This document shows positions 1 through 64,000 of a DNA stretch of 64,000 bases, in pieces. This DNA comes from Phialocephala subalpina (Eukaryota; Ascomycota; Leotiomycetes; Helotiales; Mollisiaceae). Under the pieces are notes generated by a model, which saw only the letters and a list, made by a program, of their open reading frames with translations, was not told the origin of the DNA and searched no databases. Both the position numbers and the translations under genes were made by a program. Position 1 is the first letter of the stretch, and each line of letters starts with the position of its first letter. The DNA is taken from contig FJOG01000018.1 in the NCBI GenBank assembly GCA_900073065.1, positions 1,066,044 through 1,130,043 on the forward strand, given 5' to 3'.

Positions 1-559
1 TATTTAGCGGCGGAGAGGCAGCTGAAACAGAATTGCGAGAGAGTGTAGGCAGAAGTAATGAATAACAAAGAAATATAACACCTTTTGATGTCCAAAAAAG
101 ATATACTTCTTGTGATGTCGAGATGGAATATAAATGTTGAATATGATTCTGGGCACTGGGAGCGGAGATGGCGGCGGAGGCAGGCGGAACTCTTAACTAG
201 CGTGCTACCAGCCACACCCCCACGATTTCCCTACACTTCACTGATTTTTGGGATCCATCACCTCCTGACGTTTCAAGCTCACTTGCGATCCTACCAGGGC
301 CCACACACAAGTCTATGATGTTTTCTGCCGGTTACCTGCAAGCTCCAGAATGCATTAGAAAACCCTGAAAGGAATCTTTGTTGCTTTGATTGAGAGGACT
401 AAGGTACCTTCCGTACTTCCGCATCCAAGCCAAATCCTTCTACTTCCACGCCAGCTTCTACGTTCTGCAACTATCACTCTCAGGGCTGATCCCCGTTCTA
501 CAATAACACAGGTATCAAATGAGCCCGAGCTCCAACGCCCGACCGAGCACTAACAGTCT
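1..559. other. Intergenic, nothing recognised
   Basis: No recognisable gene, RNA or repeat. Open frames here are short and begin at non-ATG codons. Confidence 0.4.
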
Positions 560-1099
560 GCAGAAGTACAATGGGTGAATACGGCGAATTGTCGCGCGCC
601 CTAAAAGAGCAACGAAGACAGCGAAAGCTTGACAATCCACCGAAGCGCAGATGTTAGGATTAGATTCTAGTGTATAGCGGCAACCACTACGCCAAGAATT
701 GATCCTCTTTTACGACGTATCGCCGAGTGAAGACCGTCGCGATTGAATATGGAAACATAATTGGAGTTAGCATGCTTCTGGTATGCGCTAGCCCGACCAC
801 GCTGGAGACAAGGAGAATGACGGTTCTTGATGTGCTACATATACCGGATGCTGAATGCAATCTACTGGCACTACGGCGAAGAAACCCACATTGAGAAATA
901 CACACCTCGGAGGAGTTTGCGAGTGTATGATGATGGAGAGAGTGTCCTCTACTGGACAGCCTTCCGAGGCTACGAACGATTAGTTCTGGTAGATAATAAG
1001 CAAGGAGAAAGCTTTTTAGCAGATGTCCGGTTGACAGGCAGAAAGTTGGATCTAAGTTTAGTCTTAAGTAAAAACGTAGAAACTAGATTGGGGTTGTAG
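560..1099 (+). mobile_element. Ty1/copia retrotransposon relic (protease to pre-integrase region)
   Basis: Translating the plus strand across frame breaks gives a degenerate stretch. It starts with an LDS..SGNHYAKN-like remnant of the aspartic-protease active site (expected LDSGA..H). It continues through FTTYRRVKTVAIEYGN and reaches VLDVLHIPDAECNLLAL at about 823-873, which matches the copia consensus (L)DVLHVPDL.CNLLSV. A GAG-pre-integrase-like segment follows (RSLRVYDDGESVLYWTAFRG). Stops and frame changes show it is dead. No LTRs or integrase core were found nearby, so it is a fragment. Confidence 0.55.
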
Positions 1100-1698
1100 C
1101 ATGCCATACCAGCACCTGAAGAGGAGCCACCCATTTCCGACCATGATGCCCCTCTCGCAGAGACTCAAACTCGCCTCTGCAACGATTCATCAGATCCTCC
1201 TGTTCGGATTGTAGGCTACGTTGGCATGGGCCTCATGATGTACTCGCTCTCTCGTCACAACTACTTACTTGGCCATTGAAGATTGATCTTAATAGGTCCG
1301 ATACCGCCTTTGGATGCTCCTACGACATCATACGGATAAAGTATATGTATACTGTCACGTAGTAAAATGAGAAGGAGTTCGTAGATTTAGTTTGCTCTGG
1401 TTCTGACATTTTTCTTCGCACATTCGGCCGAGGAGCGAGAGGGAGGGAATCTTCGAAGTAATAAACCTTACAATGGGCATCAACTCTTCATCGCACGACT
1501 AAAACTCTTAATGGCATTCTATCTCGTATTTCATCTGTTTACGCATCCTGCCTTTGATACTTGCCCGAGGTGAATGTAGTTCTCAGCTATGGGCATGCGG
1601 TCCAGCAACCGATACTTGGAAGCTTCTGCCACGAAGCCGGAACTAAGCTTTTCGGTGTGTGCCGGGCGGATATCGCAAATCCTTCTTCTTACTTTGTA
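1100..1698. other. Intergenic, possible continuation of the copia relic
   Basis: An acidic EEPPISDHDAPLAETQTRL-like stretch at about 1118-1180 resembles the linker before a copia reverse transcriptase but is too short to assign. Nothing else is seen. Confidence 0.3.
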
Positions 1699-2440
1699 TC
1701 ATCTCGCCATGAAGTATCCGCCAACGAAAAGCGAAGCGAGCAGGAGTCGAAGCCACCTCATCACGGCTTCTTTGATGAGCGCCTTGAAAGCTATCTGTGC
1801 GGCAAGCTTATCGTTCGCGTGTAAAAATGGCTCATCTAGAATCGGTATATTCAAAATCCCGCACAGTGATCCCTATCTATCCTTCACATTGAAGAAGAAT
1901 AACCTGTCTTTTGGGGCTACATTCCTAATGTAGTTATAATGAGCTTCCAGGAACTCTACTCAACATTAGTATCTCCTCTTGGCAATTTATGCATCCGACT
2001 TACTGGGCCTATCGACTTTCGTCCCAGGAGGTAATATCGCATCCCCTCTTCACTAGAATCAGCACTAGCTCTCGCCGCGAAAGGAGACACATACTTTCTC
2101 TTCATTGCATCACCCCATGCCCTGAACCACCTCAATTTCGGCATCGAGGCAAAGATATAACCAACCCACTAAGGCGCCACAGACTTCAATTCCACATAAC
2201 TCGCCCACCATTTCTCTGAATCACGTGTAGTGATAACGACCTTTGCATCCGGAAACGCTTCAGCTAGTTCTAGGATGAATATGTAGGAGCACTAGTCTGT
2301 GCAAGCTACGTAACCATCTAAGAGCTCTTGGAGTAGTTCTTTAGTGGTTTCTTTCCCGTTTTGGGGATTGAGAGCTACGATCCACTTTTTGATGAATTCT
2401 GGAAGGATCGTTAGTTTGGGTTTCAATGAAAGGAGCTCAA
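1699..2440 (-). pseudogene. Broken sulfotransferase-like gene (Sulfotransfer_4 type)
   Basis: The minus strand shows family blocks in order: ELLQELLDGYVACTD, AEAFPDAKVVITTRDSEKWW (the beta-strand and RD..W motif), MPKLRWFRAW, EAHYNYIRNVAPKDRLFFFNVK, then ILNIPILDEPFLHANDK and a C-terminal hydrophobic helix. It is interrupted by TAG at 2292-2294 (expected DWP), TAG at 2169-2171, TAG at 1873-1875 (expected G-W) and a frame change near 1945-1960. The N-terminal P-loop exon is not found upstream. At least two of the stops sit where the family has Trp, so TGG became TAG. This family consists of cytosolic sulfotransferase-like proteins often misnamed NAD-dependent epimerases. Confidence 0.72.
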
Positions 2441-2801
2441 GTGTCGAGAAACCTTCTCGCGTGGGACTGGCAGCGCCGCCGTGACGTACGGGCCCTTTGA
2501 TATCGTCTTGAAGGTAATTGCGCGCATCTTAAACCCAATAAAGAATTTTCATAAGTACAATTCCAACTTTAACTCCAACTCCGACCAGTAACCTCATCCT
2601 CCACAACTTTATTGCCAGGATATATCGACATAGCAACTTTGATATCCAACTCCATTTATCAAAGCCATGTAATTAAACTGCAGGAAATTTTGATATTCGG
2701 AAAAAAAGAAAGAAAAAAGAGGAAAGTCGACTTGAATACAGGCCGAATGAGTAAGGAGATTATCCGAAAGAAAAAGGATCAAACAAAAGAAGGAGGGATA
2801 A
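2441..2801. other. Intergenic between pseudogene and C2H2 gene 3' end
   Basis: A-rich; no supported feature. It should contain the 3' UTR of the C2H2 gene. Confidence 0.4.
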
Positions 2802-5229
2802 CTAGTGAGAGCGTGGCGCATTGCGGAGGCCCCGACTCTTATTGGCAATCCAATCCGGTAGCTTATGGGTTCTATGAACTTTCAAAAAGTGTTGGCGAAG
2901 GTTGTCTCGGCGAAGCGTCTCCTTGCTACAATTTGGACATTTTAGTGTCTTCTTTTTGTGGTGCTCGGTTCGGACATGACGAGAGAGGTTGTTGCGGGCG
3001 GCAATGCCTGTGTAAGATTTTGGGCACTTATCAAAAAGGCAGCGCTCGACAGTCGAACCATCCGACCCCGACAATGGACTTTGAGAAGCAGTATTGGGAA
3101 TGTCTCTTCGACTGAAAAGTTAGGTCATGAGTAAATATTTGTCGGCATCTACTTACTGACGTTTCGAAGCCGAATCCGACCTGCCTTGATAAGAACGTTT
3201 CGCGGGATTGGGTGAATTCTTCTGGGGATTCTTGTTTGTTGACATGGTAGGAGATGATACTTCTTCCGATGGGGCATGGTGTGCAAACCCGGGATCCGCC
3301 CACTCCTTCTCAGAGTTCTCTCTTCGGTTGATATACTCAATGGAGTATTCGTCGGCCTCTTGAACGTAGTTAGGATAGAGGAGATTCCACTTCATACTTT
3401 GAGAAGCAATCAAACATTGGATGAGAGTCTTCGATACTACTTTCGCAAATAAGTCAGAACGAGCGAGGTACTATAAGATCACCTCAGTTGATTTTCAGCA
3501 TAAAAAAATAGAAGGTAAACGTACCCGGCCAACGGTAATGATGTAATTTTCAACTTCTCTGACGGTGTGAAGAGAACCGAGCCTGACGAACATCTCTGCC
3601 ATAGCAACGATTCCACTGAAAGTTTCATCGATCTGAACAGCTTCGCGATGCAAAGGCCCAAAGAAGTGTCTAGGAGCTTGATGAAGAAATTCGAAAGTCG
3701 CCCAAGGCGGATGTGGATGTGCAGACTTGGTTCCGTCCTTCCTAGACGTCAATCCTCTTCCTGAAAGGACATGCAGTAGATCGCCCACTTCAGAAAGCTC
3801 TGGAACGGAAATTAGCAGGATCTATGGAGGGAAATGGAATAGAAAACTGACGCATCACGAAGTGGAATACTACTTGAAACAATGAGGTGTTCAAGAGGGG
3901 ATGGGGGGCAGAGTCGTCGCCTGGTCGATCCGCCTGTTCGACTTGGGGAGGTTCTTCAAAGCCATTGGGAAAAGGGCTTGATGATTCGCTTGGAGCCGAT
4001 TCCGTCTCAATTGAATATCCCGTCTGTGATGGATTAAGACCTTCCAAGCTAGTATTTGGTTCCGTGCTTTGGTACAAGGAAGGATTCATGAAATCTTCCG
4101 GTAGCATACTGTCAAGGTTGAGCCAGGCTGAAAACATAAAATCCTCATGCGACTTTGTCTCCTGAACAAGTTGACAAACATAATCCTGAAGTCCGCCTGG
4201 TGGGGATTGCATTTCGCTCAGATACGGTATAGGAAGTGTGTTCGCTTGAAAAATTGACGCATACTCATGAGCGCAGGGGGACAGCAGTGGATCCACTCCT
4301 GATGAAATGCACTCTTCGCCTGGCCTTGAAGTGCCTGTATCTAAAGCCTCTTGGCATATGGAGGATGGAGCAGATGTTATTTCGCCTTCGTCAAGTCCCA
4401 AGCCAGCAGTTTCTGGACTCAATTCCTTCCTCTTTATGGGGATGAAATGCAGGATTTCCTTTGCCTCGGGCCATAGCCGGTTAGCGATCTCGTCGAAAGC
4501 AGACCTCTCACTCTCATCAGCAATAGCAGCCCGCCAGTCCACGATACCAGCAAGGATATCCGACTGATCTATGTGACCATTGGAATGTAATGTCTTTGAT
4601 ATAACATATGATAGACTTGCGAAGGCGAAGATATCGACGAGGGTCGTAGGGATCTGGCCATGTAGAACATTTCGAAAAGTCAATATCCCCATATCTAGCA
4701 TATTTTTCGCCGTAATATAGGACTTCCTCAACCTTCGGATATCGGCTGACGTTGAGTCGGTAGTCACCTTGGTGAACTGTTTGTAGTGATACATCGATGC
4801 CCTTCGTAGGCTGCGGAGGGTAGTCCATTGAGATTCACGAGGTATTTGGCGCGAACTGTCGTTCGAATTGATCAACTTTTCATTCAGAATGTTTCGAAGA
4901 TTTCGCATTTCAATCTTTGACCGTTCCTCTGATCCTGAGGCGTCGAGTTTGGGGAGGTCGAAAGTCAGGTGGCCGAACCAAGAGTCTTTCGCTGAATTTG
5001 GAGGTAAGGAATTGTTTGCATCGTCGCTCCGAGCAGATAGGAAATGGGTCTCCTCAGACTCAGGCTCCAATCTTTCCAGGTAATTGACACCGGCAAGCAG
5101 ACCATCAACTTCAGCCAAGGCTTCTGTAAGCTCGGTCATGGACTGGCCTTTGGTCCTATGAGTAGCTTTCGTTGCTCCGCGAGCAAAGGACCATCGACTT
5201 CCCCATTGATCCAATTTGAGCCTCGTCAT
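2802..5229 (-). CDS. C2H2 zinc-finger protein, putative transcription factor, 758 aa
   Basis: Four exons join in frame: 5229-3852, 3799-3525, 3470-3157 and 3111-2802 (2277 nt). Donors are GTCAGT, GTACGT and GTAAGT; acceptors are CAG, TAG and CAG. The upstream frame extension to 5262 starts at TTG, so the start is the ATG at 5229 (MTRLKLDQWGSRW). The long N-terminal region has no recognised domain. The C-terminus carries two C2H2 fingers: C679, C684, H700, H705 and C713, C716, H729, H734. That architecture, a large regulatory region followed by terminal fingers, is common among ascomycete regulators. It is expected to act in the nucleus. Targets are unknown. The gene looks intact, unlike both neighbours. 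Confidence 0.85.
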
Positions 5230-6562
5230 GACGTATGTGTGTAGGGACGAAAACTGGAGCAAATGGATTATTTTAGGAAAGTATCACAACAAGGCAACCT
5301 AAGGCTTGCGTTTCAAATTTATCGATATTTGAAGGGAAAAGTGATGAAGAGACTGGGACTTGTGTAGGAAGGCAATGTTTTGTGGGCGGTGCGCATAGGT
5401 CGCAAGGACTTTGTTCGGTCAGGATTTTTGGGGAGTGTCTTCAGGACTTTACGGGGCTGAATTTATTGCTGCCGGATATGTAAGGCATTAGCACCCCAGC
5501 CTCATACTCACGTGTTTTATGTGCTACTAAGCAGTAATGTCCTGTTGCGAACGGACCATGAGGCTGTCGGAATGATCACTTTCTTGGGACATATGAATGC
5601 GGAAAGTCCTTGATCCTACCAGAGATTTAAAGGACACCTTTTAATCATAAACTCTTAAAACACCAAGTATTCCACATGAATTCACGTGACTTTGGGCATC
5701 CCAGACCACCATTTCAACAGAGGCTCGTTAAGTTGTACATTTTTAAATACAATTAAAGTAAAGACACTTTGCATAAACGTAATTAGGTTATGGAATACTA
5801 TAATTGAGGTTCCTATGCAAATTCATCTGAAATAAATCGCAGCCACTGATTTCACGTATTGTATAAATTTGCTTATCGAATTTTGCGATCTATTGATTTG
5901 AGGTGGCGGTCTAAGGTTAAACCGCCTTAAAATAAACTGGATATAGGGACTTCGATTATAATATCGCATAATTTGAATTAAGTTAATGCAAAGTAGTATT
6001 ATTCTGATTGTATATTCTTTTTTTGTTTGTTGGTTTGGAAGTGTCCTGGCTCTTGCAATCGGTCCTCAGGACGTTAATTGACTATATGTCCTGGCAAGTA
6101 CTAATCATGCCATTATTATTATTATTCCCAGGCCTTGTCCTGAACCCCAATCCCTGTGGTTTTCAGTGGAATTGCGTTTCGGTTTTTGTCCTGGATTATG
6201 TCCTGCCATCTTTTATTTCACTGCTGACTCGCCGCCACTGCGGTGAGAGAGATAAGTTTTCGTATAATCGAAACTTTCCTGATATTTCCGCACTCTATAT
6301 ATTCAAATATGTTCTTGTCCTGGTTTCTTCGAAGGACAAAAACTCCAAGCTAGAAAGCAGGATTATGTCCTGACTCGGTTCTGTGAATAAAGACGCATTG
6401 CGTTGGACAATATTACTCATTGTTTAATTTTCCCTATTCCTTCAACATACTTTGCTTGCTAGAAACACAATTTGTCAAATAATTTGCTACTTCCCAATCC
6501 TCCACGACTTCAAATAGCCAGTACTAAATCTGTTCACAACAACGCCATCCCCACTGGCAGAC
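5230..6562. other. AT-rich intergenic with a GTCCTG-rich block
   Basis: Promoter-side region of the C2H2 gene, AT-rich from about 5640 to 6030. From 6043 to 6372 there are seven GTCCTG hexamers (6043, 6088, 6137, 6188, 6200, 6317, 6367) and one CAGGAC (6067). An open frame of 121 aa (6008-6373) crosses this block but has no recognisable similarity and poor codon character. Confidence 0.45.
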
Positions 6563-6837
6563 ATGCAAGGCTACAAAGACAACAAGAAAAACCAGCTCCG
6601 AGCTTGGCAAAACCGAAAAAGGCGGATCACAGTGGTAGACATCGATAAAATCGGTCAGTATTGCCAAGGATTATAGATAGAATATCTAGCCTGACGTACA
6701 ATGCAGACAAGCCATGCCCGCCCCGGAATAATTCTCAAATGCTCGATCGGTGGTTAAAAACGCCTGCGGACGCAGACTTCTGGACCGCAGAAGCACAGAA
6801 AGTTCCGGGAAAGGGCACCCTGCGATCTCATCTCTAG
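6563..6837 (+). CDS. Small protein of unknown function, 73 aa
   Basis: Exon 1 is 6563-6653 and exon 2 is 6707-6837; together 222 nt in frame. The 53-nt intron has donor GTCAGT, branch CTGAC about 12 nt before the acceptor, and acceptor GCAG, so splicing is well supported for such a short gene. The product is basic at the N-terminus (KNQLRAWQNRKRR) and ends in Ser-His-Leu, a variant of the peroxisomal PTS1 signal; that reading is inference. I do not recognise the family. It could also be the remnant of a longer gene. Confidence 0.5.
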
Positions 6838-7084
6838 ATCCAGTGATGAAATACTGGCATTGGATATGGTGGGAGGATTTAAATAATTTGGAGGTTGGAA
6901 GCCTTGGTCTTGATATGTGATAGGGTAGTATTGTCAGATGGAATCGACTGTAGATTCAAGAAAACAAGTATCTGAAACAAAATTTATCCTCACATGAGCA
7001 AGCCTTCGTCATGGGCTCGACCAACGCCGAATTCAGTCCAGCAACAATCGCTGTGACAGTGCTTTCTGTCTCTCGTAAATTTAT

Positions 7085-8909
7085 TCGACGATTCAATTCC
7101 AAAGGTTGTAATCCACACTCTTATTGGATATACAAGCCTCCTGATATAGCAGTGGTCCACAGGCAGTGGAGCAGAAAGAGCAGGAGACAGTGTCTGTGGT
7201 CTCTACTTCAACTGAAGATGTCGACAACACAACATGCTGTAATCGGATCAACACTGTAGGCTCCTGTCACTACGCCAAGGACCGCTCTTCATTCACGACG
7301 TACCGGGTTTTGTTTTTGTTAGGGACAATTTGTGTGCATGGGGAGGGGAAATTAGAAGACTTACTTGTAGTATGGCGTCCCAGGATCAATGGTATTGCTT
7401 ACGAATAGCATTGGATTCTGCGTTACACCACCAAATGCACCTATAAAATCGTAAGTTCAGGCAATGCTGCCAAGTCTTCAACAACAGGAAGAGAAACGAT
7501 TCATACCAGTATACCTCCCCTTCCCCTCAATCCCCCATCCGGCACAAGCGACCCTCAAGCTAGCCCAGAACCCCCCACCCACATAATTTTGCTCTTCCAT
7601 CCTTCTTGCAACATTCGCCAGCTCCTGCAAAGTAAAGTTATACAACACATTTCCCATATCCGAACAAGCCACTGCTCTCGTCCATTCAATCGCTCCTGCA
7701 GCAATCGTGATATTCTCCCCAATCAACGCTCCAAACTACTGAATACTATCCTTCGATATGTTCATCGAAGCAGATTCCATGAAGAGCAAGACAGGAGCGA
7801 GAGCCGGGAACCCAGAAATAGGCTCATAAGCAACGATGTGTGCAAACTGCTTCAACCCCTCCAACGCCAGTGATATCGCAGTAGCATTTTCCCATCCCCG
7901 CTCTTCTGCCTTCATAACATCAAGTCTCTCGGCTCTATTTTCAAACCGCTCAAATATATCATAAGCGCTTGTCCCCGTAGAGTAAGGACACACTTCCGGA
8001 CCCGCGAGATGGCAATAAACAAAGTAAACTCAAGGTTTTTCAGCAAATTTCCGGATCGGTAATCATCCGGATCCACGACCCTGTCAATCACGAAGCGTCC
8101 TACTCGGTCGGGATACATTGGGGCGAATGTCTGCGCGACGAAAGTCCCGTAACTGAAACCCCAGAAATTTACTAGCAATGCGTTTTTGACGCCTTGAGAT
8201 TGAGGGTTGGAAGCGTAGGCATCGACGATAGTGAGCATATCTTGTACAAGATATATCGTCGACATGTGTGGTCCGGCATCGTTGGTCCCACCCGTCAGCG
8301 TTTGGCAAGTCTACCCAACTTCAACAGCGCCTTCATAGCCATCATTGAAGAATATACTGCGCAGAAATGGGCCTGTGAGATCGGCAGAATGGTTTGAGCT
8401 TCGACCTGCAGAGCGTTCTTGAATGCCAGGTATCGGAGTGAGAGAAGAGGAGCAATTCGTAGCAGGGATACTGTATCCAATTCCTCGCGGCTCCCAAGCA
8501 ACGAAATCGCAATTTGAGCCAAAGATAGAGGCTTCGTAAGCGCCGTTATTTAGGAGATCGTCGATGGCGGATTCGCCTGGTCCGCCGGGGTTCGTGAGGA
8601 CCATGCCTTTGTAGGGGGTTGTGGTTGCGGGAATCTTGAGGAGGGTAACGAAAGATCGTGCGCCTGTAGTGTTGCTGTAATCGAGTGGAACCTCGAGGTA
8701 TTGTTAGTTAAGCTCAGATGCTGTGGCAATGAAGAAGGTATACATACATCTAAGACTGCGCACTCGAATTTACCGAGACACGGACACCAGGTGAGATTAA
8801 TCGACGGAGTGATCTGAGAGAATGTATCCGTAGGATTAGTAGCAAGATCATCCGCGTTCGTCGACTCATCCGCGAAGAGCAGCTTCGAAAAGAAGAGCAG
8901 TAATGTCAT
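7085..8909 (-). pseudogene. Broken secreted TAP-like alpha/beta hydrolase
   Basis: Start ATG at 8909 with a hydrophobic leader (MTLLLFFSKLLF). The family blocks follow in order: VLTNPGGPGESAID, WEPRGIGYSIPATNC, the nucleophile elbow GFSYGT, GWENATAISLALEGLKQFAH, EWTRAVACSD, and the C-terminal TAP-like strand MLFVSNTIDPGTPYYK. Breaks are TAG at 8311-8313 inside the EVG-R-CQ region, a frame change at about 8010-8040 after YRSGNLLKNLE, TAG at 7736-7738 where Trp is expected (IQ-W-F), and loss of frame 3' of about 7370 where the GHC histidine block should be. One intron (about 8700-8755) still has usable sites. Intact relatives are secreted hydrolases of the prolyl/tripeptidyl aminopeptidase type. 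Confidence 0.82.
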
Positions 8910-9421
8910 GGTGTGCAAAGACTGAACGCTATGTTTCGTAACGATTAATACTCGAAGGGTAATGAGGATGGACTTGCTGAATGTTCGACGAGAGCAGAGT
9001 ACTTATAGATCCAAGTAAGCTTGAAAGGAACGAGAAGGGCGGTGCTTGAAGACTGAAGGCTCGGAAGTTTTTCATGTTTCGGCATGATCATGATTTCATT
9101 TGCAGGTACGAAATCCTCCACACGCCTTGGTGCTTGTAAGAGCCGAACAGAAGCCAGGATATAACAGAGATCTAAATCAAGACCGCTTTATAATGCTTCT
9201 TTCATCAGAGCAGCTCAAAGTAGCTAGAACCCCCCAGAAATAGGATGAGATCACGTGCAATCGTGAAAAAGTTGCGAGCTGCAAGAGTATGTTAAGGCAA
9301 GAAGATCTGCAAACTGGCTCGGGATCGACTAAGCCACGACGATTGGACAGCCAGCATATAAGATTTTGACAAAACATTAAATATGGCATGGCAGGCAGAG
9401 CCTGAACAAGAGCCCGAGCCT
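8910..9421. other. Intergenic, nothing recognised
   Basis: Divided between the former promoter of the hydrolase pseudogene and the 3' flank of the DUF2985 gene. No feature supported. Confidence 0.4.
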
Positions 9422-11523
9422 CTAACTCCTGTCCAGATCTGCTCTTCTGATGAATTTCATAACCCTCTGCCCCGCCCTTTCCTTTGGTGGCTCCTCACCT
9501 CTCTTCAGCGCTGGTTTTGGGTATGACGGCAGAGCTTTGCCTTCCTGTACGGACTGCATCGGCGCGCTGCCCCTGGATACAGGCTTCCTAGGGATCGAAG
9601 ACTTAGAGTCCACGGCGACGGTAGAACTTGACCTCCTAGCCTCCTGTGGCAGCGAAGGCTGTCTATGATCTTCACCTTTTCCAAGCAGCTTTTTCGGCAG
9701 CGACGGAACACTCTTCCATGATTTCTTAATCTCCTCATTCTCTGCCTCTTCTCTCTCCTCCTCCATTCTCTTTCTCACGGATGGATGGATTTCTCCTCGC
9801 TTTTCTGCTTCTTTCAGCTGGCGGTCGCGTATCTGTTCTATGGCTTCGGAAGTGAGTTCTTGGCGCATCATTCTCTCGACCACATCCTTCTTGCGAGTTC
9901 GCTTGTCGCCCACGGAAATGAGTACACCGCCCATGATATTGCATGTGATGCTGCAGCAAAGAACCACTGTCGTCAAAGCGAACGGCCGCTTGTGGTAATT
10001 AATGCCCCATGTGCATGCACCAAGTGTAATCTGCAGGCAAGAGTGGAGATCTAGCAGAAGGACAACAGCGACAAGGAGTTTGAGCGGAAATGCGTAATGT
10101 GTTTCTGTCTCGTGTGGCTTGTAGAATGTGTGGCTTTTGGAGAACTTTCGCTCGTGATATTCGAGTTTTGCTTGTTGCTCTTCGGTCAAGACAGAATATT
10201 CGTATGATGGATCTTTGGTGTTGCCGCGAGAGACGATTCTTTGAGCGTATTTCTTTGGTATCCTGGGCGCAATCTTTCGAGCCATACCGCGGGGCATCTT
10301 GCGAGCTACCAGACTCTCGAGGTCGACTTCGGGCTTAGCATTTTCTTTTCGCTGCTCGGGTAGATCGTTGTGGTCCACTAATTCCGGAAGACCAAATTCC
10401 TCGCGTCTCTTCCAAGTCTTTCTGTGATAATACGCAATGTAAATCATGTGGTATGTGTCGACTGCGCGAAATGGGGCCAATCCATCACCAATGATCGCGA
10501 AGAGGGCGACCAAAACATTGTCAACAACATTGACAACATAATCTTCTTTTGACCCTAGCGAAATCCAACCGATGAGGAAAAGCACCCAGGCGGCACCGAA
10601 CAATGTAATCAAGGTAGCATAAACTGTTATGAACAGTCCGAAAGCTGCGGGGTTTTGACGGTCAGAAGAATTCAATAGCGTATTGAAGGGTGAACTCACG
10701 GCGGCGAACATACTGCCCAAAGCCTTTCATCGAACGTTTAAATTTTGCTCGTCGGGAGTGAAGCATATGTCTGACCATATCATCCAACTCTTCCTTCTCC
10801 TCCTGATTCCAGCCTTCGAGCTTCTCGCCATCTGGCAAGATGGCGTATTGTGCGTTACTCAGTATCGCTTCATTTCTTTTCTCATCTTCTCCCTTCACTC
10901 GGCTTTTTATATTCTTCAACAAATTCTTGATCTTGTCGATCGTGCGTGTCTTTTCAGCGTCCTCCGAAATCCTATACACAGGCCGACGATTGACAAGTTT
11001 CCCGAGTTGAGGGACGAAGAGCGAATTTTGGACGTTGGTAAGAGTATTCAGGGTAGAAACCTCTGGATCTGCAAAGAGTTAGTCCAATTGCGCTGAGTCT
11101 GGCTTGATCATACATGCCCATGACATCTAGCAAGTCCACCGTTTCTTGGTCATACTCGTCCTGAGAAGAGTCATCATTGGTAGAGCTCTTCTCACGACCG
11201 AACCGTGACCGCATGCCTGCAAAGCGACTAGAAAAGGTGTTTTCTGTCGATGGAGCGCTGGAGGTTGCTGCACGAGCAGTAGAAGGTTCGCCAAGTTCTG
11301 CGCGACTTTCGGACCCCTGTGTTCTTCCATGAGGTCCATATTTATCTGCATCGCCTTGAGGTGCGGCCACATGCCGTGATTTTCCTGCTGATGAGGATTC
11401 GCGTAGGATTCGAATACTTGGCTGTTGATGTGAGCTCAGGGTCGACTTCACCTTCCGCCCGACAGCTACAATTGGGTTGTCTGTTGTCGGGGGTGAAGGT
11501 TGTGAGTAGCCTGGCTGAGCCAT
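9422..11523 (-). CDS. DUF2985 integral membrane protein, 665 aa
   Basis: Exons 11523-11118, 11068-10700 and 10644-9422 give 1998 nt in frame. The start is the ATG at 11523 (MAQPGYSQPSPP). A disordered N-terminus of about 120 aa precedes a conserved TLTNVQNSLFVPQLGK block, a basic helical region (RRAKFKRSMKGFGQYVRRR), and four hydrophobic segments typical of DUF2985: LFITVYATLITLFGAAWVLF, NVVDNVLVALFAIIGDGLAPF, LLVAVVLLLDLHSCLQITL and LTTVVLCCSITCNIMGG. The tail is charged and Pro/Ser-rich. The family is fungal and of unknown function. The first intron only keeps frame, and yields the expected DVMDPEVSTL junction, if its donor is GC (GCATGT at 11117); see findings. Confidence 0.85.
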
Positions 11524-12308
11524 TTTGGGTGGTTGGATTTTCCTCAATTGTTGTCAACAATCCATGGAATGGCGAGTTAGCAAAAATGTAAATGCAACAG
11601 AATCAAGGATTCGGAAAATTCTCGATAAAAGCTAGGCAATACAGATGAGGACTCTGTCCAGAGAAAAAGGAGAGAAACGTTAACTTCGTGCAACCAGCGA
11701 GGAAATACGCAAGACAATAATAAGATCGCGATCAGCGATATCATGTACTGAGTTGTGCAGGGGTGCTACCCTGTTTTTGGAGAGCTAAAGCACGGCCCTA
11801 GTGTCGATGTCATTCTGCAGATAAGATTCCACGCAGATCTTTGTTGTGCGGGCTGCGAGTTGACCCCAGTCGTAATCGTGCTTGGCAGCTTGCCAAGCTT
11901 CCAATCTTTCGGACGGGGGTGCAGCTCCTTCAGCCGCGAATCGCCCGCAAGCAAGGAAAGTCTATGCCTCGCAACAGCAGGATGCAGAACGACTCTTCCA
12001 TTTCATTGTATTCGAGCTTTGGAAAGAAGGAAAGGAGTAGAGTGGCTACAATTGTGGAGTGGATAGTTTGAAGACGTACATATCCTCTTGGAGGCAGAGT
12101 GGAGTGATAGCTAATTCCCAACAGAATTCCAAAAACAGGAAAATCCAGCCAATCATATCCAAAGGAGAATTACCCGATTGAAGACTACGAGGAGACATCC
12201 TTTGAATATCCAGACTGGCTTTAAATGCATTGGAGGCAAGATTAAGCCAAAATACCGCGGATGGAGTGGAGAGTCCTGTCACTGCTGGCACAGTGCCGTA
12301 TAATCTTC
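11524..12308. other. Intergenic, nothing clearly recognised
   Basis: Short open frames on both strands without recognisable similarity. Minus-strand hydrophobic pieces (about 12060-12300) are not supported as a gene. Confidence 0.35.
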
Positions 12309-14248
12309 CTATCCGGGAAATTTGGGCCACGGGGTCGGGCCAAAACAAGTCCTTTTCCGAGCTGGTATCTCCACTGCCACAGTGTAGTTCCGTTTCAAGC
12401 CGGAGTTGGGCTTCGGAGGCTGGGTTTCTGTAGGCTTTGAAGGCTGATGAGCTTCTGGGTCTGGGTATGATCCAGCGTCTCCACGAATTGTCGAGACATC
12501 TATTGTCTTGGTGCTTCGAATTTCATCGATCTCATTAGGCTGCCCACATGTAACGGTAGCTACCTTGCGAGGCTTAATAGTGATTTTGAGCTTCGGTTTT
12601 GAGCTAGACTCTAGAGGTTGATTGTCTGTGTCCTAGCGAGATCTAGTGTCTACACGAAAATCGGGTTCCTCGTCGTTAGGTAAGGGCGTGTGAGCGGCCT
12701 TGTTTTGCAGAGACAAGTAAGGCAACGAGTCAGGAGATCCTAGATCTCCATGCGTGGGAGCATTCGAGGGGCACGCTGCAGGCTCGATACCACCGACTTT
12801 GTCGGTTTCGATAAGTTGTCCACATGCAGCAGCAGCTTCTTTATGACTTCTGAACACGAGATCGTGACGGATACGGCAATGACTGATAAAACCTTGAGCC
12901 TTCGAAAAATCGTCTCGATGACACTCAGAGCAGACAAGCTTAACATACTGGCCATCTGCACGCTTGACAATGGTAGGTCCAGCCTTCTCTTTCGATTGAG
13001 CATAGCCACGGGAGATATCTGGAAGTTTTTGTGGTAGAGGACGTAATCTACTGATAGTTGTGATTTCTTCAGTAAGACTGTGTGTCGTTGGCAGGGCTGC
13101 TGAGACAAGACGGGCTGTTCCCTCAATATCTGGTTCTGTGATAACTTGGTGCAATCAAAGACGGTACGCAAAGTGGCTCACCTCGTCTACTGATCCAGAA
13201 CATTGGATAGCCGTTGCCATTACTTGTCATAACCTCCAGTGCTGCCTGAAGAGTAACGGTATCACCGACCCAACCTAATACTCCATCAGGATACGACCAT
13301 TCGAGATCCTCAATCGCCGGATTGTATTGCCCTGCTCACCAAGATCTCGGAGTCAGCTAGCTTCTTTTGTATGTTTAGAGAGCAAATATGCATGTCTTAA
13401 GAGTGCGTTTGGAGTACAGCAGGAGTGCATCGGAGCAATGCACGCCTAAGACAACACGAAAGAGGGAATAATTCTCCGAGAGATTGATGCTTACACCTAT
13501 TGGCCAACAGGCTGTAGAATGTGTCCCAATCCATGTCCTGTATCTCGAGATGCCCTTTCACGATTTGTCCAATCGCTACCATGTCTTTGGGGCGGCAGCT
13601 GAAGCAATGTCTCTCTCCTTCGCGCTGCACGCGGATGATCACTCCGTCCAAGCTGCGGGTTCCCATTCGTGGAGATGTAATGATGGCTCTGGTGGAATTT
13701 CTCGGCGGCGTTATGGTCGTGGTCTTCAGGATATTGTCATTCTCGTGACTTGGGCGTTCCTGTATTTGCCCCTCCCGTCTTCGTTCCCCCTTCTGTCTTC
13801 GCTCTTCCTCCTATATTCGTTTCATTTATTCCCGTTCTTCCTGTCTTCGTTCCTCCTTCCGTCTTTGCTCCTCCTCCTGCATTCGCTCCTTTTGTGCCCG
13901 CTCATCCTGTCTTCGTTCAAGATCCTTCCGGTTTTGCCTCGCAATGCTAATTATTCTGCCAGCCAGAAATCTCAAAACAGTGATTCCCCATTATTCCGGT
14001 ACACCATCGAAAAGGTTCGGAAACTCTCCCCGCAACTCTGCTATCGCTGTATTGGCCAGCTCTTTGTCGTGATGCGACCTGAAAGTCTTCCCCATCAACT
14101 GATGTCGTCCCAGGATCTTCTTGTATGCAGCCCGTAGTACGACTAACTGATCCTCCGTTATCCTAAAGCCTTTGCAGATATCTTCGTTTCTGAAATTGTA
14201 CTGCCCATCAGCTAATTGATATATATCCTGTTCGGAGGTATCAGACAT
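12309..14248 (-). pseudogene. AHC1-type C2H2 zinc-finger gene with four in-frame stops
   Basis: Three exons (14248-13495, 13331-13182, 13135-12309) add to 1731 nt, exactly 577 codons, and all stay in one frame from the ATG MSDTSEQDIYQ to a final stop at 12309. Four internal stops interrupt that frame: TAA at 13991-13993, TAA at 13826-13828, TAG at 13811-13813 and TAG at 12633-12635. Two lie in a Glu/Gln/Arg coiled coil (RRQEERE*MKRI*EEERRQ) where CAA/CAG is the obvious ancestor. The third exon encodes DGQYVKLVCSECHRDDF..AQGFISHCRIRH, matching the AHC1-like C2H2 finger of a fungal ADA-complex-type protein. Intron 1 is the 163-nt introner-like element; intron 2 is 46 nt (GTGAGC...CACAG). The ungapped frame argues for point mutation (CpA to TpA), not old decay. 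Confidence 0.75.
13332..13494 (-). mobile_element. Introner-like element, copy B (163-nt intron)
   Basis: It fills the whole first intron of the AHC1-type gene, from donor GTAAGC (13494) to acceptor GAGCAG (13332). It aligns ungapped over its full 163 nt with the intron at 49114-49276, about 80% identical by eye (131/163). It contains the pair TCTCGGAG and CTCCGAGA near its two ends, an 8-bp perfect inverted repeat, and GCTAGCTGAC as branch region. Removing it joins LLANR to WQYNPAIEDLEWS in frame. Confidence 0.85.
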
Positions 14249-15285
14249 GTTGGAATAAAGGATGGTTATAAATGCTCAAGTTGCGGCCGCTGGCCTCCCT
14301 GCACTTCCTAATACATAGGTGAAAAGGTATCGCTTCCGGCGAGTTTCTGGGCTAAGAGGTTAGGGCGGTATTGCTGTTGATTTTGGTGCTTGACGGTTGT
14401 GGGTTGCAATTGCACTTCTCCCGATTTCTAGCCTCGCGGTAGCAGTCTCGGCCCGACTATTTTCCGAGCTGTCTCCTATTATTGGTTTTTCGTCCCCCTA
14501 GCCTTTCTCCCTCTCAACAGCTTGAAGCAAAAACAAAGTCTCAACATAAGCGATAGGACTTATTTCAACTTTGCCGCATAGCTCTCTTTCCGCTCGCTAG
14601 CTTTTTCTGCACTTTTGGCCTCCTCCGCCTCTAGATGAAGATCAACTGACAGAAAGCATCAACTTGAGTGTCCCAACACTGCAGACATCGGATAGAATCC
14701 TTGAGCTAGACTAGGATGTCACAAGAAGCGACTGCCCTCTTTGATTCTTGGCCATTGTTGTTCTTGAGTCAAGTCGCTGTCAAACGTCCTCGACTTCCTG
14801 GTACTTTGAGTGCATGTACCTGTGAAATCTAGGTCCTTGCCAATGCGTCTTCCTTCCACTTTCTCATTAATTACAACGCGTTTCTCATCTCATTCATCTC
14901 GCCTTCATATAACGGGCGTGTCCCTGTTGTTGATAATGTCAAATTCTATGGCCAGAAGTGCCGTTTCAAGATACTCCGTCATAGGTTCAGATCTAGATGC
15001 CCAATTTCTTTCAGAATTCTCGATGAATGCCGTTTGTCATAAGTTGCGACAACGATTCCCAGTCATTGTCTACTTTCCCGACAGGGGAGCAGCTTGTTCC
15101 AGTGCGGCTTAAATTTACTTCATTCCATGATGCAATACGACCAGTTTCAACATGAAACTATGCTAAGGAAATTATGCAAAGCTTCAATTCAGATGTTATA
15201 GTTCCGACATCCTCCCATATTGCTCAGCTTTAGATGTATATGAGCCTCGATTAGAAATCGAGGATACAATTTCCACTTTGTTGAA
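14249..15285. other. Intergenic; possible decayed coding fragment
   Basis: The minus strand at about 14900-15000 reads MTEYLETALLAIEFDIINN before stops. It looks protein-like but I cannot name a family. Otherwise nothing is seen. Confidence 0.35.
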
Positions 15286-16901
15286 ATGTCCGTCTCAGAG
15301 CTTTTGGTCCCGAACCACACAGGAAATACAGTGTACACAACACCCGAACAAAGCCCAAGCGCTCTCAATATTCACGATCCGTTTTCAAACCCAGAAGGAC
15401 TGGATGAACTAGAAGAGGAACCAAAGGATTCGAAGGAGGTACCACGCGCCAACGGCAGTCACCTACATGGTCAAAATGGAATAACCGCTTCGGCAGCACA
15501 GAAAGGACCACCAGAAATACCCGCAAGACCAGCCGGCTACGAGCTTTCCACTGCTTCTAATGTGAAGGAGCCACCACAAGTGCCAGCGAGACCACCTACT
15601 CAGCCTTCAGATCGTCCTCCAAAACCAACAACACCTGACCTCCCAAAAAGAGCAGCGCCTACGCCCTTGAGACAACGTATTACAATTCCGCCTCCAACCA
15701 TCGTTGAAGACGACGTTTTCACGTCCGAGGAAGGCGGACCTGGTTCATTGAAGTACACGAGAGATCCACAAAAGCTCATTGCGTACTTAATCCCTCTAGC
15801 AAAACCGAAGTTAAGCAAAAACACCGAGAATGAGGATGCATTGCCAGAGGTAGGTGCAACCCCGCTTTGACGAATCAACAGATTGACCGATGTACTTAGC
15901 GATATCTGATATACACACCACCACAGCCACACTTCCTGAAGCCTGCGAAAGGAGTGAAGGAGCCGAAGAAACATTGGTGCAAGAGGAAACTCCAAGAAGA
16001 GGTACTGTTACACTTGCCTTGTTAACTCAATGTTGATGACAAGCTAAACGCCAAACCAGGTACAAAAAGCAAAGAAATATGACGGAAATACAATGTCGTG
16101 GAGAGGCCTACACAGCAAAACGACCAAAGGCATAATGTGGGCAATTCACCGCATCAAAGCAACCGACATCGTCTTCCTAGGCCGAATCCAAAACAAAGGC
16201 AAGAAACTGGTTTCTCTCCAGCTTAGACGAACCCTCCAACTAAGAAACATTCAGAAGTCGACGAAATCGTCCTCGTCTTCCCGAGCAGCGTAACGCATAC
16301 CATCCCAGAAGTCCGCTCCGAATTCATCGCTCAGATCAACCGCACGAAAAAGAAAGCTTCGAAAGAAGCCGCCATCTCCACATTCCTGCTTCCGATAACA
16401 CTCGCAATCGACACCTTCGCGGCGGTCATCTGGCCTTTCGGCGGCCTGTTTGAGATCGATGCAGTTTGGACGTATGCGTCTGTAAAGGGCTGGCACACCT
16501 CTCTCGTCATGCAAAAGCGTCTTGGAGCCCGTGATTCGAGATTCGGGATATATGGAGGAAAAGAAAGGAATTTGTATATCCGGTTCCAGCAGGATGAGAA
16601 GATGAATGTGTTGAGGAGGTATCTCGCGGAGTGTTGTCATAAGAAGGATCCAAAGATGTTTGATAGTGCGGGGCCGCCGCCCACTGAGACTCAGGTCCTG
16701 AATGCGATTGGATGGGCACCGGTGGTTAGGGGTAAGACAGGAGGTGTGAGGGTCGAAGGAGAGAATGGGTGGGATGATGAGGAGTGGCAAAGGACAGCTT
16801 TCAAAAATGATTTCAGGGCAACGATGGAGAAGGGGGCGAATAGTTGGGGAAAGTGGGCTGGGAGATTTGAGAAGAATCCGGAGAAGGTGTTGAAAAAGTA
16901 G
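15286..16901 (+). CDS. Conserved fungal protein of unknown function, possible frameshift
   Basis: Exon 1 is 15286-15849 (ATG, MSVSELLVPNHTG), with Pro-rich repeats (PPEIPARP, PPQVPARP) and the TRDPQKLIAYLIPLAKPKL block. Exon 2 is 15900-16001 (RYLIYTPPQPHFLKP). Exon 3 starts at 16060 (VQKAKKYDGNTMSWRGLHSKTTKG). The remaining conserved part (SEVDEIVLVFPSSVTHTIPE, LLPITLAIDTFAAVIWPFGG, to the stop at 16901) lies one frame away, open from 16227. No good intron reconciles 16060-16200 with 16227-16901; only a weak GTCTTC...CTTAG 56-nt intron would. So the gene either has a 1-nt indel or uses that poor site. The family is a widespread fungal hypothetical protein with one hydrophobic segment. Confidence 0.6.
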
Positions 16902-17161
16902 AGATTTGTGGCAGCATCAGCCGAGAGACGATGTGTTTGAGCAAGCCGAAACCTTGCCATCATGTCTTAGCTGTCCACGCAGGAGGCTAGGTATGTGTTT
17001 TGCGAGACAAACATTCATACAGATCTATATAGCGCTTTCGGTACACCATAGGATTACACGAGCACTTACAACACACTCAGTTCTCCAATCCAGACTTCGA
17101 GATATCGTACACTGGTTTCGTAGACATCTAGTCTAAGTCTTCCAGTTCAGACCCATACATG
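16902..17161. other. Convergent 3' flanks
   Basis: Between two converging 3' ends; nothing else seen. Confidence 0.4.
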
Positions 17162-18155
17162 TCAGAGAACTTTCATCTCGCCACCACCAAACTCAAACTG
17201 CTTTTTCTCTGCTTTCGACATCTTGGTGATATCGTACTTCTTTCCGCCCGGGTGGTTGCGTTTGAAGCTCGGCCACTATCACAAGATCAGCTCAACTCCC
17301 ACTTAAGGTTCCATAAGCCCACCTCTTTCTTCTAGTCCGGCTTCTTCGCTCTTGGTTCAATGCACTCCCTCAACTCCTTCGCATCCTCCTCACTAACACC
17401 AACCTTCCGGAAATTCCATTGCACACCCGCCTTGTCAGCAGCTTGGACGATCTTCTCAATATCGTCAATCCGGTGGTCCGCGGCATCTTCTGGAGGAACT
17501 TGATCATTATGAGGGCGAGAGTGGCTGCGTTTGGAACGGCGGAGGTGGGGGCGATGAGGAGTGTTCGGAAAGGACTTCGAGGACCGTGACCATGAAGGTG
17601 ACGAAGAATAGGAAAATTTCTCCGATACGTTCGCTATCGTCGTTCACTGGGCGGTGCCAGTTGAGGGAAGTTGGTTTAGGCATGAGAAAGGGGACAGGGA
17701 AACGCACTCATGAGGGTCATTAGATCGCCAGCATAGAGCCAGGTCACCAGTCCTTCAACGTAAGACCATTTCTTCAGAAGCGAACCATCCTTCTTGAAGA
17801 TAATCTTGTGGAAGTCTGCAAGCTGCACCGAGGATCAAAAATCAGTCATATTCCAAGACGGGGCAGCGTAGAGGCACATATCAGATTCTCCAAGACCTCC
17901 GTCATCCCATAACCCGCAAAGTCGTTATAAATGTACATTTGGTGACAGTCAGGATCTCTCTTCTCTTGCTCGATAAAGGGAGAGAAGAATGTAGGAAAAG
18001 AGTTGGAGTTCGATAGGACATCTTGAGTGACACGCCTGCTTATCTGGGTATGCTTTTAGCTTGATACGACAAGGAAACTGTTTACCTGCTGGATGGTCGA
18101 TCCTACAGACGCGTCGAAGTCCAATATGACGCGTTCGTGAGGTGAAACGGCATCT
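17162..18155 (-). pseudogene. Conserved fungal gene of unknown function, broken by several indels
   Basis: Coding blocks on the minus strand, in order: DAVSPHERVILDFDASVGSTIQQ, then DPDCHQMYIYNDFAGYGMTEV, LADFHKIIFKKDGSLLKKW, YVEGLVTWLYAGDLMTLM, SERIGEIFLFFVTFMVTVLE, IDDIEKIVQAADKAGVQW and the C-terminal WPSFKRNHPGGKKYDITKMS to a stop at 17162. Several intron acceptors survive, but the donor after TEVLENL reads ATATGT instead of GTATGT. At least two frame changes occur between about 17520 and 17460, and the N-terminal exon is missing (stops directly upstream of 18155). I recognise the layout as a conserved fungal hypothetical but cannot assign a function. Indels predominate here, unlike the transition-type stops in the other dead genes. 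Confidence 0.7.
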
Positions 18156-18610
18156 TATTAATTGATGCCAATTTCTGATGTATCGAGCGTTTCATGTAAC
18201 TATCAGATTTCATTTCGTAGGAGCGGCAGTGCAGTCATGAAATGTCGATTTCTTCTTCGCTAAACAAAATACCCTTTCTTGCCCCCCCTATTTATTGACG
18301 AGCGTGTCTAATATCCATGCCACTTTCCGTGACTCGAGTTTCCATACCTTCTTAGCACAAATTTGAGTCTGCGAAGCGTTGAAATGCAAACTTGCATTGA
18401 CTTCTGGTAATTTCACAGCTTTTTGGATTCTACAGTCATGTGACTGTTAACTCCGAGCGGAAATTTCTTTCCTGATCCGAGTTCTCTTCACGACGTGAAG
18501 CTTGGTAATTCGCTCTCACTGCTCCACTATGTCGCACTCGCAACGTTCATCTATATCATGACCTTCTAGATGCCTAGAACCCTGGATTATATAAGGGAGA
18601 ATACGATTCT
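18156..18610. other. Promoter region of the Zn2Cys6 gene
   Basis: Intergenic. The only element I can support is the TATA box at 18588. Confidence 0.4.
18588..18595 (+). promoter_or_regulatory. TATA box (TATATAAG)
   Basis: A consensus TATA box lies 16 nt before the first ATG of the Zn2Cys6 gene (18611). That is too close for a leader if transcription starts about 30 nt downstream, so the working start may be the second in-frame ATG at 18650 (residue 14), which is still ahead of the zinc cluster. Confidence 0.45.
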
Positions 18611-20479
18611 ATGAGCGTGCCTCACTTTGCTGACATTCTTCACCCGAAAATGCCGCCACAACGACACCTTCCTCCTTCAACGCATCCCAGAGTACGCCAG
18701 CGCAGCGCAAGAGCCTGCGCACCATGTCGGAAACGAAAAATCAAATGTGATGGTACAGATCCCTGTGCTGCTTGCGTTGGGTATGGATATGATTGTGTTT
18801 ATAATAATCCTTCTCCTCGAAATCCCCCGCCAACAGCAGCGGCAGCTTCGCCGTCTGTTCCGGTCATAAACACGGGAATTTCGAAACCCATAGCTCGCGC
18901 AGCTACAATTACTTCGGTAGAGGGATCAGAGAATCATGAGCCTTGGATCCCAGGAACCGCAATCACTTTGGGAGAGCCGTTAAAGTATAGGGAACCTTTC
19001 ATCTCTTCAGAGAGTCTGGTGGAATGCCCAACTGGGGATCCGCTACTTTTGAGAGCTCTCAAAACAAGATTTACAAGCATTCACAGCGCCATTGCAGTTC
19101 CGAGAAAGCTGGGAATATCTCTCGATATGCAGAATCCTCCACGACTTCAATCGTTTGGATGGAATCCAGGAGCGCGCTCTGAACCCAAAGTCACTCGTCA
19201 AGGGAGTTTATGCAGCATCATCTCGCTTGACCAGATAAGGCAATATTCGGATATCTACTTCAATGAGGTTCATCCATACTTTGGTATTTTGGAGAAAGAT
19301 ATCTACTCGATTTGTTCAGAAGAGTTTTGGCGCCAACAGAGAAAAGGCATGGACTTCGAAGCGTGTATGTGTGGGGTCGTTGCTCTAGGCTCCTACTTCT
19401 CACCTACGCCATTACCTACGGAAGCTGAAGTCGTGGAACACGGAAGGTATTTGTTGGACTTCACGATTGCACACGCGCCTGCGAACCTTTCGATAAAGCA
19501 TGTTCTTGCATGGATGTTGAGGGCTATCTATTTACGATGCACGACTAGACCACATCTTTCCTGGATCGCTTCTTGCAATGCAATGCATATCGCAGAAGCA
19601 ATTGGTCTACATCGAGAAATCAGCGAGAACCCGGTCGTCTGCGAGCGCGCCAATGGTCGTCAACAAATCGAACCTCTAGAAATAAGCCTTCGTCGAAGAA
19701 CATTCTGGGTCGCTGTTGCTTTCAATCAATTCTTGGCTTCGGAGTATGGCCGGACTAGGGTTAATCTCGACATGATCAGCTGCAAGCCTCTACAACCTCA
19801 AGCTGGAGATTTCACCCTCGATGTTATAAACATCATGACTTCGGTCCCCAAATCGCAGGACTTCACGACGGCAGACATCTCCGAGCTGCTTCAATCGCTG
19901 AGAAAGACATCCGAGATCCCAGTCAAGGGCGCATTCCTTGGGCTTCTCAGAGCTGACGCATGCTTCTGTATCTATCGAATGCTGCGATGCACAAATGTGA
20001 GCCTTCCTATTTGTCGAGCAGATGGCTTGCTGGACGTCATTCGAGTCGCCTTGGATGGAGTAACATTCCTCTCCACTATGCGACAAGCTTGGTGGAATCT
20101 CATCGGCACTCCTTTTCATTGTATCTGTGTTTTGTTGGCACTTGGCACATCGGAAAGCTTCGGGATGATTCCACATGCTCTGGAAACTTTGAAAAACGCC
20201 GCGGCTTTATACAATTCTCACCTTTCGAACGAGGCATTGAGGACAGCACACGCGCTCGTTCAAGGTGCGCGAGACAAAAAGAAGCAAGAAATTGAAAGCT
20301 TGGATCGAGGACTTGATGCTGTAGGCGATCTTCCCCCAGACCCTTCTCCTCAGACATCTGCGACCGACAATGCCTCATTTTTCGAATACAACATGGGTGG
20401 TGGTATCGGAGGGTTCATGGAATTTCTTGATTTGAGCAATTACTATGGCAACGAACAAGATGCTTTCATGCTCACGTAG
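18611..20479 (+). CDS. Zn2Cys6 transcription factor, 622 aa
   Basis: Intronless reading frame from ATG 18611 to TAG 20477. The binuclear zinc cluster is at residues 36-62: C36-x2-C39-x6-C46-x5-C52-x2-C55-x6-C62, with the basic RKRKIK between the second and third Cys. The middle region carries a fungal_trans (MHR) domain recognised by YFNEVHPYFGILEKD and the later ALGLHREI-type helix (IAEAIGLHREI, then LRRRTFWVAVAFNQ). It should act as a nuclear DNA-binding activator or repressor. The next gene, in the same orientation 760 bp downstream, is an MFS drug transporter, so local control of efflux is plausible but is inference. If translation starts at M14 the product is 609 aa. Confidence 0.92.
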   Translation: MSVPHFADILHPKMPPQRHLPPSTHPRVRQRSARACAPCRKRKIKCDGTDPCAACVGYGYDCVYNNPSPRNPPPTAAAASPSVPVINTGISKPIARAATITSVEGSENHEPWIPGTAITLGEPLKYREPFISSESLVECPTGDPLLLRALKTRFTSIHSAIAVPRKLGISLDMQNPPRLQSFGWNPGARSEPKVTRQGSLCSIISLDQIRQYSDIYFNEVHPYFGILEKDIYSICSEEFWRQQRKGMDFEACMCGVVALGSYFSPTPLPTEAEVVEHGRYLLDFTIAHAPANLSIKHVLAWMLRAIYLRCTTRPHLSWIASCNAMHIAEAIGLHREISENPVVCERANGRQQIEPLEISLRRRTFWVAVAFNQFLASEYGRTRVNLDMISCKPLQPQAGDFTLDVINIMTSVPKSQDFTTADISELLQSLRKTSEIPVKGAFLGLLRADACFCIYRMLRCTNVSLPICRADGLLDVIRVALDGVTFLSTMRQAWWNLIGTPFHCICVLLALGTSESFGMIPHALETLKNAAALYNSHLSNEALRTAHALVQGARDKKKQEIESLDRGLDAVGDLPPDPSPQTSATDNASFFEYNMGGGIGGFMEFLDLSNYYGNEQDAFMLT

Positions 20480-21240
20480 GGAAATGCAAGTTGTCCTTGT
20501 TTGCAGACCTAGCTAGGATAGTCTGTGACAAGAGGTATAGCTTGAGTTAGGAATAGGAAAAATCGAATCTTGTGTGTTGAAGAACCACTTCAGGAATAAA
20601 ATTTTTTTTTTTTGGAGAAATCGTGGATACGCAGAACAGGTGGTGAAGTTTATCGGACGGATGATTTCAGGTCCTCGCCTCATCTTCAATATTTATTGTG
20701 CTAATGGAGTTAGAAATAAGTCCTCGGCCTTTCTCGCCAAGGTAGACGGCCCGTCCGGGTGCAACGGGTAGGACGATCCGCTGCCGGAAGGCCAGACCAA
20801 CAAGCTAAAGGACTTGCTTATTAACCTCAACACGCGTTGGATACCAAGATCTATGGAAATAATGATAAATCCGATGCTGTCTGGAATTGTTCGTACCCTT
20901 GGAATTCATTCCGACGATTCTGCAACTGACTAATTGCTCTGGGGTGTCATCTCTTCCTATAGCCTAGTGGCCCACCCACTCTTCTTGAACATGGAGTACA
21001 TAACTGCGTTGCCGTACTCTCTGCAAGAATCAATTTGTGCCAGTACAGGTTCTTTGAAGGACTAAACTCAAAACCTTTGTACTCCGATTATTATTATTTT
21101 TTTCTTCTTGACCGTCAAGATTGTCGTTTTTATACCCCACACTCAACTTGCTGCCTCCCAAAGCCGAGAATAAGTCCACGGACATCACCCAAACTATAGC
21201 AAGAAAAGAACCTGCACTTCGAAGAAGTCGATCCCTCAGA
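20480..21240. other. Intergenic between regulator and transporter
   Basis: Contains the 3' UTR of the regulator and the promoter of the MFS gene; a T9-10 run at about 20602. The in-frame extension upstream of 21241 has no ATG. Confidence 0.4.
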
Positions 21241-22994
21241 ATGTCGAGCAGTGTATCTGATGAGGAAAAAGCGAAGATACCACCGACTTCGGATAATGAG
21301 TTTCTCGTCAAGTGGGACGGCGACAATGATCCTCTCAATCCTCGAAGTCTCCCAGCATTGCGGAAATGGCTTATTACTGCATGCGTATGCATTGGATCGT
21401 TAGCTGTGTGAGTTTTCCCTCTATTTTGGACTTGGAGACAATCTAATTAGTGTTAAATGTAGGACTTGTGGATCCTCGATCTACACTTCTGTTTATGCAC
21501 AAATCGAGGAGGAGTTTGGTTGTTCCCAAGAAGTCGCAACACTTGGCCTTTCCCTCTTCGTTGCCGGGCTAGCTGGAGGTCCAATGGTTGTGTCTCCAAT
21601 GTCTGAGGTAATGGTCTCTCCTTCTACAGGATGCTAACACTTACTGACCCGATCCACAGTTCTATGGCCGCAGACATATCTACATCATCTCCATGTTTCT
21701 GTTCCTGATCTGGAACGTACCCTGCGCAGTTGCACAGAATATAGAGACCCTTCTCGTCGGACGATTCTTCGACGGCCTTGTCGGCAGTGCGTTTATGAGC
21801 GTAGCTGGCGGGACAGTTGCCGATTTGTTCGGGCCTCACGAAATTCAGAAACCTATGATGCTTTTCACTTTGGCACCATTTCTGGGTCCGGTCCTTGGTC
21901 CTTTAATTGGCGGCTTTATCTGCTCATTCGCATCCTGGCGATGGACGTTCTATGTCATGCTCATCTGGACAGGAATTTTGAGCGTCGTTTTCATTTTCGT
22001 CCCGGAAACATATCATCCGGTTCTTCTCGCCAAGAAAGCCGCCGCCATGCGAAAGAGTACAGGCAATGATGCGTACTACTCTGCATCCGAGAGAGCCAGA
22101 GCCTCGAGACCTCTCAGAGTGGCGCTTATCGAGGGGCTCTACCGTCCTTTCCAGCTTTTGTTTCTCGAGCCGATGTGCACAATCCTCTGCATCTACTCCG
22201 CAATTCTCCTCGGAATACTGTACCTTTTCTTTGGTGCCTTCCCACTCGTCTTCAGGACCAATCATGGCTTCAATCTTTGGCAGACTGGGTTGACTTTCCT
22301 CGGTTTGGTTGTTGGTCAATTCGTGGCGGTCATCCTCAACCCCTTCTTTCGCAAGAACTACTTGCGTCTTGTGGCGAGGCAGCGAGCGGAAGCTGGGGTG
22401 AAAGATGGCGAGCAGCTGAAGCCAGAACCGGAATTTCGTCTACCACCTGCGATACTTGCTGCTGCTCTGGTACCATTCAGCTTATTCGTAAGTCAAGAGT
22501 GCTTTTCCTTGCAAAACTCAAACAGAGTGCTGACTTGGGGCCATGTAGTGGTTTGGCTGGACTACGTATTCTTCCGTTCATTGGATAGTCCCAATCATAG
22601 GAAGCATCTTCTTCGGTACTGCGTAAGTTGAATTTCACACTTTCATCGAGATAATCAAGCTGACACTTCAAGCATGTTCCTCGCCTTCCAGGGAATTTGG
22701 ACCTTCCTCGTTGACGCATATCCAGCGTACGCTGCGAGTGCTTTGGCAGCCAACGTTTGTGCTCGCTGCATTTTCGCAGCCGCTTTTCCGTTGTTCGGAG
22801 ATCAGATGTATACGAATCTTGGATATCAATGGGCTTCCTCTCTACTCGCTTTCTTGGCCTTGGCCATGATGCCGTTTCCGTAAGCCGAACTCATTTTGAA
22901 GACCCAAGGAATCTAGCTGATGAAGTGCAGGTACTTGTTCTTCCGATATGGGAAAGCAATTCGAGCGAGGAGCAAGTTCGCTTTCCAGGGTTAA
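21241..22994 (+). CDS. MFS drug:H+ antiporter (DHA1 type), 494 aa
   Basis: Six exons give 1485 nt: 21241-21407, 21463-21607, 21660-22487, 22549-22622, 22673-22879 and 22931-22994. All introns are GT-AG, 52-61 nt, several with CTGAC/CTAAT branch sites. The N-terminal WDGDNDPLNPRSLPALRKW is the usual DHA1 pre-TM1 motif. GRRHIYIISMFLF (the loop 2-3 signature) and GRFFDGLVGSAFMSVAGGTVADLF (motif C region) follow, then VPETYHPVLL between the halves and the terminal YLFFRYGKAIRARSKF. Expected at the plasma membrane, 12 TM helices, exporting toxic or secondary metabolites. The substrate cannot be read from sequence. It lies directly downstream of a Zn2Cys6 regulator. Confidence 0.9.
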
Positions 22995-24229
22995 CTTTTG
23001 GTCATATCAACTCTTCGTATATATGGCGAGTGTGATGGTACATAGCAGGTTAGATGTGTATATATGATTAAAATGTTCGAAGCGGTCTTGCAAAAAGCAG
23101 GTGTGGTTTAGTTGTAGGTTGTCGGGGCAGAATAGACATAGCGAGGAGTTTTGCTTCATTTTCATGGCATCTATTTTACTCTTCTCATCAGCAATTGTAT
23201 GATTTCCTAAAGTCTGCGGCCCAAGCGCAATTGGTCCCCGCACACAAACACCCAATCAGAATCTCAGCACCGTTTCCAAACATGAAACTCCACCTCCTTC
23301 CCATCCCATCAATTCCAGAACACAATAAACTTCTGACAATCTCCCTCGCGAATCGTATTCCCCCAGTCCAAACAATCCCCTGCCCTCGTCTTCCAAACCA
23401 GGTCCTCGGATCCAGCCGCGCGTTCTTCCCACAAATCCTCCACCGACAAGGTCCGACATATCAATTCTGAGGGTTTTGTTGCAAATCGTCAAAAGTTGGC
23501 TTTTCCGAACACGAGCTTAACATTGGGCGTCGATACGGTTCTGCAATTTCTGCTTGGTGTGGTGAAACCTAACGGGTTGTTTTGTTGGTGGGTGCGTAAT
23601 GCGGGTGGATGATTTAACCGGGATGTGAGTGCGAGACGAGGGGAGAGCGGTGATTGGGTGAGGTTGCGGAGTGAGGCCCGTGAGGGGGCGAAAACCGGAA
23701 CTGTCTTTGGGACTTAGGATGCGAGATGCGATGTTCGATTGATGGTCAGTGAGTACATTTGGTTATTGAATAGTAGCCTTAAAGTCAAGCAGGGCAGGGA
23801 CGACAAGAAACTTTGTTGAGGAAAGAACAGCCTTGTGCTCCCTTCCGGAGGCAAGTTCTCTCAAATAATAGCTTCTTCAGATATTACCACCATCGAATAG
23901 CAGTACCTTCAAACATGTCATCTCGTCACTTGTTGGTCTTTACTTTGAACTAAACGTTTCCCGATCTCGCGGTTTCTGAGGTTGGGGAATGGACGGGTAG
24001 CGAGAGTTTAGCGAATTGGACCCTTTTCAAGAATGAGGCGGGACGGATTCTCTTCGCGAGCTTGAATCAAGCCTTCGATCAGATGTCGCTCTCTTAAATC
24101 GACGAATTGAGTTTGTTCTTAGATGAATGGTGTAATGAAGTGACTTGGAAGGAGGAAAGCGCTATTCTCGTTCGATACCCTTCAGTCTATCGCAACCTTC
24201 TCAATGTCCTTCCTCTCCCAGCATCCAGC
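22995..24229. other. Intergenic with one decayed coding fragment
   Basis: Minus strand about 23480-23290 reads LSVEDLWEERAAGSEDL, VWKTRAGDCLDWGNT and EGDCQKFIVFWN before a TGA, and continues WDGKEVEFHVW. It looks like real but broken protein of unknown family. The rest is empty. Confidence 0.35.
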
Positions 24230-24700
24230 TCTACCCTCCCCTCACTCCCATCCGCAAGCTCCAGTCTCGCCCTCTCACCCCACCCCCCCCAAATTCCACC
24301 TTCTCAGCACCGTCACCACCCAGCCCAACCCTATCACCCCAATCTTCATCCACGTTCCTCCTTCGGGTCCTTCCTCTTCCATTGCCATCAGCTTCACCAC
24401 CGCTCCCCATTCCTTTTTCCACAGACTTCTTCCTCGCAACAGCAAGCCATACCCAGAACCCTACCAAACTGAGCAGCAGCAAAACCACGAACGATACCCC
24501 GATTCAATCCCTACCTTTGCTCCTATTGGCAAGCCCTCCTGAGACGGTTGCGTCGTTGGGTTTGTTGTTGATGATCCCGAGACGTTCCCACCTTTTATAT
24601 TACTCCCTGCGCCGCCATTGCTATCAAGAGGCAGAGACTTATAAAAGTAATACATCGTTGCGGAGTGGGAGATACATCAGTAAGGAGGAAGCAAACAATA
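24230..24700 (-). pseudogene. Possible single-TM protein gene with a 1-nt frame break
   Basis: The minus strand shows a Ser/Thr/Pro-rich stretch (SGSSTTNPTTQPSQEG) followed by LPIGAKVGI and a membrane segment (VVLLLLSLVGFWVWLAV) with a basic stop-transfer ARKK. This is the layout of fungal Mid2/WSC-like wall sensors. The two halves lie in different frames, differing by one base at a G4 run (24497-24502). The cytoplasmic tail is Gly/Arg-rich low-complexity sequence. It may be a pseudogene or an assembly error in the homopolymer. Confidence 0.35.
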
Positions 24701-24729
24701 CGGAAACTAATGAGGCAGGTATAAGGTAG

Positions 24730-25757
24730 CACAACCTCAATACTGTCGTGTAACGACCTCCTCCAAACCCCACCCAGTGGTTGGACGGAATGAACTGTCC
24801 CCCTCTTTGAGGTCGAAAGGATTGATTGCTTGAAAGTGATGGAAATACCATGGTCTTTAAATATACCCGTACAAGAGTATATATCGCGGATCTCAACTCG
24901 CTCGAGACTGAGAATAGATTGAAGTTGCCCAGCAACAATGGCCCAGCACGCTGCAACACCCAAATCCCTACTAAAGAATGCTGTGGATCGTCACCATTCA
25001 GGAACTTCAGGATTCTCCAATCCTGCATCTGAACATAAGACGAAATCCCAAAATTGAGAACATCAAACTGGACAACAAAAACACAACCTCTTCATAACTC
25101 ACTCACTACCCCCATTTTCAACTATGAAGGCTGAGTGCCAGAGTGAAGTGCGAAAAGCGACTGGCGGGTGTCGAAGGGGTTACTGGCCCCGTACCCCCGT
25201 CCGAGGACATCGTATCGATTGCTTTGGGTCAATCAATATTGAAGCTTTCGGCTTTTGCAGAAGAAGCTAGATTTTATACCCAATTCAACGCAGCCCAACT
25301 CTAGCCTCGAGTCCCTAGAATGTACTAGGCTCGCAATAACAACAAATAAACCGAGCAGCACAATGAACATACATGAAACAGTATCTAGAAAAGAAGTGGA
25401 AGTTCATAACCAACGAGATCTCGAATTCTGCTGTTAGCATGAACCTCGATGTAGATAAGGTGATCTTGGTGCTTGCATTTGCGGTCAAAGCTCTTAGGAC
25501 GATGAAACATCGAGTAAGAAGTTTGATATTGCAATGCAGAAGGTCTTCATGAAGCCAATGCGCCGACCAAGGTACGGTGTCTCACCCTTCCATAGAAAAT
25601 CAACGCACCTTTGCGAACTCCTCTCTATCGAGGAATCTCTCCAACCCCTCATCTCGCATCACGATCATCGTATCTCATCACCCCTCATCCTCAACCCTTT
25701 GATTAATCGACACCTCAGAATCCTACCCTTCTACCACTCTCTCTGTGCCTCGCCCCA
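24730..25757. other. Intergenic, nothing recognised
   Basis: Only short non-ATG open frames. No repeat or RNA recognised. Confidence 0.4.
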
Positions 25758-27420
25758 CTACGAGCCGTTGATAATCTTCAACATCTCATCAACATCCTTG
25801 ACCGCCGTCGTCAAATTCTCATACCCATCCCTCGTAATCAAAATATTATCCTCAATCCTCACACCTCCTACCTCCCAATACCTATTTAGCGTCTCGAAGT
25901 TGATATACGCGGAATGGACTGGGTCCGTGAGGTAGGGTTCGATTATGAAGCGGCAGAAATAGATCTTTGGATTTGTTAGTCCCAAATTGCAAGAAAGGTA
26001 GAAAGAAAAGGAAGTGGGCTTACTCCGGGCTCTACGGTGATTATGCTTCCGGCAGGAAGTTTCCCCCTAACCCTCAAATATCTAAACATGGAATCCTTAT
26101 CCTCATAATTAGGATGTCCACCCGTATCATGAGTATCCATGCCCAAATAATGGCCCAACCCATGCGGGAAAAAAGCAACACTCGTCCTACTCCTCAAAAT
26201 ATCCTCTTTACTGCCTTGTAAAATACCAAGTTTGAGGAGGCCATCGATTGCGATCTCGTGGGCTTTGAGATGGACGTCGTCCCAGAGAATACCTTCACGG
26301 AGCATGGAGGTGCAGGTTGATTGCATTTCGAGGACGATATTGTAGACTGAGAGGGATTCTGGGCTGAAGGAGCCGGAGATGGGGAATGTTCTCGTCTGGA
26401 TAGGACATCATAATTAGCGTTTTCTTCTTAAGAACTGTTTCCTGGGAACCGAGAATGAGAAAGGGAGGAAGATGGAAACCAATACGTACAATATCAGAAG
26501 CATAACACCCATATTCAGCCCCGGCATCCAGCAACAGATTCAGCTTCCCATCAAGCGGTGCATAATTCTTCTGATAATGTAACGTAGCCGCCGCCGTTCC
26601 ACTAGCAACAATAGAATGATACGCCTGTTCCCTCGCCCCATTCGCAATACTCTTCTCTATAAAAGCAGCCTCTAATTCCCTCTCATTCTTTGCCGTTTTG
26701 ACCCTCTTCAATACTTCCGTATGAGCGATCGTGCTTATATCATTCGCATGTCTCGTCAACGCAATCTCATACTCGTCTTTAACAACTCTGCACTCCTCAA
26801 TCGCCGTTTTCAACAGCGTGAAGTTCTTATGTGAGAATTCGAGAAACGTAATATGGCCTGAGACTTGGTTTGCGATTGTCCATACGGTAGAAGAATACGA
26901 GGATCGAGGATGTGCGAGTGTAGCATTGACCTGGTCCGTTGTAAGAGCCTGATCAACATCATATTTCTGCAGTGCTTCTTCTTCGGAGAGGGGGAGGCCC
27001 ATCCAGACGACAGAGTCGACATCGATGGGTGGGATGTAGAGGGTTGATTTGCCGGATTCGATGTCGTATGTAAAGTATGAATCTGGCAGATCGCAGCCGG
27101 TCAGGTAGTAGAAGAATCGTCGTTGTCTGTAGGGCACACGAGCGTCAGCGAGTTCTCAGACCAACTACCCCTCTATCACCCTCCTATCCTCTCACTCGCA
27201 GATGCTAATCTCCCAATCAAATAGAAAGGAGTACTCACCTAAAAGGCGCAGCCTCATCATTATCCTCAATCATCCTCGTCTTCTGCCCCTCAAGATACAA
27301 CACCCCATTTACTTCCCCCTTCCCCTTGTGATTCTTCTTCATCCACTCCACAACCCTCTTCGCATGTTCCTTCGCTGGGTATTTGCCCTTCAGCACCTTC
27401 TGTGCTCTCGCGCTGTCCAT
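25758..27420 (-). CDS. pepP: Xaa-Pro aminopeptidase PEPP (M24B), 465 aa
   Basis: Exons 27420-27239, 27126-26490, 26395-26024 and 25964-25758 give 1398 nt in frame with GT-AG introns of 112, 94, 59 nt. The open frame upstream of 27420 contains no ATG, so [20 protein letters not shown] is the start. It has an N-terminal AMP_N domain ([36 protein letters not shown]) and a C-terminal creatinase fold. The metal ligands are visible in [36 protein letters not shown] and VGGVRIEDN. It removes the N-terminal residue from X-Pro peptides using two Mn ions, presumably in the cytosol. Length matches the fungal PEPP family (about 465 aa). Confidence 0.93.
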
Positions 27421-28571
27421 GTTTACCGTAGTTTCTATGCGTTTGTCTCGATGATGGGACGCCGTTGTGGTGGTTGAGGCGGTAGAACGTGAGCTGTTGT
27501 GTTGGAAAGCTCGGGATTGTTTCTGGGGGAGAGGTTGAGAGGAGGGTAGCTTCGGCTTTGTCGAGATTGAAGATGAAGGTGAGAATTTGGTATTTCGATC
27601 GGTACGAAACTTAGCAGAAGTACCTGCCCTATTGAGCGTTGGAGGTTTGATTGCTAAGTAGGAATGCGGGCGTGTGATTGTTGTGAGGTAAGAGTAAGGT
27701 GGGGTTACGAGAGCTTTAAGTTTAGGGATGCTGTTACCCCGCGATACTGTAGCATGAGGAAGCACCGACTTTTATACTTTTAGGAACGAGCCGGAAGGAG
27801 AATTGCAGGGCAGGAGACGGTTGATGGCAGATGACAGGTGGTGGTCTGATCTTCAGATGAAGATCTGAATGTCTGGACCCGGTTTATCTTGTAAACAGAA
27901 GGGTCTCACGTGATGCTATTTGATCCTCAATCACTCGGGGATTGAAGGACAATAAAGGTTGTTTCTTTCTTAGATTAGATGCTTTAAAGTATTAAAGCTT
28001 TGGGAAGCGAAAATGCAAGATACTCGATCAAAGGTAGCAGGCAAGAGCCCATTCTGACCTGCCATGTAAACGCCATCCGGCCTAATCCCAGGGTATGCAA
28101 TATCCGTCCTCGAAATGAAACCTTAGAAATCCACAATATCCGTAGCCGAAATCCAACATCCGTACAGAATCGAACAAACGCCCAAATGGTATCCCATGCA
28201 TGCATATCTCCCTCATGCCGACCTTGTTGTCTTCCCCTTATATGCTCCTGCTACCCCATGTGATGCATTCTATCCGTGCCCATCCTCGCCTCAAAGTGAG
28301 GTATGCACCGGCATAACCGGCCCCTGACCCAGACTTTGTACAGATAGCCCTTTCCTGGAGTACTAACGTTTCAAGCAAATTACCACCCAATGTCTTCGAT
28401 GATCGGATCCAAATTTTGTAGCCCAGCCCTGACCTGCCTGCCGATACGCGTGAGCGTTTCCTCTAAGCAAGCCCGAATCTTGCAAATATGCTCTGCCATC
28501 CATGATATCCATGCGTGTATTCCTCTCTTATCCGTTCTTCATCTTATCTTCGACTTCGACACTCGCCTTCT
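27421..28571. other. Intergenic, nothing recognised
   Basis: Shared region between the promoter of the aminopeptidase and the 3' flank of the cyclin gene. No element supported. Confidence 0.4.
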
Positions 28572-29612
28572 CTAAGCATCAGCCGTAACCTCCTGTACCG
28601 TCTCACTCAAGCCAACTCCCACTTGATTTCTCCTCTTACTCTTTAACGGCATCCGAGGAACAAAGCCGACTGCGCCTTGCATCTGACTCAATTCCTTCAG
28701 ACTGATCGCATGCTCCAATAACGTCTCCTTGCTCGTCTTGAACTCGAAATTCGTCAGGAAGCAAAAACTAATCTCCAGTCTTGCAAGTTCGTTCTCACTC
28801 ACTCCACCTACCTTCGCGAATCTCGAATGGGGATAGCTTAGGTCTTCCAGCGCTTTCATCGCTACTCTCAACCCAGCTAGTAAGAGACGGTGGCAATTTC
28901 GACGTGTAACAGGTATAGCCCGCTCGTCGACGGCGAGTTTGTGGATGTAGTACGAGGTCGCGAGATAGACGGCAGTTGACATCGGACAAAACTTGTGTAT
29001 CCGCATCGAGTAGTCCTCGAGAGAGATCGGAGGTGGATGTTTCGAGTAGAATTTCCTCGTAATGACGCTATGTTGGACATTTAGAGGTTCGGCATTATCT
29101 CCAATAATAATATACGGTTCCCTTGGAGCGATTTCCGGACTGCTCAATGGTTGTTTCCTGAAGCTCACTCCATCGATATCCTCTGATCCTCCGCTGGAAC
29201 TCGACGGTGTTCGGGGGCGTTTATGTAGTTCTGCGAAGTTCTGCAGATTCTTGTAGGAGTTGCTTCGTACGATGTTCTCTTTCTCGGCTTGCATGCCTCG
29301 CATGTTCGGGGGTGTGGTGAATGTAGGTGGTGGTGTTGGAGGGATGTCGCCTGTGACTCTGACCAATGCTTCGATTCCTGCACATAATAACTTTAGTGCT
29401 GTGACCGGGCCAATCGTGAAGACGTCCATGCTATTGGGCGAAGGAGGGGTATGAGATCCATCGCTATCAGCTTTGATGGAGAGGCTGGTATCCGCCGACG
29501 GGTCGGGACGAGGAGGGAGGATGTAGAAGGAGTCTGCGGAGTCGTGTATCTCTTGGTGGTATGGCAATGAAGCTGTGGCGCCTGAATCGTTCGCAGATCG
29601 AGTGGGTGACAT
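28572..29612 (-). CDS. Pho80-like cyclin, 346 aa
   Basis: Single exon. The frame is open to 29702, but its first codon is GTG; the first ATG is at 29612 (MSPTRSANDSG). A disordered N-terminus of about 150 aa rich in Ser/Pro is followed by a PHO80-type cyclin box: FYSKHPPPISLEDYSMRIHKF, STAVYLATSYYIHKLA, ITRRNCHRLLL-like (VTRRNCHRLLLAGLRVAMK), YPHSRFAKVGGVSENELARLE and FCFLTNFEF. Such cyclins bind the Pho85-family CDK and act in phosphate sensing, glycogen metabolism or polarity. Which branch applies here cannot be told from the sequence. Intact. Confidence 0.9.
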   Translation of the reverse strand: MSPTRSANDSGATASLPYHQEIHDSADSFYILPPRPDPSADTSLSIKADSDGSHTPPSPNSMDVFTIGPVTALKLLCAGIEALVRVTGDIPPTPPPTFTTPPNMRGMQAEKENIVRSNSYKNLQNFAELHKRPRTPSSSSGGSEDIDGVSFRKQPLSSPEIAPREPYIIIGDNAEPLNVQHSVITRKFYSKHPPPISLEDYSMRIHKFCPMSTAVYLATSYYIHKLAVDERAIPVTRRNCHRLLLAGLRVAMKALEDLSYPHSRFAKVGGVSENELARLEISFCFLTNFEFKTSKETLLEHAISLKELSQMQGAVGFVPRMPLKSKRRNQVGVGLSETVQEVTADA

Positions 29613-31685
29613 AATGTCTCGTGGTATTGAATGCCCGCAAGGGCAAGCTATCGTAGTTATAAGCTGAAGTATCAAAGCACTCTCAACCCTGGCCGGGGCC
29701 ACGGCCGTTGAAGCTTCGTCGGGCGTCCCCAGAGGCGCATATTCTCGGTGGGGATCGATGGGAATTTGGATCAGGTGTCACACCAAACCTTTTTTGATGG
29801 CAAATGTACGGAGGAATCTCGAGCTGTATGTGGAGTGGTTCGAACGTGTCGAGGCTGGGGACGCCTTACGAAGTTAGGAGGTACTTTCAGGCTGTACTCG
29901 GGACTGGCTGGAAGCACTGCGGATGGATCTACGGAGAGACAATAATTTCGGCGTCTAGAAGAGGAGGCGAAGAGAAGCCGAGAGGATGTACCACGTGGAT
30001 TTGCGGCGGAGGAAAGGCAGGCTGACTCGTATTGTCGTTGTGAGGCCTGCTGTGAATGTCTGAAGTGAAGTCTAACATTGCATCGCAGTCAGTACTGTGA
30101 TCATGTATCCCATGTACCAGTAGAGCAGCGCAGATCAAGCGGCTCAGATACTGTACATGTACATCAGGAATGCATATTTGTTATTCGACGCACCTATTGT
30201 CGCTCCTTTCCCCCTCAATCTCTTATCGCGTCTTGGCCACGGTACCAAGGGTCGATAATACAAAGCAAAGATAGTCCTTGTGAACCTTGTCCGCTAATCA
30301 ATAACCTTACCCTTACCCATCACGGCGACACGCTTAGTGTGATATGATGGTTCTAGACGAGACGTCGACTTGCGCTCAGCACTTTTTGGTCTCGAAGTCC
30401 ATCGCCAACTCACTCTCCTTTCCAGCAGCAACCTCCCTTTATGCTGTCCTACATTCCATCCGCTCACAAGACGCGCTGTTGTGTCATCCCGCCCCCAACT
30501 CCCCACGTCTGTATTGGTTATTGGTCCTGTGTCACTCGAAATTATTCCCATAAATCTGCTCTCACGTCCACCTCCACCCAAAGAAATCCTTGTTCCCAGC
30601 GCGACCATGCGCTTGCAGGGCTTCGCTCCATACGCGATCTTCAGGGTCTGAGCAAGCCTGGGCCCACCAAACGCAGCGATTACCCCAAATTGTCCGTATA
30701 TTGCCTTCGGAACTTGCTCTCCGCGTTGAAGTGCTGCGCGTGATCAGACAAAGTATTTTCTGAGGCCACAGCTGCTGAGTACCGTCACACCGTGGATGTC
30801 GAGTCAGCAGAAGAGGGAGGCCGAGAAGGTACTGCACTGTACAATTAACGCAGTACGATCGTGGACCTTGCTTGCTGGAGGACGCGATGCAGGTCAAACG
30901 CCGAAATGGAGACTTGCTGACTACGAGTCTTGACATATCGATTCGATACGAACGAGATGGTGTGCTTCAAATCCTCCGACAACTTGTTTTGTTTCTGAAG
31001 AGCAAGATCATGACAGCCATTCAAGGCAAGTTCGCTCGCTGGAATTTGTGCAGCGGATGCTTTTTGGCTATCGTTTTTCTATGGCGTTGATTGGAGGCCT
31101 TCTACACCCTCTTCGAGGACCTGTACTGGGATCGACGCCATCTACCTCATCATTGAGCGATTGTTTCTCGATATTTGCTTTTTATGTACCTCTGTACTCC
31201 GTCTCCGCGCTCAATGTCGTGGCACACACAATTTTGTGGGAAAGTTCCCGATTGGAGGTGTTTTGGAGATACAGGTGTCTGTTTTCGATTTGAAGTCTGC
31301 TGCATGTTTGTTCAGATCAAACTCCTTTCTAACTTTTATGAACCATTGTCTACATGCCGTTCTTGAATGCCATCTGCAGCTGTCAGTCCCAGCCCCGCAT
31401 TTACTTATTCCGTCCAAGCTTCGAACTATCAGCATAGCTGCACGTACAGTATGGCATCTCGAACTCAATTCTTCTACCATGCTTTGCGCCGTCCTTTTCT
31501 TTTCAGCATGTGATTCCCTGCCGCCAAAATCAATAACGGCCCGAGTTCTCCCTAGCTGCAAGTCTCTAGGAGCTTACTAGTGACGGAGAATCGCTAGAAA
31601 CGTGTCCCCTATCACTGGTATAAACGGGCCGAGGTGAAGGTGTTTTAGTGGGACTTCATCACTATCATTCGCATTGGCGTCAGTA
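29613..31685. other. Long intergenic upstream of the cyclin gene
   Basis: About 2 kb of promoter-side DNA with only short open frames on both strands. None has recognisable similarity or supported splice structure. No tRNA found. Confidence 0.4.
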
Positions 31686-32273
31686 AGCTCAACTTCAGAT
31701 AAACGTCACCTGTTTCTCCAAGATTCATCTACTAAGATTCATATCGTGACGGTCTCGGATTCTCACGGAGAAGTTTATGTTGCCGCGTGAAGTCTGCATA
31801 CGAAAGTATTGCAAGGCCTCGGATCGCATAGGAGATGAACCAGTTCATACGTTTGAGAATTGTACGTTAGTGTAAGCAAACTTAGCAAGCTCAGCTTCGT
31901 ATAAACGTCAGCTGTTGCCTCAAGATATCAAACATGAGATGCTCAAGTTGAACTTCCAGATTCCGCCTCTGCACAAACGCTAAATCCACCTCCAAAGGTT
32001 TTGTAGGCGAGCTCTCTCGTACCAAACCCCCTAACGAACCTGGAATTCGGACAATTAGAAAATCATTCGGTCCAATTTTCAAGTTTCTATTGCATCAGGA
32101 CGCTTCTCCGGTCTACATTTCTTGCTCCGTTTCCTGAATTGGTAATCCAGGGGTTCATTATACAAAAGAAACCGGGTCTGGGGATCGGAAAATTGATAAT
32201 CTTAAGTTCTTCGGCCGTATTTTCAAGTTTTGGTCGATGCAAGGTACACCTTCAAACGCCGTTTCCTGAACCT
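31686..32273. repeat. Degenerate direct repeats (two pairs)
   Basis: About 40 bp at 31686-31725 recurs imperfectly at 31884-31926 (shared cores AGCTCA.CTTC and TATAAACGTCA-like). About 70 bp at 32066-32142 recurs at 32210-32273 (shared TTCGG...ATTTTCAAGTTT and CCGTTTCCTGAA). The spacings, about 200 and 145 bp, suggest an old local duplication. A minus-strand open frame (31891-32082) crosses part of it but is not recognised. Confidence 0.4.
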
Positions 32274-33641
32274 GCGGTGCGGGAAAGTCAGATCACCAGC
32301 AGAGTCAGTCGCAAAGCGAGGAGCTTTTCAGAATCCCTTGCTTTGGTCAAGGAATCAAGAGCATATCGCCCAGCCGAAGCCATGTGTAGACGAGGGATAT
32401 GCAATATCCTCCACTAATGTTCCTTTCTCAAATTTTTGGAAGATCAAGCAAGTTTTCTGAACTCACACTCAACATTCTCTTTCAATGTCCCATTCCTTCC
32501 CTCACTCGATAGTCTACACGGCCGTTATGTCTACCGAGCCATGTATCCAGCTAGGACGTTCTCAACGCGACGTTCTTACCCCATGTCTCATTCCATTACT
32601 TGATAATCAAGGACGAGTCTCGCGGTCCAAGTCCGGCCAGGAGCTGGGACATCCTGAGTCCTTTATTATCCGTCCCCTCAACCTTGACCTGAATACACTT
32701 CCCGCGAAGCGAAATCAGTTTCTGATCACAAATAATCTTCAATGTCCGTTTTTCTTAACTGACATTTCACGAGGCACCATACAAAGTCCTCTTCAGAGAC
32801 AGTACATTGAGAACTTCATGTTCCATACTATAATACCACCATTCCTAATCTATCCCCTAACAACCTCCCGCTATCTCTGTATACCGCTAAGCCTCCTATA
32901 AAGAAGACAATGTCCCACTTAGAACTCAGTCTCGCACTAGCGACCTAGACCTTCCTCCGCTCGGCTCCGCTCGGCTCCGCTCAATCCCGCCCGCCACGGA
33001 TAGAGCCAAAGTCAGTCAGTCAATCAATGAATGATTAATCTCGCGGAGGAGTAAGAGAGGAGGAATGAGAGTTCATTAACACTCGCAGAATTTCATCAGA
33101 CCTCTCCTCGCCCGGGGCCCTCCCTGCGCACCTGTAGGACGTCCGCCGTGACCATTTGCCGGAGGGCGCAAGGCAAGTCGTCTTCCCAATCAGCCCAATC
33201 AGCCCAGTCTGCCGTATTGTGGCCAGAGTAAGACTTGCGACGTGCAACAAAACCATCGTTTTGTGCTCGTCACTTTTGGTTGAGTAAATACGGACATTTG
33301 AACCAGATTTTGTTGCACGTCGCAGGTCTATCCGTGGCCCAAATATAGGAGGGGGCGAGGGTTGACGGTCGACTCGGGCGTGACAGTCGATATGCAATAG
33401 ATACTTCAGGGCAATGTTTGTTGCATTTTGCACGAAATCTTCCGAAGACCTTTAGAATATTCTTTCTCTTCTTATTCATTTTGCTATCAAAAACAATTTC
33501 CCTACCTTCTCTTTCACAATCTCCCCACTCTTACGGTCTATCTTCACAATCTCTTTCCTTCATTTCATCTCTCTTCTTCATCCCTCATCGCGACATCCTC
33601 CTCCTCCTCCTCCTCCTACCATCTTGCTCTTCGTCATTCAT
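32274..33641. other. Intergenic with simple repeats and a hairpin
   Basis: A GGCTCCGCTC-type 10-bp tandem (about 32956-32985), a CAGTCAGTCAATCAATGAATGA-like run (about 33013-33033) and a CCCAATCAG tandem (about 33187-33209) lie upstream of the inverted repeat at 33221-33340. A CTCCTC run sits at about 33597-33617. No gene recognised. Confidence 0.45.
33221..33340. repeat. Inverted repeat with 55-nt loop
   Basis: Arms 33232-33252 and 33308-33328 are reverse complements over 21 bp with one mismatch (core GCGACGTGCAACAAAA). Weaker complementarity extends outward to the GGCC at 33221 and 33337. It is either a long hairpin or the ends of a very short TIR element; no target duplication was recognised. 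Confidence 0.6.
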
Positions 33642-35856
33642 TTAACAACCACTAACAACAACAGCATCAATTACAGCCGTCGTCCCATTCTGTACACTCT
33701 CAATCGCTCTTTTCAACACATCTTCCAAATCCGCCGTCTTCGACACCTTCTCAGCAAACAGATTCCCACCAGCAGCCGCCTTCGCGATACCTGCATAATC
33801 TGGTACGGGAGCGAAAGAAATGTTGAGCTCTTCGTTTGTAGCTTTAGATCCGGCGCCATTGGGGTGGACGAGGAGGAGGGATTTCTTTGGTGCGTTCCAG
33901 CCTTTGTTGTTGAGTACGATCGTTAGGACTGGAATGTTGTATCTTTGGCTTATCCCTGTTTCGAGTTAGCAATCTGTTCTTTAAACATTATTCGATTGCA
34001 GAGATGCTTCCATCCTGCGTCTGAAGCAAACACTCCAGCAAGAAAAAATCGAGAGGAGACTCACAATAAACACTCCCCGGCACTGAAAACAAGAAAGTTC
34101 CATCCCCCACAATCTGCACAACAAACTTCCCCTTCCCTCCCTTCCTCCCCTCCTCAAATTCACTCGCAAGCTTAATACCAAGCGTTCCGCCACCAGACCA
34201 TCCGAGTCCGCCGCCACCGCAGTTGATCCATGAACCAGGGAGAGTGGCTTGGATGTTGTCGGCGACGAAGCCGGTGTTGGTTACGGCTTCGATGGCGAAG
34301 ATTGTGTCGGTGGGCACGAGTTGCCGGAGGGTGCGGCATCTGGGGGGGAGGTGTTAGTAATCATTTTTCCACTCAAGGAGAGGAAACAGGAATGTGCAGA
34401 ATGAAAGGAAGCCGAGAGTGGTCCGAGAATACCTGAGAGAAAGACTTACAGATACCCAGTCCCGAAAGTTCCGTCCTCCTTGGGCGCCGCAGCGGCTTCG
34501 ATGGCGGAGAGACGAGTAGAATGTGCGGAAGCGAGGGCTTCCCAGCGGGAAGTGAATGTTTGGGATGAAAGGAGGGAGGTATGTGTACTGCGAATGTGGG
34601 CTGTGAGTTGGGTTATTGCTGTGTAGCTGTCTGCGCGGTAGCGGGCGAGGGCGTTGAGGTAGAAGACTGGCATTTGGCTAGAGATTTTGTCAGTCTTGTC
34701 CTTCGGGAAGTGAGAGATGGAGATGATGGAGATGATGGAGATGATGGAACTTACTTCTTTAGAGGGTCAACGTCGATGTGGAACACCTTTGCTTCCTTAT
34801 CTGGGTGACATTGGGTGTTGATCCAAGGTACATCTGCATTCAAAGTCAGCCAAGTCTCATGAGACTTCAAGACCTGAAAGTACGTGCCACAATCAATAAC
34901 CACAATAACATCCGCCGTTCTAATCGCCTGATCAATGCCGTACCTCAACCCCAACCACGCCCTATGATTCGCCGGGAAACACATATCACTCCCACCGGTA
35001 TCTAGCACCCTCAGTCCCTTCACCGTATCCGCCAACTCAACCAACGCACCCACAGCAGCATGATTCCTCCCCGTATACCCTGCAATAATCAAAGGCTCTT
35101 TGGCCTCCACCAACGCCTGTCCAATTGCCTCAACAGCATTTCCTGGCAGAGCTGCAGGCTCGACTTTATTCCAAAACGCCTGCTCCAATTGATAAGGCGC
35201 CAAGTCTTCCTCCATAACCTCCCTCGCGCCACAAAGATACACCGGTCCCGCAGGATCAGACGTAGCAAACTGCAACGCCCGATTGACAATCTGCTTCACG
35301 TTCCTGCCCGTCTTGATCTCGCCCGAGTATCTGCAATACTGAGCCACAATTTGTTTCTGATCCGGTACATCTTGAATCCAATGAATATACTCCGTTCTCG
35401 ATCCCCGCATTTCGCCTTCAATCGTATACGGACTCAATCCCGCAAAAATGAGAACAGGGGCACGGCCACAAGACGCGTTATGGACTGCTGCTCCTAGACC
35501 TTGGGTCCCGACGTCGACGTGGACAATTACACATTGCGGTTTTCCTGTGAGTCGTGCATATCCGTCCGCCATTGACAAAGCTACCATCTATACATAAAAG
35601 CATGAGCGTTTGCCTGGAATGTAGGGAGGGAGAACAAACTTCATTGGGACATGTAATGATCTTTGGGAATTCTCCTTTCTTTTCATTTTGGCCTTTGACG
35701 ATAGCTTCGATGATGGAAGGGTGATCTGAACCTAGGTTTACGAAGCAATGGGTTACTCCGGCCTGGGGTGTTGCTGTTAGTAGCTGTGGGAATTGGGAAG
35801 GGAGGGGTACTTACTTCCCAGAGGGCTTCGAAGAAGGCAAATGAAGCTGTGTACAT
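33642..35856 (-). CDS. ThDP-dependent enzyme (acetolactate synthase/benzoylformate decarboxylase-like), 604 aa
   Basis: Six exons give 1815 nt: 35856-35815, 35762-35640, 35587-34755, 34677-34450, 34339-34065, 33955-33642. The start MYTASFAFFEALWE leads into the N-terminal ThDP (PYR) domain with the catalytic glutamate in CPNEMVALSMADGYA. A central domain follows (GYTGRNHAAVGALVELADTV). The C-terminal PP domain has the ThDP signature GDGTFLFSVP...LTIVLNN. This large fungal group resembles IlvB but is not the mitochondrial acetolactate synthase: there is no obvious transit peptide and it ends without an ILV2-type tail. It probably decarboxylates or carboligates a 2-oxoacid. Intron 3 contains a GATGATGGA microsatellite. 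Intact. Confidence 0.9.
34716..34748. repeat. 9-bp microsatellite (GATGATGGA)
   Basis: Just over three copies of GATGATGGA lie inside intron 3 of the ThDP enzyme gene, close to its 5' splice site on the minus strand. Confidence 0.7.
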
Positions 35857-37075
35857 ATTGACTTATTCGATTTCGAAGTTCGACTGAGGAAAGCAAAGAT
35901 GTTGAAAAGTATAGAAGTTGAAAAGTGTACGAACAAAGCTCCCTTGCAAGAAGTGAAGTGAGGGGCGCTAACAGTGGGGCTTCGCGGGGTAAAAATCTCG
36001 GGATGTCAAACGGTTTCTGGGGTCACTTTAAGCCGAAGAAAACCCCAACCACATTCCTATCCTGACTCTTCTTTTCTTTCTTTGACAAACAATTACATAC
36101 TTATATATTCATTCTCCAAATTAGATTCCCAATGGGATATCACGGATTGAGAAAGCATCACCTCACAGCAATGACTTCATCGTGAGCCAGACAGGTACCA
36201 CAACCACCCTGCATCTTCCTGGCAAGGCAAAGCGTGGAGATAATTCCGCTACGGAATGCTAGCGCTGTGTACATCGGTACCGAAGACGACACCTGGTCGG
36301 GTTCTTCATGATTATTTTGTATCATCATACTCTTCTTGACAAAGAATCCTCAACACAACAAATTCTCTCGAAGCCGAGCCAGCTCCGAACACAGATAGCA
36401 CCGTCAGAAGCCACGATGCGCCAGCCGGAAGCGCAGAATTCAAGGAGACGCCGCGTCTTATTAAAGGAGTAGTTCCCAAGAGAATGATTTCTTTCCAATT
36501 TCTGCTTCAAATTAGGGTACAGATTATTACAATCTGTCCTATCATTGCAAACTGAACTATCCTAGTACCTTCTTGGACCTGTATCATTCCACAAACCCCC
36601 TTTTCTGGTACGCTTGTTTGGGGCCCGCGCACAGTACAAGATATTTCTACACACCCGATTTGAAAACTTCAATTTCTCAACTTTTGTTTATTCCCACCTG
36701 ATGAATCTCAGATTGAAGCAATTTCACTGTCTCTCTTTGTCCAAAGAAGAAGTTTCACGAGCCATCACATCCGAGAGAAGTATCAAATGTAAAAGAAGTT
36801 TCCTGCGCTGATAGTTATGCCGCTGACGCGAGAGCACCTTCCATCGAACGCACTCGAAATCCACGCTGCCCTACAAGTATGTGGTTTCATCACGACTTCG
36901 ATCCTCGCAGCTCTCCATCCATCGCTCTTTCGCTCTTTCACTCCTTCGCCTCTCCGCTCTTTCTTCCATACCACTCCTGGCCGATCTCCGTCAAACTCTC
37001 ATTTGACCATCCTCCACACCCTTCAACCCTCTTTTCGGCACTCCACCAACCCCCTTTCGGATCTCTACCTGACGG
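35857..37075. other. Intergenic, nothing recognised
   Basis: Promoter side of the ThDP enzyme gene, then weak open frames. A plus-strand frame at 36817-37149 starts with ATG but is Ser/Pro/His-rich, without similarity, and overlaps the module locus on the other strand. Confidence 0.4.
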
Positions 37076-37094
37076 CTAACTGCCAATTTCGCTC

Positions 37095-37475
37095 AACTCT
37101 GGCACCATCTTGGACTTCTCGGGTATTTCCTCACAAGTGCACTGTGTAGTTCTACCGAGGGCGTCGAGCTCGTTGCCGTTGTTGTCTTCGATTGTCTTGG
37201 GGCTTGTTGCGTTGTGTCGTGCTGGGAAGTTCGATGTTAGCTCGGATGCTTTAATGGGTAGCAAAGCACTCACCTAGCATGCAAGTCTCTAACTCAGTCT
37301 TGGGACTTCTCAGGTATCTGCTCACAAATGCCATTGTGTAGTTGTACCGCGGTGTCGAGCTCGTTGACGTTGTTGTCCTCGATTATCTTGGGTTTGTTGC
37401 GTTTATCGTGCTTGAAAGTTTGACATTAGCTCGGATTCTGCAATAGGGCAGCCAAGGACTCACCTAGCATGCAAG
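37095..37475. repeat. Tandem duplication, 2 x about 190 bp (intron plus exon unit)
   Basis: Two adjacent units end with the identical 18-bp block CTCACCTAGCATGCAAG at 37269-37285 and 37459-37475, 190 bp apart. Each contains, on the minus strand, a GTGAGT donor, a 52-53 nt intron with GAGCTAA branch, and an IEDNN.NELD coding block. The upstream copy carries small indels and a TAA. Confidence 0.8.
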
Positions 37476-37810
37476 TGGATTGCGTTGTCTGAGGTGCGTC
37501 AAGCTGTATCGAGATGACATGGGGATTTTCGAGTCCGTTCTTCGTCGACGAGGTCGTATGCATTGTTCTTGAGAGCTTCGTTCGTTGTGTTGTCGTATCA
37601 AGAGTGAAGTCGTATCGTCGGAAGGTCTGCGGTTGGGGCGATGATGTTTCCTGAGCCCTGAACGACGGAATCCTAGATGTAATGTTGGGATATCCGTCAG
37701 CCAAAGGCTGACGTCAAACCGTGCGCGCTCTTCTGTCCCCCACCTACTGCCAGTGACCACTGGCACGGTATAGTCCAGGATCGGTTCGGCAGTGACGGGG
37801 ATTTTATTGT

Positions 37811-38216
37811 CGGACAACATTGAGAGCATACTCCAGAATAATTTCTGGGCAGCAGACCTGTGTCCACGGAAATGAAGAGCACGCACCTTTATGAACAATG
37901 ATAAATGACTTCGAGTCGCAGATGATCGAGTCATGTTGGGGCAGATCGTTCTTTTCGGACAACTCTTAGAGCTATCAGAAGATCAATTTCTGGACAGCAG
38001 ACCGGCGTCCATTGATTTGAAGAGCACGTACCTTCATAAGCAAGAATGAGCGACTTCGTATCGCAAGAGACCGAACCATGTTAGGTCTTGTCGTTCTTGT
38101 CGGACACACTGGGACTAGTTGACGTGTCCATTGATCGAAAGCGCAATACCCATACGAGTAATGATGAGCGACGTTGTATCGCAGATAACTGAACTATGTT
38201 GGGTACTGCTGCATGT
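37811..38216. repeat. Tandem array, 145 + 145 + about 116 bp
   Basis: Units start at each CGGACA: 37811, 37956 and 38101. The first two are exactly 145 bp and align without gaps at about 72% identity by eye. The third is shortened by an internal deletion. Each encodes, on the minus strand, a PNM.RS.A.RS...L..K-like peptide; in the two 145-bp copies it is followed by a GTRCGT donor. Confidence 0.8.
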
Positions 38217-38400
38217 TCTGATACTTGTCAAGAGTCATGAAGATGGTGGAGAGTAGATAGAAAATGAAAAAGTGGTTGAGATTGATGTTGGGAAATGGAT
38301 GAAGGAAGAGAGTGAGAAAGAGGGAAGCTCCTCTTAAGTAGGGCTCTGTGTCTATCGTGGCTGCCATGATCGGAAGTTCCATCTGGCAGCGACGATGGTT

Positions 38401-39704
38401 AGTGTTTCTGGTCATGGACGAACAGAGAGGAAGGCACGCATGGAGCAATCGCGAACACCCAACTCATAAAATTTTTAGGAAAGCACGCTGGTAAAATGGA
38501 GTCCAAGTCACTGTCTATCTCACGCATTACAAATCGTCGGTTTTGAGATTGAGACTCTTGTGGTGGGTGATATGGCAAGGTCAGTTTCTACAATCCCAAA
38601 AAGAGACTGGAAGTTTAAATTGAGTTATATGTCTTTGGCTGTTTGATCTATGGCAAGAATTGCATTCGAATTATGAGCCCGCGATGATCAAAATCTCGCT
38701 GAATGCTACACATTTGGAGGAGATGGAGCGTCTTGGGGTGAAATGTACGCATGTATAAAAAGGCATATAACAACTTTCGTTGCTCTGTACGGTGTTTTCA
38801 GCAGGAAATTTGGGAATTTTTGGACATCTAGAAGATCAAGGCTCAAATCAGAAATTCTCATTCCCAATCAGAAGTTCCATGAGTCTTGAAGGGGATAGTT
38901 CCCGGGAGACCGAGTCGTGCAAAGTTCACTCCTGCCATCGATTGATATTTCGAATATTACATTCCGTACCTGCAGAACCGGCAACCTTCTTATCATCCAA
39001 CCGCTTTATAAAAAGTACATCAATCGATGCATTCCTAATTCCACGGCGACGAATAAATACAGGACGTGCAAAGTCCCGCCACGAAACATATTCATCACCG
39101 TAATATTTTGAGGCATCCACGGGGCGCCAATGCAATTTCCTGCACAACCCAGCGTCTCGAGAACCAACGTCTTCTCATCAATGTTATCAACGTAGTCCAA
39201 TATTTCTCAAATTCCTTTTCCACGGTCAATTTTTCAAAAGTCGCCAAGTTCCAAGGCCCTTGCGACGAAACTGATAGCTAGATTGCTGTCGTCTGATGGC
39301 CTCATCCGCATTACCAAACCAAAAGCACACATTGTCTACCATACCGTGCTATATATCTTGTCCATGCTAGGGACTTGTTCGTTGTGTTTTTGTGCGTCCT
39401 TGTTATTGATGCAGATCAGATCGATACCAAGAGCGCAGTCAACAAAGTCGCACTCCTGGCAGGCCCTCAGGCCCGCCATGAAAGCACGAAATCTACACCT
39501 TAACGCCAGAATCGCGTGGGCCGAGTGAGCCAGTGCTCCTAGGGCCTATTTTTCTATTGGGCACTGAGTTTAATCGACTTTTGAATGTTTTTCCGACCAA
39601 TTACAAAGCTAGTGTTTAACCTTGGTCAAAATTTAGTAAAAAATCTTGCTTTTGCATTTAACGCGCACACGTAACCCAACTTCCATAAATTTCCCTTATA
39701 GTCC
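38401..39704. other. Intergenic with an unidentified decayed fragment
   Basis: Minus strand about 39250-38930 reads LDYVDNIDEKTLVLETLGCAG in one frame and KYYGDEYVSWRDFARPVFIR in another. It looks like a frameshifted gene remnant that I cannot name. The remainder shows nothing. Confidence 0.35.
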
Positions 39705-40589
39705 TCATGTTGTACGGCCAACTAAGCATACATATATAGCTACTAGTAGTGTAGCCATCGGTATGCTTATCCCACAACCTAGTGCGATCTTGTCTGATAC
39801 ACTTAATCCACTTTTTGAATTGCCACTCCCTAGTACTGATTTCGTTTTAGCTAGAAATTCCTGCTTAGTGGAGACTTGCCATCGGACATTAAAGGGGACT
39901 CACTTGAACTCGAAAGATGAGAAGTAGTAGGTGCATTTATTGTAGGAGTAGTAGTAGTCCAAACGCGAGCATCTAAGTAGAATTGCATATTAGAGAGCGC
40001 CAAAACTTTTGAGAAGCAATTTTCTTACCGGTACCGTTGCGCAGAATAAGAGAAAGTGATACTCACCTGACGTGGAATTTATCGCGGTCGTCGACCTGGA
40101 CCCGGCAGCCGAATTTACCGTGACTATAGCAGTGTAGATAATAACAGGCGGAACATTCGATGTAGGAGCAGAGCCTGCAAATGTTGTTGTTGTTGTTGTT
40201 GCAAGCACGATGGGCGACGGTGCTATACCGGTGCTAGAACAGTATTCTGTGTACAGGTTGAGAGCGCTCGCGACATCAATAGTGTTGCTTTTACATGAAG
40301 CCATGACACAGCTTGAAATGTAAGCTTCTGCTGTTGGCATGAGGTCGCTCCGACAGAGACAGGAATTTAAAAGCCCTGAATTGCCTACGCAACTAAGGAT
40401 ATACCCAAGTTCATAGCATTGATTATATGCACCGGAGCCATTTTCAATGCAACTGCGTGCACAGGCGCGAAGATTTCCGAAGCTCGACCCAATAGTACAA
40501 AGGCTTACAGTACTATCGTCACACCGCACAACAGCGGTAAGAATAGTGACCACGAGAAGAAAAAAGGGGTGGAAGTTGAGTGACATCAT
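39705..40589 (-). CDS. CFEM-like secreted/membrane protein, 238 aa
   Basis: Exons 40589-40067, 39972-39904 and 39829-39705 give 717 nt in frame. The start is ATG 40589 (MMSLNFHPFFLLVVTIL), a signal peptide ending near AVVRC; the frame above it opens with GTG. A Cys-rich domain follows (LCTIGSSFGNLRACARSC, YNQCYELGYILSCVGNSG, LNSCLCRSDLM, ISSCVMASCKSN, YTEYCSS) with CFEM-like spacing. After a Thr/Ser-rich linker the last exon encodes GLSVSDKIALGCGISIPMAT and a terminal TM helix (LLVAIYVCL). CFEM proteins sit at the cell surface and act in heme/iron uptake, adhesion or infection. Exons 2-3 were chosen because they restore this familiar tail. Confidence 0.8.
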
Positions 40590-41352
40590 TTGAGATGATA
40601 AGAACACAAAAACTATAACTGGTATACAGGAAAGGCTGTGGAATATAGAGGAAAGAAGGAATTGATCATAAGATAACCATAGTCACGAGGTCAACAGCAA
40701 ATGAACGCCGCCCAGTCTCCATGTCTGACTTAAAAAGAACTTTGCCAATTACATGTTCAGCTGTTATCAATTGGCTGTATTATGATAGGTTGTGGTACCA
40801 ATTGAGAAGACTGCCAAGTCTTTGGCTTGCAGCAAATGAGGATTTATTCGCAAAGGCTTGACATTTCTGCGCTGAAAGAGGTAGGGCGTAATTCCTGATC
40901 GCGTGTGATTTGACAAGCGGGTTCCAAAATGGGTTCTTACAATTCCACGACCCTTGAACCTTTTCTAATTTTAGCTAGTCGTAAAACAAAGGTCTAAACC
41001 TCAAGTTTCTGTGGCATTTCGTTCGGTATCGATTGAGATATAAGCATATCGCATCGTCCTCACAAGCGAAGACAACAAGTCATACCCTTGCAGGCTTGCA
41101 AAATCTCAATCCCCGCTAGTCCTCCCTATAATGCTTTCTTTATTAGTTGTTAGAGCGTTTCTAATATAATTGATTAATCAATTGGTATAAAAAGGTGTTA
41201 GCATAAAATAAAAGGGTGCGGGGTAATTGTCCTTTGGCTAATTCAATGTGTTCCCTACACGGGATTTGCTCACCATGGATATAATCACTACGTATCCCAT
41301 AAGATTCACAAATATCTCATCGATCAATATTTTCGCGCCCGCTGCCGCGAAA
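40590..41352. other. Divergent intergenic region
   Basis: Shared promoter of the CFEM gene and the secreted NTF2-like gene. Contains the TATA box at 41186; otherwise no element supported. Confidence 0.45.
41186..41195 (+). promoter_or_regulatory. TATA box (TATAAAAAGG)
   Basis: Strong TATA box about 165 nt upstream of the ATG at 41353 and 90 nt upstream of an earlier in-frame ATG at 41275. Confidence 0.5.
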
Positions 41353-42012
41353 ATGCGCTTTTTACTATTGCTTTCCATAGGCATCTCAGCACCCATCACC
41401 AGCCTTGCTGCTCCAGCTAGCGACCTTTTCATCTCTGACCTTGTCATAGACGATGAGGGCCTCCATAAGAGAGAAAATCTGTGTAATTTGAAAACACCTC
41501 CCGTTATCTGTCAACCTAACTCTTCCGTAACTGTGGAAGAGACAGCCCAGAGGGCTTACAAGTTTTATCGTGCGTTTGTGGTTGATGGGGATCCCAAGAC
41601 GATGTTTTCATACATCGATTCAACTTACAAGGTAAGTTATAATCTCAGTTCAAATTCACACCGCTCATCTATACAACACACTAGAGAGAGCAAGGACTGA
41701 ACATTGAACGTGCAATAGCAACACCATCCAGGATATACGGACGGACCCAGCACCATTTGGTCCCTTTTCTGCAACGGGGCAAAGATAGGAACTGAACAAA
41801 ACACTGCTTGGTGCTTCGATGCTAGTACGAACATGTCATACGCGCAATACTCAACTATAGACAGATGGCGTTGGGTTGATGGTTGTGTCCACGAACACGT
41901 AGGCATCTTGAATCCTGTGGACTTGCACCATGCTGACTGCTCCTTTTAGTGGGATCAAAACGAGTCGATCCCAAAAAGTAAATGCTACAAATTGAACGGA
42001 ACTGTAACTTAG
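41353..42012 (+). CDS. Small secreted NTF2/SnoaL-like protein, 173 aa
   Basis: Exons 41353-41631, 41719-41898 and 41950-42012 give 522 nt. I chose the ATG at 41353 because it starts a clean signal peptide (MRFLLLLSIGISAPITS). An in-frame ATG at 41275 would bury it. A short pro-region ends in a dibasic KR (LHKRENLC), a likely Kex2 site. The core AYKFYRAFVVDGDPKTMFSY, HHPGYTDGPSTIW, and RWRWVDGCVHEHWD resembles secreted SnoaL-like proteins of fungi. At least four Cys lie in the mature part (LC, VICQ, LFCNG, WCFD and DGC, KC). No catalytic role can be assigned. A second, intracellular member of the same broad fold is at 58959, broken. Confidence 0.72.
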
Positions 42013-42758
42013 TGGGATTTTGTGAGGGAACAAAGTACCTAGACTCGCTTGTAATATGCTGGTGCGATGCCTCATTCAGGGCCTCGGTCGACGGTCAGCA
42101 ATCAGTGTGAGCTAGAAACGCTGGGCGGTTCATCCGATGTAATTTTTGTCCATTACTCAACCAATCGAAGGGCATATTATCTAAATATTGCCGAATGTCT
42201 CAGTCCTTTTCGAGCTCTGAGTTTTGGACGTCAGCCGGTCAACGTCCCCTACCCCACCCGACACAAACCTGGGCACGGGACGCAAGTCTCTGCCCCCCAT
42301 GTCGTCACTAAAAATGTCTTCACGTCGATTGCGAGTTTGCGATGAAACTAAAATCGAATGATACACGGTACCTATGGACTGATTTCTGTCGTAGAAGTAA
42401 CCTCCGAGACCAAACAACCCCCCGTTTCAGAAAGGGGGAAATCGCCTGATTTTAAGCGAGAATGATACAACCAAATACTTCATTGAACATTCTCTTCCCA
42501 GCTCGACTTCATTTTGGCTTCGATGTCTTGATATCACTTTCTCGACCTCCTACTCTATTCATAAAGTGCAGGCACGACATATCACTTTTCTCAATTACCA
42601 CGGCACTCTTTGTCTTAAATTTTAACCTTTCCATTCTTTTCCTGGCTGCGCCAAATCATTCATTATAGCGACTGCAAACTACAATATAGCTTCGGCTCCT
42701 CTACCTCTGTATCGATCAAGACTTCACCAATACCCGATCCCTCATCACGATTCCAACA
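42013..42758. other. Intergenic, nothing recognised
   Basis: Short open frames only; no supported feature. Confidence 0.4.
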
Positions 42759-43330
42759 ATGCCCGCCCTCGACCCCCAAATCCTCCAGCGAATGAGCGAA
42801 GTTGGCTCCCACATCATATCAGCACGAGCCAGCGTACCGACACACGAAATAGTAGAGGCGTTTCTCGTCAGTAAGTTCTCCTGTTATTTAGTTCTTGATT
42901 TCCTAGACTTACAAAAGAGTAGTCTTTTTCTCTGTCTTCGGCGTTGGAGGGGCGATTATCTACGCTGCTACGAAGTGTTAGACGGGAGTACGACATCGAA
43001 GCGAGGAGAGAAGCTCATTCGATCGCCTGAGGCTAGCATATGCGGGCGCAGAGGGGAAGATATGGTTCTCCCTGGCTGGCACGGGGATCGCAATCTACTG
43101 GAGTTGGAAGGCTGGACATGTATATGGATAATGAAAGAAGAATAGAAAGCTGTCGTCGCTAGAATATCATTGGTAGAGGCAAGGAACAAGCAAATCGAAG
43201 CGAAGGTAGAATTGATGAAAAGGAATGTACGAGATAGTGAACTACATTACTCCTGTGCAAGGCCCGTAGAGCAGTTTTCAAGTTCTGAGGGACTCGGCAG
43301 GCTCTGACCCGATCATTGTCGGGTACGCTC
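42759..43330 (+). pseudogene. Possible small membrane protein gene, disrupted
   Basis: ATG 42759 (MPALDPQILQRMSEVGSH) leads to a short splice candidate GTCAGT...CCTAG (42871-42910). This joins to TYKRVVFFSVFGVGGAIIYA (a TM helix), a TAG, and in the same frame KIWFSLAGTGIAIYWSWKAG (a second TM helix). A coiled-coil-like stretch AVVARISLVEARNKQIEAKV lies further on in another frame. The pieces read as one former protein with two TM segments and a coiled coil, now carrying a stop and a frame change. Family not recognised; a real short product from the first ORF is possible. Confidence 0.3.
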
Positions 43331-43661
43331 AATATTTGGTCCACAGGTCCTCAGGCCTCCTTCCCAGCACCATGGTACTGCCTCATGTGATAGGTCCCCA
43401 TCACCAATGTCGCCAGTTTCCGAATCGTCGTCTTCTGCTTCTTCATCTTCGACAACAGGCCCCGCATCGGCGCTGCTGCTTCCATTCAAACTTCTCTCTG
43501 GTGTCGGCTAACGTCTCCAGAAAAGTCGCTACTGACGTATTCTAGCATTCTATCTGGGTATATCCTACTTCTTCACTGAAAAGTACTTTATCTCCCTTGA
43601 CTCAGTGATCAATCGAGAACCCTCCATCCTAGTCTATTTACATTGCTCCTCCAAACCCAAA
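43331..43661. other. Intergenic, nothing recognised
   Basis: Ser/Gln-coding low-complexity DNA; no gene supported. Confidence 0.35.
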
Positions 43662-44057
43662 ATGAAAGAAGTGATCAATTATGCCGGACCAAAAGTGGAA
43701 ATCAGAGAATCCCCCATCCCAAAACCAAACGACGACCAAGTCCTCATCAGATTCATCGTTTCGGGCTCGAATCCCAAGGACTGGAAGGCCCCAGAATTTG
43801 CGGCAACGTTGACTGAAGATCCAATATACGAGCTCCTGAAAGGGATGAAGGCTGCAACAAATCAAGGCGATGATATCGCCGGTATTGTGGAGAAGGTTGG
43901 GGCTAATGTTGTTGAGTTCAAGGTATGAATGACATGTTGGAGAGACTTCTGAGGATGGATGGAAGCTAATTAGAGAAAGCCAGGGGATCGAGTCGCTGCT
44001 TTTCATAAGATGTTGACCCCTCACGGCTCATACGCAGCCATCTACCAAGAATTTTGA
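43662..44057 (+). pseudogene. Truncated quinone-oxidoreductase-like dehydrogenase (N-terminal fragment)
   Basis: Exons 43662-43922 and 43980-44057 (57-nt intron with GCTAAT branch) encode 112 aa. The sequence is a typical N-terminal GroES-like domain of zinc-type/quinone oxidoreductases: KEVINYAGPKVEIRES, VLIRFIVSGSNPKDWK, GDDIAGIVEKVGANVVEFK, GDRVAAFHKMLTPHGSYA. The family is about 340 aa; here a TGA at 44055 ends it before the Rossmann domain, and no continuation follows. Splicing signals are intact, so truncation may be recent. It could still make a short product. Confidence 0.7.
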
Positions 44058-44146
44058 CAGAAGGATACTATATAGAAATATTATAGCAAAAGTGTTATCT
44101 AGAGTATAGAGAAATAGACCGTATTTGAATTCTAATTAAGTGAATG

Positions 44147-45662
44147 TTAGCGTGAAACATCTCCTACAGCTTCTTCTGCACAGCTACTACACAAGCATAC
44201 TATCAAACTTTCCCCAAAAACTCTCCTCCAAAGTTCTTCAGTGTGGACTCTGGCCCTCCCAACTGATTCTAGGCTAGTGCTCAGGCCAGACACTCTATGA
44301 TCCACGACAGTTCCGCACTGTTTCAAGCTGTATTGGAAGTATGCTGCAGGATATATCTGGTGCGTATGCCAAGCGAGATCAATATCCCAAGGAGGACTAA
44401 CGGGGGTCTCTGGATACAATCGTTGCAGTTGGAAGAATTTTGCATACCTATGGACTGCTCGGCTTAGAGTGTACATTGCGGTGTCAAGTTTGGCCCATTC
44501 CAGGTCACTCTCGAATTGGAGGAAGATTTGGTGCCGCTCAATTGCATCGTACAGATCTAATCCGAAGTCGGGAGTTCTGTTGTTCCAATATCGGTCTAAG
44601 ACAGAAAGTTCGGCCGGTGACAATAGGTCCTTCTGTTCGTTGATCCACCTTTCATTGTCCTGTCCGCCCCAACCTCTTTCGGTTGCCTCGTCCAAGAGCA
44701 TCTGAACCTTCTCAAAGTCACAAGTAAGCCGACTAGGGGTTGCTTCTTTCACTCCCCAGAGGGTTGTCCAGACGAATTCCATAATTGAGCTTACCAAGCC
44801 CTTCTTCCTACTATTCAAAGCCTGCGAAAGAGTACCAGGCAATGGGCGACCCGAACTTGTCTCGATGAGGTCGCTCCTCAGCTTAGCAGCAGGTAGACTC
44901 CTATGATCCAAAATATGTCCACATCCTTGACACCTTTTCAGGAACTTGGCATCCAAAAAGCCTTCTCCTGATAGCAGTCTCCATGGTGTTGTATTATCTG
45001 CGGAGCAGAAGGGGCAGACAAGTGTTATCGCCTCTCCCAATTTTGAGCTCAGTGTTTTCTCGAAGCTGAAATAGGATCCGGTATTCTTTTGGAAATGCTC
45101 CTGCGCATCCAGGGACGGTTTGAACTGGTGTGTTTCGTCATCAATGGTTTCAAGCTAGCGCACTCTTAGATTTCTTATATTTAGAAGTTCGATGACCGTG
45201 GTAGAAGTGCGGCTTACTAAAGCTATCCATGGAAATTCAGCTTCCCAGAGCCCCCTTTTCCCGGTCCGCATACAATCTTCCCAATAAATCAAAGGAGTAA
45301 GCAAGTAGCTATGCCACACTAGGAGGACATCTGCTCTTTTATTAGCTAATTTGATTTGAATAGACATTCGTACTTGCAAACCTACCTAGCGGAGGAAGAT
45401 TGTCCACCGTTAGAACAACATTACTGCAGTCAGTGAAAGTGTTCCACCACAACTTGAACCTTTCTGTAGCCAGCGCAAGATAATGTTGCTTGATTTCCGC
45501 ATTTTTAGTGAACGGCATCCCGGAATTCCTTGCCTTCGCCGCCACTAAGGCTTCGCCGTCTTTTATAAGCTGGGCAAAGGCTTCGTATAGCTTGATGTGC
45601 ATCATGCAATGGGATGCATTTGGGTACGATGAGTGATCTTGGAGTCCAGACTTAAGATCCAT
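44147..45662 (-). CDS. GRDP-like (DUF1399) protein, 465 aa
   Basis: Exons 45662-45386, 45330-45218 and 45154-44147 give 1398 nt. ATG 45662 is the first codon (MDLKSGLQDHSSYP). Two family hallmarks are present: DVLLVWHSYLLTPLIYWEDC in exon 2 and WDIDLAWHTHQIYPAAYFQYS near the C-terminus. These are the paired WH.(H) repeats of glycine-rich domain proteins. Between them lies a zinc-ribbon-like CPFC...CQGCG pair. The C-terminus is Cys-rich (LIVCLCSSCAEE). Fungal relatives are often mislabelled alpha-ketoglutarate sulfonate dioxygenase; their biochemical function is not established. Intact. Confidence 0.85.
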
Positions 45663-46356
45663 AGTTGTCCGTTTGAACGTTTCAGTTTGGGAAGCTTGTA
45701 GCAGCGGTATTCTGCAGAAGCAAGAGAAAGGGGGTCTTGCTCGGGATTGGGGGGAAGGAGCTCTATTTAATCATCAGTGTGTGACATAGGTCTCCAATGA
45801 TGCCAGGATGTCTTAAATAGCCCGGAATGTATGCCTATTATTGGGACGCTTAATTTTTCTACTGTAATTTTCCACTTCTATTCAAGGGTTGACTGTATTG
45901 CTTCTTCCACATATTACCATTTATTACAAGAAACTTAATTGGATAATACTGTCTTTTTAGCCAGCCCATTCAATTTGAATAACTTTACTGTAATTGCATC
46001 GTTAGCTTAGAATCCTGCGAGTAGTAGTAAGTAAATAGAGGGTGTACTTCTAGGAAATTCGATTATTTGATTGGCTAGAAGCCCTGGTTTTACACCTTGA
46101 AGGACCCCTTAGCGGGGTGGCGTTAGAAGTCGAGAATATACCTTTGTAAGAAGGGGCGTAGTAGAAAGAACGTCTGTTCTCTTGATCAGCGATTGCTACT
46201 CTATTAGGAATATACCGGTCGGACTAACTATCATTTCCTCGCGGAACCTTTTCAGTAACTCGTGTGCCTATAAAAGCGACGGCTTGTTCGGATAGCAGGA
46301 GAGACTAGAAGCCGGGTTTGGCTAGCCGGTCTTAGGGATGAGTAGTTGTACCCTTG
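45663..46356. other. AT-rich intergenic
   Basis: Promoter side of the GRDP-like gene; no feature beyond A/T-rich stretches at about 45840-46080. Confidence 0.4.
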
Positions 46357-47032
46357 CTATCCCTTCGTCTGGCAGCCATTGCCCATACTAGCAGGGATGT
46401 ACTCCTCCAGTAAGACGCGGAGTAAGAATAGTAAAGTTACGAGGCAGTTTTAGTACTACTACTTAGAAATTAATGCAGTTGGAAAATAGAAAATGGAAGG
46501 TCGTGCAATGCTGTTGGAGTGCAGTTGGAAAATGGAAGGTTATGCAATGCAGTTGGAAAATAGAAAATGGAAGGTCGTGTAATGCAGTTGGAATGCAGTT
46601 GGAAAATGGAAGGTTGTGCAATGCAGTTGGAAAATAGAAAACGGAAGGTCTAATGCAGTTGGAATGCAGTTGGAAAGCGGAAGGTTGTGCAATGCAGTTG
46701 GAAAATAGAAAATGGAAGGTCGTGCAATACAGTTGGAATGCAGTTGGAATGCAGTTGGTATGCAGTTGGAAAATAGAAAACGGAAGGTCGTGTAATGCAG
46801 TTGGTATGCAGTTGGAAAATAGAAAACGGAAGGTCGTGTAATGCAGTTGGTATGCAGTTGGAAAATGGAAGGTCATACAATGCAATTGGCACTAGAAATA
46901 GGAAAGCCTATGTAATGATGGCATACAAGGGATAGATACTTTTGCTGTAACCTTTGTATTTAGGATCTATAGAAGTAGGGTAGTAAGGAGGCCCTTGCTA
47001 GCGTGGTCAATGGCTGCCAGACGAGGGGATAG
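46357..47032. mobile_element. Inverted-repeat-bounded element carrying a minisatellite (676 bp)
   Basis: The left arm 46357-46396 and the right arm 46992-47032 are reverse complements over about 40 bp with few mismatches; both contain CGTCTGGCAGCCATTG or its complement (TCGTCTGGCAGCCATTG on the left). Between them is a minisatellite (46473-46888) and no coding capacity. The structure fits a non-autonomous terminal-inverted-repeat element. No target-site duplication was recognised. Confidence 0.6.
46473..46888. repeat. Compound minisatellite
   Basis: Interspersed blocks: a 10-bp ATGCAGTTGG(A/T) unit repeated about 20 times, alternating with AAAATAGAAAAYGGAAGGT or AAAATGGAAGGT followed by YRTGYA. 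The period is about 35-50 bp and irregular. The minus strand stays open for 140 codons only because the repeat lacks stops in that frame. Confidence 0.85.
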
Positions 47033-47459
47033 GCTCATTAGAGAATCCAATATTGGATTATGGCATTAATTAGAGAATAGGAGTAGAGTTGTCGCAAGTA
47101 TAATCCTTGAGACGAAGTATACACTCGCTCCGTCTAAGGCATCGGTTGCGAGTGCCGGAGATAAGGTAAGGATTAAAGAAATTTCTGCATCGAATGTATA
47201 ATCGTCCACCTTAAGCTACACTAGACTTCCGCACCCTCCGCAACTCACCAGGTTCCTGCTCCTTCCCAATTTGTAACCAAGTGTTGGTTATCTACTAGAC
47301 AAGCAGCTGATGTCGAGGGATTTTCTACAAGTACTCTCGAATTCTCGTCCTTAATGGCGAAATACCCACACTCAGTGCGAGGCTCATCAATACAAACCTC
47401 ACACTAAGATTATTTCTCGGCCGAGCTCTCTCTTCGACAGTTATAAGAATCACTTCATC
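47033..47459. other. Intergenic, upstream of the peptide gene
   Basis: No TATA consensus near the ATG; nothing else recognised. Confidence 0.4.
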
Positions 47460-47709
47460 ATGCCTCCTCAGGGACCTCAAGTCAAAAACCTCGGGGTGTT
47501 CGTACTTTTATTCGCTGCCTTGGCTTCGCTCGCTGGAGCAAGTCCTCTTCCACATCCATCCGATGAAACTGCAGTCGTCGAGACGAGTGATTGCTCAGAA
47601 GTTAGGTACGGTTTTCATTTCACCCTCGTCATCAAATCAGTGATACTGACAATAATATAGCAAGAGAGAGCTGATGTATCGCTGCAACCATGGCGGATGC
47701 CTCTGCTGA
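47460..47709 (+). CDS. Secreted precursor of a possible Kex2-released Cys-rich peptide, 64 aa
   Basis: Exon 1 is 47460-47605, exon 2 is 47661-47709; 195 nt in frame. The 55-nt intron has donor GTACGG, branch ACTGAC 10 nt from the acceptor, and acceptor ATAG. The product has a signal peptide (hydrophobic core LGVFVLLFAALASLAG, likely cut near GAS-P). An acidic 20-aa pro-region follows (SDETAVVETSDCSEVS), then KR at residues 50-51 and a 13-aa C-terminal peptide ELMYRCNHGGCLC with three Cys. That layout (signal, acidic pro-region, dibasic site, short Cys peptide) is typical of Kex2-processed peptides. I know no matching family. It is not an alpha-pheromone precursor, as those repeat the peptide. 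Confidence 0.55.
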
Positions 47710-48167
47710 ACACATATCGCTACAGCCACACCAGATGTCTCTATTGGATGCAGTTGGATAGCTGGTTAGCTGGTTAGGAAAATACGAGATTGGAGAGATG
47801 CCAAACGTTGTTTCGTGTTATTGTCTGAAGTTCTTTCAGAGCCACACTCCTTTGTATTCAGAGCTCTTGCTCTTAAAACTAGGGTTGATCAATTTACTTT
47901 TGGTCTCTTAACTCCCAGTCGGTGACATATCCAGTCTCCCTCACGGAAATATAATACGATACCCCACCGATCCGGATGTGACAGTTACCTGCGGATAGGG
48001 CAGGAGTTCGATGCCGAAGAAAGAGATGATTCCATTTAATGCTGAGAGGAAAGGATAGCAGATGACGGACGGGAATACAATACCGGCTCGACCGATAACC
48101 CGCCATGAGCCGTGGGTAGAAACTACCAAATCGCCCTTATGAGCGACAACCATGAGCACCTTTTATA
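47710..48167. other. Intergenic, no supported gene
   Basis: A minus-strand hydrophobic open frame (about 47941-48153, ATG 48153) has no similarity, and its TATA-like sequence is too close to the ATG. I do not annotate it as a gene. Confidence 0.35.
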
Positions 48168-48239
48168 TACTGGGCGGTACGTGTATACTCAGTGGTGCGT
48201 GTGTACTGGGTAGAGCATATGCACTCAATGGTACATGTG
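48168..48239. repeat. 18-bp tandem repeat, four copies
   Basis: Four consecutive 18-bp units, TACTGGGCGGTACGTGTA (48168), TACTCAGTGGTGCGTGTG (48186), TACTGGGTAGAGCATATG (48204) and CACTCAATGGTACATGTG (48222). They are diverged but exactly in register. Confidence 0.75.
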
Positions 48240-48282
48240 CATTATACAATGTTTTTTTCCCCAAATAAAGTGATTTCTTAAA

Positions 48283-48338
48283 TTAGTAGTTGAGTGGGTG
48301 ACCATCAGCGAATACCCACTATCGTATGTTTTTTTTTT
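48283..48338 (+). pseudogene. 5S rRNA 3' fragment (truncated 5S pseudogene)
   Basis: TTAGTAGTTGAGTGGGTGAC, then CATCAGCGAATACCCACTATCGTATG and a T10 run, match the 3' half of fungal 5S rRNA (consensus TTAGTAGTTGGGTSGGTGACGACCAGCGAAT...TGTATGTTTT) including the Pol III T-run terminator. The 5' half, with the box A/IE promoter, is absent: upstream is the unrelated T-rich sequence after the 18-bp repeat. Confidence 0.75.
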
Positions 48339-48901
48339 GACATATTTTTGGTGTTTGGTGCTGTGGTCAGGGACGAGTTTTCTGATGTCCAGCTTGGCTT
48401 ATGTAAGCGACGACGATGTTGACGGCGCGAGCTCCTCTACCGTACAACATCTATTTTTGCAGACAGCTTTTACTCAACAACCAATTGGAGTCTGCGAACT
48501 TTGATGAAAGGAGCTACACTGACGCCGAAATGGAAGTACGAATCGGCAAACCTGCCTCATCTCGACCATGGAGTCAATTCCGCGTCACTACCCCGCGTCT
48601 CGACACCAATGGAGCTTAAACCCCAGATCATCACCAAGGTCAAAAAGATGGCCCGAACTGGCAGCTTCTGGCGGATCCTACGCCGACGTTTTCCCCGGAA
48701 ATAGACACGTACAGCTTTTCCGTACCGTGGTCTGGACGGGACTTGATCAACAACATGCCACTCGACGGCTCCCTTTTCGCCGACGAAATGGAGTGACCCC
48801 TCACTTCACCAGCTTGGCTGGGTATGGTATAAGAGACGATGTACCTACATCTGCTGGAGTGTGCTATACATACTAAACCAATTGCAAGATAATAACAGAC
48901 A
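48339..48901. other. Promoter region of the alcohol dehydrogenase gene
   Basis: Several overlapping open frames without similarity; no supported element. Confidence 0.4.
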
Positions 48902-50425
48902 ATGAGAGCAGCACGATACTACGGAATCGAGGATATCAGAGTTGAGGAGATCCCAGAGCCAGTCTGCCAGGAGGGTCAATTGAAGATTCGACCTGCCTTT
49001 GTTGGAATCTGCGGGACAGGTACCCACATTCTCATCCTCAAATTCTTCAAGAGACTTTCGGGCACTGAACTGACATTCACCAGATCTCCACGAATATCTC
49101 GGCGGACCGACATGTAAGTGCCAATTTCTCGGAGAATTATTCCCTTTTTCAGCATGTCTCTGGAGTGCATTGCTCCAATACACTCCGGCTGTGCTCCAGA
49201 CGCACTCCTGAGACATACATTTTTACTCCCGAGACGCACAAAAGAAGTTAGCTGACTCCGAGATCTTGACAAACAGTTGCCCCAGTCAAACCACATCCCG
49301 TCACGAAAGAAACCCTTCCGGTAACATTCGGACACGAATTCTCCGGCACAGTCCTCGAAGTCGGAAAAGGCGTCACAGCTTTCAAGCCAGGGCAGCACGT
49401 CTCGATCCAACCGACAATCTACGACGGAACTTGTGGTGCCTGCAAGCACAACTTCGAGAATGTATGTTACAACGGCGGATTCGTAGGACTATCAGGATGG
49501 GGCGGAGGACTGAGTGACGCAGTAACGGTTCCGGCTTCTTACTGCCTCCCATTACCGGACAACATACCCCTCGATGTGGCGGCGCTGGTCGAGCCTCTTG
49601 CTGTTGGCTGGCATGCCGTCAGACAATCTCCTCTCAAGCAAGACGACAACATCTTGATTCTGGGAGGAGGACCAATCGGTATAGCAGTCATACAAGCGCT
49701 TCGAGCACGAAGCTGTGGCCAGATAATCGTCAGCGAGTTATCTGCCTCTCGCCAACGATTCGCCAAACAATTCGGCGCAGACACGATCCTAGATCCGCGG
49801 AAGGTCAATGTGGTAAAGGAAGTACAGAACCTCACCGGCGGTGAGGGAGTGGATATCGTGTTCGATTGTGCGGGAGTGGCGGTTGGTTTGGAGGCTGCCT
49901 GCAAGGCTATCAAAGTAAAGGGTACTGTAGTCAACGTCGCTATTGTGAGTCACCCCGTCATCTCCCGTCCTGTGCGACATTCGGAAGAGCAGAAAGTCTG
50001 GATTTCCCGAGGACATTCACCGAGGCAGAATGTCGCTTGTACATGGGTACATTCAGCTAATTTTTTGGATAGTGGGAAAAAGCCGTTCCATTTCAGCCCA
50101 ACGATCTAGTGTTCCGCGAAGGGAGGTATATCGCATGCTTAGGTTACGTCCAACAAGATTTCAAAGATGTTATCGAAGCTATTTCATCCGGTAAAATCAT
50201 ATTTACTTTTGCCTTTTATTCACCCTGAGAATTTCCCGAGATTTAGCTCAGGGGCAACTGCTGCCCGAAAGTCCCCACCACTGCCTGACTGACAATCTGA
50301 CAGGGAAAATGTCACCGGGAGCAATGATCACCAGCAAAATTTCGCTCGAGAATGTGGTTGAAGATGGGATCAAGGAGTTGATCAAGAATAAGGAGAAACA
50401 TGTTAAGGTTTTGGTGCAGATATAA
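48902..50425 (+). CDS. Zinc-dependent alcohol dehydrogenase (butanediol dehydrogenase-like), 351 aa
   Basis: Five exons give 1056 nt: 48902-49019, 49084-49113, 49277-49944, 50073-50190 and 50304-50425. Start MRAARYYGIEDIRVEEIPEP. The catalytic zinc site is formed by GICGTDLHEYLGGP and FGHEFSG. A structural-zinc lobe CGACKHNFENVC is shorter than usual, with three Cys visible. NAD binding is by ILGGGPIGIAVIQAL; the C-terminal part has WEKAVPFQPNDLVFREGRY and VVEDGIKELIKNKEKHVKVL. This is the (R,R)-butanediol/polyol dehydrogenase branch of the MDR superfamily; the exact substrate is not readable. The 30-nt exon 2 is followed by the 163-nt introner-like element, whose removal joins GGPT to FAPVKPHPV in frame. 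Confidence 0.9.
49114..49276 (+). mobile_element. Introner-like element, copy A (163-nt intron)
   Basis: It occupies all of intron 2 of the dehydrogenase gene, from GTAAGT at 49114 to AAACAG at 49276. It aligns end to end without gaps to the intron at 13332-13494 of an unrelated gene, about 80% identical. Most of the differences are transitions. It carries TCTCGGAG (49127-49134) and CTCCGAGA (49256-49263) as an 8-bp inverted repeat, plus internal GGAGTGC/GCTCC and CTGGAG/CTCCAG pairs that could fold. The branch region is TTAGCTGAC. Confidence 0.87.
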
Positions 50426-50735
50426 ATTTTGTGGGTTTGGCGATGCAAGACAAGACATGCATTGCTTGTTGAGTGGGGGCTGCATGCAGATGAGGGCCAG
50501 GACTGGAACCACATGTCAGCCACACTTCAACATCAAGACAATTGAAGACATCGAATGAAGGCCAGACAATTCACTTCACATCAAGTTCGCCTCACTTTAC
50601 TTCATGTCACAAGGCATGTCATGTTAACATATATGTATGGGATAAGGAACAGAATCATTGCCATCTATCTACTCGCAAACCGAAAGACGATAGCCACCCA
50701 AATTCCCATTCCCCTCCAATCTTTCCTGAACACAT
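50426..50735. other. Convergent 3' flanks
   Basis: Between two converging genes; nothing else seen. Confidence 0.4.
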
Positions 50736-52052
50736 TCATTCCCACCTATAAACCCCATCATCATACAAAACCCTATGCCTCCTATTCCCCGGTCCTACAC
50801 TAAACCTCCTCTTCGGCATCTGCCTCTCCCTCAGCCTCATCTTGAGTGCCTCTTCCTCCTTCTCCACCATCCTCTCTCTAATCTCCCTATCCCGTTCTTC
50901 CATTCTCCTTCTGATTTCCTTTTCTTCAATCAAGGCCCTTTCGCCTGCACTCACCCCCCCAAGCCCCCCTACGCGGATCTCCTCGACGCTGAGGCGTCCT
51001 AGGGGCGCGAGAGGAAGATTGTTAGGGTCTGGACGTGACGTTGTCGTAACAACAGTCGGCTTTAGTATCCCTCTGCGAGGAGGGGAAGGTGGGAGCGGAA
51101 CCGCAGGACGGCGACGGATGTCTTCATCCTGAGCACGAATCCGTTCCTCTCGTCGACGCTCAGCTTCAAGTTTCGCGATCCGTTCTTCGCGCTCTCTATC
51201 TTTACGTTCTCGTTCTCGGTCACGTTCCCGTTCCCGTTCACGGGCTTCTCGTTCAGCGGCGGCGAGCGTACGTTCTCGGTCTCGTTTCTCCATCTCGCGG
51301 TCCATTTCCTCACGTTCGCGTTTTCGGCGCTCGATTTCTTCGACTTCTCGACGAGCGCGGGAGTCGAATGATGTATGTGATGAACTTGGGGAGTCCCATC
51401 CGAATCTCTCTCTCGAAGTTGATAGACGTCTTCTTCCGCCGACAACAGCCCCGACGGAAGGAACTCGTTGGCGACGTTCTGGTTGAGTTTCGCGAACAAC
51501 TTCTCGTTCACGGAGGATTTCTCGTTCCCGTTGCAAAGGTCGTTCATCGACTATGATAGGGCGTCCACGTTCGCGGGGAAGACCATCGATGATGAATGGT
51601 GGGCTGGCGGGAGAGTTGGGGACAGAGAAGGTTTGGTCTGTTGTTTGGGGTGGGGTGCGCGGTGTTGGTGGTGAGTCGACGATTACGATTCTTTCCTTTC
51701 GATGTTGGCGCGTTGGTCGCAATGTAGGAACCTCTCGTTTTCTCTCAGAAGGTCGTCGTCTAACTCCTCCTTCACCAATACCCCTATCATCACTCGACAC
51801 ACTCGAACTTTGGCGACGATGGACACTTCCTCCGGAACTTCGAGGAGGAGTCTGAGGAAACGACCGTCGATGAGCAGTCATCATGTACTCAGTAGTCGGC
51901 TCTCCGAACTGTATGTTCCGAACCGGGTTCTCGAGTGTTGATAGCTTGGCGCAGGGACGGGAGGGGGCGCCGTATTGGCAGATTTCTGTGTGTCGGAATT
52001 CGAGTTCTTTGCCGTCTGGGTAACGGTCTACGTAGACGTTTGTTACGCACAT
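50736..52052 (-). CDS. Conserved charged coiled-coil protein, 438 aa
   Basis: Single exon from ATG 52052 to the stop at 50736. The N-terminus MCVTNVYVDRYPDGKELEF with CQYGAPSRPC is a conserved Cys-containing motif of a fungal hypothetical family (MC..N.Y.Y.YPDG). A Ser/Pro/Arg-rich disordered segment follows, then a strongly charged Arg/Glu helix (residues about 175-340, with heptad-like RERERERD runs) and a C-terminal basic tail (MPKRRFSVGPGNRRHRVLY). No enzymatic motif is present. The plus-strand open frames over it are shadows of the biased composition. Function unknown. Confidence 0.8.
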   Translation of the reverse strand: MCVTNVYVDRYPDGKELEFRHTEICQYGAPSRPCAKLSTLENPVRNIQFGEPTTEYMMTAHRRSFPQTPPRSSGGSVHRRQSSSVSSDDRGIGEGGVRRRPSERKREVPTLRPTRQHRKERIVIVDSPPTPRTPPQTTDQTFSVPNSPASPPFIIDGLPRERGRPIIVDERPLQREREILREREVVRETQPERRQRVPSVGAVVGGRRRLSTSRERFGWDSPSSSHTSFDSRARREVEEIERRKREREEMDREMEKRDRERTLAAAEREARERERERDRERERKDREREERIAKLEAERRREERIRAQDEDIRRRPAVPLPPSPPRRGILKPTVVTTTSRPDPNNLPLAPLGRLSVEEIRVGGLGGVSAGERALIEEKEIRRRMEERDREIRERMVEKEEEALKMRLRERQMPKRRFSVGPGNRRHRVLYDDGVYRWE

Positions 52053-55000
52053 TGTGGTGGTGGTCCTGAAACGTTCAGGGACGTATGATGTTGATGTTGT
52101 GTTGGGATGTCGACTACTAGGTCGAGAAGACTGATGTATGATCGGTCTTGGTGATGTCGTGGGTATGTTGAAGTTCTCCGAGAGGGATGATCGAGGATGT
52201 TGTACTCGATTATAGTATTGTTCTCGATGAGAATGTATCGTTGCTGGTATGAAACCTTATGCAAGTGGTCCAGTTGCTGGAATGCTGTTGTGGATACCTC
52301 TTATAAAGAGGCTTAGTCGTCCAAGGGATTCGTGTCAGTCGCCGAAATCAGGGACAAATAATAGTACCACTTCTGTATCGATCCGATGGACTAGAGACAT
52401 GGAGTCGACATGTATAGCAGTTGGAGTGGGTATATATGTTGAAAAAGGGGGGTAGTACTGATCGCGAAAAGTATAGGCGTAGTCGCAAAGGCTGATTTCT
52501 CAAAAATTACGGAAAGTAATCTGAGTAACTATGCAAGGCTAGGGTTTGCAGAAACCGAATGCGATTTGCCTTCGTACTGCAATGCAAGCGCAAGTCAGGA
52601 ATGATTTGATGAGTGATAGGTAAAAGAAGAAGAGAGGAGGGCATTGGCTCGTGGGGCACGCGCAACTCTTTATATTTTCGCTGGAAACAGTCACAGTCAT
52701 TCGGCAGCAAGCATTTAGGCAGACAGTGGAAATTGGGGGCTCAAAAAATGCGCGAACCACTGTGAGCATCCTCGTAACCATGGGCACTGGCTGATTCGAG
52801 GATGGTGTGGGAGACTGACCAGTGACAGGCGAAGCATTTGCTGCGAGGCTGAGCATCAGCCACAGGAAATGCACCCTGACTTGCTACAGATGCCTGTCAG
52901 GATCACACAGCACGGCCTTGGCCCAGCGGGAAGAAGAAAGTGCGCCCACTGAAACATTTCGTTTCCTGATGTTTCTGACCGGTTTAGGCCTGGCGTTGAG
53001 ACATTCGGGTTGCGGGGGGGTGGTCGGAGAGCGAGGGCAGGAGGATGGCCGTGCCATGGCAAGGGGGAGGATTTGCCCTTTGCCCTCTCACCTCTCTTTT
53101 TGGGGGGGCCACAAGAATAGATTGCCCAGGACCCTTGATAACCGTACGGGACGGCGCGAATTCTATTTCCTTCCTCACGGACAACTGCCCAATACCAGTG
53201 GCCAGATACTGCCGTTGGGCATGATTGATCATGTTTCGCAAGAAGGAGGGTACAAGGGAAATTTGGAAGAAGCCCAAAGCTACCAACCAAACCTCTGGGA
53301 TCGAACGTTCTTGCGACAGCATGGAAGGATGTCGAATCGTCGAAGGTTTGCGACAGGCCGGTCACCTCTCTTGCATGCCCTCGCCGTCTGCAGCCCAAAG
53401 CGGCAATGCACCACTTGTCGAGGAGAACTGCAGAATTCTGCACAATCTTCGGCGACTCCACAGAAGACCCTCTCTCAGCCCTGAGAGGCGTTTCTCTGCT
53501 GCAAGTGCCACAGCTAATTTAACTAGCACGGTTCGTCTGAATGACGATGCTTTCCAATCTGCGGCCAGCGGACTCTCCCAGCGGACTGCGCGACGTTCTG
53601 CGCGGGAAGGTGGAGGGGAACCGCCAAGAGGCTGTGCAACAACCCTATGGAAATTCCCTTGCAGCAGATCAGGCTGTGCAAACAACCTCTCGATAACCCA
53701 GTATCATGAACTCTACAGCCAACAATCGAGCTTCATCTCCGCCACATGGACCTCAGTGTGTGCAGTAGTTCCCGAACGTTCCTGCGGGTTTGATCGATCT
53801 CTTGATTGTGCCATCGGAAACATCAGAACACAGCCATGAACCCGGTGACAGCTGCCAGCATTCGTCACGGACCTGCTTGGAAACCAAATCCTCCACGCAG
53901 GTACCCACCACTGGGAGATTTGAGACTCCAGGAGGATTACACGGGAGCGAGAAGATCATTTGGTAGATCAGTATACTAATAGCGCTCAGTCGCGTGTCAT
54001 CCTCAAGCTTGCGACGACTCTTGAAAGTCTCGGTGTCCGACTCCAGACCAGATGCGCCAGAACAGTGACCTTGTAGCATAAAGACAGAAGTTTGGTTCAC
54101 GACTACTTGGTGACTCGATCTTGTTTCATGCTGTCAGCAGATCCGCCTTCAAAGACCTCGATCACTCGAACATCAGGCAAGCGTCTTCCGAGATTGATGT
54201 TGGTTAAGTTGGTTGCTGGAACCTGTCAGCAGCCGGGTTCGGAGTTCTGCACCCCAGAAGAGGCCCTGGACGAGCTGGACCACCTCTCGTTTCGCACCCT
54301 CAATCTCACCAGCAGTCAGCCTCACGGGGCTGATTTTGGGGGACAGCCTTTGATGGTATGCCGACTTTTCCCCATGGGAGTCCAGATCGATATCTCACAC
54401 CCTTGTGTAGTTACCTAAGGTGCCTGATACTGGTGCGTGACCAAGATTCACGTAAATCTAGGTTGCCTCTGGTGGGTGACGTCTGATCGATGTTGGTAAT
54501 TCGTGTTTGGCGCGAATGATGTTGGTGTTGTGGTGGATGCAGGTGGTTTGCAGGTGGCGTCGTGGGGGATTTTGATGGTGGTGGTGAAGGAGGGGAGGGG
54601 AGGGGCAAGAGAGAAAAGTCGAAATCTAGGATGCCCGCCTTCTCAAGCCAAAGCTAAGCGCGGCTAGGCGCTAACCTGTTTAGCCACCCGAGTCGCATCA
54701 AGGGGAAGGCCGACCTCAACACCACTACCAAAACCAACACTCGTAATCCGAGACCTCATTGTGTGTCAAACGTTGCGAATGCGAGCGCGCGCTTCATCGA
54801 GCGCACACCTTCAAGTCTTCCGGTTTTGGTACATGTGATTTTATGTCATTTCGATGATCTATGAATATCGCGCCCTCGAAGTCCTCAGTCCTCGGCTTCT
54901 CTGAGTCATAGCCAAATGCATCATGCACGAGCAACCATCGTGCATATGGACTGCAGGAACTCTCCTTCAGTCACCCCACGATGCTGCACGCAAAGACCAA

Positions 55001-55824
55001 CGTGGGGAGACGTTTCGAACCCTCTCGTCACGTGTGTTCGTGTTCATCCAAGCGTTTTCTGGACTTCCATGTTGCTATTTTCGTCAGTACGAACGTACAA
55101 TCCCGTGTGCTTTTCTATTCCGAGACTTCGGAAAAGATTGATGTCGTGATCTCAGTGGGTTTCGTACCTGCAAGACGCAGGAGCGTCGTCTTCAAGTTGT
55201 TCAAAACCCTTTCCGCCAAGTGGCCAGATCGAGGTTGCGAAAGCAAGAAAATTGAGACATTATTTATTTTTTCAGATCCAAAACTCCGATTATCAATTGC
55301 GCCATAGGAAAGGGACCATATCTGTCACATTGATCTCCGTCCTCCTGCTCTCACAATCTACTCCCTTTGTCGGAGATTCTCCACTGAAGTTCTTCGTATC
55401 CTTTCGTACTTCAATTTACCAAAGCGCTCCCTCGTCCAAGACATAACGATGACATAGTTCGGATTCAGGTGCGAAGATCAAGCTCTGATACACAGGCTTT
55501 TTCCAACATGGGCAGCCACAGATATGGAAATTGACATGTCTCTCGGCCTCTCCATCACCATAAAATCGATTCATCTCGTTCCTTCTGCCCTCTCCTTGCC
55601 GTCTCCTTTCCGCCCGCATTCCAGTTCTTACAAACTCACATTCTTCACATTCTCATCAAGCTTTTCTCCTTCCTTGGCCCTACGCCCTTCGTACCCATCC
55701 GTCGTTCAATTCAGCTCACCGCCAAGCATACACTCATGCTGCTTCTATCTTCAACTTGGCCATGTTATAGACTTTCCTCTCCTTTTCTGCACAGTGTTCA
55801 CTTTAATCCTACCTGCCTTTCGCC
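52053..55824. other. Long gene-poor interval (3.8 kb)
   Basis: Higher in G+C between about 52800 and 53700, with overlapping open frames of up to 220 codons on both strands, none with a recognisable family or splice pattern. The frames reflect low stop density. A run of G7 is at about 53101. From 55600 the DNA becomes CT-rich, as expected for the leader of the DUF3431 gene. A Cys-containing minus frame (52539-52874) begins at GTG and lacks a convincing signal peptide. Confidence 0.4.
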
Positions 55825-57403
55825 ATGACATCCTTCCTCCGCCAAGCCCGAACCCGCTACTCAAACCTCAACCGCAACTCCCGAATCCTCCTCATTTTCT
55901 TCAGCGCCGTATTCATGCTCCTATGCTACTACAGCAGCCGAGAAATCCAATCCTACCCCGAAGAAATCATCGAACAACACGTCGTCAAATCCTCAAATGG
56001 TGTCTACAAAATCCCGAAAGGTCCGCTACCCAGCGTGAACTTGGTTGTGGCAGCTACGTCGAAAGAGGATTATTCTTGGGTGAAGGATTTGAAGGTCCCG
56101 GGGATGGTGGTGGTTCCGTATATCGCGGATAATACGAGCGCGCCGCATCATGCGGTAAAGAATAAGGGACATGAGGCGATGATGTATCATCAGTATTTTT
56201 ACGATTTCTATGATAACCTTCCTGACATATCAATCCTCATACATTCGCAACAATTGTCTTGGCATGTTGAGCAGTTGCTTGATCAAAGGTACCCTTCTTT
56301 CCCTATATGAAGGTAGGGACAGGGCTGATGGATGGGTGATACAGTATGATATTCTCAATCAACCACCTCGACCTCCGCGAAGTCCAACGCCGCCAATTCG
56401 TCAACCTGCGCGTAACATGGGGAATTGGCTGCTCGACCCTCTCCATCAACACTACCAAAGTCACCGAAGAATCAGGTAATCAACCCGAACAAAAAGAGAT
56501 GCAAGAAGCCTTTCGGGCAAATTTCAATATCTACGATATCCCGGAGATTTTGGCTACGCCTTGTTGTTCTCAGATTGCTGTTAAGAAAGAGAAGATTTTG
56601 AGTGTGCCGAAGGAGCAGTACAAGCATCACATCAATTGGTTGGAGAATACGTAAGTGTTGATCCTCGGAGCAATATCCCCTTTCCTCTTTATTGCGGGAG
56701 TCTTGAATCTCCTGAGCCTACCGGAACATTCTCCTCTCCTCTCGAGTTCTTGAAACGAGAATACTAACTCCAAGCTCTTGGATACAGACATCTCCCAGAT
56801 TCCATCTCAGGCAGGACATGGGAACACATGTGGCAATACCTCTTCATGCAAAAATCCATCGACTGCCCCCTCGAACACAAAGCCTACTGCCGCCTCTACC
56901 ACATCTGTTTCGGCGGCCGCGAACAATACGACGAATGGATAGAACTCATGCAAGGGCGCGAGAAACTCGAGCGCGAGCTTCGAAAAGTTCGAGAGGACGA
57001 AGAGAAATCCAAGGCTGATCTCTCCATCGCCCAAAAGAAACACAACGAAGAGCAGAAAAAGAAAGAAGAACAAGCGAAGAAGGATAAAAAGGAGTTTAAG
57101 AAGACGGAGTGGAAACAGGAGAAGAATGAAGCGGCGGAGAATGCAAAGAAGAAGATGAAAGAGTGGTTGGAGGAGGAATTGAAGAGTGTTAAAGAGGCGA
57201 TTAGGGTTAGGAAGGAGGTAGCGGTTGTCAGGGGGAGTGTGGAGAGTAATAGGGTGGCGGAGGGGGAGGATCTTTATGGTGATGAGATGGAGCCGGGGGT
57301 TGAGGCGAAGATTTTACCGCCGCCGACGACGACAAAGGGGGCTGGCGGCGCGGAGGGGACGGGTGTGCGAGGATCTGGGTATGGTGGTGGGGTGAGAATA
57401 TAA
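55825..57403 (+). CDS. DUF3431 type II membrane protein, 461 aa
   Basis: Exons 55825-56288, 56345-56650 and 56788-57403 give 1386 nt. An N-terminal signal anchor (ILLIFFSAVFMLLCYY, about residues 20-37) follows MTSFLRQARTRYSNLNRNSR. The DUF3431 domain is clear: VNLVVAATSKEDYSWV, NKGHEAMMYHQYFYDFYDNLP, SMIFSINHLDLREVQRRQFV, PCCSQIAVKKEKI, SGRTWEHMWQYLF, YCRLYHICFGG. The family looks glycosyltransferase-like and Golgi-facing, but no activity is proven. The last about 130 residues form an unusual Lys/Glu coiled coil (EEKSKADLSIAQKKHNEEQK) and a Gly-rich tail. This extension is longer than I expect for the family. Confidence 0.88.
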
Positions 57404-57595
57404 GTGGATATAATGTTAACGTGTACAATCATCACCTATGACGTCTGTCTATTGTAGGAGTTTCCCTCAGTTCCTTCGGGCTGCGTGCTTGTGTTCAAAA
57501 CGTTGTCAACTTTCCTTGAGCTTGTATGGTGACGACGAATCTATATCAAGTCCATCTATTACTGTATTCGTATATCTTCATCTCCCTCTCGCTCC

Positions 57596-58360
57596 TCAAA
57601 TCTTACTCAACAATGCCCCCAACACCTCCTTCGTCCCCCCACTACTCTCCTTAACCACCTTCGCAATCCCCCTAAACTCCTCTATCCCCGCATCCCCCAT
57701 ACACTCATAAATCCAACTCTCACTCGTCGTAACCACCACACCCTCCCTCCTCAACCGTTCCAACGCAACCGGCACCTCCTCCCTATTACAACTACTCACC
57801 CCATCCGCCAAAACATAAACTTTATGTCCTTCCCTCAACAAATCTATAGCAGTTTGGGTGACGCAAATATGGCTCTCGATTCCAACAATTACTATTTCGG
57901 AGGGGAGGGAAGAGGAGAAGTGTTTGGAGATGGGGGGGATCCACATCGAGAAGCGGGTTTTGTCGACGTGCTCGATGGCGGTGGAGAGGAGGGGGAGGAG
58001 TTCTGAACAGGTTTCGCCCAACCGGGGACGGTTTTGGGTTGTTGCGTAGATAGGGATGTTGAGGACGGAGGCTGCTTTGAGCATTTTTTGGGTGGTGAGG
58101 ATTCTGTGAGGTTTGTGAGTGGGTTGGAGGGGAATGGGGGGATGGGGAGAGAGGTACACTTTATCGTAGTTCCATATTGCGGTTCGGAATTTCTCCTGGA
58201 TGTCGCAGATGCTGTGCGGGTGTCAATTGGAGGTTGTGGAGGAGGGTGCTTGAGGGGAGACGGACAATAGCGCTGGCCTGGCTGGATTGTGGTCAGTAAT
58301 TGTTCGTTTGGGAGATTGGGGCGGGTACGTACTTAGGCGTCTTGTTGGTTTGTCTGCCAT
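57596..58360 (-). CDS. Isochorismatase-like hydrolase, 201 aa
   Basis: Exons 58360-58333, 58281-58266, 58211-58158 and 58103-57596 give 606 nt. Exon 2 is only 16 nt. This arrangement restores the conserved start of the fold, ALF-ICDIQEKFRTAIWNYDKV-ILTTQKML. Catalytic residues: Asp in CDIQEKF, Lys in HVDKTRFSMW, and Cys in GIESHICVTQTAIDLL. YATTQNRP and YVLADGVSSCNREEV are also typical. It belongs to the cysteine hydrolase group near ISOC1/ISOC2 (about 200 aa), not to nicotinamidases with their metal triad. Likely cytosolic or mitochondrial; substrate unknown. All introns are 51-54 nt. Confidence 0.85.
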
Positions 58361-58958
58361 AATTACAGCTGGTTGGAAAGATTCTTAATGTGTGTTGTTG
58401 ATTGAGAGGTTTGAAGAAATTCGAGATCTGGGGTGCATGGTGGGGCAATTGCCGAGGATGCCCCTCTCGTCCGATAACTTATCGTCCATTCCGAAGACAT
58501 CCTTCAGAGAAGTTCACCTACATACATACTCACTAACAAGAGAAAGAATTGTTGTGCCCATCCAGTTAGTACTGTGAGATCTATGTACGAAGGTATGAGT
58601 ATCGATTTTGGCTTGAAAGAGCCTGAAGAGGGCCTTGTTGGAAACATGTGCCCCTTGAATTCGCGTGCTGTGCCTTGCATCAATTCCCTCTAATTTCTAC
58701 ATTGTTCCTGTCTGCTCTTTTACAAATAATATTAACATGTATCATCTCGAATAACTCGGAGTATTTGTTGTGCTGCTGGATTATAGTATCATCCCGAATT
58801 CGCGAGGCAACCAATGATGTCTTGCACAGTACTTTAATCCCATGTCGCTATAGATACACGCAGGTTGGGACGCTGACATATATACTTCAGACTCGTAACA
58901 ATATTTAATATCTTTCAATTTCTTAATCACTCATCGTCTCTCAAAAGTCTCTAACATC
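58361..58958. other. Divergent intergenic, nothing recognised
   Basis: Promoter side of the isochorismatase gene and of the SnoaL-like pseudogene. No consensus element supported. Confidence 0.4.
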
Positions 58959-59472
58959 ATGTCCTTTACTCTCACTAAGGAACATGTCAAGTCCTTTTTG
59001 GAACCAGCTCGGGCGATTGGGTCCCTGTCATGAATGCCATCGACCTTAATGTCAAACGGGTTATCGTCGACCCTGTGAATGATCCATCTATCTCTTCCGG
59101 AACCTATGTATATTTTCTAGGTCTCGTCCGTGAAACAATCTCATCAAAATAACAAAATCTTCAGGAGTGGACGGAAAAGGCTTCAATACCAAATGCAGTA
59201 AAATTGCAGGACACGTTAGTCATAAAGTTCAGTGCAACAGAGGTCATTGGCCTGAAAGCTTTTGTGGAGGCTTCTGCATCTGCTACGCAAAAGAATGGAA
59301 GGCCTTATAATAACAGGTAGGTTAGTAGCAATATATCCTTACAGTAAGAGACTAACTTGATGTCTGTAGATACGCTTGGATTATGGTTTTCTCGAAGGAA
59401 ACAAACAAGGCTGTCGAAATGCGAGAGTATATGAATTCGGTATTAGTAAAGGAGCTCATGGAGACGAATTGA
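58959..59472 (+). pseudogene. SnoaL/NTF2-like gene with a 1-nt deletion
   Basis: Exons 58959-59107, 59165-59316 and 59370-59472 with intact GT-AG introns (57 and 53 nt, the second with an ACTAAC branch). They encode MSFTLTKEHVKSFLEPAR, then in another frame GDWVPVMNAIDLNVKRVIV, EEWTEKASIP, LVIKFSATEVIGLKAFVEA and YAWIMVFSKETNKAVEMREY to VKELMETN. The total is 404 nt, one short of 135 codons. The slip is within GCTCGGGCGATTGG (about 59009-59015), where one G less than expected breaks PAR-GDW. The family consists of small cytosolic NTF2-like proteins of unknown role. It could be a sequencing error in a G run or a very young pseudogene. Confidence 0.75.
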
Positions 59473-59857
59473 GGGTAATTGATATGAAGGGCGCAATTTT
59501 GGAAACAGATCAAAACATGAAAAAAAGCGCAGACCTTAGTCTCACCTCTCAATGTCGCAAGTTTTGCACTCAAGAGTACATAAACGTGCACTAGAACGGC
59601 TTCGACATTTAAGCCATCGTGGGCGAGGTAGATAATCTAGAGTTATGAATATTCTTGCCTGTCACGTCTCAATCCCTCTACAATGCTCAATCGAGGTCAT
59701 CTCAAGAGCCTTGCTGTTCTGAAGTGTTCGCCATGTCAAAATCAGACGTCTCACTCCTTTGGTTTCGTCCCGTCCGCTATCTGCACAGTCAACCAGATGC
59801 TTTGGAGAGTTCAACCCAATTCAGGTAAATATATATCTAGATAAAACATGGCTTCCT
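59473..59857. other. Convergent 3' flanks
   Basis: Nothing recognised. Confidence 0.4.
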
Positions 59858-61519
59858 TTATTTAACCTTCGCCCTCTCCAACCACTTCAGATCACCTCCA
59901 GCTGTCGCCTTCTGAATATTATAAAGCTCGTCAATCAGCGCAGGAACAAAAGTCCCCGGGCCCTTGACATCCTCCCTCTCAGCAGCGATTTCCGCCGCAA
60001 TCTCATAATGCAGTAATCCCGCTAAAGCAGCAAGCAGCTTATCCTCCCTACTCACAGCCAACATGATCGAGATGGTCGTTCCAAGAACACACCCGCTGCC
60101 CGTGATCCTCCCCAACAACTCATGTCCATTCGAAATAGCGAATGTTCGGACTCCGTCAGAGATGAAATCCGTAGCTCCAGTCATAACAATAATATTCCCC
60201 TCCCTGATCGCAAGATCGCGAACCAAAGTTGCTTTCTCAATATCAGATGAAGTACTCGCTCCGCTGTCTACACCTCTCTGCTGCACCACACTCCCAAACA
60301 CCGTCTTGATTTCTCCCTCATTCCCCTTGATGACATCGAAATAGCCCGCAGCTAGCAAAGTTTTCACGGCGTTCCTTCTGACGGCCGTAGCTCCTGCGCC
60401 TACGGGGTCGAATACTACGGGTCCGCCGGCGAGGTTATAGGCTTTTAAGGCTTGTGCGTAGTTGGATAGGCCGTCGGGAGTTACGGTTCCCATGTTTATT
60501 ACGAGGGAGCCGCCGAGTTTGGACAGGTCGGAGGCTTCTGCACCGTAGTTTGCCATTATGGGGGAACCGCCGACTGCGAGGGCGACGTTCGCGGAGAAGT
60601 TTTGGACGACGAGGTTGGTCATGTTGTGGCTCAAGGGAGTCTTCTCTCTGACAGCGTTGATGACAGCTCCAACTTGTCCGATAAGAGTTTGGGCATCGGT
60701 TGCTTTATTGGTATTGGCTATCGAGGCTGCGACGAATGGTGGAGGCGAGTCCATGAGGTAGAGAAGTTCGGATGCTGATTTCTTGGGGTCGGGAGAGGCC
60801 ATGATGGCGCTAACGATTGCTACTCCGTCAAGGTGTTTCGTGGGGTGGGCTGCTTGGTAGAGGACTCGTTGGACGGTTGAGGCGTTGATGCCCCCGATTG
60901 AGACTGTTCCCACATTGCCGAACCCGTTTGCTGCCATGGCACCTAGAATTTCTTTCGTACCTGCGGTGCCGATGATGCCTTTTGTGTTTGTTTTACTGCG
61001 AGGTGTTAAGCTATGTGTCGGCGAAGGTGGAGGTACTGACGTTGCGGTTGCAAACATGGTTCCGACACCGAGGTAGTCTGCTCCGTCTTTACATGCTGCT
61101 AGAGCCTCTTCAATTGAGGAAGCTGTGACTCCAATTATGGCGTCTGGTCCAAGCAGTTTCCTGGCAGTGGGAAAATCTGGTGGACATCAGAAGACCAACA
61201 CCTCTTCAGCGGACTTGGCTTAACACATACCGATATCATCTTGGCCAATATGAACTCCCTCGCAGCCAACAGCTAATGCAACATCGATTCTATCGTTTAT
61301 CAGAAGAGGCACACGGTGCTTTTGAGTGACAGAGTGAAGTTTTTTGGCAGTAGAGATGAGATCTCCGGTATCGCTGGTCTTGTCTCGATACTGGACTATT
61401 GTGACGCCACCTTGGAGAGCAGCTTCGACTACTTTGACAATGTCTTTATCGCCGAGTATGGCTGGTGTAGAATCTGTCACCAGATATAAGGAGTAATCAA
61501 CCTTCTTTGTGTCCGGCAT
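59858..61519 (-). CDS. THI6: Bifunctional thiamine enzyme: thiamine-phosphate synthase / hydroxyethylthiazole kinase, 520 aa
   Basis: Exons 61519-61231, 61176-61041 and 60995-59858 give 1563 nt. ATG 61519 (MPDTKKVDYSLYLVTDS); the frame upstream opens only with GTG. The N-terminal ThiE domain has VTIVQYRDK, LLINDRIDVALAVGCEGVHIGQDDI and YLGVGTMFATAT. The C-terminal ThiM kinase has KTPLSHNMTNLVVQNFSANV, GGPVVFDPVGAGAT, VIKGNEGEI and the GRITGSGCVLGT anion hole with its catalytic Cys. The protein phosphorylates hydroxyethylthiazole and joins it to HMP-PP to make thiamine phosphate, in the cytosol. No TPP-riboswitch-like sequence was found in the leader or introns. Order and length match fungal Thi6. 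Confidence 0.95.
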
Positions 61520-62723
61520 CTTGGATATGCCGTGAAGTTGACCTTTTGGACGAAAGTAGATTACGAAAACGGCAGCCACGAAGTCGTCGAGACTTCTCGG
61601 AGTCTGTTATAATCAGTAGAAGTGCTAGAAAGCTTGAGCTACAAAGGAACCCTTGATAGTTCGTTAGAAATGAACGAACTGAGCTTTGAGAGCATTGAAG
61701 TACAAGTTCACATGCATGAAGCTTGTGGAGTTATTCAAGAAAGGACAAGCGGTTTCAACAAAACAAAGAAATACTCACTTAGGAGGAGATACGGATGTTT
61801 AACCAGTAGATTTTAACAATCTAAGGTCTCGAACTGCCTCTTAGCAAGAGCCACTCGCCACGTCTCGCCTCAAGAGGGAGGAGGTACAGCAACTGTCACG
61901 TGATAACTGACTGAACCTTCTCAGGAGTCAGCGACCGGTCAAATTAAAAGACAAACACAATACAGTCACCATGAGAAATATTTATACAACAACACGAAAG
62001 AGTCATACCAGGTCTGATTACACAATTGTACTCACAATCATGCATGTGTCCAGGTTCAAAAATTCTTCGGCGTTGTCACGACATTCGGCTACTTGCCTAA
62101 CGCATTACGGACTAACCCCGTCGCTGTTTCCAGTTTCCGACTTTCGATCTGAACCACGCAAAACCTTTGCTTTCTTCTTCTTTCAACAACTGTCATCCAC
62201 AAAACTCAGGACGCTTCCATCCACAACTCCTGAACAATCCATCAACTTCTACACAAGAACAACAGTTCTGATATCCATTCAGAACAACCCCAGAATCACC
62301 TCTCGAGCACTCGCCACCCCACCTACTGGCCAGTCATCCACGACAGCCACTCTGCAAAGGAAGCCTTCTTCCACGAACCCATCAACAAAGACATCGTCAA
62401 GTCAAAGATACATCTGCGTTATATGTATCTCACACCCAAAGCCAACGACCTCAGACACCAGCCGCCTCTCGAGCTGCAACCATTTCGCATACCGCGGAAG
62501 CCTTGTAGCCCCTACTTCAGTAGCAACGGCTAAGACCACCCGCCTTCGACGAATGTCGCGTTAACAAGAACCCAAAGATCTATCATCTCCTTCAGTGCTC
62601 TTCTCGCTCTTCCCAACGTCTTCTGCATGTCATATGTCGAATCATCTGGTCGCATAGTCGTCGAAATCCTGCCCTGAACCATACACCAGCAAATTTGAAG
62701 TCACCCCCGAGCTACCCGCAACC
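61520..62723. other. Divergent promoter region between THI6 and TIF5
   Basis: About 1.2 kb. The plus-strand open frame 61971-62564 starts with ATG but is low-complexity Ser/Thr/Arg and ends before the eIF5 leader. I regard it as leader/promoter DNA. Confidence 0.4.
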
Positions 62724-64000
62724 ATGGCTACCATCAATATTCGCAGCGATGTGAAGGATCCCTTCTACCGCTACAAGATGGAGAGACTCCAGTCCAAGAT
62801 TGAAGGCAAGGGCAACGGTATCAAGACGGTCATTGTCAACCTCAGCAGCGTCGCAGCTTCTCTCGCCCGTCCTGGGGCTTATGTTATCAAATACTTCGGC
62901 TTCGAACTCGGAGCTCAGACCAACACCAACCCCGCAGACGACCGCTGGATCATCAACGGTGCCCACGAGGCCTCCAAGCTTCAAGACTATCTCGATGGCT
63001 TCATCAACAAGTTCGTTCTCTGCAAGAAATGCAAGAACCCCGAGACCGATGTGGTGATCAAGGATGGACATATCGTGCTTGATTGCAAGGCTTGTGGTCA
63101 GCGCTCCGATGTCGACCTTCGCCTCAAGCTCAGTGGCTTCATCTTGAAAAATCAGCCGAAGAAGGGAAAGAAGGACAAGTCCGAGAAGAAGGCTGCTCGT
63201 AAAGCCAAGCAGAACGGCAGCGCCAATGCAGAGAACGGCAACAATAGCCCAGAAGACGATGGCTCCGAGAATGGATCCAACGAGAATGGCGTCGACGACG
63301 TTGCTATCGAGGCAGGCAGTGATGATGAACTCACTCGTCGCATCAAGGCTGGTGCTGAAGAGCTTGATGAACCCGCCGAGGTTAAGGATGATGAGTGGAC
63401 TGTCGACATGTCTGCTGAGGCCGTCAAGGCTCGTCAACAGCAACTTCCTGACGACTTGAAGCAAAAGCTAGTGCTCGGTGGCGATGAGGACGACGAGGAC
63501 GGAGAGGGCGGTGGCAACTCGACCTACGATCAACTGGGCACCTGGATCACCACAGAGGCAGAGGAGAAGGGTGGTGTCGACAAAGTCGATGATGTCGCCA
63601 TCTACCTGAAGGCGAAGGAGCTCGGTATTGAGACCAAACACCGTACTCTTGTTGTCTTGGTCCAGACAATCTTTGACGACAATATCGCCAAGCAGATCCC
63701 TAAGCGTGCTTCCATGCTCAAGAACGTAAGTGCTCTACTCATGTTGGTCTACATGAAGCCCTCCTAACGCAATGAATAGTTGATCACCTCCGAGAAGCAT
63801 CAAAAGGCCCTCCTTGGTGGCGTCGAACGATTCATCGGTCTTCGCGGTCAAGAAGACGCCACTTTCTATGATCAGACCTCCAAGATCCTCCTCGTTCTCT
63901 ACAACGAAGATATCCTTCCCGAGGACGTTATCACTAAATGGGGTGCCAAGGCTAGCAAGAAATATGTCGATTTGCCTATCAGCAAGAAGGTTCGCAAGTC
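62724..64000 (+). CDS. TIF5: Translation initiation factor eIF5 (partial, runs off window)
   Basis: Exon 1 is 62724-63725, intron 63726-63779 (54 nt, CTAAC branch), exon 2 from 63780 to the window end. ATG 62724 starts [19 protein letters not shown]. The N-terminal GAP domain includes the arginine-bearing [13 protein letters not shown] segment and [17 protein letters not shown]. The zinc finger CKKC...CKACG follows. A Lys-rich then acidic linker ([19 protein letters not shown], then [13 protein letters not shown]) precedes the W2/HEAT domain in exon 2. eIF5 stimulates GTP hydrolysis by eIF2 in the 43S complex and bridges eIF2-beta and eIF3. The C-terminal aromatic/acidic boxes lie beyond the window. 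Confidence 0.96.

What the first reader, a model, noticed from the sequence alone, without database searches (positions are those of the whole stretch)
13332..49276. Two near-identical 163-nt introns in unrelated genes: introner-like elements
Intron 13494-13332 (minus, AHC1-type gene) and intron 49114-49276 (plus, alcohol dehydrogenase) are both exactly 163 nt and align ungapped at about 80% (131/163 by eye). Most of the differences are transitions. The exons around them are unrelated. Both start with GTAAG, keep CTCGGAGAATTATTCCCT and end GCTGACTCCGAGATCTTG..CAG. They carry the 8-bp inverted repeat TCTCGGAG/CTCCGAGA, and both lie in sense orientation. Introner-like elements that spread as introns are established for some Dothideomycetes; a family here would show active intron gain in this genome.
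Basis: partly seen in the sequence, partly recalled or inferred. Interest (0 to 1): 0.88.

Follow-up and report, generated by a model that had tools for sequence, protein, structure and literature searches.

The report
Self-spreading introns in a helotialean fungus
The two look-alike introns belong to a large family of introns that has copied itself into many unrelated genes of this fungus, at a preferred short target sequence, which makes the long-debated birth of new introns open to direct study here.

Summary
Observation confirmed to the base: 131/163 identities, 24 of 32 differences transitions. The genome holds many more copies. I recovered 59 full-length family-1 introns, plus 34 and 30 places matching two sister families. 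Joining the flanks restores open reading frames (35/59, against 6/59 unspliced) and protein domains (7 of 10 products). Closest copies are 98.8% identical and sit in unrelated flanks.
In relatives, apparently unspliced ORFs run through two of the sites, so those introns look like gains. These are introner-like elements (ILEs).
Two features depart from ascomycete introners in what I read: a near-terminal inverted repeat (14 pairs in family 1) whose outer arms match within families, and a family-specific target, T|G(G) for family 1 and mostly AG|G for families 2/3. Unexplained: family 1 uses T|GG mostly in Trp codons (phases 2/18/2 against 249/231/240 background).
No target-site duplication was found. 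RNA-based copying is favoured but not shown.

The parts
13332..13494 (-). Family-1 introner-like intron A (163 nt), phase 1, junction codon T|GG (Trp)
49114..49276 (+). Family-1 introner-like intron B (163 nt) in an ADH / butanediol dehydrogenase gene, phase 1, junction codon T|TT (Phe)
56651..56787 (+).
   Evidence: 30 of 30 candidates match, the query included
13474..13489 (-). 5' arm of the near-terminal inverted repeat of intron A (intron positions 6-21)
13337..13352 (-). 3' arm of the near-terminal inverted repeat of intron A (positions 143-158)
49119..49134 (+). 5' arm of the near-terminal inverted repeat of intron B (positions 6-21)
49256..49271 (+). 3' arm of the near-terminal inverted repeat of intron B (positions 143-158)
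49252..49256 (+). Probable branch-point motif CTGAC (CTAAC in some copies), just 5' of the 3' arm; inferred by motif
   Evidence: sequence; the motif itself is recalled
48902..49019 (+). ADH exon 1
49020..49083 (+). Ordinary short intron; the ORFs of several relatives start in, or read in frame through, what looks like its counterpart
49084..49113 (+). 30-nt ADH exon 2, left between the ordinary intron and the inserted element

Best explanation
These are introner-like elements: short, non-coding spliceosomal introns that multiply in the genome and create new introns when they land in exons. SHOWN: many similar introns in unrelated genes; GT..AG borders in nearly all; open frames and, in 7 of 10 tested, a protein domain across the joined flanks; no target-site duplication found; mostly sense coding context; a preferred T|G(G) target; apparent absence at two sites in relatives. 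INFERRED: the element brings both splice sites, so it is removed seamlessly in any phase. Its near-terminal inverted repeat (positions 6-21 with 143-158) lies inside the donor and between branch point and acceptor, so it can hold the two intron ends together in the RNA without covering the splice sites. The excised RNA is then most likely put back into transcribed genes, by reverse splicing or by ligation at a DNA break, and copied into DNA (about 0.6 for the RNA routes together). A DNA-level non-autonomous element is the main alternative (about 0.25). The confidence given is for the introner-like reading, not for the route.
For: Copy number: (pattern GTAAGNNNNANNTTCTCGGAG: 99 sites against 13 for the reversed control). 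Splicing: joined flanks of 150+150 nt open in 35/59, against 6/59 unspliced, 9/59 reverse complement, 14/59 for each shifted join and 0.16 of 840 random joins. The ADH junction has no gap against 6ie0 or a Mollisiaceae protein. In 7 of 10 spliced products a Pfam match spans the junction; one of these (MFS) is below Pfam's cut-off. Sense: codon usage favours sense in 42 of 43 well-framed copies; 7 of the other 16 have upstream sense frames of at least 178 codons. Recency: closest pairs 98.8% identical, 12 of 59 copies with a neighbour at 0.98 or more after rounding, and no shared 11-mer in 100-nt flanks among the top 40 pairs. Gain: relatives read through two sites. No TSD. Stem: 94.1% of cells paired in helix 1 of 50 copies; outer arms pair within a family but not between family 1 and families 2/3; fold z-scores -3.07 and -3.01.
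Against: No RNA-seq, so splicing is not seen directly. DNA of the relatives' contigs was not seen; that their ORFs are unspliced is inferred. Seven of 39 ADH homologues begin at residues 53-58, just after the site, so an intron there is not excluded for them. The codon-usage test left 16 of 59 copies undecided: 8 of the 16 score higher in sense, and 6 of the other 8 have a positive antisense score above the sense score; three of those six (L040, L035, L069) are among the 7 with long upstream sense frames, and 1 of the 43 well-framed copies does not score higher in sense. For the RNA route: the T|G bias is not what reverse splicing at proto-splice AG|G sites predicts. Inverted repeats can equally serve a transposase. 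Covariation within family 1 barely exceeds shuffles on some measures (pairs changed on both sides 6 against 5.0, 153/500 shuffles as high). The excess of G-U over A-C type changes is small (30 against 20, and 29 against 21). Pairing of the element with its target was not supported (mean rank 0.44 against 0.5).
Confidence: 0.88

Rival explanations
1. The family is a non-autonomous DNA element (MITE-like or another transposase-driven element) whose near-terminal inverted repeats are bound by a transposase or replicator; it evolved splice sites at its ends and lands at T|G(G).
For: Near-terminal inverted repeat (14 pairs in family 1; paired outer arms in all three families). Strong, family-specific target, which is typical of enzymes. 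Most introner families outside ascomycetes look DNA-based (PMC9860276, passages).
Against: No target-site duplication at any offset tested. The repeat is subterminal, not terminal. 42 of 59 copies have codon-usage support for sense and 7 more a long upstream sense frame; none is shown to be antisense, though 10 remain open. No autonomous partner was sought.
Confidence: 0.25
2. Excised intron RNA with paired ends is ligated into double-strand breaks during repair and copied into DNA, as proposed for Xylariales stwintrons; the T|G preference reflects the breaks. (One of the RNA routes counted in the best explanation.)
For: Same architecture: short inverted repeat near both ends with the 3' arm between branch point and acceptor, no TSD (PMC12403724, Results parts 1-2 of 3 and Discussion; here).
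Against: Random breaks should give no exon bias, as reported for those stwintrons; here -1 is T in 47 of 59 and +1 is G in 53 of 59. The two sister families prefer a different site.
Confidence: 0.2
3. The similar introns come from gene or segment duplications or gene conversion between paralogous genes, not from mobility.
For: None found.
Against: Host genes are unrelated: the seven spliced products with Pfam matches hit Atg22, GH92, ABC transporter, CPSase, carboxylesterase, MFS (below cut-off) and phosphoribosyltransferase. None of the 40 closest pairs shares an 11-mer in 100-nt flanks.
Confidence: 0.01
4. The introns are ancestral and were lost in the relatives.
For: Loss is common in fungi in general (recalled). 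The gain test covers two sites only.
Against: Copies are up to 98.8% identical. At the ADH site 13 of 39 relatives read through, 12 of the 13 while keeping what looks like the neighbouring ordinary intron.
Confidence: 0.03

Closest known systems
Introner-like elements of Dothideomycetes (van der Burgt et al. 2012, recalled and cited through others; Collemare et al. 2015, PMC4457414: part 1 of 4 of the text and passages)
   Same: Near-identical spliceosomal introns in unrelated genes, several families per genome, species-level gains, copies up to 98-99% identical in two species.
   Different: Host is probably a helotialean fungus. A clear near-terminal inverted repeat. Strong T|G(G) site preference; I saw no such report in the parts read.
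Sister stwintrons and cropped sister introns of Hypoxylaceae/Xylariaceae (Fekete et al. 2021 PMC8469720, abstract and section 3.6; 2025 PMC12403724, abstract, Results parts 1-2 of 3, Discussion)
   Same: Near-terminal inverted repeats, 3' arm between branch point and acceptor, seamless insertion without TSD, recent gains.
   Different: Ours are single introns, not nested. Repeat sequence unrelated to GUAUAAAAAC. Their sites are reported unbiased in exon sequence and phase; ours are strongly biased.
Introner survey families (Gozashti et al. 2022, PMC9860276, passages only)
   Same: Family of more than five sequence-similar introns; mostly in genes.
   Different: Ascomycete families there are described as having no TIRs or TSDs; these families have an inverted repeat that, by my reading, would count under that paper's criterion (6 nt or more, searched within 20 nt of the intron ends).

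Membership tests
Introner-like elements (ILEs) | Near-identical introns in unrelated genes of one genome | tested here: met
   59 full family-1 copies, closest pairs 98.8%, unrelated flanks in the top 40 pairs
Introner-like elements (ILEs) | Removed as GT-AG spliceosomal introns | tested here: met
   By frame and protein alignment only; two of 59 copies have mutated donors
Introner-like elements (ILEs) | Splicing seen in RNA | not testable with these tools
   No RNA reads available
Introner-like elements (ILEs) | Position absent in relatives (gain) | tested here: met
   Two of two sites examined, of 59 copies, through ORFs of relatives, not DNA
Ascomycete introners as described in PMC9860276 | No target-site duplication | tested here: met
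   2-5 nt at 15 x 15 offsets, nothing above threshold
Ascomycete introners as described in PMC9860276 | No terminal inverted repeat | tested here: not met
   14 pairs between positions 6-21 and 143-158, 94.1% of cells paired in 50 copies
[D1,2] stwintrons | Internal intron between donor G1 and U2 of an external intron (a G before the first GT) | tested here: not met
   -1 is G in 4 of 59 copies
Xylariales NTIRE-bearing (stw)introns | Near-terminal inverted repeat with the 3' arm between branch point and acceptor | tested here: met
   branch point by motif only
Xylariales NTIRE-bearing (stw)introns | NTIRE sequence GUAUAAAAAC or a close variant | tested here: not met
   Arms are UGUCAAuuUCUCGGAG / CUCCGAGAucUUGACA
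Cut-and-paste DNA transposon (MITE) | TSD plus inverted repeats at the very ends | tested here: not met
   No TSD; repeat starts 5 nt inside each end

The most novel reading that the evidence does not exclude
Insertion, or survival after insertion, of family 1 depends on the reading frame. The introns mostly split codons of the two one-codon amino acids, Trp (T|GG) and Met (AT|G): 24 of 43 framed copies, 15 of 29 in the strict set. The target therefore differs by family and is read in a translation-linked or codon-constrained way, which no intron-gain model in the papers or passages I read predicts.
Probability: 0.3. Interest if true: 0.9.

Novelty: new variant of a known kind. Interest (0 to 1): 0.74.

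Why it matters
How new spliceosomal introns arise is a long-standing question, and few lineages show it in progress. Here is a probable Helotiales genome with three sister intron families, recent-looking copies and at least two sites where relatives look empty. It adds a near-terminal stem and a strong, family-specific target, and with them a test between RNA-based and DNA-based models. If the Trp/Met codon link holds genome-wide, it is a new clue to what the insertion step reads.

Tried and rejected
Stwintron: rejected, G precedes the donor in only 4 of 59 copies. Target-site duplication: 2-5 nt at 15 x 15 offset combinations; nothing reached the reporting threshold (z above 3.5 and more than 3 matches). 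Guide-like pairing of element with target: not supported (mean rank 0.44, 8 of 59 below 0.1). Link of stem subtype (UG or CA at positions 6-7) with GG at the target: not significant, p 0.12. Codon insertion (that the element brings its own T..GG): rejected for one site; Trp is at that place in 115 of 120 listed relatives, Leu in 5, and human CPS1 aligns Phe there without an indel. Motif erosion after insertion as the cause of the Trp/Met link: not supported by the phase-2 sites (my reading). Known RNA family: no Rfam match in the window at gathering score. Literature look-up of the core motif: 0 papers. One search failed on a file format and was redone.

Rows dropped: of 75 unique profile hits, 59 kept (90 bits or more, both ends placed), 16 dropped as partial, weak or of sister families. 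The ends of five of the 59 (L013, L053, L055, L057, L059) were set by hand in the script. Alignment A2 was given 50 of the 59, leaving out the eight copies of 135-144 nt and L053. The phase table uses 43 of 59 (100 nt or more open on both sides). One of these 43, the ADH site, is assigned phase 2 by the script although the protein shows phase 1; it was corrected only in the strict set of 29. Of 120 listed ADH homologues I compared 39.
Full report
OBSERVATION. The two segments are as described: 163 nt each, ungapped, 131 identities, 24 of 32 differences transitions. Their flanks are unrelated.

COPY NUMBER. The window is part of a 68.1-Mb genome in 119 contigs. Intron A matched all 40 candidates scored, of 77 found. 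Intron B gave 42 matches from 40 scored of 80, two of them short reverse-strand pieces. The 19-nt core has 106 sites with up to 3 mismatches, against 11 for the reversed pattern. GTAAGNNNNANNTTCTCGGAG has 99 sites with up to 1 mismatch, against 13. A profile search of 85 fetched loci gave 75 unique hits, of which 59 are full family-1 introns. Of the 56 sized, 41 are 163-165 nt and eight are 135-144 nt. Two sister families share the ends but differ inside: family 2 (about 150 nt; 34 of 34 candidates match, the query included) and family 3 (about 134-145 nt; 30 of 30, the query included). Many of these matches are partial. Comparing the coordinate lists by eye, I found no shared place, so at least 123 places are known. 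Family 3 has a member in the window at 56651-56787.

THEY BEHAVE AS INTRONS. Joined flanks (150+150 nt) are open in 35 of 59 copies. Unspliced sequence is open in 6 of 59, the reverse complement in 9, joins shifted by one or two bases in 14 each, and random joins in 0.16 of 840. The ADH product aligns with no gap at the junction to PDB 6ie0 and without any gap to a Mollisiaceae protein. In 7 of 10 spliced products a Pfam match spans the junction, one of them (MFS) below Pfam's cut-off; three products had no match. Intron B leaves a 30-nt exon between itself and an ordinary 64-nt intron. Codon usage favours sense in 42 of 43 well-framed copies. Of the remaining 16, 7 have upstream sense frames of 178 codons or more. 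So 49 of 59 have some support for sense coding, the last 7 by an open frame alone. In the codon-usage test the 16 split 8 to 8, and 6 have a positive antisense score above the sense score, among them L040, L035 and L069, which are also in the 7. No copy is shown to be antisense.

ORGANISM. The best named homologue of the ADH is from Mollisiaceae sp. DMI_Dod_QoI (93%), followed by Hyaloscypha (86%). I conclude Helotiales (Leotiomycetes), probably Mollisiaceae, from one gene; the placement of these names in Helotiales is recalled.

GAIN. I compared 39 ADH homologues (120 listed, 1,659 found). Thirteen have apparently unspliced ORFs that run straight through the insertion site. In three of them (P0004, P0016, P0020) the counterpart of the ordinary intron is translated in frame, adding 28, 21 and 17 residues exactly after residue 39, and the site ten residues on is uninterrupted. 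Nine start in or beside exon 2 with foreign residues (P0003 at 97% identity, P0012, P0015, P0018, P0021, P0022, P0025, P0028, P0075), and P0032 starts inside exon 2. P0012, P0025 and P0032 lie on contigs of 14-35 kb. Against this, 7 of the 39 begin at residues 53-58, just after the site, from an internal start or after an intron; they cannot tell. The other 19 look like whole or spliced models. The DNA of none was seen. At the CPSase site (locus L013), all 120 listed relatives (180 found) read through. Some are named, spliced models; of four whose ends I read, at least three (P0122, P0124, P0128) end in sequence that looks like unspliced intron. The intron-A site was not tested. Closest copies are 98.8% identical and 12 of 59 have a neighbour at 0.98 or more after rounding, but the median pair is 84%, so many copies are old.

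ANATOMY. Positions 6-21 pair with 143-158 (14 pairs, two mismatches in the middle). In 50 copies, 94.1% of its cells pair; with a second, middle stem included 91.2%. The two outermost pairs exist as UG/CA (20 copies), CA/UG (10), wobble UG/UG (8), mismatched CA/CA (2) and ten others. Outer arms pair within a family but not when family 1 is crossed with families 2/3 (means -4.2 to -4.6 kcal/mol against -1.0 to -1.7; 59, 14 and 13 copies). Families 2 and 3 are interchangeable in the outer arm, and over the whole stem the 2-by-1, 3-by-1 and 3-by-2 crosses are not significant. Within family 1, covariation exceeds shuffles on some measures only (score 1/500, pairs changed on both sides 153/500), and the copies are related. 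The probable branch point CTGAC/CTAAC sits just before the 3' arm. Both window introns fold better than shuffles (z -3.07, -3.01).

TARGET. For family 1 the base before the donor is T in 47 of 59, the base after the acceptor is G in 53 of 59, and the next is G in 32 of 59; there is no sign of a TSD. In families 2/3 the base before the donor is G in 20 of 32 rows, or 19 of 28 after removing four family-1 copies that the script had mislabelled. The family difference is strong (Fisher p 5e-9 for G, 3e-7 for T). Nearly all copies of all families carry the same donor, GTAAG(T/C), so selection for splicing does not easily explain this.

UNEXPLAINED. In 43 well-framed family-1 copies, phase-1 junction codons are TGG in 18 of 21, and phase-2 codons are ATG in 6 of 11. 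T|GG is spread evenly over phases in the same exons (249, 231, 240) but is used 2, 18, 2 times (p 2e-6). In a stricter set of 29 the numbers are 1, 10, 2 (p 0.0012). Families 2/3 do not show it: of 27 copies, 18 could be framed, 11 in phase 0, 1 in phase 1 and 6 in phase 2. The link was found after looking, phase calls have errors (the ADH site is one), and it needs a fresh sample.

MECHANISM. Shown: insertion with both splice sites, in all three phases, mostly at T|G, and seamless at the two sites compared with relatives. Inferred: an RNA intermediate whose ends are held by the near-terminal stem. For it: sense copies in exons, no TSD, the placing of the arms, and a slight excess of changes that leave G-U pairs (30 against 20, and 29 against 21). 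Against it: a sequence-specific target is unusual for reverse splicing and for random breaks.

LITERATURE. PMC12403724 describes near-terminal repeats in Xylariales stwintrons, with no TSD and no exon bias. PMC8469720 reports no site or phase bias. [quoted passage not shown] passages, supplement not seen). Passages of PMC11889510 and PMC8476143 added nothing on such elements. Searches for introner with Leotiomycetes, Helotiales or tryptophan returned nothing that by title and abstract describes such elements. Only openly licensed PMC papers were searched, so this does not show that none exists.

Noticed in passing
   Followed up: yes
L045:1096-1260 and 1488-1651: One gene with amidophosphoribosyltransferase-like sequence (Pribosyltran domain) carries two family-1 copies about 230 nt apart.
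   Followed up: partly
L078:1753-1903 and 2012-2182; L091: Two elements of different families close together in one locus.
   Followed up: partly
L059:1370-1532 (-) and L057:1488-1650 (+): Two copies whose donor GT reads AT and TT; the joined flanks are still open, so an odd donor or a dead copy.
   Followed up: no
L037, L079, L063: Partial family-1 copies that keep the 5' end but lose or replace much of the rest.
   Followed up: no
window 46472-46870: Tandem repeat array built on AATGCAGTTGG units (periods 11, 35, 46, 74, 145).
   Followed up: no
window 37840-38106: 145-bp tandem repeat, 1.8 copies, 76% matches.
   Followed up: no
window 13773-13918: 66-nt tandem repeat about 280 nt upstream, in gene sense, of intron A.
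   Followed up: no
window 59858-61186 (-): One reading frame with both thiamine monophosphate synthase and hydroxyethylthiazole kinase domains.
   Followed up: no
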